Part shown: in pieces, positions 1-64,000 of the stretch
How positions within the stretch are numbered: position 1 is the first letter of the stretch
How the letters are laid out: each line of letters begins with the position of its first letter
From: Peronospora farinosa
Taxonomy: Eukaryota > Oomycota > Peronosporomycetes > Peronosporales > Peronosporaceae
Length of the DNA stretch: 64,000 nucleotides
Reading direction: 5' to 3'
NCBI GenBank assembly: GCA_947646735.1
Contig: CANTFK010000994.1
Span: forward strand, 124,001-188,000
Notes under the pieces: model-generated
Databases searched by the model: none
Told to the model about the DNA's origin: nothing
Seen by the model: only the letters and a program-made list of their open reading frames with translations
Program-made: the position numbers and the translations under genes

Positions 1-183
1 CGTTGTCTCGCAATTGTATCTCGAACTCAAGTGTCACGACAGTCACCCGCGGCAGCAACACTAAATCAAAGGAGCCAAGCAGGCAACACGTTTACTTCGA
101 CTGGTCCTGCTGACACGTTGGCCCCGTACGTGGCCATGTAGTATGCAATATACCATAGTATGGACTGTTGAGTGAGCGGTCCA

Positions 184-1938
184 TCATTTTGAAGGCTTGT
201 GACGTGGTACATCCGCCGCATGAGCCCCCATTGTATTTGAGCAAAATGACGGCGACAATGCTAATCTGTAGCCACTGGTAGCGGGTATACCACGGTTTCT
301 TGCCGAAGCCGTGGTGGTGGGAAGTGTAGAGGCCTCCACGAAGAACGCAGAGCTTTGCTGCGTAGGTGTCTGGAGTAAGTCGTAGTGGTCATCTGAGTAA
401 ACGTTACGTTGAACGTTTGGCTGGTGTTGACTTTGGTGAGCCTCATGCTGTCGCATCAGCTTGCGACGCTTCCACCAGAGGTAGCAGTACGCGACTCCCA
501 TCAGGACAATAACAACCATAGTCACAATGATCACGTGCATCCACCACTGCCAGAAGAAGCAAGGCTTATTGGAGAACGAAATGTAGCTGCTAAGCAGGCT
601 CCTCTTCCTGTCCGTGGAGCCAACACAGTCACAGAAGTCCTTGTCGGCACCCACCGTCTCCACCTTGATGATCTTGCTCGATGTGACGCCGTTCGGGCAG
701 TTATCTGCTACTGCGAGACCCACACGCTCATTCTCCCGATCGTGCACTGTGAAAAGACCATCCATAAACACGTTGCCGAGCAACGTAAAGGCGCCCTCGG
801 AAATGCCAAACACGCGGCATGCCAACTCATCTTGACCAGCGGATATCACAAGCGGTCGCCAAATGTACTCTGCCGGAATAGTTACGGTCATCTGCTGCAA
901 TTTCTCATCGTCGACTGCGAGTGAAATTGTCAAGCCTGGTAGTGAGTGGATGATTGAGTTGACGTTGGTCGGGTCGCATTCACTGGAGCAGCACGCTGAG
1001 CCGTCATTAAATAAAAAGTCGCTGATATCTGACGTCACCTCCTCCACCTGCGATTTTAGTTCAGCAATTACTGCATTGTATACACTCGAAGGGAATATCA
1101 AATTGCTGGACCCCGAGTCAATAATGGCTCTGGGAGAGTTAATCATCTTGCAGTCCAGTCCAAGACTCTGTCCATTGATTCCAATGTCAGTGACGATAAC
1201 ATTAAAGTATTTCTCCTGCACCAACGGCGTGTAAACGATTTCGCCCTTGTAGTACCTCTCTCTGTTTGGTCCTTCCATTCCTCCAAGCAGAAGCTCTCCA
1301 GCATAGAGATTCGTACTGTCTGCCATTAACACGCTGCTTACGTCCATCAACTGCAGCACTCCACACATCTGGAGACTAAAAATATTGCTCAGTCCATAAA
1401 CACTCTGTACATGATCGAAATACGGCGTCCGAGGGTCACTAGAAGGCGATGCAATGGTCGGATACGCCAGCCCAATAATGCCATCAAAATCCCCCGACGA
1501 TAAGAACCCGTCCTCTGATGTAATTTCAGCAAACGGCATGTTCTTGACAATCCCAAGGCCCTGTCCAGAGAAAACATCAAGCACCAATTGACCCGTCCAG
1601 GAGCCACTAACGTAATTGACATTAACATTTGTGCCCTGATCCACACACGTGCTTGAGTCCGCACACGAATATAATTTCTCATTAGGAAGTGAGCAACACT
1701 TGGCCGTAGCTACTGCAGTATTAGCTGAACCCGTGTCGAGCAAAAGATTAAAAGCATTAGCACTGGAACTAGGAGGAGAACTCGATGAGTACAATGGAGA
1801 CCCAATGTTTACTTGGACATAGTATGCAAGACCGGATGGTAATCCCCAGAGCTTTTGCTGTAGAATCTCGTTGCTAGTTACGACATTCCATGACTGTAAT
1901 AGGTTCAATAGCGTTGATGCTGCTAACACCACCTTCAT
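184..1938 (-). CDS. Membrane-anchored pepsin-like aspartyl protease
   Basis: Single-exon gene of 584 aa. The reading frame extends two codons further upstream to a GTG, but the first ATG is at 1938. An N-terminal hydrophobic stretch (residues 1-20) looks like a signal peptide. The pepsin fold shows both catalytic loops: DTGS at about D68 and DSGSS at about D274. Several Cys lie between them, as in the BACE/memapsin-like A1 family. One strong transmembrane helix lies at about 465-490, followed by a basic anchor (KRRK) and an approximately 90-residue Ser/Thr/Gln-rich cytoplasmic tail. Inferred role: a type I membrane protease of the secretory or plasma membrane, with its active site in the lumen or outside the cell. 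It diverges from CLF1 across a 439-bp spacer. The family call is firm; the substrate is unknown. Confidence 0.92.
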   Translation of the reverse strand: MKVVLAASTLLNLLQSWNVVTSNEILQQKLWGLPSGLAYYVQVNIGSPLYSSSSPPSSSANAFNLLLDTGSANTAVATAKCCSLPNEKLYSCADSSTCVDQGTNVNVNYVSGSWTGQLVLDVFSGQGLGIVKNMPFAEITSEDGFLSSGDFDGIIGLAYPTIASPSSDPRTPYFDHVQSVYGLSNIFSLQMCGVLQLMDVSSVLMADSTNLYAGELLLGGMEGPNRERYYKGEIVYTPLVQEKYFNVIVTDIGINGQSLGLDCKMINSPRAIIDSGSSNLIFPSSVYNAVIAELKSQVEEVTSDISDFLFNDGSACCSSECDPTNVNSIIHSLPGLTISLAVDDEKLQQMTVTIPAEYIWRPLVISAGQDELACRVFGISEGAFTLLGNVFMDGLFTVHDRENERVGLAVADNCPNGVTSSKIIKVETVGADKDFCDCVGSTDRKRSLLSSYISFSNKPCFFWQWWMHVIIVTMVVIVLMGVAYCYLWWKRRKLMRQHEAHQSQHQPNVQRNVYSDDHYDLLQTPTQQSSAFFVEASTLPTTTASARNRGIPATSGYRLALSPSFCSNTMGAHAADVPRHKPSK

Positions 1939-2377
1939 GGACACTGTGCAGGAGCCTATTTTGTGCAGCTTTCATCACTTTTAATTCGATAACCTGTGAT
2001 AACGTATATAATGTATTTGGTGTGGCACTATAAGTTCAAGATTAGTTACCTCTGAGAAAATGTATACTGCAAAAGGGGATGCACTGGACTGTGCACTTCA
2101 CATATACTCGCTAGGACATTAACGAAGGATCCATAGGATGGAGATTCAATGTTCTGTATCACTCAAGCAATTCTACGGCTCGACAGGATGGCTGGCGCTA
2201 TGAATATAAGGTACTGCGAGCCCAAGGATATCGTATTTAAGCAGATTTGAAGTGCAAATGAGACGGAGCCACTTCAGTTTGTGTTTTTCACATCAACTCT
2301 TAAATTCGCACCTTATATCTCCACTTAACTCCGTCTCTTAAGTTCGCACTCCGTCATCTCCCCAATATCTCTTAATC
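1939..2377. promoter_or_regulatory. Divergent promoter region between protease and CLF1
   Basis: Non-coding spacer of 439 bp between two divergently transcribed genes. About 105 bp before the CLF1 ATG, at 2269-2275, the sequence CCACTTC fits the oomycete initiator consensus YCAYTYY. It is followed by a T-rich stretch, which would give a 5' UTR of about 100 nt. No TATA box is evident. The initiator call is a motif match only. Confidence 0.4.
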
Positions 2378-4539
2378 ATGATGAAGAAGAGCGTGGTCAA
2401 GAATCGCGCACCGGCGCCCATCCAGATCACAGCAGAGCAGATTCTTCTCGAGGCGAATCAGCGTAAAGAAGAGTTTGCACAGCCACCACGTCGTCGTATC
2501 GCTGATGCCGGTGAATTGGCCGAGTACCGTATGGGTAAACGCAAAGCGTTTGAAGACGAATTGCGACGCCAACGTCATCACGTGGGTACGTGGATGAAGT
2601 ACGCAGCGTGGGAAGAGAGTCAGGAAGAATTTGCACGTGCACGAAGCATTTTTGAACGAGCATTGGACGTGGATTACAAGGCCACGACGATTTGGCTTAA
2701 GTACGCAGAGATGGAAATGCGTCATAAGTTCGTTAATCATGCGCGTAATGTATGGGACCGAGCTGTGACGCTGTTGCCTCGTGTGGCACAATTCTGGTAC
2801 AAATATGCCTTTATGGAGGAAATGCTGGGTAATTTAAATGGTGCACGACGAGTATTTGAGCGCTGGATGGAGTGGCAGCCGAATGATCAGGCTTGGTACT
2901 CGTATATTAAGTTGGAAATGAGAGCAAAGGACATTCCACGAGCAAGAGCATTGTATGAACGCTATGTCATGTGTCATGCAGGTGAAAAGGCTTATATTAA
3001 GTATGCCAAGTGGGAAGAACGGTCGCAAAAGCAGCTTGCGTTGGCTCGAAATGTGTACGAGAGAGCATTGGAGGAGCTACGCAGTGATGAAAAGACTGAA
3101 CAGATTTACTTGGCTTTTGCACTCTTTGAAGAGAGATGTCGTGAACTGGAACGAGCAAGAGCGGTGTTCAAGTACGCACTAGATACGCTGCCGAAGGAGG
3201 ACGCACCAGCACTTTACAGTGCGTTTATTACGTTTGAAAAGCAACATGGTGACAAGGATAGAATTGAGGAGGTTGTGATTGCCAAGAGACGTGTTGTGTA
3301 CGAGCAACAGGTGGCTGCTAATGCGCTGGACTATGATTCGTGGTTAGAGTACATTAAGCTTGAAGAAAATGAAGCTGTGGGATCACAGTCGTTCGGCCTT
3401 GTGCGGGAAGTGTATGAGCGTGCGATTGCAAATGTACCGCCAATTCCTGAGAAGAAATACTGGCGCCGGTATATCTACCTTTGGATTAAATACGCGTTGT
3501 TCGAAGAGCTGCTGGCGGGAGACAATGATGACAGCGGTAGCTCGTCGGAGCGCTGCAAACAGGTGTACCAGACGTGTCTTAAGCTGATTCCACATGAGAA
3601 GTTCACATTTGCCAAGATCTGGATACTTTACGCCAAGTTCCTCATTCGCCAGCGTGACGTACAAAGTGCACGGATGACGCTTGGAGAAGCCTTAGGTCGC
3701 TGCCCGAAGAAGAAGCTTTTTGCAGGCTACATTGAGCTAGAGCTCATGATGGGCGAGATCGACCGTTGTCGCAAGATTTACATGCGTTTTTTAGAGTTTG
3801 ACCCGCAAAACTGTGATTCGTGGCAGAAATACGCTATGCTTGAGAGGCAGGTCGGCGAGGTCGAGCGAGCGCGTGCAATATACGAATTGGCTATCAAGCA
3901 GCCAGTCCTGGATATGCCCGAGATGATCTGGAAACACTACATTGATTTTGAAATTGAGAACGATGAGCGTGACAACACGCGTGCACTCTATGAGCGATTG
4001 CTAGAGCGCACGAAACACGTCAAGGTTTGGATGAGCTTCGCCCAGTTTGAAGCATCGTCGTCTGACAATAAGAATGCTCAAGGCGAGAATCTGGAGTCAG
4101 CACGCGATGTATTTGAGCGTGCGCTGCGATATATGAAGGAGCAAGGTGGTGATGAATTGAAAGAAGACCGCGTCTTGTGCATGGAGACATGGCTAGAGAT
4201 GGAGAAAAAGGGTGGAGACGACATGATGATCCAGAAGGTTAGCGATATGCTGCCGCGTAAGGTCACGAAGCAGCGCATGGCGTACGCGCAGGATGGGGTA
4301 CGTGTTGATTCACTATTGTATAGTTTGAACAGTCCCTCTCATTCTTACATTATGTTTGCATCTCTATCGCATAGACGGAATTGGGGCTCGAAGAGTATGC
4401 AGACTACATTTTCCCAGACGATGAGCAGGCTCAATCGCATCTCAAGTTACTACAAGCCGCACAGCTGTGGAAGCAGAAAAAACGTGCACGCGAAGAGGTT
4501 GTAACAGCAGGAGAGACGACGAAGGATGCTGTGGAATAA
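2378..4539 (+). CDS. CLF1: Crooked-neck/Clf1-like pre-mRNA splicing factor (HAT repeats)
   Basis: Scaffold protein of the Prp19/NTC complex, needed for spliceosome activation in the nucleus. The protein is built of HAT repeats throughout, with recurrent W-x-x-Y-A, E-x-x-x-x-x-x-x-A-R-x-x-[FY]-E-R-A patterns. The N-terminus [14 protein letters not shown] and the segment [16 protein letters not shown] match the CRNKL1/Clf1 family closely. The long reading frame runs on to 4504 with an unrelated tail, but a 77-nt intron (4298-4374, GTACGT..CATAG, phase 0) restores the conserved C-terminus with [11 protein letters not shown], ending at TAA 4537-4539. Exons are 2378-4297 and 4375-4539, giving 694 aa, the usual family length. 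Family identification is very secure and the intron is well supported. Confidence 0.95.
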
Positions 4540-4676
4540 CTAGAATTCTATTTTCTTACGTGTTGTTGTTATCTGTAACGGTCTCAGGTAGGACGTGCAC
4601 CTTCTCATTGCAGCTCTCAATAACTATTGGACTTTGTACCTTGTCACAAATCAATTGACTTGAAAGTGTTAAAGCG

Positions 4677-6143
4677 ATGCATCTTTCTCAATGTTCCCGG
4701 CTGTCTCCTGGCCACGTTACGCGTTATTTCTTCTCGCCAGTCAAGTCATATCGTAGTGCTCGATCTCCTCTTGGTCGTAGTGCCATTATCGGCTCACGAT
4801 TTGCTTCCACAGCTCCACCACGTCATGTCTTTGCCGACTCTTCGGTTGGTATTGGCAGTCTTCCTTTAACGCCTGAAGAAACACAAGCAGAACGTGAGCT
4901 CCTTAGTTCGTTACCAGAGTTTCAAGAGGCAGCGCAGGTACTTTTGGGTCAAGGAGGAGACGAAGCACGGCTCGTGCCCAACTATAAACGAGCCGAAATG
5001 GTGTTGCCGAAGCTTCAGCGTACAGTCGAGATTTGTCGCTCGACCATGGGCTTTCAAAGCGTCTACTTGCAAGCAGCTCTACGTCACTTGGTGGCCACGC
5101 TCTTTGTAAAGGGTGACATTGTAAAGGCCAGAAAAGTCATGCAGGAACGGGGTGACGTAATGCACTGGCCCGTGGCGGAGCATGAGCGCATGTTGCGTCT
5201 ATTGCTACGCTCAAATTTACCTAAAGAGGCCGAGACGTGGTGTCAGAAGGAAGAGTTCACGAACCTGTATCCGAAAGACGATATTGTACCGTTAAAGTGG
5301 ACGTTGTACGAGTTAATTGGCATTGCACTGAGTGGAGGAGCCGAGGAATTGGCCAAGGCAGTGGGTGACCCGTTGTTTGTTCAGACTGTGGAGAAGTTGA
5401 GAGAGAAGAAGGATGTCGTGTTGAAACATGAAGAAGCAAGCAATTTGAAGGCGAGTGAAGTGCAGTTGGGACGTGAAATCCCTTATCTGTTGGCACAGTA
5501 TGCGTCGTTGTCCGTGGCTAGCACGCGAGCGCTTCCAAGAGACCCCAAGGCAGATCCCAAGAAACCTATGACTGATGCTCAAGTAATGAGTTTGAATCAG
5601 GCTGAGGTTCTGTACAAGGAAGCGTTAGCGTGGGTGGAAGAAACTGTTGCTGAAAGCAACAAAGACGCCTTGCTGGCATCTGGACCAAACGCTCCGTTCG
5701 GCGCATGGGTTGAGACCAACATTGGCGAGCTGCTGCTGCGCAAGAATAATCCTGATGACGCTATGGAGTGGCTGGGAAAGGCTATGGGAACGCTGCAGGC
5801 GGCGCAAAACGGTATTGGATGCGACGCACTAGCGATGACTCGTGTGCTTGGATTGATTGCGAGAGCTAGTCACACCATGGGCCAAGCTGTAACGAGCGAA
5901 GGCCTGTTTGTTACTGTTGTCGAGTCATTCGAGCGCGAAGCCTATCTATCTTCGACCGATCGTGTCGAGTTTGCGCGCGTGTTGCGTGCCTATGGCGACT
6001 TGTTGGCTAATTGGGAGAAGCGCGAAACTGATGCTGCGAAGAGATATGAGCAGGCTCAGCGTGTTGAGCATGATCTTGCTCAAATGTGCCAAGCCAACCA
6101 AAGCATCGCCGCGTTGCACCCCATATTTTATTTGCCTTTGTAA
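4677..6143 (+). CDS. Conserved TPR-like protein, probably mitochondrial
   Basis: Intronless, 488 aa. The first about 50 residues are rich in Arg, Ser and His and lack acidic residues (RSARSPLGRSAIIGSRFAST), as in a mitochondrial presequence. The rest is helical, with repeating amphipathic segments resembling tetratricopeptide repeats: around 85-200, then 290-450, where EVLYKEALAWVEETV and NIGELLLRKNNPDDAMEWLGKAM are the clearest. I recognise no enzymatic motif. It starts 137 bp after CLF1 on the same strand. Inferred role: a protein-interaction scaffold in mitochondria. The TPR assignment is by pattern only. Confidence 0.8.
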   Translation: MHLSQCSRLSPGHVTRYFFSPVKSYRSARSPLGRSAIIGSRFASTAPPRHVFADSSVGIGSLPLTPEETQAERELLSSLPEFQEAAQVLLGQGGDEARLVPNYKRAEMVLPKLQRTVEICRSTMGFQSVYLQAALRHLVATLFVKGDIVKARKVMQERGDVMHWPVAEHERMLRLLLRSNLPKEAETWCQKEEFTNLYPKDDIVPLKWTLYELIGIALSGGAEELAKAVGDPLFVQTVEKLREKKDVVLKHEEASNLKASEVQLGREIPYLLAQYASLSVASTRALPRDPKADPKKPMTDAQVMSLNQAEVLYKEALAWVEETVAESNKDALLASGPNAPFGAWVETNIGELLLRKNNPDDAMEWLGKAMGTLQAAQNGIGCDALAMTRVLGLIARASHTMGQAVTSEGLFVTVVESFEREAYLSSTDRVEFARVLRAYGDLLANWEKRETDAAKRYEQAQRVEHDLAQMCQANQSIAALHPIFYLPL

Positions 6144-6466
6144 CGGGAGACGTAGTTTTGGTAGCTAAAGAAAGCTGCCTTTGCTGCTCAAATGTTGTCG
6201 CTTATTTGCTTTTCTCGTGTCTGCATGTAGTAAGCGAGTGTAGACACCAAAATCGATCATGTAGCACGACAGCATTGCCGACCAACTGCTTGACAAATCC
6301 TTTGGTGCTAACATAGTATAGTAGGCAGTCTGTTAGTCCATGTCAACGCCAACATAATCGTTACGGTATGGAGGACTCTGAGCATGTCGACGTGTAGGCT
6401 GAACACCACTTTGAATAATTCGTTCCGACCCCGCCAAAGAGATCGCACAAAACAAAAACAAGAACG
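6144..6466. other. Convergent 3' intergenic region
   Basis: A 323-bp gap between the ends of two convergent genes. Only short, low-quality frames are present. It most likely holds the two 3' UTRs and polyadenylation signals. Confidence 0.6.
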
Positions 6467-7512
6467 CTACTCCCATCTACGACGACGAAATTGAGACGCC
6501 TGGTGTGTTAGCAGTTGACAACAAAAGATCACCACGTCAAAACAACGTACGAGAAGCATCCACGGTATCACGATGCTGAAACTGGACATCGATTTCCCTT
6601 CTAATCGTTCTGTCAATAAAAAGAATGGAGCAACTAGCATAAAGACGACACCAGTTGTAAGCACTGCATCCAACAATCTGTACGTCGACGTTGACTCGAT
6701 GTACTTCTTAATGGGATACCAAAAGAGGTAGACCACCAAAATCCATACAGGAATCAACACTCGCCACCAGCTAGCATCCTGTAATCTTCCGTCAGCTTTC
6801 ATTCCAATCAATAAGGTCTGAACAATGCGCAGTAGTGACAAACCCGTCTTGCGCACTACTGCCTTGAAAAGCAACTGACGTTCTGTCTGAATGTTCTCTA
6901 TCTGTGAGATCCCAGCATTGACGCTATCATTTACGAGCATCTGATCCCGCAACAGGCCTCCAGAAACAGCCTCCAACACACTAAGAAACTCGTACGTGAA
7001 GTACGGAGTCAGAACTGTTACAAGGTTCCATTCCACGTCTCTGTCCAGCCTTAACACGATCAAAACTTGCACAATGAACAGCAGCAAGTCCTTGCAAAAC
7101 GTATATAGCTTTCCATCCGAAAAGATCAGCAGAAACAACAAACTTCCGTAGTAAATTACGTCCAGTATCCACAGTGGAGTGAAGACCAAAGTCCACGAGC
7201 TCGAGATCAACTTGTCCACTCGAAGACAGCATAGAACTAGAAAAAAAAGAACAGCAGAATATCTTCAACTACATTTCAGCAATCACAGTAGTATCATTAG
7301 TTGATAGTAAGCAGTAGTTTGTACTTACTGGGGAATGCTAACACGATGAAAAAGTGTACTAAGGTGAGTACAAGAGTAAGAAATCGGCCTTGAAAACCAA
7401 AATGACTCACAGTCGTAGAGATATTCTGCTCATTAACATGTCACAATTACTTAGCAATGATTATCAAGAGATCTTATCCACGTACATCAACATTCCAGCC
7501 GCGGACGTTCAT
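6467..7512 (-). CDS. TMEM185 family (Tmemb_185A, Fragile-X-F-like) multi-pass membrane protein
   Basis: Proposed exons (minus strand) are 7512-7486, 7425-7329 and 7236-6467, giving 297 aa. The last intron is the clearest (GTAAGT donor, T-rich tract plus CTAG acceptor). It sits at exactly the same codon and phase as an intron in the paralogue at 15622-17221. Conserved family segments include TPLWILDVIYYG, LTPYFTYEFLSVLEA, LRIVQTLLIGMKADG and DASWWRVLIPVWILVVYLFWYP. About seven to eight hydrophobic segments are present. A possible 51-nt intron near the 3' end (GTACGT..CACCAG) was not used, because reading through gives a final hydrophobic segment like that of the paralogue. Unlike the paralogue it has no J-domain. 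The short first exon is the least certain part. Function of the family is poorly known. Confidence 0.8.
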
Positions 7513-7675
7513 CAGGAGGTAAAACTTCACCGCTACTGGTCACACAGGAGACATTAGTGCAATGTGATTGGCTATCTCGGTCTAGCGTCAAATTCACGTA
7601 ATTTACATCACTTTTCAGCCTTAATTAATGTACAAAACCTTAATATCAGTGTCTACATGTCAATTTGCTAACAAT
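7513..7675. promoter_or_regulatory. Bidirectional promoter, TMEM185-like / CWF19L1
   Basis: Only 163 bp separate the two divergent start codons. The spacer contains an ATTGG (CCAAT box on the minus strand) near 7566 and, at 7608-7614, TCACTTT. The latter fits the oomycete initiator YCAYTYY and lies about 65 bp before the CWF19L1 ATG. A shared promoter is an inference from spacing. Confidence 0.45.
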
Positions 7676-9648
7676 ATGACTAAGGTGTTGCTATGCGGCG
7701 CTGTGCAGGGCCACTGGGAGCTTCTTTTTGAGCGTGTGCGCAAATTAAATGCAGCTGCAAAGGAAAAACCTTTTGATGCACTCGTATGTGTAGGTCGTTG
7801 TTTTCCTCTACCGATCGAATACGTGACAGGAGGCACGAAACAAGTCCCGGTACCTACGTATTTCCTGCCGGGGCATGAGATTGCGCATTTGTGGCAAGAA
7901 AACGCCACTCAGACGGAGATTTTTGACAAATTGAGTGCTGTAGAGAAACCTGTGAATCCAGTGGAGATTGGCAAGGGATTTTTCTGTCTTGCAGGGGCTG
8001 GAGTTGCTACTGTATGAGAGGGAGAGCAAAGTGCTGATAATGAGGAGTTTACTGACTCTGTGGTCGTGTATTGCCACTGTAAAACTGTACAGATTGCAGG
8101 ACTTAAGGTGGCCTATGTGTCCGGTACAGAGACTCATGGTCATCAGGATGAAAAGGGAACGCTACTAACGTATTCAAAGGCATCGGTGCGTTGGGAAGAT
8201 AGCAAGCTTTTCGTGTTGAAAAGAAGGACTTATGATATGTTGTCGTGTTAATGTAGGTTGATGTGCTAGTGCAGAAGCTTCTTTCTAGTGGAGTCCAGGC
8301 AGATGTGGACTTCTTATTCACGGCGGAGTATCCGATGAGCTTCCAGCTGCTCCTACCGGAGCAGCAACTCCCTCACGGCTTACAGGCGATGCGGGGAAGC
8401 ATAGCCATAAGAGAGATTATGCAACATGTGCATCCGAAGTATCATATTACAAGTCGTGGAGGAGACGGAACCCGCGGGGACGTGTTCTACCAGCGGTTGC
8501 CGTATGTGAGCGAGGTAGCTGGAACAGGATGCAAGCAACTCACGCGACTTATTGGTCTTAGCGGTGCGAATACAATAAAGGACAAGACACGGAAATATCT
8601 GCATGCGCTACAAGTCGTGCCTTTTGCGCAACAAAGCGCCGAAGAACGCCAGCACGTGGACATTCCCGCAGGTACTACAAAGAATCCGTACCTTCACGCA
8701 ATGTTGGACGAAGCTACCTCGTGGAATAGAGAATCTGATGCAAAAAGGAGAAGGATAGACCCTGCTGCAACCGGAGGTCTCTCTGCGGACCAGATTGAGC
8801 AGCTTACTACAAAAAGTCAAGGTGGTGCACAGTTTTTCTACGACCAGAAGCTTGCGGCTAGAGGTCAACGAAAGGGTGGATTGCTGCCAGGCCAGGACAA
8901 ATTGCAACAACGGAGAAACAATCGTCCCGCTGTGCCGGAGCGCACGGAGTGCTGGTTCTGTCTGTCGACACCAACACTTGAGCGGCATTTAATTGTGAGT
9001 ATTGGTCAGGAAGCCTACCTTGCCATGCCCAAAGGCGCCATATGCGGAGATCATTTGCTGATCGTGCCCATTGCACACGAAGCATCCACGCTAGCGCTAA
9101 GCAAGGATACTTGGCACGAGATGGAGCGTTTTAAGGCTGCGCTACGTCGCTACTTTGCTACGCAAGATAAGGAGCTACTGGTGATCGATCGCAATGTGGC
9201 TACGCTGGGAGCCACACACTGTCACTTGCAGGTCGTTGGTGTACCCAAGGCGAAGGCTGCCGCCGCTTGCAGCATCTTTAAGACGGAAGGAGAGAAATAT
9301 CACGTCAAGTTCCAGGAGCTGCTGCATGATGTTGACGAGAAACCAGACAGCGGCGTGTCTACCGGCCCTTTAGAGCTTTTGCGCAAGCAGACCGACGGCA
9401 AGTCGTTCTTGTACGCCGAAGTGCCGAACGGCGAGGGCGGTAGCACACCGCTGCTGCACCACGTTGAAGGCAAACACTATGTGCAGTTTGGTCGGCACGC
9501 CGCTTCGTGTGTTCTAGAGATGCCGCGTCGGGCCAATTGGAAGTTCTGCGTAGTGCCAAAATCCGAGGAGGAAAAGCTCACGCAGACTTTCAAGGGCCAG
9601 TGGAAACCGTATGATTTTACACTAGAGAATGACGACGAAGATGAATAA
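7676..9648 (+). CDS. CWF19L1: CWF19-like protein 1 (Drn1 family, lariat debranching-associated)
   Basis: Three exons are proposed: 7676-8011, 8093-8185 and 8257-9648 (introns of 81 and 71 nt, all phase 0), giving 606 aa. The N-terminus MTKVLLCGAVQG starts a calcineurin-like phosphoesterase-type domain. Splicing joins FFCLAGAGVAT to IAGLKVAYVSGTET, the expected family segment. The CwfJ_C_1 (HIT-like) domain begins at ECWFC (about residue 374) and has the HCHLQ motif near 464. The CwfJ_C_2 domain ends with KPYDFTLENDDEDE, as in human CWF19L1. Role by family: a spliceosome/intron-lariat turnover factor that works with the debranching enzyme Dbr1. An ATG 48 nt further upstream is in frame, but 7676 fits the family start better. 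Confidence 0.92.
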
Positions 9649-9825
9649 AAATGGAGATGAAGAGTGGTCAGTGTAGTATGTTAATACCAATGGAAGAGCT
9701 GAGCTACAAAGCTATAGCGGATCCCTTTATTGATTTACTCTTTACTAAAGATCTCAGCTTGTCGATAAAATAGAAGGACGGAGGGACATTGTCATGTTTC
9801 CTCCGAAAGTCTCGGTCGTATACTT

Positions 9826-10158
9826 TTAAGTGGATTCCCTGTCACCAAATACGACGTTCCAGATGTCGGCCTTGCTCTGAGCCTGGACGGAAGATGTCGG
9901 AGCAGCTGTAGGATAGTTGACAGGCTTTGGGGCGGCTTCAGCAGCAGCAGGCGACTCGTGCAACGTTTCCTGAATCTGCTTCTCATAGTCTACACCGTAG
10001 ATGTCACACCAAACTTTCTCGGCTGGCGTGACTTGTGGAGTGTTTGTCTTGCTACAAGACGAAGCGGCAGACGTCTGTTGTAGCACGCGTGTAGGAGTTG
10101 ACGAGCTAATGCATCGTGCGGCGGCTTTCGGTAGTCGGCGTGAAGTGTTGGCCAGCAT
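9826..10158 (-). CDS. Small protein with mitochondrial-type presequence
   Basis: 110 aa, intronless, ATG at 10156-10158. The first about 35 residues are Arg/Ser/Ala-rich (MLANTSRRLPKAAARCISSS), typical of a mitochondrial targeting peptide. A short conserved-looking core follows, with KVWCDIYGVDYEKQIQETLHE. A Pro/Ala-rich linker leads to a C-terminal DIWNVVFGDRE that echoes the first core (V-W-[CN]-x-[IV]-[YF]-G), so the protein may hold two copies of a small binding motif. I do not recognise the family. It converges on CWF19L1 with a 177-bp gap. The clean ATG, length and composition support a real gene. Confidence 0.65.
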   Translation of the reverse strand: MLANTSRRLPKAAARCISSSTPTRVLQQTSAASSCSKTNTPQVTPAEKVWCDIYGVDYEKQIQETLHESPAAAEAAPKPVNYPTAAPTSSVQAQSKADIWNVVFGDREST

Positions 10159-10860
10159 TTTGATGGATAATGAATGAGGTTGAAGGTGATGTGAGTCTTT
10201 TGAGTCAAATTGAAAAGTGAGGTGATCTTCAACAGAACATGTCCATAAATACTCCTTCCATTTTTTATATATAAAGTCTTGCGTTCTTTCTGATTGACTT
10301 GATCAAAGTATATAAATAGCGAGCGTGCATGGACAGGCGTTGCTACTTCAATGACGTGCGGTGACGAGCTCAGGTCGCCATAAACTAGTCCTGCGTAAGT
10401 CGCAGTTGCAGTTTGCGCGTTGAATGTTCCGGCTCTACAACAATCGATCCATGTGCGGCAAAAGCGTGTGAACAGAGAGATCTTATAGAGCTAGAGAGAT
10501 CCATCAGAATAAAATCTCCCTTTCTTAGTGACAAAAGGTGATGAGACCGTTAAATACACGCGCCTACTGTATGCATGTCGCTACGGTATCAGCCAACGTC
10601 ATCATTGTAATCGATTTGTTTGGATGCTGAACGTTGCGCTTCAGAAAGCGACAAATAGTCTGGCTATTTATAATGTATCGTCTGTACTTGCCTTTTATAA
10701 CAGGTTTAACCGGTATTGGAGATCAGGAGTAGCCATTTGCAGTGCCACTGCGCACGGTTTTATCACATTCTATAGTCGGTCCGTCTCCCACGTCTTCGTA
10801 TCAGAGGAATCTGAGTGGACTCAGAAATTCTGAGTCTACTCCACTAATTCTGAGTCAGAA
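10159..10860. other. Intergenic region, no gene seen
   Basis: 702 bp between the start of the small mitochondrial-type gene and the end of SAC1. An open frame at 10528-10833 (+) begins with ATG but has no recognisable domain or codon bias, and I do not support it. The region presumably holds the promoter of the minus-strand small gene (10159-10500) and the SAC1 3' UTR. Confidence 0.5.
10810..10859. repeat. CTGAGT-based short inverted/direct repeats after SAC1
   Basis: TCTGAGT-GG-ACTCAGA (10810-10825) is a 7-bp-stem palindrome. It is followed by two further TTCTGAGTC copies before the SAC1 stop codon at 10861. It could be a 3' UTR hairpin of the minus-strand SAC1 transcript. Confidence 0.5.
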
Positions 10861-12995
10861 CTAACGCTTCCATGTCGTCATGCAGCCGTCCTGTGGGCAT
10901 AGACTTGGCAGTCGCACCAGTTTCTTGCCCAGCGAGTTGCCCTTCTTGACCAGCACAGTGAACACGCCCGCACAAATGAGCAATGTCAGCAGTACGGAAC
11001 GGAACATTCGCTCAAAGATAAAGCTCTGACCGCTGGTGCGATGCGTCTCCACGAGGAAGAAGACGAGCACAAGCCCCATGACCTTAGCCAGCGCTGACTC
11101 AAGACTTTCACCCTGCGTACTGAACGGCGACATCCTGCTGCGCGAAGTTGAGTAGCGTCCTAGCAATAGATCCAGCACGTCCTGCCGGTATCCGTCCCTA
11201 AAATTGTTGATGATGTAGCGCAGGCACGAGTTGTAACCATCCATAAGAGCGCCCTTCTTGGTACGCTTTCCGGTGCGCGTAAAGTCCGTCTTGAGTGCAC
11301 CGGTACCGGCGTAGAAAAGGCTAATCGCGTCGGCATTGTTGCCCCACACGCGCTTGAACGTGCACTCGAGCTCCTCGAACGGCGAGCTGAGCACGTTTCC
11401 TTGCAGCGCTTCAGTTTCATTTAGCTGAAGCATTAAACTTCGCCGTCCGAACAGCGACTGACAAATAGCATCGGCAATTAGCGATAGTAGCAAGGGACAC
11501 GCATAATACTCAATTGTTCTCACCTGAACGACGTTAGTACGGTCGAGGTTGTCCATGCAATTGGTGCGCACTACACCGGACTGATTGCTCACGACAACGC
11601 CATCTGCACCCTTGCAAAAGTATCTGAAACAAAGCACAATTAATCGCAAAGTTATGTATAGTTCAGCCGAGATACCTGTGCCACGTGCGAGGCTTTGCCT
11701 ACCCGTGGTCCAGAAAATCGTCATCGACCTGCTTGATCAACTTTTCGAGGTTTTCCCACTTCATGTTGCGACACTCATGGTGAAAATCAAACCACACGAG
11801 GCGCACGGCAGCAAGAATGTGCGAGTCTTTGGTAGCGGCGTCGGCAATGGTCTTGGCCATGGCCTCGCCAAGCTTGAGCTGTTCCTTCTTCTTGTCGATG
11901 AGATTCACGAGCAGCACACGACCATAAAGCGACATGAGCTCATAGGCATGCTTCTGGAAGGCGGCCACGTCTCGTTTCATGTCGCCACCCTGGTAAACCT
12001 TGGGTGCGTACTTCATCGTAGCAGGTGAGCTCCAGAAAACCGGGATGGAGCCCCGTATCTGCACGAACGACGTCTGTCGACCGTCATCAAATAGACAGAT
12101 CTGCTCCGTCTCGACAAAGTTGGCCACATTTCCATCATCATCGACACCACGCATCGTAAAGCGCATTCCCTGCCGTTTACACGACCGCCTGGAAATATAC
12201 AGTATACGAAAGGACTTGTCTTTCAGCTTGAGTTGCTCCGTTAACTCAACATGTGCCTGCATCATCGGAGTCACCCACTCAAAGAGCTTACGCTCTACAA
12301 TAACAGGAATACAAAATAAACTATCAGCTACGTCATCATCATCACAGTGACTTTAGCCAAACAACGTTACCAATGAACGCTGAGCATAACGATTTGTTCC
12401 AGAAAAAGCGGTCGTCTGCACGCTCTGCAATACTACCGACTTTGCCGTCAAATGCAGCAATACCTGCACAAAAAGCAGCGACAATACCAAGCCGTCAAGT
12501 CAGTCTCCTGTCGTGTATCAAATATCAGCAAATGTTCGTACGCTGTAGCGTGTGTGAAAGATCGAAATCCTTGGAAAAGTGCAGCTTCTGGGCTTCAATA
12601 TCCGTCGTAATCATGTCAATATACGTGCGTTCGTCCTGCTCCTGCTGTGGCGTAAGCGTGGGCAAATTCTGCGTCGGAATGAGCAACAACTCGAGCTTCT
12701 GAACTAGACGAATCTCCGCATCGTCGACACCTTTGACCACGAGTTTAGACTGCGTCACTACAGCAAGATACGGACCACGTAGCAGCCAAAAGATGCCATA
12801 GATGGCGTCAAAAGCCATGCGACGGCCATGTACATGCTGATTATCCTTTAGATGCTTGATAGTCAGTCTAAGTGACGTGTCAGTGGATGACGAACGAGGA
12901 ATCTGTAGACTTAGAGGATGTACGGGATGTAGAATGACGAGGAAATCATCCTGTACTACGAGCTCAAAGAGCTTCTTCTTGTCGACCGACGGCAT
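10861..12995 (-). CDS. SAC1: SAC1-type phosphoinositide phosphatase
   Basis: Five exons on the minus strand are proposed: 12995-12542, 12463-12371, 12294-11703, 11623-11524 and 11457-10861. All have GT..AG borders and consistent phases, giving 611 aa. The SAC domain contains the diagnostic catalytic loop RTNCMDNLDRTN (CX5R-T, Cys about 402). Upstream family blocks include DLSHTLQR, DDRFFWNKSL, VQIRGSIPVFW and YFCKGADGVVVSNQSGVVRTN. The C-terminus has two hydrophobic helices (near 520-540 and 562-582), as in ER/Golgi-anchored Sac1. It dephosphorylates PI4P and other phosphoinositides on the cytosolic face of ER/Golgi membranes. The exon model rests on the frame and the family alignment and is coherent end to end. 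Confidence 0.93.
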
Positions 12996-13197
12996 CGATA
13001 CGATATGGAGTCGGATTATATATGAAGCCGGATTATACTGTATACGGAGCCGGATAAACCCAACGACGAGACGAATATAACAATGTACTGTTTCGTGTTA
13101 ATTGTCCGAAATGCGGATAAAATGGTAGTATCAAATTGGTACGTTTTTTATTATCTTTTTACCCTTTTTCAGACCAAATGTCACGAAAAGCACAATA

Positions 13198-14349
13198 TCA
13201 CGCTGGAAATGTGGACGGAGACGATAATCGAAAATTGTGCGTACAACTGTCGCGAAAGTCGCAATCGTGTCGACCTCTAGTCTCTAGGGCTTTAAACCCC
13301 CCAGCTCCAGTGATATTCAATGTCATTTGACTCTTTTCAAGTTCTTCTAGAATTGCCTCGCCCTCAATCTGTTGATGACGCATCCAAGCAGCAGCAGCTT
13401 CGTCTCGTGTTTGCAGTCCTGGAACAATCACAAAATCAAAGAGCATGCTGCCTACGACACCACCAATCATTGGACCAATGAAATAGACCCAGCACGAGTT
13501 GCTTTGTTCTCCTGGAAAGGCAATTGATCCCCATCCTGCCATGGCAGCAATCACTCGAGGTCCAAAGTCTCGTGCTGGATTAAGACACGCCTGTGTGAAC
13601 GGTGTCATCACCATTGTAAGTGCAGCCAATGCTGCACCGACGTAAAGTGGAGCCAATGGCGTTGCTGGCATCCGTGGCGGAGGTTCTTCATTGTTTCCTT
13701 GCGCTCCAGCGGTTAAACTGGTGAAGGCAGCGACGCCAGTAGACTGCAAGGGATGACGAACAACACGCTGGACAAGTACGAATACGAGTGTGGCCAGAGC
13801 CTCGAGAAATAGAGCACTTGGGACAGAGATATCGTCCTTTTTCCAGATTGCCAAGTTTCCTTCTTCAGTAGCGTACACAAGCAGAGGATGCGGGAACGAG
13901 GCTCCAAAAGCGACAGCTGAGAGGGACGAATTTGCGGCACCTCGGACAAGATGTAAACGATTCTCGAAGCGCGCGATTGCTGATCCAAACATTAGATAAA
14001 CTGCAAGTCCAGCAAACGTAGCACCTAGCACTTGAAACAGCATATACGCAGGAACTTTGTGTTTTGGGAAACCACTGGAGCTGTGAGGCGAGATCGCAAT
14101 TGCTAGCGTGACAGCGGGGTTCAAATGAGCTCCGGATCCAGGGGACGCAATAAACGTTGCGAGCATGGCGGCAAAACCCCAGCCGAAAGCAACGTGTTCA
14201 ATGGCCAAATTCATAAAGCCAGGGGATGTAAACGCCGAGGTGGCGATACTTGCAGTGCCTAAGAAGACGAGCACAAACGTCCCAACGAATTCCGACCCGC
14301 ACTCGAATGCCAACGGCCTGAGCGACGCGAGAAGGTTGTTGCTGTCCAT
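13198..14349 (-). CDS. Aquaglyceroporin (MIP family channel)
   Basis: 383 aa, intronless. Six transmembrane segments plus the two half-helix NPA motifs: GAHLNPAVTLAIAI (about residue 77) and ACLNPARDFGPR (about residue 259). The Asp after the second NPA-R is characteristic of glycerol-conducting GlpF-type members rather than strict water channels. An insertion of about 90 residues between helices 3 and 5 (ENRLHLVRGAANSS through the ISVPSALF segment, and the GAQGNNEEPPPRMP loop) makes it longer than bacterial GlpF. The C-terminal approximately 60 residues are polar and cytoplasmic. Predicted role: passive transport of glycerol, water or small solutes across the plasma membrane. Confidence 0.93.
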   Translation of the reverse strand: MDSNNLLASLRPLAFECGSEFVGTFVLVFLGTASIATSAFTSPGFMNLAIEHVAFGWGFAAMLATFIASPGSGAHLNPAVTLAIAISPHSSSGFPKHKVPAYMLFQVLGATFAGLAVYLMFGSAIARFENRLHLVRGAANSSLSAVAFGASFPHPLLVYATEEGNLAIWKKDDISVPSALFLEALATLVFVLVQRVVRHPLQSTGVAAFTSLTAGAQGNNEEPPPRMPATPLAPLYVGAALAALTMVMTPFTQACLNPARDFGPRVIAAMAGWGSIAFPGEQSNSCWVYFIGPMIGGVVGSMLFDFVIVPGLQTRDEAAAAWMRHQQIEGEAILEELEKSQMTLNITGAGGFKALETRGRHDCDFRDSCTHNFRLSSPSTFPA

Positions 14350-14714
14350 GAAATTGGCGCTCTCTTCGATTGCTTGGAAGTGGACGTGAGCGCTGTGGAG
14401 ATGATCAATGACAGTTGAAACCTGCTACCAAAGCGCCTTCATAGCGACGCTATAGCAGTTTCTCGAGCGTGGTAACCGTCACCAGTATAAAGTTATGTCA
14501 ACTGCCAGTGTACTATAGCTCACGCTGCAAAGCAGGACAGGCGCCATGCGGGTCATCCGGGTAAGATCTACAAACTTTAAGGTAGTATATGACTTGCTCG
14601 GGACAAGTGGAGATAAAGTAGTGGCGTGATGGTGATCAGTGTGCGTGCTGTTACAAGAAGCGGTCGACTGTTTAACGATGCTATAGTCCAGACAAATGCG
14701 TCCAAGAATTCAGC
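14350..14714. other. Intergenic region
   Basis: 365 bp between the start of the aquaporin gene and the end of the flavin-reductase-like gene, both on the minus strand. It presumably carries the aquaporin promoter. No RNA gene or repeat is seen. Confidence 0.5.
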
Positions 14715-15404
14715 TTACACATCTCTCGATCCTTTTTGTGTCGGCACAGAGTCTGCGGGCACCACGTAGCCAAATACTTTGCTCCCAAGGAACGTCAGGT
14801 ATGGCTCTACATCCGTGCCATCTTGCGGGATGAAGTTATATCCGTTCCAGTAAGCTCGTCGAGTCCACCCAGCAAGCTGTGAACACCGAAGCAGTAGATG
14901 CCCCTCGTCTTCCATCACGCTATCCACTCGACACAGCAAGTGAGCAACGCAGTCACGCAGCGCAATACTCTGGCGAGTTGCATGGATGATTTCCTGTCGC
15001 GCTATCTCTTGCTTGGACAATTTCTGCTTTTTCGTCGGCACTTTATCTTCGTTGGATAAATCCTCAAGCTTTCCACCTCCTGGAGCGCACACGGCAACAT
15101 TAAATGCATCAAATTTATCCACGTCAGCTCCACTGCAGCCTCCAATAGCCAAGACTAATTCTTCCATCCCTCGGACGGGAACATTCAATACAAAGATGAC
15201 GCCTGCTTGGTTCATGAACTTGGCCGTGTGTCGTGTGGCGTTCATAGAGCAGATGAATGTTCCTTTATTGTTGATAGCCGTAATCCACGAGATAGTCATG
15301 AGGTTGCACGAAGTGCCATCACTGCTACGTACGGACAACAGACACACTGGATTCGGATACAGCAGCCTCGAGAGCATGCCTTTATTCACTACCAACCAAT
15401 CCAT
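14715..15404 (-). CDS. Flavin-reductase-like FMN-binding split-barrel protein
   Basis: 229 aa from the ATG at 15404 (MDWLVVNKGMLSRLLYPNPVCLLSV). The open frame extends upstream to a GTG, but no earlier ATG is in frame. The N-terminal half matches the flavin reductase-like domain: PVCLLSVRSSDGTSCNLMTISWITAINNKGTFICSM, with the NLMTISW segment that normally contacts FMN, and later ATRHTAKFMNQAGVIFVLNVP. A Lys-rich insertion (KVPTKKQKLSKQE) interrupts the fold before the C-terminal strands. Probable role: an NAD(P)H:flavin oxidoreductase or FMN-binding protein. The specific substrate is not predictable. It is divergent from the J-domain gene, 217 bp away. Confidence 0.78.
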   Translation of the reverse strand: MDWLVVNKGMLSRLLYPNPVCLLSVRSSDGTSCNLMTISWITAINNKGTFICSMNATRHTAKFMNQAGVIFVLNVPVRGMEELVLAIGGCSGADVDKFDAFNVAVCAPGGGKLEDLSNEDKVPTKKQKLSKQEIARQEIIHATRQSIALRDCVAHLLCRVDSVMEDEGHLLLRCSQLAGWTRRAYWNGYNFIPQDGTDVEPYLTFLGSKVFGYVVPADSVPTQKGSRDV

Positions 15405-15621
15405 TGAAGATGTACTTGGGTTCACTATGTCGTAAGGTCAATGTGATAAAAACAGTCCAGCATAAAGTTTTAATATCGCTGATTGGCTGCTTAAGTGTAG
15501 GTAAAACACATAGCCGGGTCAAAAATACTAGTCCAACGTATCGTACTTAAATGAGTATACGTATATACCAAATGTAAGACCCCCTCATTAAGCTAAAGTT
15601 CGTATATAAATTAACTAAGTC

Positions 15622-17221
15622 ATGGTAGCTGGAGACAAGAAAAAGGTGATGAGCATGGTCTATTACGACCTGATGGACATTAAATCGGATGCTACACCTG
15701 AAGAAATAAAAAAGGCCTATCGTCGGAAAGCACTTCAGCTACATCCAGACAAACGTGGCAACACTCCCGAGTCCCAGGAAGAATTTACACGCATGAAACA
15801 GGCGTACGACGTCCTGTCGGACCCGCAGAAGCGCGAAGTCTATGACCGGTACGATGACATTATTTTTGTGGTTCTTGTATGTACCCATTTTGATTGTTTT
15901 GTTATGGTAAAATGTGGAATAGAGTCGGTGAAGATGGGATCAAACTTATGGAAGATTATGGCAACATGAGTCCGGAACAAATGTCCGTCTTACTCTTTCG
16001 TTCTATGGGCGCGCTTGGCGCCAGGGGCAAATGTTTCCTCATTTTCTTGGTGTTGCTACTCTTTGCTTTCTTCCTGCTCATTCCAAGTACGAGGCGAATC
16101 GCTGTATAAATTGTGGTCTTACTTTTGTCGTACTAATTTGTTACATGTGTTAATGAAACTTTTAGTTTTCTGGTGTCTAAGAGCGGACTCGACGATCTCT
16201 TGGAATTGGGCGGTGGTCTGTATCCCACTATGGATCGTGGATGGTATTTATTACTGCTGCTTGGGCTGCGTGTACGCATCCCCGAACGCCGCAGCGGATC
16301 AAGAAGAAAAGACACACGAGAAACCAGTGCTCTACAAGCTCTATGCGTTCCTCAAGGCGCTGCTGCTATTGGTGCTGCAGGTTTTTCTGGCCTTGAAACT
16401 CAACGGAGATATTAGGTGGACTCTGATTGAGGTGCTGATTCCGTACTTTATTTACGAAGGTCTGAATCTGCTGGAAGGACTTGCTGGGGGAGTGTTGGGA
16501 TACAACATGCTCACAAAGAACAGCGAAGGAGCTGGTGTCACACACACCGAGGACATAAAGAAACAGCGAACTGGTCTGGTTGTCGCTGTGACTAGAAAAT
16601 TGGTTTTGAACGTCGCTCGGATCGCTCAGGCAGTGCTATTGGGACTCAAGGTGGACGGAAATCTAGGTGACGCCAGTTGGTGGCTTGTTTTCATCCCCGT
16701 GTGGCTCTACGTCGCATTCTTTGTCTCGTTCCCCGTTCGGAAGTATTTCCGTGCCAAGGCGAAGGCAAACAAGCCTGAGTCTTCTTCGTCGAAAGAGCAG
16801 CACACACATGACGCCTACACGCGCGAGTCAGTAATCGATGACGAGGCTGTGTCCAAATTTCCGCTGTGTGATGCACTCTGTACGATCGTCGTCATTTGCG
16901 CGCTCATGTCTCCATTTTTTATTCTATCGGCAAGACTGCAAGACGGCTCGTTTTCCAGTATCTACGTGTTGTTGCCTTGGCTTATTGTGGTATGTGATTT
17001 GATGGACTGCTCGCTGGTCGTAGTCACTTCGCTAACTGATTTTGCTGCAGGTCGGACTCGTGTTTTGCTTTATTTGCTGTGCGATTTCTTGCGTCGGCTT
17101 CCGCGACCCTGAGGATGGTGGAGCACCCGAGCAAGCTTCAGCGGAAAGCGTCAGAAACGCACCAACGGGTGAGGAAGGTGCGACTGCACGTGCAGATTAC
17201 GTATCTGTCGATATGGATTGA
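15622..17221 (+). CDS. J-domain (DnaJ) fused to a TMEM185-family membrane domain
   Basis: Four exons are proposed: 15622-15848, 15923-16086, 16166-16989 and 17051-17221, giving 461 aa. Each intron has GT..AG borders and keeps frame; the last has a CTAAC branch site and a TGCTGCAG acceptor. Residues 10-75 form a J-domain with the HPD tripeptide at about 41-43 and QAYDVLSDPQKREVYDR. Splicing then gives VGEDGIKLMEDYG, a hydrophobic helix (CFLIFLVLLLFAFFLLIPIFW) and the full TMEM185 family domain (IPLWIVDGIYY, LIPYFIYEGLNLLEG, DASWWLVFIPVWLY). The tail is soluble and acidic. Inferred role: an ER or endomembrane J-protein that recruits Hsp70 to its membrane domain. The J-domain and the membrane domain are each certain. 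The fusion depends on the inferred introns 1 and 2. Confidence 0.82.
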
Positions 17222-18101
17222 GTTGCAAAGCACGGGCTTGCCGCGGAGTAGCCGGGGGCAGGCTCGAGGGTCATGTTTGCATCCTTCAGCTAGTTCGTTT
17301 ACGATCTCTATCTTTATTAATGGATCAATTTTGTTTTGTTCTTGCTGCTGTCGTTGTTGCACTCCACAGTTGTTTGACTACCCAGTGGACGCAAGCAGAA
17401 TTGGAGGCGACCAGGGCAATTGTACGATGATTCCGGGGATTGAAGATGCTTTGTCTGCGTCTTCACTTATCGATTTGCTAATGCAATCGAATACATATCA
17501 TGTAGCTTCAACTAGTAATAGTTAAAGCTTGAACCTACCAGATTAAGAGCAAGAACTTATTGGCGGGGACTCTTATGCAACGTTGTCTTCAACTGTGATT
17601 TAGGAACACCTTTTTTTGCTGATGGCGTCAATATCTGTAAGTTGCGCACGGTACTTTGAGCGAGCTCACCGTCGTGTGGACTTGCTCGGACGAAGTGCTG
17701 AAGGCGTTTCTGATGGATAAAAGGCATGTTAAGATGCTTATCCCGTCAGAGGTGTCCCATCGAAAGCACTTTCAATATTCTATCAGCTAGGATATTGAAC
17801 TGGCTAAGGCTGCAGCTCACAGACACGTGACTCATGGGATTTTTCTGACGTAGTTCCTTGTGTGCCGGTCTACTCGTGGTCTAGACTATCGGCGACAGTC
17901 ATTACAGGAACAGCTTCGACCCATTTTTGGTTGTACCGATCTGAACGACTTGTGTCGGCTAGATGACATCCCAAGTGTGCACTTCATGCACACAACTTGC
18001 TTCTCTAGTCGATAGCTAACGTCCAAGCCTTGCGTGAGGCAAATTCATACAATTTGTACAACACCGCTTGCACCGTACGAGTTGACGGCTATTCCTCCTT
18101 C
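17222..18101. other. Intergenic region, no gene seen
   Basis: 880 bp between two convergent genes. Frames are short and unconvincing on both strands. The stretch 17640-18010 has a more even base composition and might be a decayed gene, but I could not identify any protein family in it. Confidence 0.5.
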
Positions 18102-19586
18102 TCATCTTTCAAGAGACTCATATTCCACAGACTTTACCGCCAGCTCTCCATAAACTCGCTCGAGCATCTCAAGCACACTTGGTAAGATTGCATCTAATTG
18201 ATACGGAGGCAAGAACTCGTCGCCCGTGGACTTGGCGATTGTTACAATTGCTGGGGGATTGTCTTCATCCAGTGTATGCGTCAAAAGAAATTGCTCCAGT
18301 TGGCTTACCATACGCTCAAAATCGTCTTGGGAGCTTTCGTGATGAGGTAGATCAAGAAAAGGCCCCGCTGCCCAAATCTCGCGTCGTGCAGCCTTGTCAT
18401 CTCGATGGTCTTCCAGCACTTGGGTAAACTCGTCAAGGAGCTTTTCCGCATCGACATTGTCTTCATACAACGATATGATTTTACTTCGAACCTGAGCCCA
18501 TGTTGACCTGCGAGTAATGGTATCCTCCATCGCATCAGCCGCTTTAAGTCGTTTCACAAGCTCGCAAAATGTCTTTCTCTCTGAATTGCGGTGCGTAGCT
18601 GCTATCACCTCGAGAGGTTCTCGCTTGTAGCGAACACAGGAGAAAAATCGCGTCACAGTCTTCACACCTACTTCCCCAATAAGCGCTTCCAAGTCTGCAC
18701 ACGATAGGTCAGAACAAGCAGCTAGAAAAGTGCAAATGCTACAACACCTTTGCGGAACGGATTCCAAGTAGAGAAATAGTCGAGATCAATGTCGAGAATG
18801 TAGCTCTTCGAACATTGTCGAGCATTGGCAACCGCTTCAATCGCTACTGCAGTCGCAAAATCTGACGAATTGATCTCCGTCACGAACAGATCCCAATACC
18901 TGCAACAAAGTAAGCGTTCACATATATACATACATACGAACCACTTTATCACACACACTTACCGACGAGAGGATACATCCAAGTCCTTCACCGGACAAAA
19001 GAGTTCGTCCTCTACAAAATATGGCAATTCACTTGTCACTCCCATTGTACCTACAGCAAGAGCCAGTCAATCGTTCATCATCATCATCATCTCTCTCCCT
19101 CCTCGTCCTGATGGCACCACACCGTTTATCTTGCGTTTTCCAATCACCACTTGTTTAAATGAACCTATTGGTATCTACAAGTAATTAGGAGACACCATTC
19201 CATAAAAATAGAGAAAAAAGTCTATTTTTTACCTGCATCGACCACGAAGGTTTCAACCACGTAATTTGCGTCACATGACCTGCATACACTAAGGGTAATA
19301 AAAACTCTGCAATTCCAGCTACTGAGTCATCCAGTATATTATAAAGCGTCTCTGGATCAAAAATTGTATCGGTTTCGATTGCAGGGGGGAAGGATAAGTC
19401 GGGATGGGCATCCACATGCACCACGTGAATATTAGAGAAAGACAAGCGACGTTGACGAATGGCCTACTCAATAATAACATTAGAAGTTAAAAATTGTCAT
19501 CTCACTGCTGTAATTATTGAACGCACCAGGTGAATATCTGGTAAACAATGGTGGTGATCGTCTACGATCACTGTAATTATCGCCAT
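18102..19586 (-). CDS. UPF0489 family protein (C5orf22-like)
   Basis: Six exons on the minus strand are proposed: 19586-19527, 19463-19233, 19174-19123, 19050-18963, 18899-18748 and 18694-18102, giving 391 aa. The family blocks appear in order: VIVDDHHHCLPDIHL, IHVVHVDAHPDLSFP, VYAGHVTQITWLKPSW, SYILDIDLDYFSTWNPF, FLDLPHHES and a C-terminal AIVTIAKSTGDEFLPPYQLD. The conserved DDHH, DAHPD and DIDLD clusters resemble the metal-binding sites of the arginase/deacetylase fold, so a hydrolase is possible but unproven. The intron before exon 6 is 53 nt (CTGAC branch, TGTGCAG acceptor). A 26-nt alternative ending at CTAG was rejected as too short. Confidence 0.88.
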
Positions 19587-19752
19587 AAATTACGGTTAAA
19601 TTTAAAATGAGGTTCAATTCATTTTATTTCATTAGGTTTTTATTTTTTTCGATTTTTTCTATAAAAAATCATGTAATTTTACGAACAAAAAGTGAGAATG
19701 AATTTTCGCGCCTTGCAGTATACAAATTTCAAGTGGGTGGTCTGACTCAGTC

Positions 19753-20867
19753 ATGAGACAGCGTGAAGTAGACGACGCCATGATGCCGGACGAACACGAA
19801 CAGCACGAGCAGCAGCAGCACGAGCACAAACTCGAAATAATGGACGATCTACGACAAGATGGAGATGATGACGATGATGATGGTATCGGTGGCAAGCGAC
19901 GGCTCTTTCGATTTAAACCTGCCTTTGATGTGGTCCTTGTGCGTGAAGTCATTCGGTGCTTCCCGTGGTCTGCAGGCTATGGACGCACACGTTCTGCGTG
20001 GATGAGTGTAGCTACACGTGTACAGACAACACTAGAGACTTTGAAAGGTGTGGTGTTTACACGAGGGAGTGCACTGGATCACGCGATCGTTAAACGACGT
20101 GTAGACATGTTGCTGGAAGCTTATCGGAAGAACGAAATGTCGGGATTGCGTGGCTCTGGCTCACCCGAGGAGTTTGACATGCGCAACAAGCTGCTGGCCA
20201 TCTTGGCAAGAGTGGTAGGACGCTGCAAATTCGTGGACATTTGGCCTCAATTGACCGAGTTACGACCGTGTTTGTGCAGGTGGATGAGCAGACACTGAAT
20301 AAAGGAGCGATGCGTGAAAAGCGCGTGCAGTCGGCGTTGCAGGTCGCACAACGCAATCTAGCAGAGTTGGAAGGCACCGTAGGCATGGTGATGCCTGCAT
20401 CAGCAGACCTATCGCCGCCTCCTGCGGTTGCGACGCAGCCGTTGATGCCCATTGCCCCCGTACCAGCGACGTCTTTAGCTGTTGTCTCTCATGGCAATTC
20501 CAGTCCAGTACTGCCGAGTCTCAGTGCGCAACAAAATGTGCAGCAGAATGGCAGCAACAAACGTGCACTGCGAACGGGGGCTGTGTCTGTTGCTTCTCCG
20601 ATGCAGGAGGTGAAGAGACCACGAGTGGAAAATACAGCGGTATCAATGGAAACGACACTGGACATGGAAGAACGGAAGCTGCGTCTTGAGGAAAGACGTG
20701 TGGAACTGGAGGAGGAGAGACTAGCCTTTGAGAAACAGAAGTCGGAACAGGACGAAAAGGAGCGCCAGGCGCTGCTGGATGTGCTGCGCGCACAGGGCTC
20801 CCTCGTGACAGAGCTGCTGACGCACTTGCGGAGCTCCAAGATATCCCCGAACACACAGGGCTTGTAA
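19753..20867 (+). CDS. Myb/SANT-like domain protein with C-terminal coiled coil
   Basis: Two exons are proposed, 19753-20214 and 20280-20867 (65-nt intron, GTAGGA..TGTGCAG, phase 0), giving 349 aa. The N-terminus has Gln/His- and Asp-rich low-complexity tracts. Residues about 55-155 form a helical domain with FDVVLVREVIRCFPW, a conserved W (AWMSVATRVQ), and LLEAYRKNEMSGLRGSGSPEE. These resemble the Myb/SANT-like DNA-binding proteins common in oomycetes and fungi. A Pro/Ala/Ser linker contains a basic NLS-like KRPRVE. Residues about 285-335 are a strong coiled coil (ERKLRLEERRVELEEERLAFE). Probable nuclear DNA-binding or chromatin protein. The family assignment is moderately confident. Confidence 0.72.
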
Positions 20868-21318
20868 CCTTGTCGCCAACTAGATCTAACGGGTAGATCC
20901 CTATCGAATTAGGTGAGATAGAGCTGCACACCGACCGCTACGAGCCCTAAGTGTCCAAAGCCATTTAGCATTTGAAAAGTATCCATACTGTTGAAGTCCA
21001 ATGGCTACACTAGTTTGTCTAAGTCGAATTATTACTGGCTAATTACTGGGTTATCAATAAACCTATAATGAAATAACGCGTAGTATTCGCTAATCGGATT
21101 CTCTCCTATGCCTACTTATGTAATAATATGTTTTTCCTATCACTACTCAAGGCAATTTCTACTTCGTACTTAGTACATCCATTTCGGAGCACAATAATCG
21201 GTATACGTATACCTGAATATAATGTGGTACGTACACACCACTTTCCATTTGATGCGCACCAGTAATTTCTGTGCAAAACCCACCATCACTCTGCAATTCC
21301 GCACTCTCGGAGACGTCT
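20868..21318. other. Intergenic/promoter region upstream of RPC2
   Basis: 451 bp containing the LTR relic described separately and, at 21244-21251, TCCATTTG, a near-match to the oomycete initiator about 75 bp before the RPC2 ATG. Confidence 0.5.
20985..21155. mobile_element. Degenerate solo-LTR fragment related to element A
   Basis: The stretch resembles the right two-thirds of the element A LTR (32480-32620). Shared landmarks in the same order are TGGCTAATTA(C/T)TGGGT, AATGAAATAACGCG beside AATAAAATGACGCG, GCTAATCGGAT, ATGCCTACTTATGTAAT and a final CTATCACTACT. Similarity is roughly 75-80% by eye, so this is an old copy. No internal retrotransposon sequence adjoins it. Confidence 0.7.
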
Positions 21319-24300
21319 ATGAGTCCACACGCCGATATGGCATCGTCTGCTGCGTCCATGGAGGATCTAGAGAAACCCGTTGGCAGTGTCCAAGATAAAT
21401 GGAAGCTTTTGCCGTATTTCCTGCAGCTTCGTGGTCTTGTAAAGCAGCATATTGACTCGTTCAACTACTTTACATCCGTCGACATGCGTAACATTGTCCG
21501 TGCACAGGCCAATAACGTCGTACGTAGTGATGCTGACCCTAAGTTTTTTCTACAATACACAGACATTCAACTGGGTGCCCCATCTATTGATGAAGAGGCT
21601 TTTGTAAGCGCTAGCGTCACTCCGCATCAATGCCGTTTGCGTGACAGAACATATGCTGCGCCTGTATACGTGAGTGTACGCTATCGACGTGGCAATAAGA
21701 TTGTGACCAATAACAAGGTGTTGATTGGTCGCATACCTATTATGCTACGTAGTTCTCGCTGTGTGCTGGCGGATAAAAGCGAAGCGGCACTGGCCAAGCT
21801 CAAAGAATGTCCATACGATCCTGGAGGTTATTTCATCGTACGTGGCGTGGAAAAAGTAGTGCTTATTCACGAACAGTTGTCTAAGAATCGAGTCATTATT
21901 GAGGAAGATGGCAAGCACAATGTATGTGCTAGTATCACAAGTTCCACGCACGAACGCAAGTCAAGAACCAATATCTTTTTGAACAAGGGGCGGATGTACT
22001 TAAAGTCTAACTCGTTTGGTAGTGACATCCCTATTGTCATTGTTCTAAAAGGCATGGGAGTGGAAGGTGACCAGGAGATTGTGAGTCTCGTCGGCAGCGA
22101 GTCTGATATCTGTGACGCCATGTCGGCCTCTTTTGAAGAAGCTTCAGATTTGAAGGTCTTTACACAACAACAAGCGCTAGAGTATATTGGATCCAAGATG
22201 AATGCGCTGACTAAGATTGGTGCAATGGGAGGACGAAATCGTCGAGGCGATGGACGCCCGCAGCAGGACCGCAGCTTGGTCGATGCTGCGCGCTCAGCAT
22301 TGGCCAACTTGGTGCTCAATCACGTGCCGTGCGACAACTTTAACTTCCGTCTTAAGAGTATTTACGTGGCACATATTGTGCGTCGCATTCTGTTCACAGA
22401 TAAGGATCGCACACGGTTGGATGACAAGGACTATTACGGTAACAAGCGTCTCGAGCTGGCAGGTCAGCTGCTATCTCTGCTTTTCGAGGATTTGTTCAAG
22501 AGATTTAACAGCGACCTGAAGCGTCAGGCTGATATGGTGTTAAGCAAGCCGAATCGCGCATCGGTGTTTGATATTATCAAGTGTGTTCGTACGGACACAA
22601 TTACCCAAGGTTTCTACCACGCTTTGTCAACAGGTAACTGGACGCTGAAGCGTTTTCGTATGGACCGAGCAGGTGTCACGCACGTGCTCTCGCGACTCTC
22701 GTACATGTCGGCGCTGGGCATGATGACGCGTATTTCGTCTCAATTTGAGAAGACGCGTAAGGTTTCGGGTCCTCGTTCGTTGCAACCATCACAGTGGGGT
22801 ATGCTGTGTCCTGCCGATACTCCGGAAGGTGAAGCTTGTGGTCTTGTTAAGAACTTGGCATTGCTGTGTCACGTGACTTCAGACGAAGAACCGGCTCCGA
22901 TTAAACGGCTATGCTTTGACTTAGGTGTGACAGATGTGTCTCTAAGTTCCGGTGAAGAAATCAATCATGCATCTAACTACCTCGTGATGCTTAACGGTGT
23001 TATCATTGGTACACACGTGAATCCGCGTGCTTTTGTCACGCGCCTGCGTCGTATTCGACGTGCTGGTCTCATAGGTGAGTTCGTGTCCGTCATGATCCAC
23101 GACGTTCAACGAGTTGTGTACATCGCTTCCGACGGTGGTCGTGTTTGCCGCCCGCTGCTACTTATTGATCCAGTGACGCACCGTACTCGGCTAACACAGC
23201 GACACCTTGACGAGCTACGTGCTGGAGTGCGCAACCTCAGTAGTCTTATCGTGGAGGGTTGTGTTGAGTATGTGGATGTGAACGAGGAGAATAATTGTCT
23301 TGTAGCTTTGCACGAAAGTGAGATTGGTGACCGGACGACTCATTTGGAAATTGACCCAGTGACGATTCTAGGCGTTGTGTCGGGTCTTATTCCGTATCCT
23401 CACCACAATCAGTCTCCGCGTAACACGTACCAGTGTGCTATGGGAAAACAGGCAATCGGCACTATCGCCATGAACCAGTTCGAGCGTATTGACACACTGC
23501 TATATACAATGGTGTACCCGCAAATGCCCATGGTAAAGACCCGCGTTTTGGATCTTGTGAATTTCGATCACGTGCCGGCAGGACAAAACGCCATCGTGGC
23601 TGTTATGAGTTACTCTGGGTATGATATTGAAGATGCTATCGTTCTTAACAAAGCCTCACTGGATCGTGGCTTCGGACGTTGCATGGTTTTTAAGAAGTAC
23701 CAGACTATGATCAAGAAGTATGCGAATGGCTCTTACGATCGCATCGTGGGACCGCCGGATTTTGACAGCTTAGCTGCTTCTGGTGGCGCTGGAATGGGCT
23801 TCCGAAATGCCAAGTACTCGTCGCTGGACGCGGACGGTATTAGCCGTGTTGGTGGTATCGTTCACAATGGTGCGATAATGATCAACAAGGAGCAGCCTAC
23901 ACAATTCAACGACTCGGTAGATGGTCGTGACCCGCTGGACGTTACATACTCGCCTTCTCCAACCACGTATAAGGGTCCCATTCCAGCTTATGTTGATAAG
24001 GTTTTGTTGACGTCATCTGAAGCAAACCATTTTCTGGTGAAGGTGCTGATTCGCCAGACGCGTAGACCTGAAATTGGTGATAAGTTCAGTAGTCGTCATG
24101 GTCAGAAGGGTGTGTGCGGAACAATTCGCAACCAAGAAGATATGCCGTTTAACGATCAAGGTATTTGCCCTGATCTGATTATGAACCCTCACGGTTTCCC
24201 TAGTCGAATGACTGTGGGTAAAATGATCGAGTTGATTGCTGGCAAGGCTGGTGTGCTTACGGGCCGTCGGGCTTATGGTACTGCCTTCGGCGAGAAGTAC

Positions 24301-24807
24301 GGTTCAGCTGATCACGTACTGGACTGCTCACGTGAACTTGTAAAAAACGGCTTTAACTACGCTGGCAAGGACTACTTGACATCAGGTATTACGGGCGAGC
24401 CGATTCAATGTTACATCTTTATGGGGCCTATTTACTATCAAAAGCTCAAGCATATGGTTATGGACAAAATGCACGCTCGGGCACGCGGCCCTCGTGCAGT
24501 CCTCACTCGCCAGCCGACCGAAGGTCGCTCACGTGATGGTGGTTTGCGCCTTGGTGAAATGGAACGCGATTGTCTTATCGGTTATGGTGCTAGTATGCTA
24601 CTCATGGAGCGACTCATGCTGTCCAGTGATGCATTCAGCGCGGATGTGTGCCAGGGCTGCCGCATGCTAGGTTACGAAGGTTGGTGTCAGCACTGCAAGT
24701 CTGAAGAAAAGGTGGTAAGCATCCGCATCCCGTATGCTTGCAAGTTGCTGTTCCAGGAGTTGCAGGCCATGAACATTGTGCCAAGACTGACACTCAAGGA
24801 GTACTAA
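21319..24807 (+). CDS. RPC2: DNA-directed RNA polymerase III second-largest subunit
   Basis: Intronless, 1162 aa from the ATG at 21319. The frame extends 16 codons upstream to a GTG without an ATG. It is the catalytic second-largest subunit that transcribes tRNA and 5S genes in the nucleus. Polymerase III identity is shown by [19 protein letters not shown] (about residue 764), where Pol II has a GYNQED-type motif, and by the very conserved [20 protein letters not shown]. The C-terminal segment [20 protein letters not shown] and the zinc site [16 protein letters not shown] (about 1111) complete the clamp. Length matches POLR3B/RPC2. Confidence 0.97.
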
Positions 24808-24904
24808 ACTTTTATTGTGATATCGGTTGTACTACTACACTCCTGCTGTGTAAGCCGACCTAAATGATGGAGCACAATTCAATTAATAGCACGGTATGTG
24901 GAGC

Positions 24905-25645
24905 TTATACATGACTTTCTTGGCCTGACCAATCCAGCTTCAATAAGGCACTGACACCAGCAATGCTTTTGAGCGTCTCGTCAAATATTGTTGCGCCACT
25001 ACTCCTGTAAATTTCAATAATGCCCGTGTTGTCTTTTTGATCAGGTCCTAGTTCGATCAGCAGTAATCCTCTCTGATGTCCACAATCGCATACTGGTGAG
25101 ATCACCCTGCTAGAAACAGTTCTTGTATATCCATGAACATACTGATGTTGTTTCCAGAAAACGGATGGTTACGAAGGCAGGTCTCTGCTGTTCTGTTTCG
25201 AATGTGTTGGGATTTAGTAAGCTGTCTGCTTGATGGTGCAATGTATTGTCGAATGCTGCGGTCTCCAAGTTAGCTGCTCTTGCTGCAACAGCAATTTGCA
25301 TGGGAAACCCGCGCGTCGGACACATAAACTTGTGCCGCTGCGTGTTCTAGATTGAGTCGTCGCGCTGATGTTTGTACGAAAAGCTTCCTAAGTTTGACGA
25401 TGTTGACAAACTCCAACTTGTGAGGGAAGTGGCGCAAAGAACCACCTTATTCTGCCAGCAAGTGCATTATTATCACGTACTCGGACCCTTTTCCAATGAA
25501 GTGAAGCGTTGTCTGTAGAATCGAATAAAAGGACAGCTTGCGACGTCGACATCATTATGCCGGACATTGTATGCCTAGAGATGATACGTTTTAGCAGCGA
25601 GAGTGAAGCTACGAACGTAGAAGAACCATTGCCTTTTCTTGTCAT
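24905..25645 (-). CDS. Candidate multi-exon gene of unknown function
   Basis: Three adjacent minus-strand segments look coding but lie in different frames. An ATG frame at 25645 (MTRKGNGSSTFVASLSLLKR to HWKRVR) is followed by a GTACGTG donor. A middle segment contains VNIVKLRKLFVQTSARRLN and AANLETAAFDNTLHHQADS. A 3' segment contains RGLLLIELGPDQ and IIEIYRSSGATIFDETLKS, ending at TAA 24905-24907. Short introns would join them, but I could not fix every border: the first acceptor would be a weak AAG. I recognise no family. Alternatives are a decayed gene or chance frames. It converges on RPC2, 97 bp away. Confidence 0.35.
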
Positions 25646-25862
25646 ATTGACAAACGACTCTGAAGTTGTAAATGCTTAGTCAATGCATGTGATACATGTA
25701 GATGCTTATGACTGTGAAATGTAAGAGGGAAGGAAAGGTAAACAATCACAATGGATTCTTGTGAATCAAGAATTGAATTACATACAAGTGACACTAGTCT
25801 ACAAGACTCGAAGAAAACAAACCGACTGAGGACCACGCTTGCAAGCGTGTCGGGTATCAGGT

Positions 25863-27752
25863 CTACAAAGTGCCAGAATAGACATCGAGCCGTATGGAAG
25901 ACCCAGTTGCGTTCACAGGCTTGGGGCAGCCGAAAGAAGATTCCATGTCCTCCCGCCACTTCCCGTACGTAATTGCCAATTTTCCGCACTTGATGGCCTT
26001 AACGATGGACAAGCAGCGCGGTTCGTCTACCCCCCATGTAGCTTTGAACTCAGCGGTGTATTCGGGGGTACCACCCAGGCATTGGTCCTCGTACATGCAA
26101 ATTTGACGCTCCAGGTCAGCTGTGACCTGAGGACACTCACCACCCATATCAGCCATCGTCTTGCGATACCAAGTAGACACAAGCTTTGCTTCAGGGCTTT
26201 TCTTGTCCACCACAATCACAGCGACGTTTTTGTTGTTACAGTCGTACTGGGGAGAGATTGTTGGAGAAGCTGTCATGGGAACCGCTGCCGGAGCTTTGTT
26301 GCTCGAAAAAACATTTGTGTCCATCACAAGATTGTTTACATCGATGTCGCTTTCACGAGGATTGTCACCTTGGAGGATGTTAACGGACCATAACCACCCG
26401 TACGCCGCTTCAAGTCTACGTCGGAAGCCCCAGCGGCTGCGAAGATCGTCCATCCAGCTCCTGCGATTAGGCTGCGGAGGCGCAACCGGTGAAGCGACTG
26501 GCGCTCTTATGACTGGTGATGGGGCAGCGGCAGCAGGCTGAGGGGCAGCGGCAACAGGGCGAGGCGTAGCGGCAACAGGCTGAGGCGTAGCGGCAACAGG
26601 CTGAGGCGTAGCGGTAACAGGCTCCGGTGTGGTCGGGGCTGCATTTGGTGATGTCGGAGTCGGAGTACCATCACAGTCGTTGTACATGTCTGCTAGCTGA
26701 CCACTGAGCTCATACGAGTAGCTGCTTTCGCCCAGATCACGTACATCCATAAGCCCGGCATACTGGGTGGGGACATTTGAGAAATATTGACCGATGAGCG
26801 GGTCTTGACTTCCTGCAATCGGGTTTCTACCATTAACGCCAGTGCGCATAACAATCGCATCAGTCGGGTTGAATGAACCTCCGTCTCGCTTAGCACACGA
26901 AGACCAGGCAACGGGGTGGACTACTTTCTCAGCGAATGTAAGACGTTTGGTTCCAACGCGACACTTGTGATAAATGGTGTGAAGAGCATCAACCATGGAG
27001 TGATGCGACCAGAAGATCACGTCTGCTGGAGCAGACAACGTGCTCATTGTGCTGGTTAGACTCGAATGCACGTTGTTGTGGCAGCCCCGCTCAATACTGA
27101 CTGACATTTGTCCAATGTTTTGACCGCTAAAAAGTTGTTGGCGGACTGACGCAAAGCTTGAACTACCTGGAACTGATGCTGCGTCCCAATTGGATCGTGG
27201 AACACATCGAGCGCAGGACGAGCCAGAAACAATTCCAGACTGACAAAAGTGATCCAGAGGTGACACGTTTACGCAACGTCCTGTGCATCGAACGCCGTTA
27301 ATGGTAATTGTTTGCTGTCTTCCACGTGTGGAACCTCCAAGCTCGCTCATGATCGAGGAGCAGCCTCCAATAGAAGAGCATGTTCCAGCAAGTAAACGAT
27401 TGTTGGCTTCCATCCAGTTCCAGTACGGTACTGTGACACAAGCAAACTGCGGACCTTGTCCACGAAGCATGTTCTCATAAACGAGAAGCAGCAAGCGATG
27501 CCAGAAGACGAACATGCACTGACGATGAGCTTCCATTTCCGACTGCATATCAGTGTGTATTTCAACGAATTTGATATAGGCACCAGAATCCATTGCAGCA
27601 GCCACCGCTCCCTTATACGTGTCCTTTTCAACCGTTGTCAGGTCATCCCAGTCCTTTCGAACTCGTGGTCCACACTGTTGCGCTTCGACCGGTGCAAGCA
27701 TCGAGACAAGCACAAAGATGGCGGCAACACTAACCACGCACAAATTCTTCAT
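25863..27752 (-). CDS. Secreted tyrosinase-like type-3 copper protein
   Basis: 629 aa, intronless, ATG at 27752. A signal peptide (residues 1-24, ending VEAQ) indicates secretion. The tyrosinase common central domain shows both copper sites: CuA His at about 66, 76 and 85 (HTDMQSEMEAHRQ, FWHR) and CuB His at about 225, 229 and 250/251 (CHNNVHSS, WSHHSMVDALH). A Pro/Ala/Thr-rich stalk (about 370-420) has tandem PVAATPQ repeats. A Cys-containing C-terminal domain follows (DCNNKNVAVIVVDKKSPEAK, CPQVTADLERQICMYEDQC). It should oxidise phenols to quinones outside the cell. Such proteins are widespread in oomycetes. The role in host interaction or wall cross-linking is unknown. The signal peptide, His set and length are all intact. 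Confidence 0.93.
   Translation of the reverse strand: MKNLCVVSVAAIFVLVSMLAPVEAQQCGPRVRKDWDDLTTVEKDTYKGAVAAAMDSGAYIKFVEIHTDMQSEMEAHRQCMFVFWHRLLLLVYENMLRGQGPQFACVTVPYWNWMEANNRLLAGTCSSIGGCSSIMSELGGSTRGRQQTITINGVRCTGRCVNVSPLDHFCQSGIVSGSSCARCVPRSNWDAASVPGSSSFASVRQQLFSGQNIGQMSVSIERGCHNNVHSSLTSTMSTLSAPADVIFWSHHSMVDALHTIYHKCRVGTKRLTFAEKVVHPVAWSSCAKRDGGSFNPTDAIVMRTGVNGRNPIAGSQDPLIGQYFSNVPTQYAGLMDVRDLGESSYSYELSGQLADMYNDCDGTPTPTSPNAAPTTPEPVTATPQPVAATPQPVAATPRPVAAAPQPAAAAPSPVIRAPVASPVAPPQPNRRSWMDDLRSRWGFRRRLEAAYGWLWSVNILQGDNPRESDIDVNNLVMDTNVFSSNKAPAAVPMTASPTISPQYDCNNKNVAVIVVDKKSPEAKLVSTWYRKTMADMGGECPQVTADLERQICMYEDQCLGGTPEYTAEFKATWGVDEPRCLSIVKAIKCGKLAITYGKWREDMESSFGCPKPVNATGSSIRLDVYSGTL
26518..26630. repeat. 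21-bp minisatellite encoding PVAATPQ repeats
   Basis: About five tandem units of 21 bp (core GGCGTAGCGGCAACAGGCTGA) lie inside the tyrosinase stalk. The central three are nearly identical and the outer ones diverge. The unit is a multiple of three, so copy-number change keeps the frame. Confidence 0.85.
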
Positions 27753-29971
27753 GTCGATTCTGATGACCTTAATCAGGAGGCAGTGAGCAAGAAGACGTTA
27801 GATCAATTGATAGGAAATTGGAAAGTGACTTTTTTATCAATCTTTGCTGCTAGACATTCAAACGTAAGAGGCGGTAGACGGAAAAAGGAAAACCACCTTT
27901 ACTCCTATGGTCATCATGACAGTAAAGCAACAACATCGAGTAGCAAAAACATCAAGTAGCAAAAGAATCACCAGGTGGTAGATAAGGTGTAGAGATTTTG
28001 AGATAAGAACTGTCGTAGGAATTCCCAACTAAAAAAAGGTATACAACACTTTATACTAGTTTCTGATACTTGAGCAAGAACTTGAAGGAGGCGATATTTT
28101 TTCCAGGTGCTGATAAAAAACACAGGTATGTGGATGAGCTGTGATGGCGTCAGCAGCTCTCTCTACCTTAGAACAACTGACGGTTTCTTACTTCGGACAT
28201 CAATTAAAATCCGAACGTAGTAGATTGAATGGGCCTAGAATTGTTACATCACGGTCTTCATATGAAAATACGTGACAGCCAAGACAAAGTGGTGACTATT
28301 GCTACTGTAGGAAGGAATAGAATTACAATGCAGTCTTATGCACGGCGCAACCATTACACTGTTTACTCTTACATATTGTAACGCATAAATGGAATCGCTT
28401 TTTTCTTTCTGGAAGCGAAACCATTCCTTACTTAGTGACGGCGACTGTAGTGTAGCGATCGGAAATGCTGGTTGCTTATGACTGGCGTGTGAAAACCAAT
28501 GAAGGAGCTTGTTGACTATTGAAATGTTGAACAGATATATACCTTGTTTCTCCAAGCCTTTTCATATGAACAATACACTCCAACTTTTTGCATTTTGCTG
28601 TCACGAAACACGAAGAAACGCTTTCGTCGTCGATGGTTCTAAACGCTTTTTTTTAAAAGATCAAGGAATGTAATCGTATTGCTCGACGCTTTCTAGGTCT
28701 TTATTTTAGTGATTAGCCACGTATTGGATTAAGACAAACATCACAAACCTGTGTTTAAAATACAGTTCGTCAATCTCCTCGGACGGGGGCAACTAAAACG
28801 AGTCATAATATCGTTGCGTCATGGCTTATACTGGATAGACTGCAATCCTTACTTGATACTGTGATAGTCTTTCAACGTGGCTCTTTTACCTACTTGATTT
28901 TTCTTGAACTCAAAGATGTAATGCTTTGTGCCATCGAAACATTAATTTTCAATTGCAAGCCTGGTATGTTTTTGGGCGACTCGTCATTTATTGTTTCGAA
29001 AGTCGCTTCGTATCAATCAGCCGTACGTGTCATCAAGACATCTGGGTTATAGTTTTTCTTGGCACGTCAGCTTCGATCGGGTTGCCTCATCCGTCTACAA
29101 TGACGACATCCTTGTGACCACTATCCTCACCTGTATAGCCCGTGTGAATTATTAAATACCTTTGATGCTGTCGTTTGAAGCAACACTGTTCCATGTACAC
29201 GACTTGCAAATTTATCGAGCCGCACAGCAATGCAGTATCGGTCCTAACGTCCGAACTGGTAGTCACACGATCGTGTACTGACGAAGCGGCCTGGACCGTG
29301 TTGTCGTGCTCCAACGGAGGAATATATTGCGCACTCTAACATATGAACACTTGATATTGCATAAAGGATTGAATAGTTGGCCATCATTAGGTTAGACGCG
29401 CCTTTGAACAGAATTTGTAGTTCTTAAAAGAGTCTATAGAAAAGGGTCGCCCAGTTTTCGAAAAGAACAAACATGGCATCATGCGGCGGTATGTAAGAAA
29501 CTCTACCCGTGTGGACCATGCTTGGCGCATGGAACGCCTTTGAGTGAGGCAGCACGTATGGGTTTGCCAGACATGCGTAAAGCTCTATATTGAATGTCGT
29601 GGAGCTTCATCAGCCCTGCATTGAACTAATCACTATGTATAAGGCTTCACCCAGACATTGGGAATCGTTTGTGCAACACGCCTATACGATATTTTCACGC
29701 TTGATTACAATTCTTTTTACTTTGCGTGTTGCCGACTATATTTGCAGCTTTTATTTGTTAGACCACGCCAAACGATACGTCACGCAGGAATACGCAATGG
29801 GTGTGTCCTCACCTTTTTTTTACTTTGGGTCCTGCCTACTCTCTTCTTACAAATTTCTTTTGCTTTTCGTAGTCGATGCAGTTGTCACACCGTGTACAGA
29901 TAAAAGCCGACTGCAACCTCGATGAACAGTAACAACAAGAGGCTCGGATTTCAACTATTGGTCTCTTCGTG
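27753..29971. other. Gene-poor intergenic region
   Basis: About 2.2 kb, AT-rich. Several open frames of 60-110 codons occur (for example 28244-28555 on the minus strand and 29590-29925 on the plus strand), but none shows a domain, consistent coding composition or good splice context. The stretch 29440-29700 has broken frames with clustered Cys codons and could be a decayed transposase or zinc-finger gene; I cannot name it. The proximal part should contain the tyrosinase promoter. Confidence 0.5.
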
Positions 29972-30540
29972 TGTAACAGACCCAACGTTACATACCCGTT
30001 AAGTATGCGATACTTAACGGGTAGGTCTAAAAAAATCAGTAAGTACTTCAGACCTGTTGCTTGGGGAAGACACATCAGGTGACATACCCTTGCGTATTTA
30101 AGTAATATTCACATTGAGGGGGATGACGCCCAGCTGGGACTAGGAAATATCAAATGACGTCAGTCGTTATGTCATGAAGGGAGCTTTAATGTACACTCTG
30201 GGATGCGCATCTACAGAGATGGCCTCCATCATTACATATTATTGATCAGTAATATAAAATATATTTAATCTATATCTACTCGATATAAGTCAGTCGTAAT
30301 TTTTTGACTGACGCTCACTGCGCACAAGAAGCTGAATAAGCTTCTGCGTAGTTTGTGTGAAGCTATTGCTTAGAAGTTTGTTGCGTGGTTCACTTCGTCG
30401 ACGGCAACCGTTGGTGTGACCGCTTTGACCAAGCACCTCATCATCGCGCACGATGCTTCGACGTTTTAATTGCTTCCTTTCGTGCTTAGAGGTGTGTGTC
30501 AGCGTAGCACGTAGCAGATTTTTTGAAGTGCCCGTCTACA
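29972..30540 (+). repeat. 5' LTR of element B
   Basis: It starts TGTAAC and ends CCCGTCTACA, next to a primer-binding stretch (30541-30565) that resembles the one of element A (GCAGCACTTAGTAGTCC against GTAGCACTCGTAGTCC). Internal blocks match the B 3' LTR pieces: CACATTGAGGGGGATGAC, and CACTGCGCACAAGAAGCT with ATAAGCTTCTGCGT. A 14-bp-arm palindrome (arm TACCCGTTAAGTAT) lies at 29993-30023. The LTR is about 450 bp shorter than the reassembled 3' LTR, so an internal deletion is likely. Confidence 0.65.
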
Positions 30541-30600
30541 CTCAGTAGCACTCGTAGTCCTTCCCACGACTTGTCTCCCCGAGCGTGCGTGTGAGCGTGG

Positions 30601-31368
30601 ATGGTCCTCAACGTGGATTGGGGCGAATTTTCTCACCTCTTCCAACATCATAGGGAGTTGGCACAGCATATGGCGCAGGGACGTGGTGAACAAGCCCTGG
30701 CTAACCTCTTGCATCATCCTCCTAAGAAACATGTTGCTCATTTAGAGAAATTTGAGGCGTTTGTGCTCGGACAGCGTAGAAACGCGTCCGAGGTAAACAG
30801 TCAAGCCACCGCTGAGTCCATCAATAAGACTCAGGATGAGCTTAGGCTTGAGCAGGCACGGAATGAGGCGCTCAACAGAACTGTTGAGACGCTCTCTACC
30901 CGACCTGCTCAACCGAGGCCCATTCGGATGGACCCTCCGAAGTTCGATGGAACTAGCCCTCACACGATTGTTCACTGGCTATTAGCAGTGGAGCAATGTG
31001 GAGTGGTGCAGCTCATCGAAGACGACACCAGAATGGTATCGTATGCCATGTACAACTTGCGTGGCAAAGCGTCAGAGTGGGCATACTCTGCGCTGATGGC
31101 TAATGCTGATGCATTTACATCATGGGCGATCTTTAAGGCAAAGATTCGCGCCATGTATCAGCCGCCTAGCAACGAGGTTTTGCTTATGGCGCGCTTCTTT
31201 GGAGCACGACAGGCGAAACGCTCTCTGCAAGAATTTGTGCAGGAGATGCGTTCGCTGTCGGCGTCCATTTATGGGGATCCTATACCGGAACACATTAAGG
31301 TGCCTACGTTCATGAATGGAATACGGCATGTTCGATCACGTCAGGCCCGTTTTAAAAAGGTAACATAA
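30601..31368 (+). CDS. Gag of element B (capsid part)
   Basis: 255 codons from ATG 30601 to an in-frame TAA at 31366-31368. A coiled-coil N-terminus (residues about 65-100) precedes the retrotransposon gag domain: PPKFDGTSPHTIVHWLLAVEQ, then LRGKASEWAYSALMAN, FKAKIRAMYQPPSNE and RSLQEFVQEMRSLSASI. After the TAA the same frame resumes with TMEEAIDIAMVELQSYNSA, so the stop is probably a mutation rather than the natural end. Confidence 0.85.
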   Translation: MVLNVDWGEFSHLFQHHRELAQHMAQGRGEQALANLLHHPPKKHVAHLEKFEAFVLGQRRNASEVNSQATAESINKTQDELRLEQARNEALNRTVETLSTRPAQPRPIRMDPPKFDGTSPHTIVHWLLAVEQCGVVQLIEDDTRMVSYAMYNLRGKASEWAYSALMANADAFTSWAIFKAKIRAMYQPPSNEVLLMARFFGARQAKRSLQEFVQEMRSLSASIYGDPIPEHIKVPTFMNGIRHVRSRQARFKKVT

Positions 31369-32115
31369 ACAATGGAAGAGGCAATTGATATTGCCATGGT
31401 TGAATTGCAATCCTACAACAGCGCCTCGGCGACAGGTTATTTATAAGCCGTCAGCCGAGAGGTCGGATGCCACTCCAATGGAGTTATGCAATGCAGAAGT
31501 GGTCTGCTACATGTGTGGCAAGCGCGGCCATATGATGGCTACGCTGCTATGCCAAACTTGCTACTGGTGCTAAGGCATTCAGAAAAAAGTCTCCCAACCC
31601 GAAGCGAGGTGCGAAAAACCAGCTTGCACGACGCACGGATTCAGCACCTGCCAAAGATGGGTCGTAAAATGTGGGAGCGCAGTGGGGGAGGGATTTCTAC
31701 TGTCCCGGACTCTGAAGCTACCCCTAAGTTCAGAGTGATCGAACAAATGGGTAGCATAGTCCCTGAGGTTCCGAATGGTCGGACCTCAACCCTTTTGGTC
31801 TATAGCGCTCGAGTACGAGGCTATAACCAAGTGTTGACCGTTCTCGTTCATTCAGGTGCATCACAGAAGTTTGTGAAACTCGCGGCTCTGACAAAGAGTC
31901 CGGCAAGTTATGAGTCGCTTTGCAAGGATGCAAGCGAAAAGAGGCGGGCGTTTGATTAGCGAATGGCGCGCTCGTAAAATCGGAGGGAGTTCAAGTTATA
32001 CTCGCCTTCAGTTGAAGTGACTTCTCTTGTAAAGAGACGCTCACAGTGCTAGGTATGGAGAGTCCGTATGACCTCATCCTAGGCATGCCTTGGTTGGCTA
32101 AACACTAACCATGGA
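31369..32115 (+). pseudogene. Element B nucleocapsid and protease remnant
   Basis: Broken frames in the order expected after gag. A zinc knuckle CYMCGKRGHM at about 31508-31540 lacks its final His/Cys spacing. A retropepsin core follows in which the catalytic motif reads LVHSGASQKF (His codon CAT at 31849-31851 where Asp is required). The segment YDLILGMPWLAKH (32070-32108) is followed by a stop codon. Several frame changes separate them, so no functional product is possible. Confidence 0.75.
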
Positions 32116-32314
32116 TAGACTGGCGTACACGCACAGTCGCTAACTCTACGCAAGACACCGGAAAGGATGTGCTCTTGCGATAAGCTTATATGGCTTATGC
32201 TGTGTCCAACACAGTCGAGGGTGCGATGACGTTATGTCAATCGGCACTAGGTACTACCCAGCTCGTTGAGCCTGGTGTAGTCGGAAGTGCCCTAACAGGA
32301 AGTTAGATGACACT

Positions 32315-32630
32315 TGTAACGGGCTGAGGACCCGTTACCGTCTTACACTAAAAGGGCGTTGAGGAAGCGCTCTTAATTAACTCATAAATATAACTGTTTT
32401 AATTTTGCTTTGTTTTAATTCGCAGTAAGTGCGAATATGTTCCCTAGCTCATGGGAACCACTCAATATGGAAGTCAATTTATTGTTGGCTAATTATTGGG
32501 TCTGGCACCCCAATAATGAACCAATAATAAAATGACGCGCAGTATCCGCTAATCGGATACTGCCTTATGCCTACTTATGTAATTATGTATTAATCCTATA
32601 ACTACTTATGTAATAGGTTGCCCCATTACA
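32315..32630 (-). repeat. 3' LTR of element A
   Basis: 316 bp, TGTAACGGGC..CCCATTACA as read on the plus strand. It differs from 39405-39723 at roughly 15 positions, including a T-rich indel area near 32400. The left end folds on itself (GTAACGGG/CCCGTTAC). Confidence 0.9.
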
Positions 32631-32646
32631 TCACCCCCCCCTCTTT
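32631..32646 (-). other. Polypurine tract of element A
   Basis: On the minus strand the bases just before the 3' LTR read AAAGAGGGGGGGG then TGA, a purine run abutting TGTAAT of the LTR. This is the expected plus-strand primer site and confirms the minus orientation of the element. Confidence 0.8.
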
Positions 32647-32834
32647 ATGTTGCGCTTACCTCAACGTAAGCGCGAATCGCAGAAAGTTTCTTCTCGACTA
32701 AGGGCGTAACTCCGAACCTGCTCAGTTAGACGTAACTGAGCAGCATGGACCCTAGGCGTCCACGAAACAATGTCTCTGACAATTAGAACTGGGAACACCA
32801 AGCGACAATACGTAGATAGCAGGCGCCGCAGGTC

Positions 32835-34064
32835 ATGGATGGGGACTTGAAACCGTGGCGTTTGTATGGTCTTGAAGGTGCTGTCGAATTCGAGCCACTG
32901 GAGGTCATGAAGGACCTTTTCACGCGATACCGTACAGTGAGAGGCAAGGCGACGAACAACGCATATACCGACGATGCGTTGCAGAGGTCTTGGTGTGCCT
33001 TCATCAGGCGCTGGAACGCGAGCCGACGTGAAGGAACGTCCTTCACGTCCTGGCTATACGGTCGCGAGGGAACGCGTGATAGACACGCTATTGGCGACCT
33101 GCGCCGGCGCATCTGTCGTATGACTTGTGGCGAGTTTCACCTTTGTTACGTCCACATTCGTGAGGGATGTCCAGCGTGCAACGTGGGAAGATCGCGACCG
33201 GTTCGGCAGGAATGGGACGACTTGGTGTGTGCGCGAGGCATGCCCGATCATATTCGTCCATATATTGCCCGTTATGAGAGAATCCTTTCGGAGCTCCAGG
33301 TTTCCGAGCTACGGCGAGTGAGAGCGCGTCCTTACGATCGCCGACGGCATTCACGTAGCCGAGGTCGTCAACCGTATCATCCATATGCTCCCGAGCCTCG
33401 TAATAGGTCTTGGTCGCGATCACCGTCTTTCTACGGGACTCGTAGTCCTCGACCACGTCCGGGACATCTTGGAACAGCGTACTCGATGGCTCCCATGTAT
33501 CGTCCGCCGGGGAATATCCCAACCAGCGAACCCTGTAATGTTTCTCGACACGCTTCTTCATGGGCGCCGAGTTATTACTCGGCGCCTGAGGCTTGTGATC
33601 CTCGTGATCGACAATTCGGTCGACAATCCAGCGTCGCGCATCCGATGCATCTACTAAGGAAGGAGGAGCGTCACGATGGAAGACCTCTGGCGATGAGCGC
33701 CGATTCTCGCAAATGGGCGCCTGTACAGTCGAATGATGAGCTGCGCCTACTCCGCGCTGAAGCCGAGGAATCGAAGGATGCCCTATTTGATGCTCGCGAG
33801 ATGGCTGAGAGAGCTCAAGATCGTGCGGATGCTGCGACTGAGGCTGCTGAGCGGACTCGACGTGAGCAGCTGGTATTGGTTGAGCGCCTTCGTCAACTTG
33901 AGACGACTGCGTTCAGAGGACCCCAGCAGATCGAGTCTGCACGCGTTCGGTCAGGACTTGGTCCCAGTCGTCGTCAACGTCGTCGTCAAGGGATGTCGGA
34001 TTTCGAGCCGGCACAGAAGAGCGGGGAAGATTCGAAGGGAGATCCGCCGGCAGGTAAGCCTTGA
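32835..34064 (+). CDS. Antisense ORF of element A (409 aa)
   Basis: A single uninterrupted frame of 409 codons on the strand opposite to gag-pol. It starts 204 bp inside the 3' LTR and reads inward. The N-terminal third is Trp/Arg-rich (RSWCAFIRRWNASRREGTSF) with a small Cys/His cluster (CRMTCGEFHLCYVH, CPAC). The middle is Arg/Ser/Tyr-rich (RRRHSRSRGRQ, NRSWSRSPSFYG), as in RNA-binding or nuclear proteins. Residues about 300-355 form a clean coiled coil (LRLLRAEAEESKDALFDARE). The tail is basic (SRRQRRRQG). It overlaps the chromodomain frame (33088-33561) and the integrase end (33913-34064) on the other strand. In 33562-33912 the minus strand has stops, so there only the plus strand is open. 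Expression is unproven. Confidence 0.6.
   Translation: MDGDLKPWRLYGLEGAVEFEPLEVMKDLFTRYRTVRGKATNNAYTDDALQRSWCAFIRRWNASRREGTSFTSWLYGREGTRDRHAIGDLRRRICRMTCGEFHLCYVHIREGCPACNVGRSRPVRQEWDDLVCARGMPDHIRPYIARYERILSELQVSELRRVRARPYDRRRHSRSRGRQPYHPYAPEPRNRSWSRSPSFYGTRSPRPRPGHLGTAYSMAPMYRPPGNIPTSEPCNVSRHASSWAPSYYSAPEACDPRDRQFGRQSSVAHPMHLLRKEERHDGRPLAMSADSRKWAPVQSNDELRLLRAEAEESKDALFDAREMAERAQDRADAATEAAERTRREQLVLVERLRQLETTAFRGPQQIESARVRSGLGPSRRQRRRQGMSDFEPAQKSGEDSKGDPPAGKP
33088..33561 (-). pseudogene. Element A chromodomain segment
   Basis: The minus-strand frame contains YRVRWLGYSPADDTWEP, the core of a chromodomain as found at the C-terminus of chromovirus integrases, where it targets insertion to marked chromatin. 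An open tail of about 110 residues follows the domain. It is separated from the integrase frame (ending 33913) by about 350 bp with stops, so it is no longer in one polyprotein. Confidence 0.75.
33563..33586. repeat. 10-bp-stem palindrome at the chromodomain start
   Basis: Arms GGCGCCGAGT / ACTCGGCGCC with a 4-nt TATT loop, directly upstream (minus strand) of the chromodomain ATG and inside the antisense ORF. It is perfect, although surrounded by decayed sequence. Confidence 0.7.
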
Positions 34065-35388
34065 GGCGCCCAACGTAGAACGTCGAGTGCAAACGCATAT
34101 ATGTAGGTATGTCTAGCGTGTAAGCGTCACCATGCACCTTAACAACCCGAAATGGGCCAATATATCTTAGCGCTAACTTATTAGCGCCCAAATTTGTCAC
34201 TGAGGTGTTCGGTAATCCACTTGTTGATAACAATACTCTGCCACCTTCTCGAAATGTCAACACATTATTTTGACCTCTTCTGTCTGTATTCTCCTTTTGC
34301 TTATCGACTGCCACTTCTAATGCATCACGCACAAAACGCGTGATTCCTTTTCGTAATAGTAAAAATTCGGTTACTGCAGCCGAACTTACAGGCGACGTAT
34401 GTTCTTTTGGAGCAAAATTGGCAACGGAAGACGCGATGGAAAGCATCGCGTCAGGAGTCGATATGCCGTTGGCCACGAAATTACCAGTATTAGGTGCATC
34501 GGCAGCAACCTCATTTGCATCGTAATCACTCATCAATAGTTTCGGCGAAATTCCATCCGTAGATACTCCCCCACCAAGCTTGGAAACAGGGTGTTCTGAA
34601 GCTGAGAGAGCAAGCAGCGCCGGAACGCGAGGATGCCTCGCGTTGTTAACGAAAAAGGGGGTCAACCCGGTTGACGCATGGACAGCATTGTTGATTTCAA
34701 ACTCTGCAAGTGGAAGAAACGAACTCTATGACGAGAACGAGGTTGCATAACTGCGCAAGACATCTTCGAGCACTCTGTTCACACGCTCCGTTTGCCCATT
34801 CGTCTCTGGATGGGCCGCCGTAGACATAAGCAACCGCGTGCCTAATAGCTGGAATAATTCGGCCCAGAAAGCCGAAGTGAAACGCGGATCACGGTCCGAA
34901 ACAATAGATTCTGGCAAGCTGTGATGCCTAAAGATAAGATCAATGAAGATCTTCGCTGTCGTCTCCGCCGTAATGTTGGCGAAGATCGGAGCAAAATGCA
35001 CCATTTTGCTGAATCGATCCACTAGAACCAATACGCCCGTGCGTTTCTGTTCATCCGGTGGAAGGCCAAAGATAAAATCCATGCTGACCGAGCGCCAGGC
35101 TTCCGTAGCAATCGGAAGCGGACGCAATGGGGCTTGTGAAGACGGCGCAGGCTTCACACGCTGACAGGTTTCACTGGAGCGCACCCATTTCTGGATGTAT
35201 TTATACATTCGCGGCCAGAAAAATACGCGAGAATTAGCCACAAACGTCTTCTCGCGACCTAGGTGTCCGCCAGCTGGGATGTCGTGAAATTCATGAACCA
35301 ATTGGGCTCGAAGGTCGTCATCAGCAGGGATGACGACACGCAGGGAATCAAAGACGTCCATCGTGTACGTCAGCAACGAGACCGCCAA
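33913..35388 (-). pseudogene. Element A integrase (one in-frame stop)
   Basis: The frame runs from 35388 to 33913 with one TAG at 34728-34726. The zinc domain has HEFHDIPAGGHLGREKT, then SSETCQRVK, where the first Cys of the usual C-x-x-C is Ser. The catalytic core shows D (SMDFIFGLP), D (SDRDPRFTS) and E (ETNGQTERVNRVLED). The C-terminal part contains LRYIGPFRVVKVHGDAYTLD, the usual GPY/F module. It is out of frame with the upstream RT/RNase H segment, so the polyprotein is broken at about 35350-35390. Confidence 0.88.
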
Positions 35389-37303
35389 GCGCGTAACGCT
35401 TGATGTTGTCGCGTGTTAATTTTGTCAACTTCGCGGTTAAAATCTCGCTCGGGTCCCTGAGATAGTTGATGATCACTGCATAGAAGGAATCATTTGCGTA
35501 GGATTCAGCGATCTGAGTTCGGATCAAAAGCACGGGGGTCGAAATTATCGCATTAAGTCCCAGTTCAATACAACACACACAGATATCTTCGTCTTCATCA
35601 ACATACTCCGTTTGATGACCCATATCACGCCGAGGATCGTAATCAGGAAGACGGGAAAGCGCGTCAGCGAGAATGTTATTCTTGTCAGGCTTGTAATGCA
35701 CCACAAAATTATACTCGGCAAAAAATGACAACCACCGTTCCATACGCTGGGACAAGTGAGGACTCTTGACGGCGGTACGCAATGATGCGTGATCTGTGTA
35801 TATAGAAAACATCTTTTCGCCGAGCAAATATACTCTAAACTTGATTAGCGTGTAACGCATAGCCAAAAGTTCCTTGTCGTGTACCGGATAATTTTTCTCG
35901 GCAGGTTTCATCTGTCGTGATTGAAATCTCACGACGCGCTCTCGACCCTCGTCATCAAATTGCATGAGGGCACATCCTATAGCGAAATTGCTCGCGTCAC
36001 ATACGAAGTGGAATGGCTTAGAGTCGTCAGGTAACATCAGCACCGGTGCCTCGGACAAGCTCTTTTTTACGGAGTCGAAAAAAGATTGATGTTCTGCCGT
36101 CCATAACCATACTGCATCTTTCTTGAGCAAAGTCGATAATGGCTGAATTAGCTCAGCATAGTTCGTTGTATACTTATGCAAGTAATTCGCCAGACCGAGC
36201 CATTGACTTAATTCAGTTTGGTTCCTGGGCGTTGGCCAGGAACAGATCGATGAGATCTTCTCAGGATCAGCGCGGACACCTTCCTTGCTGACGTAGCGAC
36301 CGAGTACTGGAATCTCGGGAGCACAGAGGACACATCTCTTCAAATTCGCATACAATTTATTCTCGCGCATAACTTGAAACACCTGCTTCAAGTATCAAAG
36401 GTGTACATCCGTAGCGCTGAGCTTTTGCTCAGCGAGGCTGTGAGCAAAAATGTCGTCAAAGTAGCTCGGTGCAAAGTCGCGAAGTGGGCGAAGTACTTGT
36501 GTCATCATCCGATTGAACGTAGCTGGAGCATTCTTAAGACCTTGTGGCATGACTAACCACTCCCAAAGCATACCTCTTGGGGTGCTGACCGCAGTGAACG
36601 GAATGTCCCTGTCCCTCATGAGGATCTGATAGAAACCATCTGTCAGACCTTTGGCGCTGTAGATCTCGCTCCCGGACATGGCATTCAATACCATGTCTTT
36701 TCGAGGGATAGGCGTTTGAGCCGGGATAGTGGCTTCATTTAGCTTGTTGAAGGCATGCACAAGGCGCCAACCGCCGGTGGCTTTCTTCACACAGAAAGTC
36801 GGGCTCGAATGTGGCGAGATACTCTCGCGGACATGGCCAGCCTTGCGGCGACCCTCGAAAAATTCATCAATAGCGATGACTTGGTCGCGCGGTAACGGCC
36901 ACTGCCTTGTCACGCAGTATTTCGATCCTGGTACGAGATCTATCTCGTGCCGCACACCACGATCCGCCGGAATCTCAGCTAGAATTTTTTTCGGAAAAAT
37001 ATCGGCGTACTCACGGGCGATATCGTATACAGGGTTGCCCGAAGCACGAAGAGTATCCCAAGACTGTGCCGCGAAGCGTTCTTTGCGCGCTATCTTAGGC
37101 TCGGCGATCTTCGGGCAAGTATCCAGAACCTCTTCACTGGCTGCTTCGGTGGCTGAAACGATGCACACTTTCTCGATGTCGCCGGCCTTGAGGTCATGAA
37201 GGAAGTCTTTCCATAAAAGGTCTGGCAGAGATTTTATCTCTGCAGCAGTGCACGGTGGACTTGCTACCTCAATGTAGCGGCCATGCTGTGGGGATCTCTC
37301 CAC
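35348..37303 (-). pseudogene. Element A reverse transcriptase and RNase H
   Basis: One frame with a single TGA at 36397-36395 (between VHL and YLKQVFQ). RT: IDLVPGSKYCVTRQWPLP, TFCVKKATGGWRLVHAFNKLN, PQGLKNAPATFNRMM and YFDDIFAHS (motif C). Motif A reads YSAKGLTDGFYQ, where the family has an Asp just before the Leu; here it is Gly. RNase H: FHFVCDASNFAIGCALMQ, VHDKELLAMRYTLIKFRVYL, TDHASLRTAV. With motif A lost and an internal stop, the enzyme cannot be active as encoded. Confidence 0.9.
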
Positions 37304-37368
37304 ATATTCAAGCGCGCATACGGTTCCGTCACTACGGAATTAAATGCATCAGCTTTTTTACGTAAATT

Positions 37369-37806
37369 TCATCGTCTCGGTGATCGCCGTGCTCGTTTCT
37401 GGCGTGTTCTCTTGCGTCTTGAGCCCCTGCTCGAGACTGGCACGTCGCTATCACAAGAGGATGATGTGCCCCCTTCTAGACGTGGGGGCTCTTTCTCCAC
37501 CACTTCGGTCTCATGCGAATCCATAGTCCGCCCATTCTCGTCAATAAAAAGCGGGAGCTCGTCTTCGACCGCTTCACTTGTTTGCGGGAGCCCCTGCTCG
37601 ACCGCCTCGTTGAAAATCGGAAAATCCTGTTCGACCGATGTTTGTGGGTGCGGGAACCGCTTTTCGACCGCCTCGTTGTGTGGCTCCGTCAGTGTAACGG
37701 AACATACTGCGCACAGATGGCCATCGCTCTCTCTGTGTTGACTACTAGTCGTGGTGAGTTCGTTCACGATCCTGACGTGAGGCCAATCGGATGAAGCGAC
37801 CAACAA
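37369..37806 (-). pseudogene. Element A linker between protease and RT, with internal repeats
   Basis: An open frame with about four imperfect 13-residue repeats (NEAVEKRFPHPQ, NEAVEQGLPQTS, SEAVEDELPLF and a diverged one), followed by an acidic stretch and an Arg/Lys-rich end (RRKRTRQKRARRSPRR). The repeats correspond to roughly 39-nt units at 37552-37680. It is out of frame with both neighbours. No known domain. Confidence 0.5.
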
Positions 37807-37924
37807 GTTAACACTTCACTGACGTCATAACCGCTTCGTCGTTTGACGGACCGAGATAGCCAATCTATCTTCGGCTGATACCGTGACAGCCACGGTATCC
37901 CAAGTATGCAATCAAATGCATAGT

Positions 37925-38352
37925 TCATCTCTTACACCAAAAATTCGTCGTTGCCTTGGAAACCGTCGCATGTCGCACAAACGTATCATCGACACGAATA
38001 TTCAAAGTGTACGGTAAAACCACTTTTTTACGCGGGACACGTTTTGGTTGTCCATCGGCAAGTTTGACAACGATGTCACCTGGACCTTCTCGAACCGTGA
38101 CAGTCGACGGGAGAAGGGACAAACAGGATGCACGAAAGAAGTTGTTGGAAGCGCCAGAATCCAACAACGCTCGAAGTGGTCGCTTCACTCCAGCGACGAT
38201 GAGACTGATAATAATCAGTCTTGAACCATTGCGCATGGTGGTGGCATTGAAGTGGGTATGAATCACTTTGGGGATAGGAGCCCGAGCTGCCACCTGAGTA
38301 CTCGGAGCTCCATTTCTGCCAGTAGGGCGCCCCACGCCTACTGGAACCGCTC
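37925..38352 (-). CDS. Element A aspartic protease (pol start)
   Basis: After a -1 shift at the gag end, this frame reads [15 protein letters not shown] and contains the retropepsin motif [16 protein letters not shown] with the catalytic Asp intact. It also has [10 protein letters not shown] and a beta-rich remainder, stopping at 37925. The stop precedes the expected linker, so the frame is probably broken here. Confidence 0.75.
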
Positions 38353-39378
38353 TTTTTTTGGCAGGACCAACGACGATACAGCGTCTCCTCGTGAGACAGC
38401 TGTGTTCATAGTCACTGGTGCAGGTGCACGACAGACAGCCGCACGATGGCCTGTTTTACCACAGCGAAAACACTTCATCGCATTAGTATTGCGATTGTCG
38501 GGGCTTAATGATTTGCCGCGACCACGAGAGGACTCAATTGCATCAATTTCCATTGGCTCTGGGCCAGACGTCCGGGGATGTTGTGTTGCTGCGTGCAGGT
38601 ACGACGACGCGACAGTGTAATCCTCACGAAGCGCGAGGGCAAATGCCTCCTCGAGGGACTTTGGCTCAGCACGTGTGAGGCAGTAACGCGTCATGCCCTC
38701 TTGCATTCCAAAAATAAAGACATGGACTTGTGAAGCCATGTCAATTGGCTGCGTGGTAATACACGAAGCAAGATGACGTGTCTTCTGCACGTAGTCACGC
38801 ATCGACAGCTTGCCCTGTCGGAGTGAGAAGGAATCTGCACGCAAGCGAGATTCATCTTGAGGAGTCTCGAAAGCCAGTCGTAAGTCACACTGGATATCGT
38901 CCAGCGTAGGAAACGCCGACTCATCTACGACGAGCTTTCCGAGAGCCCATTCCTTGGCTTTGCCAGCAAGACGAGACAATAGGAAATTGACTTTGGCCGT
39001 CGGAGCAATAATTAATCTTGATGCTATTGCAATATCCACTTCGCGAAACCAGCGATTGAGGGGGAGACGATCCGGACCATCACCGGAGTACGTTGACGTC
39101 TCCATCTTGATAGCATCATGGTGCGAAGTGCGCGAGGGAGTCAATGCTCGCGGATTTGCTTCGGCAAGCTCGCGCACCATAAAGTCTTGGATGGCGGCAC
39201 GTTGATCATCGGACGTCGCTGTACTCAGCAGCGACATCACAATAGTTTCGCCAGACACCGCCGCGAGGCGATGTAGTGCCCGCCACTTCACCGAGGTGGG
39301 ATGTGGAAAATCAGAGTGCTCCAGCGAGACCGCTGGAGCCACCGAAGACTCGCCCATGTTCATCTCGAATCTGGTCAT
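38338..39378 (-). CDS. Gag of element A
   Basis: 346 aa, intact from ATG 39378 to TAG 38338-38340. The capsid-type gag domain includes [50 protein letters not shown] and [25 protein letters not shown] zinc knuckle [14 protein letters not shown] lies at about 302-315. The start codon is 26 bp inside the 5' LTR boundary. It ends at the slippery site that leads into pol. Confidence 0.9.
38353..38359 (-). promoter_or_regulatory. Candidate -1 ribosomal frameshift site (A7) at gag/pol
   Basis: On the minus strand gag reads CCA AAA AAA GAG in frame, that is a heptamer A-AAA-AAA four codons before the gag stop. A -1 slip opens exactly the protease frame ([12 protein letters not shown]). This matches the canonical N-NNW-WWH slippery pattern. 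A downstream stimulatory structure was not folded. Confidence 0.65.
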
Positions 39379-39384
39379 TGGAAG

Positions 39385-39402
39385 GACTACTAAGTGCTGC
39401 CA
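39385..39402 (-). other. Primer-binding site of element A
   Basis: Minus-strand TGGCAGCACTTAGTAGTC begins two bases inside the 5' LTR. It starts with TGG, complementary to a tRNA CCA end. A similar stretch follows the element B 5' LTR. The tRNA was not identified. Confidence 0.55.
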
Positions 39403-39404
39403 GG

Positions 39405-39723
39405 TGTAACGGGCTAAGGACCCGTTACCTATTTACACTAAAAGGGCGTTGAGGAAGCGCTCTTAATTAACTCATAAATATAACTCTGTTTTATTTTTGT
39501 TTGAGTTTTAATTCGCAATAAGTGCGAATATGTTCCCTAGCTCATGTGAACCACTCAATATGGAAGTCAATTTATTGTTGGCTAATTATTGGGTCTGGCA
39601 CCCCAATAATGAACCAATAATAAAATGACGCGCAGTATCCGCTAATCGGATACTGCCTTATGCCTACTTATGTAATTATGTATTAATCCTATAACTACTT
39701 ATGCAATAGGTAGACCCATTACA
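39405..39723 (-). repeat. 5' LTR of element A
   Basis: 319 bp partner of 32315-32630, with the same TGTAACGGGCTAAGG..ACCCATTACA ends. The right half (39540-39700) is almost identical to the other copy. Differences concentrate near 39490 and at the extreme ends. Confidence 0.9.
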
Positions 39724-40223
39724 ACACAAATTCCTACCCAGCTTAAGAATACTGGTAGTGAATGAGACGATGAAAAGTAGTAATGCGTACAATGGTCCTG
39801 CAAAACAGAGTCGAGAGCCTGTGACATGTGATGGTGGGCTGACGGAAAGTCAAGCGCCACAAGAACCAGCACAGAGCAATGAGCATTGAGCGGTTGGAAG
39901 GAGTGCGTTGTCTGATACAGCAACGACACCTGTTTTCAGGTCAAAAGTTGTGGCGACTCGAATAACGAGAATCAGACGTATTAAAGCGATCAATGGTACG
40001 TCGAAACGAGTCATCCTTTGATCATTCTCGGTCCAAGAGGACGGAGTTGTTCGAAATCGTCGAAGACAAGATTACGGAGGCATCCTCCGTTGAGGTGCTC
40101 TAACTTGTCTTGGCATCTGCCGAGGAGATAGTAAGTCTCTCGGAGATGCCGTGGGACCTATTTTGTCCGAACTAAAATGAAGGAAAGATCCACGAGATAG
40201 TCGCACCAGCTCCAGAAGAGAAC

Positions 40224-41700
40224 GTGGCGGACTGTTGCTCTTCATCCACAATGGATGAGAGCGTCGTGGATACCGACAAAAAGAAACGGCTCGCTGCTCA
40301 AAGCTGGGAAGCCTTGAAGTACATCCCGTTTTATGATGTTCTGTGGAAACACCGTGATGTGTTTCCAGCAGAAGTGCCGAGCCGCCTACCGACCGATAGG
40401 GGCATCAGGCACGATATTGACTTGGAGCGTGGCAACAAGTATTGTGTGATCAGGAAATGGCCGTTTCCGAAGGAAAAAGTCGATAACATCGATTAGTTCT
40501 TCGACAAGCGAGCCAAGGCGGGACACTTACGTGAGAGCAAGTCGCCTCACTACATCCCGACCTTCTGTGTGCGTAAAGCAACAGGTGGATGGCGCGTGGT
40601 TCACGCTTATAATAAGCTGAACACGGCCACGGTTCCAGCGCAAACGCCGATCCCGCGGATAGATGTCCATGGGAAATCTAACTATCTTTTTCGCGTTTAA
40701 TTTGAAGGATGGCTATTACCAAGCTCTTATGAGAGATACTGAGGTAGTCAAAACGGCAGTAATCACCCCAAGCGGTATGCTGTGAGAGTGGCTTGTGATG
40801 CCACAAGGGTTAAAAAATGCTTCAGCAACATTCAACCAAATAGTGGCTCATGCGATGCGTCAGATCCGTGCCTACGCCCCCCATTACTTTGACGACGTAT
40901 CCGTGCATAGTAGGGCTGAGAACAGGTTGGCGCAACAGAGTCGCACAAGCGTCATTTAGACGCTGTGCTGCAGACTCTGGATGACGCCCAATTATTCGTT
41001 AACTTGCAAAAGTGCGTCATAGGGGTCCCCGCGATACCTGTGCAGGGCTGCATCGTAGGTGCACATGGTGTATGAGCAGGCCCAGAGAAGGTAAAGGCTG
41101 TAAAGGAATGGACAGTTTCACGTCAAGTGAAGTATCTGCGCCAATTCCACGGGCTCGCTAATTACTTGCAAAAGTACAGAAAGAATTATGCGGAGCAGAC
41201 TAAGCCATTGTCTTAACTTTTGATTAAGGATGCAGAATGGACCTGGTCAAAGGGCAAGCAGATTAATTCACAATAGTAAAGCAATCTCTTGTAGAGGCAC
41301 CGGTCTTGACAGTGAAAGACGCGGATAAACTTTTTATATTCGTCTGCGATGCAAGAAATTTTTTAGTCGGCAGCGCGCTCATGCAAAAGGATGACAAAGG
41401 CGTTGACCGTGTCATATCTTATCAGTCTCGACTTTTAAAAGCCGGAGAGCTGAAATACCCTGTGCATGACAAGGAGCTACTTTCAATTAGGTATGCTCTT
41501 GTAAAGTTTCGGGTGCACCTCTTGGGCACCGAACCTTTTGTAATTTATACGGATCACGCATCACTGCGGAACGCTATAAATTCATCGCACCTCTCGCCGA
41601 GTATGGCGATATGGCTAACATTCTTCTCTAAATTTAATTTCAAAGTTGAATATAAGCCGGGTAAGTAGAATGTATTGGCTGACGCGTTATCGCGCAGACC
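40224..41700 (+). pseudogene. Element B reverse transcriptase and RNase H remnant
   Basis: Recognisable but multiply broken. RT parts: DRGIRHDIDLERGNKYC then a TAG, FFDKRAKAGHLRESKSP, TFCVRKATGGWRVVHAYNKLN, PQGLKNASATFNQIV and HYFDDVSVHS. RNase H is an open frame at 41306-41668: LFIFVCDARNFLVGSALMQ, VHDKELLSIRYALVKFRVHL and YTDHASLRNAI. More stops and frame changes than in element A indicate greater age. Confidence 0.85.
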
Positions 41701-41820
41701 AGACTTCGAAGCAAGACACCATGGTAGTGTGTCTCGTGCGAAAGCCTAAGTTGAATCGTCAACACTGGCAGCCATGAAGGCCCACCATGTGACGAGCTCA
41801 ATGTCCTCCGATATAAAGGG

Positions 41821-42650
41821 GTGTTACAGGACGAACATTGTCGCCTGCTGTTGGATCAGTTTGGTGGGCTAATAGTTACCCTTCCGTCGTACTTGATAGC
41901 AAACTTAAATCAGTTTAGTTACAGTGATGGCCTATTATGGCATCAGCTGTCACCCTGTGATCCCTTGAGAATCTATGTCCCTCATGACACAGATCTCAAG
42001 CTGATGAAATTTTACGAATGCCATGATGCGCCATCTAGTGGGCATCTGGGCCGTTAAAAGACATTCTTACGAGTACCAGAGGAATTTTGGTCGTCCTACC
42101 TATACCGTTGGGTGGCCAACTATATTGCTCTTGTTAAGAGTGTCAGCGCATAAAGCCTACACCTTCTAGCAGTGCGCCACTGAAGCCACTGCCGATTCCA
42201 ACGAATTGTTGGAAGTCGGTCAGTTTGGATTTCATGTTTTGCTTACCGCCTGACCATAACTCAACGACGGGCTCGTTGTCTTTGTAGACATACTGAGCAA
42301 GATAGTACATTAAGCACCATGTAGCTCCAAGATCTCAGAAAGAGAGGTTTCCCTTTTGTTTCTGAATCATGTGTATCGACTGCACGGGATGCCCGAGTCC
42401 ATATTATCGGATCAGAATCCGCTTTTTCCGACGGCTTTTTGACTTCATGTGTTTGAGTTGATGGAAAGCAAATTTCACATGTCAACAGCCGATCATCCCC
42501 AGAAAAATGGCCAAACGGAAACGAGCCGATTGAGTCGTGGCGGATCTATTGCATACCACAGTAGTGACTTTTAAAGAATGGAGAAAGCAATTGCCCTTTG
42601 TGAAGTTTTCAATCAATAACAGTATTCACGCCAGCCAGTACGGTTGAAAT
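41821..42650 (+). pseudogene. Element B integrase remnant
   Basis: Opens with YVPHDTDLKLMKFYECHDAPSSGHLGR, the His part of the integrase zinc domain, then a TAA. Degraded core traces follow (LPESILSDQNP-like at about 42390 and HPQKNGQTE-like at 42490) in shifting frames. No intact catalytic triad. Confidence 0.65.
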
Positions 42651-43893
42651 GTCGTTTTATAAAAACGGACAGCACGATCCTCGAACTCGAGTCTCTTTTG
42701 TGCGTAACTCGAGTCTTAGTGGGGGAGGGCCCCTCACTTCGCTCGGTACTAATGCCACAAAGAGGCAAAGTTGAAATTTTGACACTGATAGTTTAGCAGT
42801 GATCACGATGCCTATAAGTGTCAATAAGGAGGCACTGCAAGAAATGCATGTGCACTTTGACGATAACACTATAGTGTTATCGACAGCGTCGCGTCGACCC
42901 ATGACCGACCTCTTGGAGGTGTCATAGGCGAGCTATATGCTATAAGAGTGAGCGAAGATCAGCGCTTCGTGGATGAGCGATTAGCCATTACGCGTAAAGT
43001 CCGCGACGCAATGGAAAGCGCACAGGACAAGCCAAAACAATATGAGGACCAACATGGTCGCGAAAACAATGATCAGGGGACAAAGTAATGTTACCCTACC
43101 TTAAATGCAATTCTTGTACTTCCTGGTGGTACTACTTAGCTATTGCCCCAATTTACTGAGTCATACGGTGTTCTAGGAGCTGTAGACCTATAGTAGAGGC
43201 TCACTCTCCCACCGTTGATGACGCACCTAGTATTTTACGCGGTTCGTCTGAAATGGTATGTATATCCAAAAGAGATTACATATCCGCAATAGTCTAAATA
43301 GACCGAAGGGACGTCGACAGTAAGTCGAGCGTCGTTGTTGATTAGGCGACGTTACGCCGAAAGGCTTGTGTATACGAGCGAGGCGATAGAGGACTCGGTG
43401 ATCGATAGGACCTCTCGTTTGAAGCGGGTCTCTTATCATCTGTCGCTCGAAAATATCCAAGCGAAGTTTTAGACGGTCATACATCTGATGGTCCTTCAAC
43501 CTCACATTTCGTATATCCGAAGTCAGTCACGAGAATTGACTCGAAAGATCGACCACCTCTCTAATCAGCGCATCGTTCTCCGCCTGCGACTGGACGAACG
43601 CAAATAAGCAGCCGTGATAAGTTGAAATTAAGCGCCACTTTTTTGGATGCCACCTGTGTTTGTGGATGCGGGCGGTACAAGCGCTTCCTTATTGGAAGGC
43701 TGTTGGTTCAACGCCGCGTGAACCAAAGCTTCAAATCCTTGTCCAATGGAAAGGATATCAATATAATATGACTCTTGAAAACTATTTGACGCGTTGCGTG
43801 TCGACGTGCTTAGTCTAGTGTCTGCTTACGAGAAGAAGCGCCAGCTGCACTCGCTTGGCTAGTTCCTGATGGACTAGCAGTAGCGGCGTGTCA
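42651..43893. other. Decayed 3' region of element B
   Basis: No intact frame. Short open frames occur on the minus strand (42657-42902, 43227-43505) and may be parts of the decayed antisense gene, but they show no domain. A perfect 22-bp palindrome (arm CGATAACACTA) lies at 42861-42882. Confidence 0.5.
42861..42882. repeat. Perfect palindrome
   Basis: Two 11-nt arms, CGATAACACTA and its exact complement, with no spacer. Confidence 0.8.
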
Positions 43894-44540
43894 TTAGGAA
43901 TTGGGAGGTACTTCACCGCCACAAACATTTTTCGCACGCGACATAGCGAATCTGACTCGCTGTGACCGCTGTTTCCCTGCATCTGCATGCGGTTTTGTCA
44001 TGGTGCAAGAATTCTGCCTCGTATCCGTCGGCTTTTTCGTTAGCGACCGGAATACGAAAAGTACGATCCAGTACTTTTTCCTGCTTTTTTCATAATACAA
44101 GTCGCTAAATAATCTATTAGAGTCAGTAGTAGCACGCTCTAGAAGCGTCACAATATCCTCACTCGCGTTTAGGCACTCGGATAGCGGTGGATTTATTATC
44201 AAGCCACCACTCTCGTAGCCATTCTCGACGGCGTGCTAGTGAGACCGACTGTGTGGTTAGTGAATCTTTTATCTCACCCTCGGCTGAGGGGTGGGGTCTG
44301 GCTTTCCATTATAGATAGTCAAAAATGCATACAGAGGCGGAAAATTTAGAATCGCCGACCTGCTTTTAAGCCGCGGCTGTTTCTTTCGAAGTGTCGCGCT
44401 TCATATTGGCCGCTGCGCGTAGTAGCGCAGACGACAAGGCGTGACCCTTAGTGTCAGGAAGTATGGTAGCTTCTTTGAAGGTTGGGTGCCTAATATGTAA
44501 TTGACATATGCCCCATCAACGCACTGTGCTCATCACCACC
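43894..44540 (-). pseudogene. Decayed part of element B antisense gene
   Basis: On the minus strand, opposite to gag-pol, several segments look coding in changing frames: HPTFKEATILPDTKGHALSS (about 44490), SLARRREWLREWWLDNK (about 44240), and an open frame 44202-43894 with SECLNASEDIVTLLERATTD and LFSDLYYEKSRKKYW. They are separated by single stops or shifts and follow the antisense ATG frame at 44777. No family recognised. Confidence 0.45.
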
Positions 44541-44597
44541 TTAAGGTGATGGCAGTGGCGCTCTTTCATTGTAGTATTCTACGATAGGAGGCATATC

Positions 44598-44777
44598 TTA
44601 ATCCGCACAATAGTGGGATGGATCTGTGATCTCTGCTGACAAGCTACTATTAGATGCTGGCTGTTTTACAGAGACACTTAGCGACGGCTGCAAGTTTTTG
44701 CGGCGCGTGCGCTTTGTGTTGGTTTGCATGGGTGCCTTTGCAGGCAACCCATGATTCTTACCACGCTTTAGTGGCAT
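44598..44777 (-). CDS. Antisense ORF start of element B (59 aa, basic)
   Basis: A minus-strand ATG frame 56 bp inside the element B 3' LTR, reading inward. MPLKRGKNHGLPAKAP, then TKRTRRKNLQPS, a classic basic nuclear-localisation-like run, then a Ser-rich stretch to TAA. It is the probable N-terminus of the decayed antisense gene continuing to about 43894. Confidence 0.45.
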   Translation of the reverse strand: MPLKRGKNHGLPAKAPMQTNTKRTRRKNLQPSLSVSVKQPASNSSLSAEITDPSHYCAD

Positions 44778-44818
44778 CTTTTTGCTTTTGATCTTTTACA
44801 AAAATGTATAAATAGTCT

Positions 44819-44832
44819 TAAAAGGGGGATGG
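44819..44832 (+). other. Polypurine tract of element B
   Basis: AAAAGGGGGATGG abuts the TGTAAC of the 3' LTR, the normal plus-strand priming site. It fixes the plus orientation of element B. Confidence 0.8.
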
Positions 44833-45379
44833 TGTAACGGGCTAATAGTTACACGAAATCGTTACGTATATGAAACTTAACATGGAGGTCTTAAAGAATA
44901 CGTGGTAAAGAAGGCCTGAGGTACATAAATTTGACCCACCCTCTTTATCGTGATAACAATTGATGACTTCACATTCGACGGGGATGACTCTTAACTGGAA
45001 CACGGTGTCATGATAATGTCACAGAGGGATGTCATCATCGAGCTTATAAAAATGACAAATTCGCACGTAGAATTACGCTTCTAAAGAGACGCGTATTCTA
45101 AGACGGGGTTACACGACAATTGGAATATTATTTCGAAAGCTTACGGTTAGAGTTTTTATATTGCCTATAATGTATTCTTGAAACTTATCTTATAAAAAGG
45201 TATTAAGTATGAGCGTTAAGAGACGGTATTTGGTAATACCGTATATTATCGATTAGGATTCAATAATCGAATTTGCCGTACAAAGTACATCATACACAGA
45301 CGTTTGGACGACACATCGTCTGATAACAAAGTCTGCATATGATAATTACTGTTATAGTAATTATTCTAGTGTAGGGTAC
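44833..45379 (+). repeat. 3' LTR of element B, left piece
   Basis: Starts TGTAACGGGCTAATAGTTACAC, the inverse complement (one mismatch) of the LTR end at 58052-58073. Blocks such as CACATTCGACGGGGATGAC match the 5' LTR. It is cut at 45379, where element C begins, after GGTAC. Confidence 0.75.
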
Positions 45380-46365
45380 TGTGTTGGAGTGGATCTCAAA
45401 CGATGTGAGAGATCCACAAACACACACAGCGCTAGACTGCCGACTTACGGAAGGGGTACCCCGATACCGTGTCGCGTCAACCTTGGGTCTCACCTTGTGT
45501 ACCCGTCTTCTTGACTGGTCTTTCTCCTCGCTAGATGCAGACGACTTATAGACTTGGTCCTTGTATGGAGGGGCTTGGGGGCTTACGAGTGGATATACTT
45601 CGCTCGGACCCGGGGTTTCTTGGGCTCAATCGACTGGATCGAGAGCAATGCACCTGTGACTATGCACCCCTTTCGGTATCTAACGGTTTCTTGGTCCTTG
45701 GACCCCTTTCTCTTGTTCCCCGTAGGGAAACCGCTTCCTGTAGCGGGTCTTGAATGGGTATGAAGCCACAGGCCAAAATACTTCCTGGGGTTCGTTCGAG
45801 CTTGAATCTTACCACACGACTGTCTTCAACGGGGGGGGGGGGGCAAAATAATCCTTTATCCGGAACAGGTGGGTAGATCGAAACAAGTTCGCACTTGAGT
45901 CTTGACACCTCAGACCAACTATCATGAGGTTCAACTTGCGTAGCTTGAGCCGTCTAACACCTACTGACGTCGGGGGCCAAAGGGTATCCCGCTAGGAAGA
46001 GTTGAGGTGACGGAGAAGAGCTTGGAGAGGGGCGCTAAGAGCTGCCACGTGTAATGCAAATCCGAATGTGTTTATTTATCTTATACTTTGTATGCATTTT
46101 CTTGCCCAACCCTGACCCTTCGCTCTGGATATTGCCACGTGTCGACTCTTGGAGAAAGAACTGACTCCTTAGTACCTGTACTTCTTGTAATCTTCGAGGT
46201 TCCGTGTGCCATTTTGCATCCTCGGGCATTGGGCCCTTGTACCCTGGGGCCTCAACTGGCTCTGCACCTCCGGGTCCTTATATTCTTAATGAGTCTGGGG
46301 CCTGGTGTGAGGTTGTGGAGGTGTAAGGCCGTGTTGTGGTCACTCCCACGAGGGAGTGACCGGCA
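45380..46365 (-). repeat. 3' LTR of element C
   Basis: Begins TGTGTTGGAGTGGATCTC and is collinear with 56559 onward as far as GGCCGTGTT (46325-46335). It then adds a perfect hairpin and ends ACCGGCA. Next to it lies a pyrimidine-rich stretch (46366-46392), the complement of a polypurine tract. A G13 homopolymer lies at 45831-45843; the other copy has an A inside this run. It lacks about 45 bp near 45445 that the other copy has. Confidence 0.8.
46338..46361. repeat. Perfect 10-bp-stem hairpin in element C LTR
   Basis: GGTCACTCCC, a 4-nt ACGA loop, GGGAGTGACC. A near-copy (TCGG loop, one stem mismatch) is at 57806-57829. Confidence 0.85.
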
Positions 46366-46523
46366 ATTCTCTTGCCCCCTATTCCTATTTCCTTTGTGCT
46401 CTGATTTCCTTGGCACTTCTCCACAGCTGTCCCCTGCGCGCTGGTCTTCCAAATTGCGGCAAGACCCCGTGCACCCTTGTCCTGCCTTTTTAAATTAACA
46501 GTAAGTGGCCTTGTGTCGGTCGG

Positions 46524-48723
46524 ATGGTTGCGTTTATCAGCTCACAAGTCTTGCATTTACCAGTGACCTCTCGTAATCCTTTCAACGAGTCCCAAGCATC
46601 TGACCGTCGGCCTTTTCCCGCGCTTCCTGGACCTGATCCTGACGAGGTCGCTCCGACCGTAGACCTTATCGGGGAACCCCCAAATTATCTGGAGGTCGAT
46701 CAAGCTTACGAAGTCCTACGTATTGCGGTGGGACGGGCACAGTCCATGGAGGCCCTCGTCGAGGAATACAGGGTCCTCCAACGGGCTTACCAGGTAGAAC
46801 ATCTCCGGGCCGCGGAGTTACAGCGCCGCGTAGACAATATCATGGAATTCGAGGTGGCCCATGCGCCCCGGATACGAGATTCGGCCAGGAATCTGGTCCA
46901 CGAACACGAAGTAGACCAGTTGGCTATCGACGAGGGTCGGGATGAACTCGCCCAACAGTTGGACAACTCCCAGGAAGTGGAAGAGTCTCGATACCAGATC
47001 AAGTACTGTCGGACCAGTACAACAAGGCTGTGGAAATACCCGTGGGCCGAGATTGAGCCGCTGGAGTCCAATTTGGACGCAATTCACAGTCCCCAAGCAC
47101 TGTCAAAACAAGTGTCGGTACTCCAGAGATAGATGGCCAACTACAAGAGTCGCGTTAAAAAAACCTCCTCCGGGAACGACACCAGCTGCAGATACAGCTG
47201 AAGGTGGCTTAAGGTACTGCGGCAAAATCGACTCCGTCCACGACCGGAGCCCGGAGCTCCAGAACGATGAAAAGATCGGGTTCGCCTTCTGCCAAGGTTC
47301 GGGCCCCTCCTAAGTCGAAGAAGCGGAAATACACCCATCCTCCAGGGTCATACAAGACAGGGTCTAGCATTAGTGACGAATCATTGTTCGCCGCAATGGC
47401 CAAGTCGCGGGCCTCCAGTCGTCCTCCGGGCATGTACCCTCTACTGTTACATTCGGCCCAGAGGTCATAGACCTGTCAAATAAGACCAAGTCTAAGACTC
47501 CCACTCGATCCTCGAAGTCTCTGTCACCTCGTACCTCCCGCACAGCTTCTCGTTCGTCAAAGAAAAAAAGGGCCCATACAGCGTACTCAGACGAGTTCTT
47601 GGAAATTTTTGGTCCGGACTCTGAGACTGAGAGCGACGAGTCTAGCAACGCCAAGAGGAAGCCACCGGCCAAAGGTGCAGCTGGTTAGGGTCGCCTTAAG
47701 GTCCCCGCCGCAAGCACCCGCCGTCAAGGGTCCTGCACCAACATCCGAGGGTCCTAGAAGCAAGGGTCCAGCCATCAAGGGTCCTGCACCAACATCCAAG
47801 GGTCCCAGCCGTCAGGGTCCCGCCCGTGAAGATCCTTTAGACCATAACATCCAGGGCTCCTCCATTTCTGGTTATGCGAAACCCAGCACGTTCGCCGTGG
47901 AAGACGCTTCTCCCTGGTCAGTTTTACAGGAAAAGGCCCTCATTATCACCCAGCTGACGCCAGAGGATCTTAAATTCAAGGGTTCGCTTCCACTGTCTTG
48001 GATGGGTGCTTCTGATGACCAGAAGTGTCGAAGCCCCCCAGTCTGAGCAGAGGCCTCATGAAGGACTCTCAAAGTCAACTTTTGATGATATTGCGTCCTT
48101 GGGCCCAGGGGGTCGTGACCGTAAATCCTATTTCTTTCTCGGTGTACGGCTGGTTTATCGACCTCATGAAGCTCCATGACGCTTACGTCGACGCGTCACG
48201 CCAGAGTCCATGGAAAGACCAACACCGCCTCCCTCTCTCTGCTGAACTTCGTACGAAGAGCCAATACGCCTCTCGGCTCTTCAATGCGAGGAAGAAACGG
48301 CGGACCAAGGCTGCGAGGGGTTGGATGGAAGTGCTTGAGAAGGTCTTGTAAGGGATGAAGGCCGTTCACTATGACCAGGAAGTTCTTTTTGACCCCTACT
48401 TCCAACCCATAATTCCGACCCGTCAGCTGACTGTTTGGTATCCAATTGTCACAAAGGAGGATCCTCATTTGGGTTTGTTGGAGGCGTTGCAGACAGCAGA
48501 CGACACTGCACCCTGGCGCGTGCTCTATCGTACGAACATTCAGGAGCACCCCGCCTTTCAGATCCCTCGTCTTTCTGACAAATTTCGCACGAGCAACAAT
48601 GCGCAGAATACTTATTCAGTCAGCTTTCCACGTATCCGTAATAGTCGTTCCACTCCAATGCTTCTCCCAGTAACTTCACACTCTTTTTCTTTGATCCTGC
48701 ACACTAGTACCCTGGTACCCTGA
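46524..48723 (+). pseudogene. Antisense gene of element C (about 700 codons, frames broken)
   Basis: Plus-strand coding-like sequence opposite to gag-pol, starting about 160 bp inside the 3' LTR. The first frame (46524-47132, 202 aa) is a long coiled coil: LVEEYRVLQRAYQVEHLRAA, QRRVDNIMEFEVAH, ELAQQLDNSQEVEESR. Later frames give KSKKRKYTHPPGSYKTG, a Ser/Lys-rich SRSSKKKRAHTAYSDEF with DSETESDESS, tandem KGPAPTSKGP-like repeats (47715-47825), and a folded-looking C-terminus (NPISFSVYGWFIDLMKLHDA, YFQPIIPTRQLTVWYPIV). Stops and shifts break it at about 47130, 47460, 47690, 48045 and 48350. The composition suggests a nuclear protein. No known family recognised. Confidence 0.5.
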
Positions 48724-48884
48724 GACCGTGTATCCCCGGAGTATTGTGATGCTCTCGAACATGTAACTTGACCCATTTGTAAATGTATAACAAATATCGC
48801 CTCCTTCTTGCATTATCTTGGCCTTCCCAAATGAAAATTATCCCCACTACTCCTCATGACTCTACATTTCCTCGAATTGGTTTC

Positions 48885-49210
48885 GAGTAGCCTGCCTGCG
48901 CTCATAGTCCCTAAGCAATCCTCCGCAGTTGAGGTCCACCTCATCCACCCATGATGTGTCAGGATATCCTTTCCACTGTACCAGGTATTCACACTAGATA
49001 CGTCCGTACCGAGTTTTTCTTCCAATACGTATGTTTAGAATTTTTTTCTCTTCGTATTCGTCATCTTCCAATTCCGCAATCCAACTTTCGTCTGGCAATA
49101 GAGCCTCATCAAATCCACCCGGTCCGCTTCGTCTACCACCAATGCCGTATACGGCCTATCCAAGTATCGCCGGACCAGCTTCAATTTGAAATGTGTATTA
49201 TCGGTTATAT
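48885..49210 (-). pseudogene. Element C chromodomain and preceding integrase tail
   Basis: Minus strand: RRYLDRPYTALVVDEADRVD, then DESWIAELEDDEYEEKKILN, one stop, then EYLVQWKGYPDTSWVDEVDL, a clear chromodomain core at about 48930-48990. It lies downstream of integrase as in chromoviruses. Confidence 0.75.
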
Positions 49211-49590
49211 ACGGTAGTATGTTTCACTGATGTCTAAAAGAACGGCGTAGTCACCCTCAGTTCCCTCACACGGATTCGCCCTAGCCCATAGGCGTGCCAG
49301 CTTGTAAGCATAGCCCTCCTTGTACCGGTACAAGTATAACCATACTTAAACTCTACTTCAATATTGCTATCAACCACCTCCTCATTGTGGGCCTGGGCTC
49401 GCCTTTCCATCGCCGATCGTAATAATTCGTAAAATTGTTCTTTCGCTCAGCGATACTGACGTTGCACGCTATATCGCCATCGGCAGGGTTCACATTCACG
49501 CCGCTTGGTGCTGCCCTACGGTATGGTGGATTCTAGAGTACTTCGGGCGTCCCTGCCATATACCAAAAAGAACGACGTTTTCTTTCGGAT

Positions 49591-50380
49591 TCAACCCTGT
49601 GCCGTATTCAGCGCGAAAGTGAGCCTTTCTGCATAGGCATTCCAGTCTTTCTGACCCACCTCTGACACATAGATTTGTATGGACCGTGTGATAGTCTGTA
49701 CCTTTCTCTCTGCTGTGCCGTTGACCTGTGGTCGATACGGTATAGTAGCTCGCTGTTTCTGTACAATCGTGCAGTTGAAGGCGCGAAAGAAATCTGACAT
49801 GAAACTGGGTTCTTTGTCGTGCCGGATCGCCTCACTGGCCCCACACCGACGAAACACGCACTTTTCGTATCCTTCTAAAACGGTTTGGGCTGACCTAGAG
49901 GAGCTGGCCTTGGCAATAACATATCTTGTAAACAGATTCACCCAAATCAACAGCTCCGGATTACCCTTAAATGACTTAAGTAAATATGGGATGTGATCCA
50001 TCGCGATAACTTGGAGCGGGTAGGTAGCTTGAATATCTCCTGAGGTCCTCCCTCGCAAGGTGGGCCCACCTTTGCCAGTTTCACAGTCCACGCAAGTGCC
50101 AACATAGCGCTGAACACTCCGGAATAAGCCTTTCCTATGGAAATGTTCCGGATCCGTTGGTATGTACGGTCAATTCCCTGGTGTCCCCCTTCTAGACTAG
50201 TATGGTAGTGGTGGAGAAAGTCTTGTTGTAGACTTTCAGGTATAACTAGCCGAATTAACCTATCACGGTCCCCGTCGGTTATTACTTGGTAATTGCAGTA
50301 CAAAATAAGTCCTTCATCACCCAAAGCGTAGTTCATCTCAATCTTTCCACACGTAGATGCCACCTCTGCTGATGAACTAC
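49591..50380 (-). pseudogene. Element C integrase
   Basis: Zinc domain across a frameshift: HHYHTSLEGGHQGIDRTYQR (50180-50240), then RYVGTCVDCETGKGG. The core in the frame ending at 49591 has D (VIAMDHIPYL), D (IRHDKEPSFMSDFF) and E (VNGTAERKVQTITRSIQ), so the DDE triad is present. Joined to the chromodomain region through about 400 bp of decayed sequence. Confidence 0.85.
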
Positions 50381-50599
50381 TCCAATTATCCCGTAGATAT
50401 ACCTTTAAATCACGTATCCACATCTCTTCATCTTGGGCTGCTGCAATTCGCTCGATCCTTACCCGTTGCACTACTTCCTCCTGCAAGACTTCCGTCGGCA
50501 TTCTGGCTAGGGACCGAGACGTCGTAACAGCTGTAACTCGCAGTGCAGAGTTTTGGTCCTTGGGTACTAAAATCTCAGGTAGACGATTAATTGCTTCGA

Positions 50600-51045
50600 G
50601 GTCCTTGAACTCTTCTTCCGGTACCCTGTTGCTGGTGCATGGCCGCGTTAGCAAGTCGGTCTGCACTTTGATTCCATTCGCGCTTCATGTGTAGAAACTT
50701 ATGAACAGGCCAGAACCTGAGTTTTTCCAGGGCCTTCGATCGTCGTGCTGCCAGGCCTTGCGCCTTACACTCGATTTCTCCTCGCATCTGTCGAACGACC
50801 AGGTTAGAATCTCCACATAACACCAAACACCTACGCTCTAAATTCTCCACTAGAAGGAAGCATAACAATAGGCCCTCATACTCTGCCTCATTTACTGTTG
50901 CTTCAATAAATTATCGGGAAGCAGCGCCGACCACAGTTTATCCTGGGAGTTGCCACACCATAGCACTGCAGGCCCCTCCTCCACGCTTAACTCGTGCAGA
51001 CCCATCAAAACTGAACACATAGAGGCTTTGCTCAGGCTCAACCGT
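50600..51045 (-). pseudogene. Second (extra) RNase H domain of element C
   Basis: After a frameshift near 51050 the minus strand reads LYVFSFDGSARVKRGGGACS, two stops, then VNEAEYEGLLLCFLLVE, CLVLCGDSNLVVRQMRGEI and KREWNQSADRLANAAMHQQ. All four catalytic acidic positions of an RNase HI (D of DGSAR, E of NEAE, D of GDSN, D of SADR) are present. This lies between the normal Gypsy RNase H and integrase, the layout of dual-RNase H elements. Confidence 0.82.
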
Positions 51046-51099
51046 AGGGGGAACCACCGTGATAGTTTGGCGCGGGTGTTTTCCCTCCTAGGGGCAATC

Positions 51100-51419
51100 G
51101 AGGACAAGATGGAGTCCACGTTTTCGCGAGGAGTTATGCTGGCTGCTAATGTCCCCAGTATTTCATCCTCGCCCCGCTTACACTTGACCACTTCTAACGT
51201 CCATTGATAAAGGAGTGCAGCCCAATTTACAAGGCGGCCTTGGAGACCTGGTGAACGGACCAACCTTGCTAACGTGGAGTGTCGAGTTAAGATCTTGATT
51301 GGACGTGTAACCAGCAATGTATAGTAGAGGTACAATATCCGCAATAATGCTAGCACCTCCTTGTCCACCAAGCCATTATTAATCTCCTTAGGCTTCAATG
51401 TCCGACTCGTGATAGTCAC
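51100..51419 (-). pseudogene. Element C Gypsy-type RNase H
   Basis: SRTLKPKEINNGLVDKEVLA, LYLYYTLLVTRPIKILTRHS, LQGRLVNWAALLYQWTLEVV and EDEILGTLAASITP form the ordinary RNase H-like connection domain after RT. Confidence 0.85.
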
Positions 51420-51549
51420 TGGTTATATATACACCTTCGTACTCCTGTACAAGAGACACCGAGATGGCCCACTCACCAGCATAGACGATAATGCCAGGTT
51501 CCCGGTCTGGATCGAAATGGTGGAGGATTGGGGCAGTGAAGATCTTATT

Positions 51550-52450
51550 CTATAACATAGCAAATGCCACCTGCACCCGGGCCCATCGGCCCTCCTCCTG
51601 GCCATCTTCCTGTATGTCCCCAGTCCTACTTATCCGGCGTCGTAATACGTGATAATCCACTTCCCTTTGTTCGTACGTTATGGGCGCATAAATGGCGTAG
51701 TCTTCTAAGAACCGACTATAGTAGTTGAGACTTCCGATAAACTGCTGCATAGCTTTTAGGGTGGTGGGCAACGGTAAATCCACCAAGGATTGGAGTTACT
51801 TAGGGTGGGCCTCCAACCCTTCCGCCGATACTTGGTGGCCGAGGTAATCAAAAGGCAATCTACCTTCGACAGCCCCATGAGCTCTTGACCGCGCTGATTG
51901 ATAAGTTCCCCTTGTCACACACATCCAAAAGTCGTTCCACTTTTACGCATAAGTCATCCCATGACTCCGAGGTCACCAAATTGTCGTCGATATAGGATTT
52001 ACGTCCTAATATAGACTTCTTGAGATCCACTTCGGGATGGCCTTTTTCGAACAGGTCCTCTTGCTTGTCAGAGCTGGGCTATGAGGAAATCGTGAATTCC
52101 ATATAAAGCATTATTAACAGCCGCTGATAGATCTGGGGCGCGTTATGTATTCCAAACGGCATTCCTTTCCACTAGAACGACCCAAACGGAGTCACAAACG
52201 CTGAAATCAAACGATCCCTAGCAGTCATACTAACTACCCAAAAACCACCGGCCATAACCAGCGAGCAATATCATAGGGCTTTATTTAAATCTTCCAACAT
52301 TCGCTAACGAGAGGAATAAAAATCACCACGAGATGTGTCATCTCGTTCACCATCCGGTAATAGATACACAACCTTATATCCACTCCAATCTTCTTGACGA
52401 TGATTACAATTGGGCTGTCTCATGGGGAGGTAGAATGCTGGATAATCTTA
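51550..52450 (-). pseudogene. Element C reverse transcriptase remnant
   Basis: Motif C SYIDDNLVTSES at 51966-51998 (minus), then DDLCVKVERLLDVCDKGNLS, YLGHQVSAEGLEAHPK and LPLPTTLKAMQQFIGSLNYY. Upstream motifs are present in broken frames (GMPFGIHN-like at about 52150). At least five stops or shifts. Confidence 0.8.
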
Positions 52451-53689
52451 GACTACAACAGGCCCTTGATTAGGTCCGACAGCTTCTCCCTAAACTGAGG
52501 GGCCACTTTCCGTACACGTTGGGCGATAGGCCGTGCATTTCCCACATCGATGTCGCACACCGCTCCTTGGGCTGCCGGTGGTAACGCGTTGCCTTTTCAC
52601 ATCAACAGATGCCGTTTCTGCCAAATGATCTTGCGGAGACGGCCCACTTGCTCCTTTGAAGTTACACCAGGGTCTGGAATTTGGATATCTTCCATCGTGA
52701 CTTCGTCTAGATGGGGCGACCTCAGGGATAATCGACCAGTTTTTGTCAATATTTTCCGCGCATAGCTCTCCACTCTCGTGGACCCAGACCTAGTCATCGG
52801 CTATATTTGCATCGGCTCCATTATCTTGTTGGCCCTCCGCGATTGGACCTTATCCGTCCCGAACTCGTCAATTCTTGGGGCTTTTTTGCTCAGGCTGACT
52901 TCTGCTGGTTGGTTCCCGTCAAAAGTATCTTCTACTACCTTCGGGTCAGGCAGTGCTGACTAGGGGCTTTTCGGATGAGCACCCCGCACTGTAGTAATCA
53001 CTGAGTCTTGGGACCCTGTTCGTAACAATTTTTTTTCTGGGGTCTTATACTGGGGTTTTTCGATCATGTGACCTCGGTATTCTTCTTCTTAAAAGAAATC
53101 GGAGTCTTCTTCGTCAGTTGTAGCTTGGTAGGATAGGTTTTGTCATTCAGCATACCTCCTGGAACCTACTGACACGAATCTTTGAGATCGAGAAACCCGA
53201 TCCTTAGTTAGCCAAATACCCAGTTTAGTATCTTCATGCAGAATTAAATTATTTTCACTAACATTGGTGACCCTTAAATACTGGTATCGTCTATACCCAT
53301 GTCACCCATCGGTCTCCACGGGTAATCCATAATTTCCAATGGTCGGATACAAACCTCTTCAACGGAACCTCCACGTACTTGTCACTGACAGATTCACATA
53401 CTGGCCCAGTTTCGCTTCCAAAATATATCCGCTATACAAGGTCTTGCGACCTGTCATCTGGATTCGCACTTCATCTAGTAAGTAAATAGTTCTATATGCC
53501 ATGTCCAATCGTATTCCGGCTGGCACTATAACATCTATTCCAAAAGTTCATCCTGACCAACCAGGGAACCAACCCATACATCGAAATAACATACCTGTAT
53601 CCAATTCAGCGTTATCTTCACTTTTTTCCGTCCTTCCGTACTTCTTCAATAGTCACACACTCTTGTCTCTCGCTCGTATCGATTTAGCA
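52451..53689 (-). pseudogene. Decayed RT N-terminal/protease-RT spacer of element C
   Basis: No long frame. A minus-strand segment near 52600-52790 (VESYARKILTKTGRLSLRSP) resembles pre-RT spacer sequence. Otherwise only traces. Confidence 0.45.
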
Positions 53690-53830
53690 GCCTACCTTAC
53701 GAGCAAAGGCGGTATCCAAAATAGATACCTCGGCACCGGAATCGAAGAGCAGATTTGCGCGAGTATTGTTGACCTTCCCAGAGGCCTTGGCCTGCTTAAA
53801 CGACTTTTTTGGGGCATGATGTTTCCAATA
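53690..53830 (-). pseudogene. Element C retropepsin core
   Basis: Minus strand NTRANLLFDSGAEVSILDTA with the catalytic Asp in DSGA at 53731-53743, then FARKVGC and a stop. The flanks are out of frame. Confidence 0.75.
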
Positions 53831-54064
53831 TCCTCTTAACTCTCCCGGCTATAAAACTCCAGTATCATCACCGGCTCTTCCCGTGTATATTCATCGGATA
53901 TACGTGCATTGGCCACAACAGCAACAGAATTAATACAAAAGTCCGATGTATTCCAACCAATTCTTTTTCCTTAACGAAACTCTCCACCGGATGCTTCTCC
54001 ACAAATGCATAAGTGTAGCAATCAGAACGCTCGGCTCGTACCAGATTCAAACCTGGCAATCGTC

Positions 54065-54409
54065 CTAATTTAACATCTTCTCGACAGCCTCCATCAGCTG
54101 CACCGCATGCTTGGTCGGGTTGTACCATTGGCGAATCAAGACGTAGAACGCCTCCATCTGGCACTTCCTCGCGTCGTGGATCTCGTTACAACCAAGACAC
54201 TCAAATAAGAAGCGGTCGGTAAGTTGCCCCTTCTTTCCACATCGTTCGCATACTATTCGCTTCCAACATTTCAGGTCCCCATGCTTCTTGTATTCACAAT
54301 GGGTACACTTCATCAGTGGTACCTCTGGGCCCGGTCTTTGATCGGGGCCGTCCGACGCACATCTTTCCCGATCCGAATTCGGGTCCTGATGGTCTTGAGG
54401 TCCATCCAC
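54065..54409 (-). pseudogene. Element C nucleocapsid-like Cys-rich segment
   Basis: 114 codons with paired Cys motifs CTHCEYKKHGDLKCW, CERCGKKGQ and CLGCNEIHDARKC: a zinc-binding region expected at the end of gag. It ends at TAA 54065-54067, just upstream of the protease. Confidence 0.65.
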
Positions 54410-55490
54410 GTCCCGAGTCCTACCAGTGTGGGCTTTGGTCGCCGCCGCATAACTTCGTCTCAGGCCCCTCTCTTCCTCGGATCCACTGGAGCTATACTCT
54501 TGCTCACCTTCGGTTCCCGATGTAGCTTGGATGGATTGGACAGGACGTCTTGTTTTTTTTTGGTCTACTATCGGTTCGGGGGGAGGTCGGGGCCTTTTGA
54601 CGAAATTTGCTGGAACCGAGCAGGACCTTTCCGTGACGCGCCTTCGCTCGCTAGCGAGCTAGTAGAATTTCTTCCAGGTCATCTGCATCCGAAATTCTGA
54701 GCATGGTGAGCTGGTCCGCCAATTTGCGATCGTCCAAAGTTTTCACGTAATATTCCACATGTTTACATTTCACCTGAGGAAAGCCAGTCTTAATTATCAG
54801 TTTGTCCCTGATCCCTGCCGCATTTAAACGGTACAAATATTCCAGTGGTGACTAGTCGGATCTCTTCCTTGCGTGATAATACTGCCGGGCCACATACACA
54901 CCTAGACCGCAGAAGTGGGCTTGAAATTCTTGCAAAAGTAGCTCCCAGTCGCCACGTACCGTCCGACACATTTGTCGGTACCAATTTGAGCAGGACCCGT
55001 GAGAAGGCCCCCAAAAATAAGACATTTCTCACTGTCTGGTGTCTAGTCTCGGATAAACACAGTCTTCACTTTGGCGCTCCAGCGTCGGGCACGGTCATCA
55101 TCATGGTCCCTTCAGTTGAGTTTCTTTTAGTCCGATGAAGCCGACACTCGTATATGGGGAATAATCAAAATAGTAGTAAGGGCTTCACCTGCTGTAGCCT
55201 TGGCCACAGTCGCTCGCGCCGAGATAGCCGAAAACGTCAAATCATCCGGATCTTATTCTCCATAAGAAGACTCTGCCGACTCCATGTCCACATCCGGAAA
55301 TTCACGTGGTGATCTCAAGTGATCGGCTCTCTGGGAGGGCCCAGGGTAAAGTGGACCTCGGCCCCTCATGATCTGTACCCTGTCCGATGCGTTTCGGGTG
55401 GGTCCCTGCTCTTCCAGGAACTTGGGCATCGCCTTTTCGAAATATGACTGGAGCGCACCAGGGGGCCCTGCCTCAGGCTTTACATTCTGA

Positions 55491-56204
55491 TCAATTTATG
55501 TCCCCAGCAACCCTGGCTCCACTTTGCAACGGTACCCTGATCACATCTTCACGTACTTGTGGCTGGGCCCTCGGGATCGCTGCATCCATCTGTCCTGCTT
55601 CGCGAATCCGTGCTTCGAGCAAGGCTGCACCGGTTGGCCTCAGCTGCACCCGATCTACTGTATCCATTAGGGCCGAGACCGTAGACGAAATGGCCGACTC
55701 ATACTGGGACCTCGGTGATGATTCATCGTGGGAACATGCTGAAGAGCCTAGGCCAGGAACAGCTGCTGTGCCCACATGACGGGGTGCCTCCTTGTAGGGA
55801 ATCTCGCCCACTAACGCCTTGATATGACTTTGCAAGGCTACCAGGGTCTTCTTCAGGGTATCGAGTCCAAAATCAAAGAGGGCCTCAGCAATAAAATTTC
55901 CATCAGCCATCCCGGCTTCAAGAAGCAGGATCATCAAGGCCTTGAGGATCTCCAGGTCTGTCGTTGCGATGAGCAAGGCCGTTATCGGGCCATGTACCTG
56001 GTCTAGTAGCTTGACCTTGAGCGTATTCATTACCGGGTCCTTTCGCAAAAACGTCTCCAACTTACTCTGGTGATATGCTTCTTCCAGGTCCTCTTCCGTC
56101 CAGTCCCTACTAGCCTTACCTTGGGTTTCTCCCGACTCGCCCGTCGTGTCTCCGCCTGTTTGTGCCTTCAACTTGGTCTGCTTCTTTTTCTTGTTCTTGG
56201 GCAC
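55491..56204 (-). CDS. Element C gag-like protein
   Basis: 237 codons from an ATG. A Lys-rich start (PKNKKKKQTKLK) leads to helical, Leu-rich segments (MNTLKVKLLDQVHGPITALL, LEILKALMILLLEAGMADG) and a Glu/Ser/Arg-rich end. The position directly after the leader suggests matrix or capsid function. The capsid domain itself is not clearly recognisable. Confidence 0.55.
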   Translation of the reverse strand: MPKNKKKKQTKLKAQTGGDTTGESGETQGKASRDWTEEDLEEAYHQSKLETFLRKDPVMNTLKVKLLDQVHGPITALLIATTDLEILKALMILLLEAGMADGNFIAEALFDFGLDTLKKTLVALQSHIKALVGEIPYKEAPRHVGTAAVPGLGSSACSHDESSPRSQYESAISSTVSALMDTVDRVQLRPTGAALLEARIREAGQMDAAIPRAQPQVREDVIRVPLQSGARVAGDIN

Positions 56205-56225
56205 CGATTTTTCGTGAGTAGTGGC

Positions 56226-56558
56226 TTAAGAGACTTGTTTCAGGGTCTCTTTTTTGGCTTTCGCTGTCAAACTTGGGGCCTCTAGACCATAATATTTATT
56301 ATGGCCCACGTTGTCTTCTTTAACGAAGACAAAGTAGGGAGGATTTTGTGGTTTTTCTTCACATTCCACCTTAACCTCAATAGCAGAGCTCATCCTCGGG
56401 CTCTGCAGGTCTTCCAATCCTTTTTCCTTATTGATCACTGGCGATATGGGTTCCAGTGTCTTGTTCGTCCCTTGTTCCATCTTGACCGTTTCCTTTTCTT
56501 CTTCGTGGAACTCACGGTGAAATCCCGCGTCTCCCGAAGATCCGGGCACGCGCACCAT
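56226..56558 (-). CDS. Element C leader ORF starting at the primer-binding site
   Basis: Frame starting with an ATG (56558-56556) that overlaps the primer-binding site: MVRVPGSSGDAGF, then acidic and Lys-rich sequence to a TAA at 56226. It is in the same frame as the gag ORF, which starts 22 bp later. It could be the original N-terminus of gag, cut by one stop. Confidence 0.45.
   Translation of the reverse strand: MVRVPGSSGDAGFHREFHEEEKETVKMEQGTNKTLEPISPVINKEKGLEDLQSPRMSSAIEVKVECEEKPQNPPYFVFVKEDNVGHNKYYGLEAPSLTAKAKKETLKQVS
56540..56557 (-). other. Primer-binding site of element C
   Basis: Minus strand TGGTGCGCGTGCCCGGAT, one base inside the 5' LTR. Its complement ends ..GCGCACCA, the form of a mature tRNA 3' end. 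It confirms that the right LTR is the 5' one. The tRNA species was not assigned. Confidence 0.7.
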
Positions 56559-57593
56559 TGTGGTGGAGTGGATTCTCAAACGCCGTGAGAGATCCACAAA
56601 CACACACAGCGCCAGACTGCCGACTTAAAGAGGATAACCTTTCTAGAGATTTATACAGCAAGTGCAAGCAATTAAAGATGGGTACCCCGATACCGTGTCG
56701 CGTCAACCTTGGGTCTCACCTTGTGTACCCGTCTTCTTGACTGGTCTTTCTCCTCGCTAGATGCAGACGACTTATAGACTTGGTCCTTGTATGGAGGGGC
56801 TTGGGGGCTTACGAGTGGATATACTTCGCTCGGACCCGGGGGTTCTTGGGCTCAATCGACTGGGTCGAGAGAAATGCACCTGTGACTATGCACCCCTTTC
56901 GGTATCTAACGGTTTCTTGGTCTTTGGACCCCTTTCTCTTGTTCCCCGTAGGGAAACCGCTTCCTGTAGCGGGTCTTGAATGGGTACGAACCCACAGGCC
57001 AAAATACTTCCTGGGGTTCGTTCGAGCTTGAATCTTACCACACGACTGTCTTCAACGGGGGGGGAGGGCAAAATAATCCTTTATCCGGAACAGGTGGGTA
57101 GATCGAAACAAGTTCGCACTTGAGTCTTGACACCTCAGACCAACTATCCTGAGGTTCAACTTGCGTAGCTTGAGCCGTCTAACACCTACTGACGTCGGGG
57201 GCCAAAGGGTATCCCGCTCGGAAGAGTTGAGGTGACGGAGAAGAGCTTGGAGAGGGGCGCTAAGAGCTGCCACGTGTAATGCAAATCCGAATGTGTTTAT
57301 TTATCTTATACTTTGTATGCATTTTCTTGCCCAACCCTGACCCTTCGCTCTGGATATTGCCACGTGTCGACTCTTGGAGAAAGAACTGACTCCTTAGTAC
57401 CTGTACTTCTTGTAATCTTCGAGGTTCCGTGTGCCATTTTGCATTCTCGGGTATTGGGCCCTTGTACCCTGGATCCTGCTTACCTGGGCCCTAAGGCCTC
57501 AATTGGCTCTGCATTTCTGGGTCCTTATATTCTTAATGGTCGGGGCCTGGTGTGAGGATGTAGATTTGCGAGGCCGTGTTTAAAGTAAATAAA
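56559..57593 (-). repeat. 5' LTR of element C
   Basis: Starts TGTGGTGGAGTGGATTCTC. It is collinear with 45380-46335, with an extra segment at about 56626-56680 and a short insertion (GATCCTGCTTACCTGG) near 57472. The last shared bases are GGCCGTGTT (57572-57580). The true end is uncertain. Confidence 0.8.
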
Positions 57594-58073
57594 GGTACTT
57601 AAGAACTTGATGGTAAAATGTAAAGTGTTTACATATATGTCCTTAGTTCACAAAAAGATACCTCTTAGCCTATCTTTTTGTAAAAGCTTCAGCAATGACG
57701 TCAATCTATGATGCCATTCCGTGACGTCTTACGATGACTCACAAACACGGATACCTTACCGGCATGTGGGTACATCTTGAGGCTTCGTCTTGACAACAGT
57801 GTTGTGGTCACTCCCTCGGGTGAGTGACCGAAATTTTTATTGTTCCCTGTTTCAAATAGAAGTCAGTTGCCCACTGCGCACTAGAAGCTTGATAAGCTTC
57901 TGCGTGACGTAAGTGAGGAACCTCTTAGTTGTTCGTTGCGCGGACCGCTCTAAGCGGCCGGCAACAGTTTGGTTCGGCGTTTAAGTGGCAGACCTAAGGT
58001 ACCTCGTACCCATTTAGGGCTGCCCGTTAAGTATTCGATACTTAACGAACCGTGTAACTTTTAGCCCGTTACA
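57594..58073 (+). repeat. 3' LTR of element B, right piece
   Basis: Begins with GGTAC, the duplicated target, and contains CACTGCGCACTAGAAGCTTG and ATAAGCTTCTGCGT, shared with the 5' LTR of element B. It also carries an inverted repeat (CGTTAAGTAT/ATACTTAACG at 58025-58048) and ends GTGTAACTTTTAGCCCGTTACA, the inverse of the LTR start at 44833. Confidence 0.72.
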
Positions 58074-58510
58074 GAGAGATTCAGTCATATAAAGGTCATT
58101 GACGGCCTTTTCAGACGCATATTTATTCGTTGTTAGATTCGCGCCTTCGAAGCCCGAGCACCCAGGTCAACAGGAACAAAGCTAGTGAATCACCCATATG
58201 TTTTTTTGCCCCGAAACTATTGAAATTCGTATCCCTCAACGTGTGCAATACCATCATTCGCTTCAGCAAATCATCAAAAAGCCGTCCAAGTGGCGATCCT
58301 GGATTCCCAGATGTTACCTGAATGACTTTGGCTGATACTTGGCGATCCGCCAACGTAATATCGGCTGTTTATGAACACCAGCATTACGAAGCATTACAAG
58401 CTGTGCGAACGATGCCAATCCACACCACGTTCGTCGCCACACGCAACTTCTGCAAAACATCCCCGACTGTCGGCTGACAACAACTCACGTTCCTAAACCG
58501 GCTCCTTCTT
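58074..58510. other. Region between retroelement block and aminotransferase
   Basis: 437 bp. A minus-strand frame at 58123-58353 has coding-like composition (GRLFDDLLKRMMVLHTLRDT) but starts at TTG, not ATG. It may be an exon or a relic of a host gene cut by the retroelements. I do not recognise it. Confidence 0.3.
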
Positions 58511-59905
58511 TTAACTAGGTTTTTCCACCGCGGCGTCAGCTAGTTTTTCAAAGTCCTCGAGACAATTGTAAACGTGTGCTGAAAGACGCACGTACAATCG
58601 GCCATCGACACATTTGACAGGCACTTCAATGTGGTGAAGATAGTGAAGACTGTCCTGAACACGCTTGGCATCTGTCGATGTGGCCTTCGGGTTATCCTCA
58701 TCCACCACTACTCCACCACAAAGTCTACGTGAAGTCGGTAACTGCACGAGACGCATGGCATGCCATTTATGCTGAGAGAAATTGCGTTCCCGGGCGAGGT
58801 GATCAGTCATCTCCCATCGAGAGTACAACAACTCAGCAGCCTTCTGCGCCAATGTGTGCATGTATTTGCGAGTCTCATCGACACCTTGACGCTGCCAAAA
58901 GGCAAGACACTGAGGCAGTGCGAGCCACGCGCTGTAATCCTGTAAACCTGTCCACATAAAAGCACTCTGCATACCGTCGAAGAATCCATGCGAGATCACG
59001 CGAGGTCGAATAGGTGGCCCATTCGATTTCGCAACATGCAGGAAAGCAGCACCACGTGTCGAACAGAACCACTTGTGGCAGTTACCAACGTAGTAATCGG
59101 CACTTAAGTCATCGAGATCAAGAGGCAGGTTCAGCAACGCATGGGCTCCATCTATCAGCACGGGAATACCGCCATCTCGTGCGTGGCAGCGCTGCACAAT
59201 GTCTTTTACCGGCATGACCACGGCCGTGTTGGAAGTGATGTGGTCCACCACCACCAGCGTCACTCGCCGTCCAGAGGCTTGCACAGTCGTCAGAGCTGTC
59301 TCCAATCTTTGCAGCACCTTTTGGTCATCAAGAGACTCTTCCAAAGACAAGACTTCTTCATGTACATGCACCGATGTTGTCTTCTCTTCCAAAGCTTGCA
59401 GCATTTTCCGTACTGCGCCGTATCTCGTGCTAAAGAGCACCACCGTCTGCTGCTCTTTTCCTGTCAACACAGATGCTAGCACTGAATGAAGCCCCGCTGT
59501 TGCATTTGATAATAACATCAACTTTTCCGATTGAGAGACGCCAATAAATTTCGCAAGAGTTTTGATGACTCTCACAACCAATGGGAACAGCTCCCGATCA
59601 TTGAAATGTAACGGTTGAGCGTCTGCCTGAGCTCTCCAATGACGTTCCGCTTCGATTGCCACTTTAATAGGAGCACCGAACGCCCCGTGATTAAGATACG
59701 TCCACGTCTTCAGATCCAGTGCAAACAATGAACGATTTGAAGCATTCATGATAAAACTGTCCTGGAGCTGCAAACGCTGCGACGCAACTTCTGATTCAAA
59801 TACCATATTGCCATCTGATTCTGCATCATTCTGGGCAAATAAGAAGGCGGTAGACGGTGTGTGGAACGAGCCAAAAGCCTCGAAGCCCCCGGAAGAGGAG
59901 GCCAT
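58511..59905 (-). CDS. Class V PLP-dependent aminotransferase (isopenicillin-N-epimerase-like)
   Basis: 464 aa from ATG 59905, which has a strong start context (CACCATGG) and lies about 73 nt after an initiator. The frame is open further upstream to an ATG at 60067, which would add 54 Arg/Leu/Ser-rich residues, but that ATG lies before the proposed transcription start. Motifs: YLNHGAFGAPIKVAIEAERH (N-terminal), SNATAGLHSVLASVL (phosphate-binding), VLIDGAHALLNLPLDL (PLP-ring Asp, about D252) and GNCHKWFCSTRGAAFLHV (Schiff-base Lys, about K278). Family members are cysteine desulfurase-fold enzymes acting on amino acids. The exact substrate is unknown. Intact. Confidence 0.9.
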   Translation of the reverse strand: MASSSGGFEAFGSFHTPSTAFLFAQNDAESDGNMVFESEVASQRLQLQDSFIMNASNRSLFALDLKTWTYLNHGAFGAPIKVAIEAERHWRAQADAQPLHFNDRELFPLVVRVIKTLAKFIGVSQSEKLMLLSNATAGLHSVLASVLTGKEQQTVVLFSTRYGAVRKMLQALEEKTTSVHVHEEVLSLEESLDDQKVLQRLETALTTVQASGRRVTLVVVDHITSNTAVVMPVKDIVQRCHARDGGIPVLIDGAHALLNLPLDLDDLSADYYVGNCHKWFCSTRGAAFLHVAKSNGPPIRPRVISHGFFDGMQSAFMWTGLQDYSAWLALPQCLAFWQRQGVDETRKYMHTLAQKAAELLYSRWEMTDHLARERNFSQHKWHAMRLVQLPTSRRLCGGVVVDEDNPKATSTDAKRVQDSLHYLHHIEVPVKCVDGRLYVRLSAHVYNCLEDFEKLADAAVEKPS

Positions 59906-59973
59906 GGTGGATGTTGATTTAAATAGTCGATGCTGTAGCTTCTGGAGCGAGGTGAAAAGCGTGCAGTGGCTCA

Positions 59974-59980
59974 AAATGAA
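59974..59980 (-). promoter_or_regulatory. Oomycete-type initiator of the aminotransferase gene
   Basis: Minus strand TCATTTT fits YCAYTYY and places transcription start about 73 nt before ATG 59905, favouring the shorter protein. Motif match only. Confidence 0.45.
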
Positions 59981-61321
59981 GCGAGAGAATGGGAGAGTAG
60001 GTAAAACCGGTAGATAGGAATATCGAATGCGCAGTGAAGTGTGTGGAGGGGCACGCACGCAGCGCATGGCCTGCAAGGACCGGAGTCGATAAACTGAGTG
60101 ATAATGATTGGCTCAAAATACTTGATTGCGCTAATACATGATGGGAATGTATTTCAGGACATCTGTCAATCTGCATTCGTCAAGCAGCAGCCAACCGAGC
60201 AGCAAGTTTTGCGATAGAATTAATTTTGCTCATCAAAAAGGATGACAAAGAGATAAGTCTCATTGGCCACTTGTGGCATCCATATTTACCACGTTGACAA
60301 CCTTGCAACACAGCAACATGCATTCGACTGCGCTACCACGTACACCGAAGCATCCTTCATGCGCAAATATGAAATGTGAGCTTGACCATTTTTTTGGTTG
60401 TAGCGTAAATTCCTGAGGAATGAAAACGCCACATAGTTCACTTTAATCGGGATCATGAATTGAGTCATGTTTGGGATGCCGAATCACTTAAGTACTCTTC
60501 CGCCGAACTTTGGCTCTTCGGCTCCGATTGTTCCGCTGTGTTTAAGTTGCGGCTAAACAGTGACAACTAGATCGCTAGAAACCGATGGCAGCTGCAACAT
60601 GCGCCCCATTCGTCGGTTTCGACGACCAGGAGACGCAAGTTTCGCTAAGCCTCACTTTATTTGACATTGACTGTTTGAATGTTGACAGTTGATAACCTTT
60701 AGTTGCGTCTGCGAACGTGGATCATGATGTTCTCCTTTGATCACAAACGTTTGTCCTAGTTGTACTATTTTTATTGTTGGGCAGCTACCACCAGCAGGTA
60801 ATTTGGAGGGCAACCTCATCACGTGCATTGCGCAGCTAGAATGATGACAAAATGACGGGATTTTGTTTTTCTGTGGCTTTGACTAGCAGGAAAGATTTGC
60901 GATGATTTGAGCATGGCACGGTAGAAAAATTGGCCATCTCAGGCGCAGCGGTAAATTAGCTGCGCCCGATAACTGAAACAGCGATAAAAACGCCATGATT
61001 TTGAAATTAGATTGTATACAGACTGAGTAGAATTTAGTTTTTTATCGTTAGCGTTTCTCGTGAAGCCTCGCAACGTTTTTTCTGACGATCAGCAGCCGCG
61101 CAAATCCTATTTTAGTCATTCAGATTGGATTTGTGCAAATTTTCCTCGCTTTTTGTCAGTAATCACATCGCCAGCGACCAATCACATGATGACTTTCGTG
61201 TGACATACAGTATACGAGAGGGACGTTTGGCATGCCGCTTAACAATCACCACTTCTACTTGTTATTCCTATAAAAAGGTGCAAACTGAGAACGCAGGAAT
61301 CGCTCACGTAATATTCCGAGA
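59981..61321. other. Intergenic region between divergent genes
   Basis: About 1.3 kb between the aminotransferase and bZIP starts. No convincing gene, RNA or repeat. It contains the bZIP upstream region, with a T-rich stretch at 61030-61090. Confidence 0.5.
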
Positions 61322-62386
61322 ATGAATGTGACACCCATGTCGCTGCCATCGCTGCCGTCGCTTCGTTTTGAAGCCGTTAAGCCGTTGAATATGCACGGAT
61401 CCCTTCTGTCGCAGCTTCGTTCGAAGGAAGTATCTTCAGAGCACTACAACTCGTTGCCCGCTTTCTGCAAGCGGTCGTACGGGCGACGTGACAATGTCAT
61501 GTCTCCGCCCCGCCATAGCTTCGTATCCCCATTGCCGGAGCCGGAGCTGGCATGGCGTTCCATGTTGACAGTCGACCAGGTGGCGGCGATCGCCATTGCA
61601 CGGCAGGAAACAGGCTACGCACCGCTTGGTAGCAAGAGCAAGCTTGTATGGCCATCAAAGCATACTGACACCATCGTCACAACGACTGAAAACTGGAAAA
61701 AGACACGCAGGAAAGAGCAGTGCCGCATCAATCAGGCAAATTACCGGAAACGCAAACGTCAGCATGAACAGGAGGTCGCAGGTGAGATTAAGGTACTGGA
61801 ACAGGAACTTACGCGGCTGGAAACTCATCGTGTCTCGGGTTCACACGGCGGACAAACGAGCGCTATCGAGTCCATTGGCGACTTCTACTACGTTGCAGGA
61901 GTCGAGAGCGAACAGCCGAGACTTGATATGGGGACATTCCGGCTGGCAGACGGCAGCTCTCCAGCATTGCAATGCCTCTTGGATCTCCAGAGAGAAGAGT
62001 TCGAGTCGGTGGAATCCCTTATGCTGCATTGGCTTTACTACCGCAAACAGTTTCGAATCTTTCAGCTCTCGGTCAACTCGTGTGAACGCCTGGAAGCGGG
62101 CGACCACGTGATTATTAGGATCACCGGTCAGCTTCAGCTCGACGTCTACTACAACACGCAGAAGCAGGATGGAGACAACCGAGGTCACGGCGCGATCACG
62201 TGCCCTATCACTCAACAGTTCGAGTTCGAGACGGGTTGTCAAGTTATCACTCGGATCACCTCTGAGGTGGATCTTGTTGGTGGCGTCGCAGCTGCTCAAG
62301 TCGAAAGTGCCCCGGAAAACACACTGAGCGTCCTACGCTGCCTCTCCGAGGGCTTCACCTTGTCGAATTGTAACCATATCATGTAA
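61322..62386 (+). CDS. bZIP-like transcription factor with non-canonical basic region
   Basis: 354 aa, intronless. The basic region (about 127-148) reads KKTRRKEQCRINQANYRKRKR. It keeps the N-x7-[RK] spacing (N137, K145), but the usual Ala-Ala-x-x-[SC]-R core is replaced by QANYRKR, a form seen in oomycete bZIPs. A short leucine-type heptad follows (about 150-170, EIKVLEQELTRLE). The C-terminal about 160 residues form a separate alpha/beta domain (LDLQREEFESVESLMLHW, QLQLDVYYNTQ), perhaps a regulatory fold. Nuclear DNA-binding is inferred. Confidence 0.85.
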   Translation: MNVTPMSLPSLPSLRFEAVKPLNMHGSLLSQLRSKEVSSEHYNSLPAFCKRSYGRRDNVMSPPRHSFVSPLPEPELAWRSMLTVDQVAAIAIARQETGYAPLGSKSKLVWPSKHTDTIVTTTENWKKTRRKEQCRINQANYRKRKRQHEQEVAGEIKVLEQELTRLETHRVSGSHGGQTSAIESIGDFYYVAGVESEQPRLDMGTFRLADGSSPALQCLLDLQREEFESVESLMLHWLYYRKQFRIFQLSVNSCERLEAGDHVIIRITGQLQLDVYYNTQKQDGDNRGHGAITCPITQQFEFETGCQVITRITSEVDLVGGVAAAQVESAPENTLSVLRCLSEGFTLSNCNHIM

Positions 62387-62834
62387 ATCCTATAACGGCC
62401 TTTGGGTCTATTATGTAGAAAATGTTTATATGATAAACACAAAGGCTTGCAATAGGCAGAATTATTATTGATTCTACAGATGTTGATATCGCTAGATTCG
62501 AGGTTTTATTTTCGATTTGGCGTTATAGAACACTCGTTGACGCCTGTTTGGACCCACAATTTTAGGTAAATTACCAGTCTCCTTTTGCATTTGCTCACAT
62601 TACAGAAAAATCTGCCTACAGTGATATTGCCTTCCTTAACTGATAATTTAGAACAATTTCGATCTCACATACTCTAGATCCTTCTATAAGTAGTAGCTTA
62701 TCTTAACGAATAGATTCCTCTGGTATAAAAGGACTCACTTTTGACAAGTTTTCTCTGTATATGTTCACCACATTAACACGCCTCTTTCCAGAATTTTCGT
62801 TTTCATGTTTTAAAAGTCGTCACTTTACGAAATA
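62387..62834. other. Intergenic region
   Basis: 448 bp, AT-rich, between bZIP and the Hikeshi gene on the same strand. It holds the bZIP 3' UTR and the Hikeshi promoter. No gene is visible. Confidence 0.5.
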
Positions 62835-63578
62835 ATGGCAAACATTGTGCAGTTTGGGCTCGTAATTGCTGGACGCCCCGTTATTACCGACTTTCGGTGC
62901 GTGTGTTTTCGTTCAATACTGCTTCTTACACTGCCACATTGAGCTCATTAGCTCCTACATCTGATTCATTTACACTTTACAATCGTGTTTGTTTATTTGT
63001 TACAGAGAGATCGGTCCGGTCCACTACGTAGTGGACATTCTCGAGCCAACGCAGATTACGGACCTTACGTTTTTCTTGCTACCAAGTTCGCCCGTGCCTC
63101 CAGGCTTTGGAGGTATGTAGAATGTATCCATATGGCTAGCAATATGCAACAAAAAAGGAAACTAATTCTAGATCTGATTCTAAATCGAACTGTGTCAATA
63201 GCGGTGCTGTATTTTGCAGTGCCTGCCTTGCAAAATTGGCAATTACTAGGGACAGTGTTTGCTGAAAAGCCTAGTGCCATCTTTCGGACGTCGTGGCCGA
63301 CGCATCCGGACGTAGTGGGCCAGCCTTTGTTGCAACTTGGTGTGTCCATTGAAACTTTGGACAATGTTAAGAATCTGGGCATTGAAGCCAGTGGTTTGGA
63401 GGAACGCAAGGCATTTGCGCTGAAAATTGCTCAGGATTTATTTAACTACCTTAGCTCCTTCTCCACGAGTAATAGTCAAAGCTATATGACGATTCCGACA
63501 AATTTACTGGACAGGTGGATGGAGCGATTCGAAGCCAAGTACCGACGGGATCCAAATTTTATGATGAAAATGCAATAG
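62835..63578 (+). CDS. HIKESHI: Hikeshi homologue (OPI10/C11orf73, DUF775), Hsp70 nuclear import carrier
   Basis: Exons 62835-62896, 63006-63112 and 63202-63578 (introns of 109 and 89 nt, GT..CAG/TAG), 181 aa. The spliced protein starts MANIVQFGLVIAGRPVITDF and continues ITDLTFFLLPSSPVPPGFG, AVLYFAVP, WQLLGTVFAEKPSAIFRTSW, LLQLGVSIETLDNVKNL and ends LDRWMERFEAKYRRDPNFM. All of these align with the Hikeshi family (human 197 aa). It should carry Hsp70 into the nucleus under heat stress. An alternative frame at 62985 reading through intron 2 is not the real product. Confidence 0.93.
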
Positions 63579-63595
63579 AAGACAGAAATGTCGGT

Positions 63596-64000
63596 CTAAA
63601 AGGAGATTTTGTTGAATCTATCTTTCAATACGCTCGAATTCCCGGCATTGTCACGACAAAGAACAAACTTGTACAGCCCTTCAATCACTTCCACAACAAG
63701 ATTACGCACAGATTGTTTGACTGCTACTTCATGCTACATACTTGTCCGGCTTTTGATGATGGAATAATGTTGCCACAAAAGTATTGGGCGATGACAAAAC
63801 AACCTGTAACGTCCGCATCTACGTGGGTTTCACGCACAGATCATCTCGATTGTGTTCCAGGGCTCTTAACTCCATAAACAACGTTCGATTTGACAGCACG
63901 TCTACGATTTCTCAACCACGAACCAGCGATCAAAGTTCATCTTGAAGTTGTTTGCAACGTTAAACCTCAGTACACATCGGAGCCCTCTATTACATGTACA
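63596..64000 (-). CDS. 3' end of an unidentified gene (partial, runs off the right edge)
   Basis: Minus strand: a segment with IVDVLSNRTLFMELRALEHN and RDDLC ends at a GTGAAAC donor (exon to 63834). A 100-nt intron with a TATGTAG acceptor leads to the last exon, 63733-63596: VAVKQSVRNLVVEVIEGLYK, FVLCRDNAGNSSVLKD, TAG. Phase is consistent. The upstream border near 63890 is not resolved, and a further exon lies beyond or near 64000. It converges on the Hikeshi gene with 17 bp between stop codons. No family recognised. Confidence 0.55.

What the first reader, a model, noticed from the sequence alone, without database searches (positions are those of the whole stretch)
29972..58073. Three different Gypsy elements each carry an antisense gene starting just inside the 3' LTR
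In element A (- strand), B (+) and C (-), the space between pol and the 3' LTR has coding-like sequence on the strand opposite to gag-pol. Start codons lie 204, 56 and about 160 bp from the 3' LTR and read inward: 32835(+), 44777(-) and 46524(+). Products are not obviously homologous but share a style: basic nuclear-type runs, Ser/Arg or Ser/Lys tracts and coiled coils. Antisense ORFs in this position are known in plant Tat/Ogre-type elements. A conserved equivalent in oomycete elements would be a separate accessory function, possibly driven by an antisense promoter in the 3' LTR.
Basis: partly seen in the sequence, partly recalled or inferred. Interest (0 to 1): 0.87.

Follow-up and report, generated by a model that had tools for sequence, protein, structure and literature searches.

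The report
Conserved antisense genes in oomycete retrotransposons
Three different jumping genes of a downy mildew each carry a real, conserved gene on the strand opposite to their replication genes, and in two of them this gene is written on the back of the part that probably helps the element choose where to land.

Summary
The three antisense frames are real genes, though the window holds damaged copies. A: the 409-aa frame is part of a ~470-aa antisense gene, intact in other copies here, with a diverged sister family in this genome and relatives in Peronospora destructor and four Phytophthora species. B: open 500-537-aa frames in a sister family, 96% identical to a Peronospora effusa protein, with 47-62% relatives in unnamed sources. 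C: open 699-754-aa frames; divergence from a sister family by codon position (0.365/0.291/0.530, p=2e-18) shows purifying selection. The three proteins are unrelated but alike: pI about 10, disordered basic tracts, coiled coils. Corrections: all three are chromodomain elements; in A and B the antisense gene overlaps the pol end that encodes the chromodomain, and in A constraint switches strand along the overlap. In C the proposed ATG is not conserved; a conserved short antisense-strand intron creates the start codon (22 of 26 copies covering it). C has the domains of an oomycete Chronos element. Such antisense ORFs are known in plant Tat elements and fungal Boty; my searches listed none for oomycetes. 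Promoter and protein function are untested. New variant of a known kind.

The parts
32315..39727 (-). Element A, Gypsy with chromodomain (LTRs 32315-32634 and 39405-39727), inserted into element B
   Evidence: LTR pair 95% identical; gag/Ty3_capsid 38338-39432, RT 36395-37339, RNaseH 35348-36394, integrase 34726-35415
33433..33630 (-). Element A sense chromodomain at the pol C-terminus, lying opposite the disordered middle of the antisense protein
   Evidence: PF00385 E=1.6e-11, residues 95-160 of window:33088-33912:-
32745..34064 (+). Element A antisense gene (about 470 aa in intact copies; this copy has a stop near its start and an 87-bp in-frame deletion).
   Evidence: tblastn 89% over 468 aa; deletion coordinates; homologs; selection
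29971..45090 (+). Element B, old and decayed Gypsy element interrupted by A (gag 30595-31368, RNaseH 41267-41668); LTRs strongly diverged, outer end approximate
   Evidence: LTR alignment score 81 against a maximum of 53 in 50 shuffles; gag PF03732 3.9e-14 and RNaseH 2.3e-25
43733..43850 (+). Element B chromodomain remnant, opposite the antisense frame
   Evidence: read by eye in the sequence; the sister copy L079 has PF00385 1e-8 opposite its antisense codons about 298-347
43311..44777 (-). Element B antisense gene, decayed; start codon 44777, about 56 bp from the 3' LTR
   Evidence: tblastn with the sister protein, 32-53% in 4 pieces; open 500-537 aa frames in the sister family
45380..57580 (-). 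Element C with Chronos-type domains (dual RNase H plus chromodomain); 3' LTR 45380 to about 46364, 5' LTR 56559-57580
   Evidence: LTR match 98.5% over 794 bp with flanking pieces; RT_RNaseH 8.5e-9 and RVT_3 7.1e-9; chromodomain 1.5e-9 to 2.4e-9 in 3 of 3 sibling copies scanned
46411..46481 (.). Conserved noncoding block just inside the C 3' LTR (66 of 71 bases shared between one C copy and one C-sister copy); candidate leader exon or promoter of the antisense gene
   Evidence: counted by eye
46501..46563 (+). Predicted 63-nt intron of the C antisense gene; splicing forms the start codon A|TG
   Evidence: GTAAG...AG in 23 of 26 loci covering it (22 of 63 nt, one of 57), A|TG in 22 of 26; A|TG also in 4 of 4 C-sister loci with a shifted donor (read by eye)
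46564..48603 (+). Element C antisense gene (699-754 aa open in long copies; this copy frameshifted)
   Evidence: tblastn 39-74% to L058 in 3 pieces; codon-position test p=2.1e-18
50587..51422 (-). Element C dual RNase H (sense)
   Evidence: PF17917 and PF13456
49591..50169 (-). Element C integrase core (sense)
   Evidence: PF00665 4.5e-6, under Pfam's own cut-off in this decayed copy

Best explanation
Three lineages of chromodomain Ty3/Gypsy elements in a Peronospora genome each encode an accessory protein on the antisense strand, next to the 3' LTR. Shown: the genes exist, are shared by many copies, have relatives outside this genome (named oomycete species for A and B), and are under protein-level constraint (strong for C; shown for A; for B from protein conservation only). 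The C gene has a conserved short intron that makes its start codon, which implies an antisense mRNA starting upstream, at or near the 3' LTR. Inferred: the antisense mRNA is made from a promoter in or beside the 3' LTR. The products, all about pI 10 with disordered basic tracts and self-associating coiled coils, go to the nucleus and bind the element's chromatin or RNA as oligomers. There they tune expression or integration of sibling copies in trans, much as HTLV-1 HBZ does and maize Grande gene23 may do. In A and B the gene is overprinted on the pol end. In A the antisense protein's disordered stretch lies opposite the folded chromodomain, and its helical and coiled parts lie opposite the loose sense linker and tail; B has the same layout.
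For: A: 13 homologs, 37-64% identity over 16-98% of the query. A sister family in the same genome has about two dozen stop-free rows with frames of 460-502 aa. Antisense codons 1-208 differ 0.445/0.378/0.642 at positions 1/2/3 (p=5e-6), including codons 1-115 where L002 has no sense frame (p=0.0016). Opposite the chromodomain (codons 241-320) the pattern turns to 0.377/0.657/0.429, the sense wobble (p=0.002). C: 0.365/0.291/0.530, p=2e-18; intron with A|TG; one outside homolog whose predicted Met aligns one residue from the splice-made start. B: 14 homologs, 47-96% identity; sites conserved on one branch tend to be conserved on another in the antisense-only part (OR 3.2, p=3.5e-5 and OR 2.8, p=3e-4). 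Models: A = helical domain about 40-195, low-confidence, probably disordered 195-353 (opposite the chromodomain), coiled coil 359-419; C = coiled coil 47-226. pI 9.8-10.4 for 5 of 5 proteins tested. Long frames are not by chance (0 of 1000 shuffles for window A, L002, L079 and L058).
Against: No RNA, protein or localisation data. No known domain gives a biochemical function (only weak matches, mostly to coiled-coil families). B codon test negative: 0.208/0.252/0.208 between a dead B copy and its live sister, as expected for decay but not supportive. One of three B branch-pair tests was not significant (p=0.46 and 0.26 in its two parts). For A only one of three pair tests reached p<0.05 in the N-terminal part, and none in the middle or C-terminal parts. 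The population test in A's antisense-only part had just 3 informative sites. A codons 321-468: no codon bias (p=0.29); codons 1-40: no more identity in the antisense than in the pol frame (6/24 against 7/24). Three of 26 C loci lack the donor or acceptor (L034, L043, L056), and L043 has a long open frame but a lost acceptor.
Confidence: 0.62

Rival explanations
1. Shadow ORFs: the antisense frames stay open only because the sense strand codes for pol.
For: In A and B much of the frame does lie opposite pol, and both use the phase in which sense position 3 faces antisense position 2 (worked out).
Against: Codon bias is found where no sense pol frame exists (A codons 1-115 of L002; the whole of C); intron signals on the antisense strand in C; antisense protein conserved across species.
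Confidence: 0.03
2. The proteins act in the particle or pre-integration complex (a second gag-like or nuclear-import factor) rather than as regulators.
For: Basic, coiled-coil make-up; PMC7264820 raises nuclear import of the pre-integration complex for plant antisense ORFs.
Against: A and B already encode a gag on the sense strand; no capsid or zinc-knuckle family listed for the antisense proteins (one sub-threshold CCCH-finger row, E=0.66, for A).
Confidence: 0.22
3. The antisense RNA itself is the function (dsRNA or siRNA control of the sense RNA) and the ORF is secondary.
For: In A the antisense frame overlaps sense pol by about 1 kb, in B-sister by about 0.6 kb; PMC3522703 (passages read) reports small RNAs on both strands along P. 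infestans Gypsy elements.
Against: Protein-level constraint, open frames of 460-798 aa; an RNA-only role needs none of this.
Confidence: 0.1
4. Captured host genes or relics of a nested insertion.
For: The named hits are annotated as hypothetical or unnamed proteins, and their genomic surroundings could not be read.
Against: Same place and strand in the copies and sister copies read here; no host functional domain; three unrelated proteins in the same slot.
Confidence: 0.05

Closest known systems
Antisense accessory ORFs (aORF-3R) of plant Tat/Retand-type Gypsy elements: maize Grande gene23, rice RIRE2, Silene Retand (PMC7264820, parts 1 and 2 of 3 read; PMC11963269, passages read)
   Same: Antisense gene between pol and the 3' LTR, in most copies of the family, product without clear homologs, nuclear in Grande
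   Different: Retand is a non-chromovirus lineage whose antisense ORFs mostly carry a TRP28 domain; here there are chromodomain elements of an oomycete, three unrelated proteins without a TRP28 match, and overlap with pol in A and B
Boty-like elements of Botrytis with antisense gene brtn (passages of PMC8365987 and the title in its reference list; mention in PMC7264820)
   Same: An antisense extra gene in a non-plant LTR element
   Different: Fungus; sequence comparison with brtn not done
Steamer-like element SLE-1 of the mussel Mytilus chilensis (PMC10974842, passages read)
   Same: LTR element with sense and antisense RNAs, the latter from the 3' LTR, and an antisense ORF
   Different: That ORF has 67 aa; mollusc; no comparison made
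Chronos Ty3/Gypsy elements of oomycetes (PMC5348765, passages read)
   Same: Element C: dual RNase H plus chromodomain after integrase, Peronosporales
   Different: The word antisense does not occur in that paper's main text; RT phylogeny not run here
HTLV-1 HBZ and the APH proteins of related deltaretroviruses (PMC10186651, passages read)
   Same: Antisense gene by the 3' LTR, spliced form, leucine-zipper type product in HBZ
   Different: Retrovirus, no homology seen; LTR promoter and nuclear action reported there, only inferred here

Membership tests
Plant Tat/Retand antisense aORF | Antisense ORF between pol and 3' LTR, shared by the family | tested here: met
   in A and B it also overlaps pol
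Plant Tat/Retand antisense aORF | TRP28 (PF04195) domain in the product (97% of Retand clusters, PMC11963269) | tested here: not met
   no PF04195 row at E<=1 for 5 antisense proteins of the A, B and C families
Plant Tat/Retand antisense aORF | Host element is not a chromovirus (no chromodomain) | tested here: not met
   chromodomain in A, B-sister and C siblings
Chronos (element C) | Dual RNase H: Gypsy RNH plus archaeal/plant-type RNH | tested here: met
   PF17917 8.5e-9 and PF13456 7.1e-9
Chronos (element C) | Chromodomain after integrase | tested here: met
   PF00385 in 3 of 3 sibling copies scanned; not detected in the decayed window piece
Chronos (element C) | Place in the RT phylogeny | not tested
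   no tree built; the RT of the window copy is fragmentary
Chromovirus (elements A and B) | C-terminal chromodomain on integrase | tested here: met
   A; B through its sister
Chromovirus (elements A and B) | Place in the RT phylogeny | not tested
   no tree built
HBZ-like antisense regulator (works like) | Transcribed from a promoter in the 3' LTR | not testable with these tools
   no RNA data held
HBZ-like antisense regulator (works like) | Spliced antisense mRNA | tested here: inconclusive
   conserved intron signals in C, no reads
HBZ-like antisense regulator (works like) | bZIP domain | tested here: not met
   no bZIP Pfam row; other coiled coils are predicted
Boty brtn | Homologous protein | not tested
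   brtn sequence not fetched

The most novel reading that the evidence does not exclude
Chromodomain retrotransposons of oomycetes have repeatedly and independently gained an antisense nuclear gene. In two lineages it is overprinted on the chromodomain itself, so one stretch of DNA encodes the targeting domain on one strand and an element-made regulator on the other. With plant Tat elements and deltaretroviruses this would make an antisense 3' regulator a recurrent, convergent part of LTR elements.
Probability: 0.35. Interest if true: 0.87.

Novelty: new variant of a known kind. Interest (0 to 1): 0.74.

Why it matters
It extends conserved antisense genes from plant and fungal elements to three lineages of oomycete elements with chromodomains. 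It gives a clean case of two-strand coding in which, in A, each strand's folded part faces the other's loose part. It shows a start codon apparently made by splicing on the antisense strand. It also makes the open question of what such genes do testable, since three unrelated proteins fill the same slot. Practically, dozens of annotated hypothetical proteins in Phytophthora and Peronospora (about 80 member sequences behind the 13 rows) are probably such element genes.
Full report
What the window holds. The window is G000:C274:124001-188000 of a 46.85-Mb assembly in 274 contigs. A protein of the B-sister family is 96% identical to one of Peronospora effusa and to part of one of P. farinosa, so the host is probably a Peronospora close to these (inference). 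Element A (32315-39727, minus) sits inside the old element B (plus), and C (45380-57580, minus) follows. LTR pairs: A 95% and C 98.5% over 794 bp; B strongly diverged, alignment score 81 against a maximum of 53 in 50 shuffles. Sense domains: A gag, RT, RNase H, integrase, SH3 and chromodomain. B gag and RNase H. C integrase, a weak RT piece and two RNase H domains; its chromodomain is seen in 3 of 3 sibling copies scanned, not in the window piece.

Are the antisense frames real? In A, the window frame (414 codons open) is reached by 0 of 1000 shuffles. Of 30 fetched loci, 6 (L002, L003, L005, L006, L008, L012) keep a 471-codon antisense frame. In the whole-genome protein search 91 of 954 candidates were scored and gave 106 matches, 65-100% identical, many with stops. 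The window copy lacks 87 bp in frame (from coordinates). The protein search found 13 homologs: P. destructor 59% over 98% of the query; P. fragariae, P. rubi, P. capsici, P. megakarya and one unnamed source 37-64% over 16-91%. Searching the window's genome with the P. capsici protein uncovered a second family of elements, 40-54% identical to it, with about two dozen stop-free rows whose open frames have 460-502 aa (92 of 751 candidates scored).

B. The 16 fetched copies are decayed, but the antisense piece of one of them (L067, 330 aa) finds a sister family with about 20 stop-free rows whose frames have 500-537 aa (121 of 985 candidates scored). Its protein has 14 homologs, 47-96% identical. 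The frame in the window runs from 44777 to 43311 on the minus strand in pieces.

C. Of 30 loci, 3 keep frames of 699-742 aa (L043, L044, L058); L043 is in frame only from residue 39 and L044 lacks about 33 residues. The protein search adds C253 with 754 aa, and a sister family with frames of 715-798 aa at 45-59% identity (61 of 703 candidates scored). One outside homolog was found (43% over 31% of the query).

Selection. I aligned DNA without regard to frame and counted differences by antisense codon position. C against C-sister (652 codons): 0.365, 0.291, 0.530, p=2.1e-18, with the same order in all three thirds. A against A-sister: codons 1-208 0.445/0.378/0.642, p=4.8e-6; codons 1-115, where L002 has no sense frame, p=0.0016; codons 241-320, opposite the chromodomain, 0.377/0.657/0.429, p=0.002, which is the sense wobble; codons 321-468 no bias, p=0.29. 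Protein identity tells much the same story: the antisense frame has 38-58% against 13-29% in the pol frame over codons 41-240, then the pol frame has 38-52% against 18-37% antisense over codons 241-360, and over 401-440 it is 30% antisense against 10%. Less clear: over 1-40 it is 6/24 against 7/24; over 361-400 it is 31% against 20%; a third frame that holds stops reaches 33-40% over 41-240 and 44% over 361-400. For B no live divergent DNA could be had: L067 against L079 gave 0.208/0.252/0.208, and L086 turned out to be the same family as L079. Protein sites conserved between L079 and P0021 tend to be conserved between P0026 and P0027 (codons 1-290, OR 3.2, p=3.5e-5) and between P0025 and P0027 (OR 2.8, p=3e-4), but not between P0025 and P0026 (p=0.46). 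The same test in A reached p=0.010, 0.13 and 0.08 in codons 1-202 and nothing further on.

The start of the C gene. The ATG at 46524 is a GTG in most copies. An intron-like stretch GTAAG...AG (window 46501-46563) is kept in 23 of 30 loci, 22 times with 63 nt and once with 57 (one search had missed L042). Of the other 7, 4 have no homologous sequence there (L047, L050, L051, L060) and 3 are damaged at donor or acceptor (L034, L043, L056). In 22 of the 26 loci that cover it, intact signals are flanked by A and TG, so splicing would create the start codon. In 4 of 4 C-sister loci the donor is shifted by 4 bases (GTAGGT) and A|TG is kept; this was read by eye. The predicted first residue of the outside homolog aligns one residue from that place. 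Just upstream, 66 of 71 bases are shared between a C copy (L058) and a C-sister copy (C270) (by eye). This is far more than in the coding part and suggests a leader exon or promoter; its RNA does not fold unusually.

The proteins. hhalign finds no relation among the three families. All five proteins tested have pI 9.8-10.4. Pfam gives only weak matches, mostly to coiled-coil families. The A model has a helical domain at about 40-195, a low-confidence, probably disordered stretch at about 195-353 and a coiled coil at 359-419 (mean pLDDT 57.5). The loose part covers codons 263-326, opposite the chromodomain. The C model has a long coiled coil at 47-226 (mean pLDDT 48.1). In B-sister the chromodomain lies opposite antisense codons of about 298-347 and a weak coiled-coil match follows at about 381-431, so A and B have the same layout; no B model was made. 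In C the two genes meet tail to tail without overlap: in L043 the antisense frame ends at 3866 and the sense frame with integrase and chromodomain ends at 4134.

Mechanism. Shown: conserved antisense genes; constraint on both strands in A; intron signals in C. Inferred: an antisense promoter at the 3' LTR, a nuclear place and an oligomeric DNA-, chromatin- or RNA-binding product that tunes the element in trans. The model is HBZ, which is made from spliced and unspliced antisense RNA of the 3' LTR and lowers sense expression (PMC10186651, passages). In plants, Grande gene23 is nuclear and is transcribed from a promoter in its upstream region (PMC7264820, parts 1 and 2 of 3 read).

Novelty. Antisense accessory ORFs are known in plant Tat elements and in Boty of Botrytis (PMC7264820; PMC8365987, passages), and a short one in a mussel element (PMC10974842, passages). 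Oomycete Chronos elements are known, but the main text of the paper that names them does not hold the word antisense (PMC5348765). My searches for a description in oomycetes (open-access papers only, of which I saw the listed titles and abstract starts, the lists being capped) showed none. Plant Tat and oomycete Chronos elements were already called convergent for the extra RNase H (PMC5348765); an antisense gene would be a second shared gain.

Noticed in passing
46411-46481: Noncoding block inside the C 3' LTR border shares 66 of 71 bases between one C and one C-sister copy while the coding part differs by about 40%; function unknown.
   Followed up: partly
21056-21147: A 92-bp stretch 83% identical to the A LTR, perhaps a remnant of a related LTR.
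   Followed up: no
50587-51422: Element C has a dual RNase H like plant Tat elements and retroviruses, fitting the oomycete Chronos group.
   Followed up: partly
32315-39727 within 29971-45090: Nested insertion: the younger A (LTRs 95%) lies within the gag-pol region of the much older B.
   Followed up: partly
G000:C248 and C240: Several RT hits with identical scores in long open frames (many of 1384-1387 aa), which look like a young, clustered retroelement family, perhaps not related to A, B and C.
   Followed up: no
A1 and A2 C-termini: The last coiled coils of the A and B antisense proteins share a weak pattern (P=0.016) at the same place opposite the sense linker; could be a trace of common origin or chance.
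   Followed up: partly
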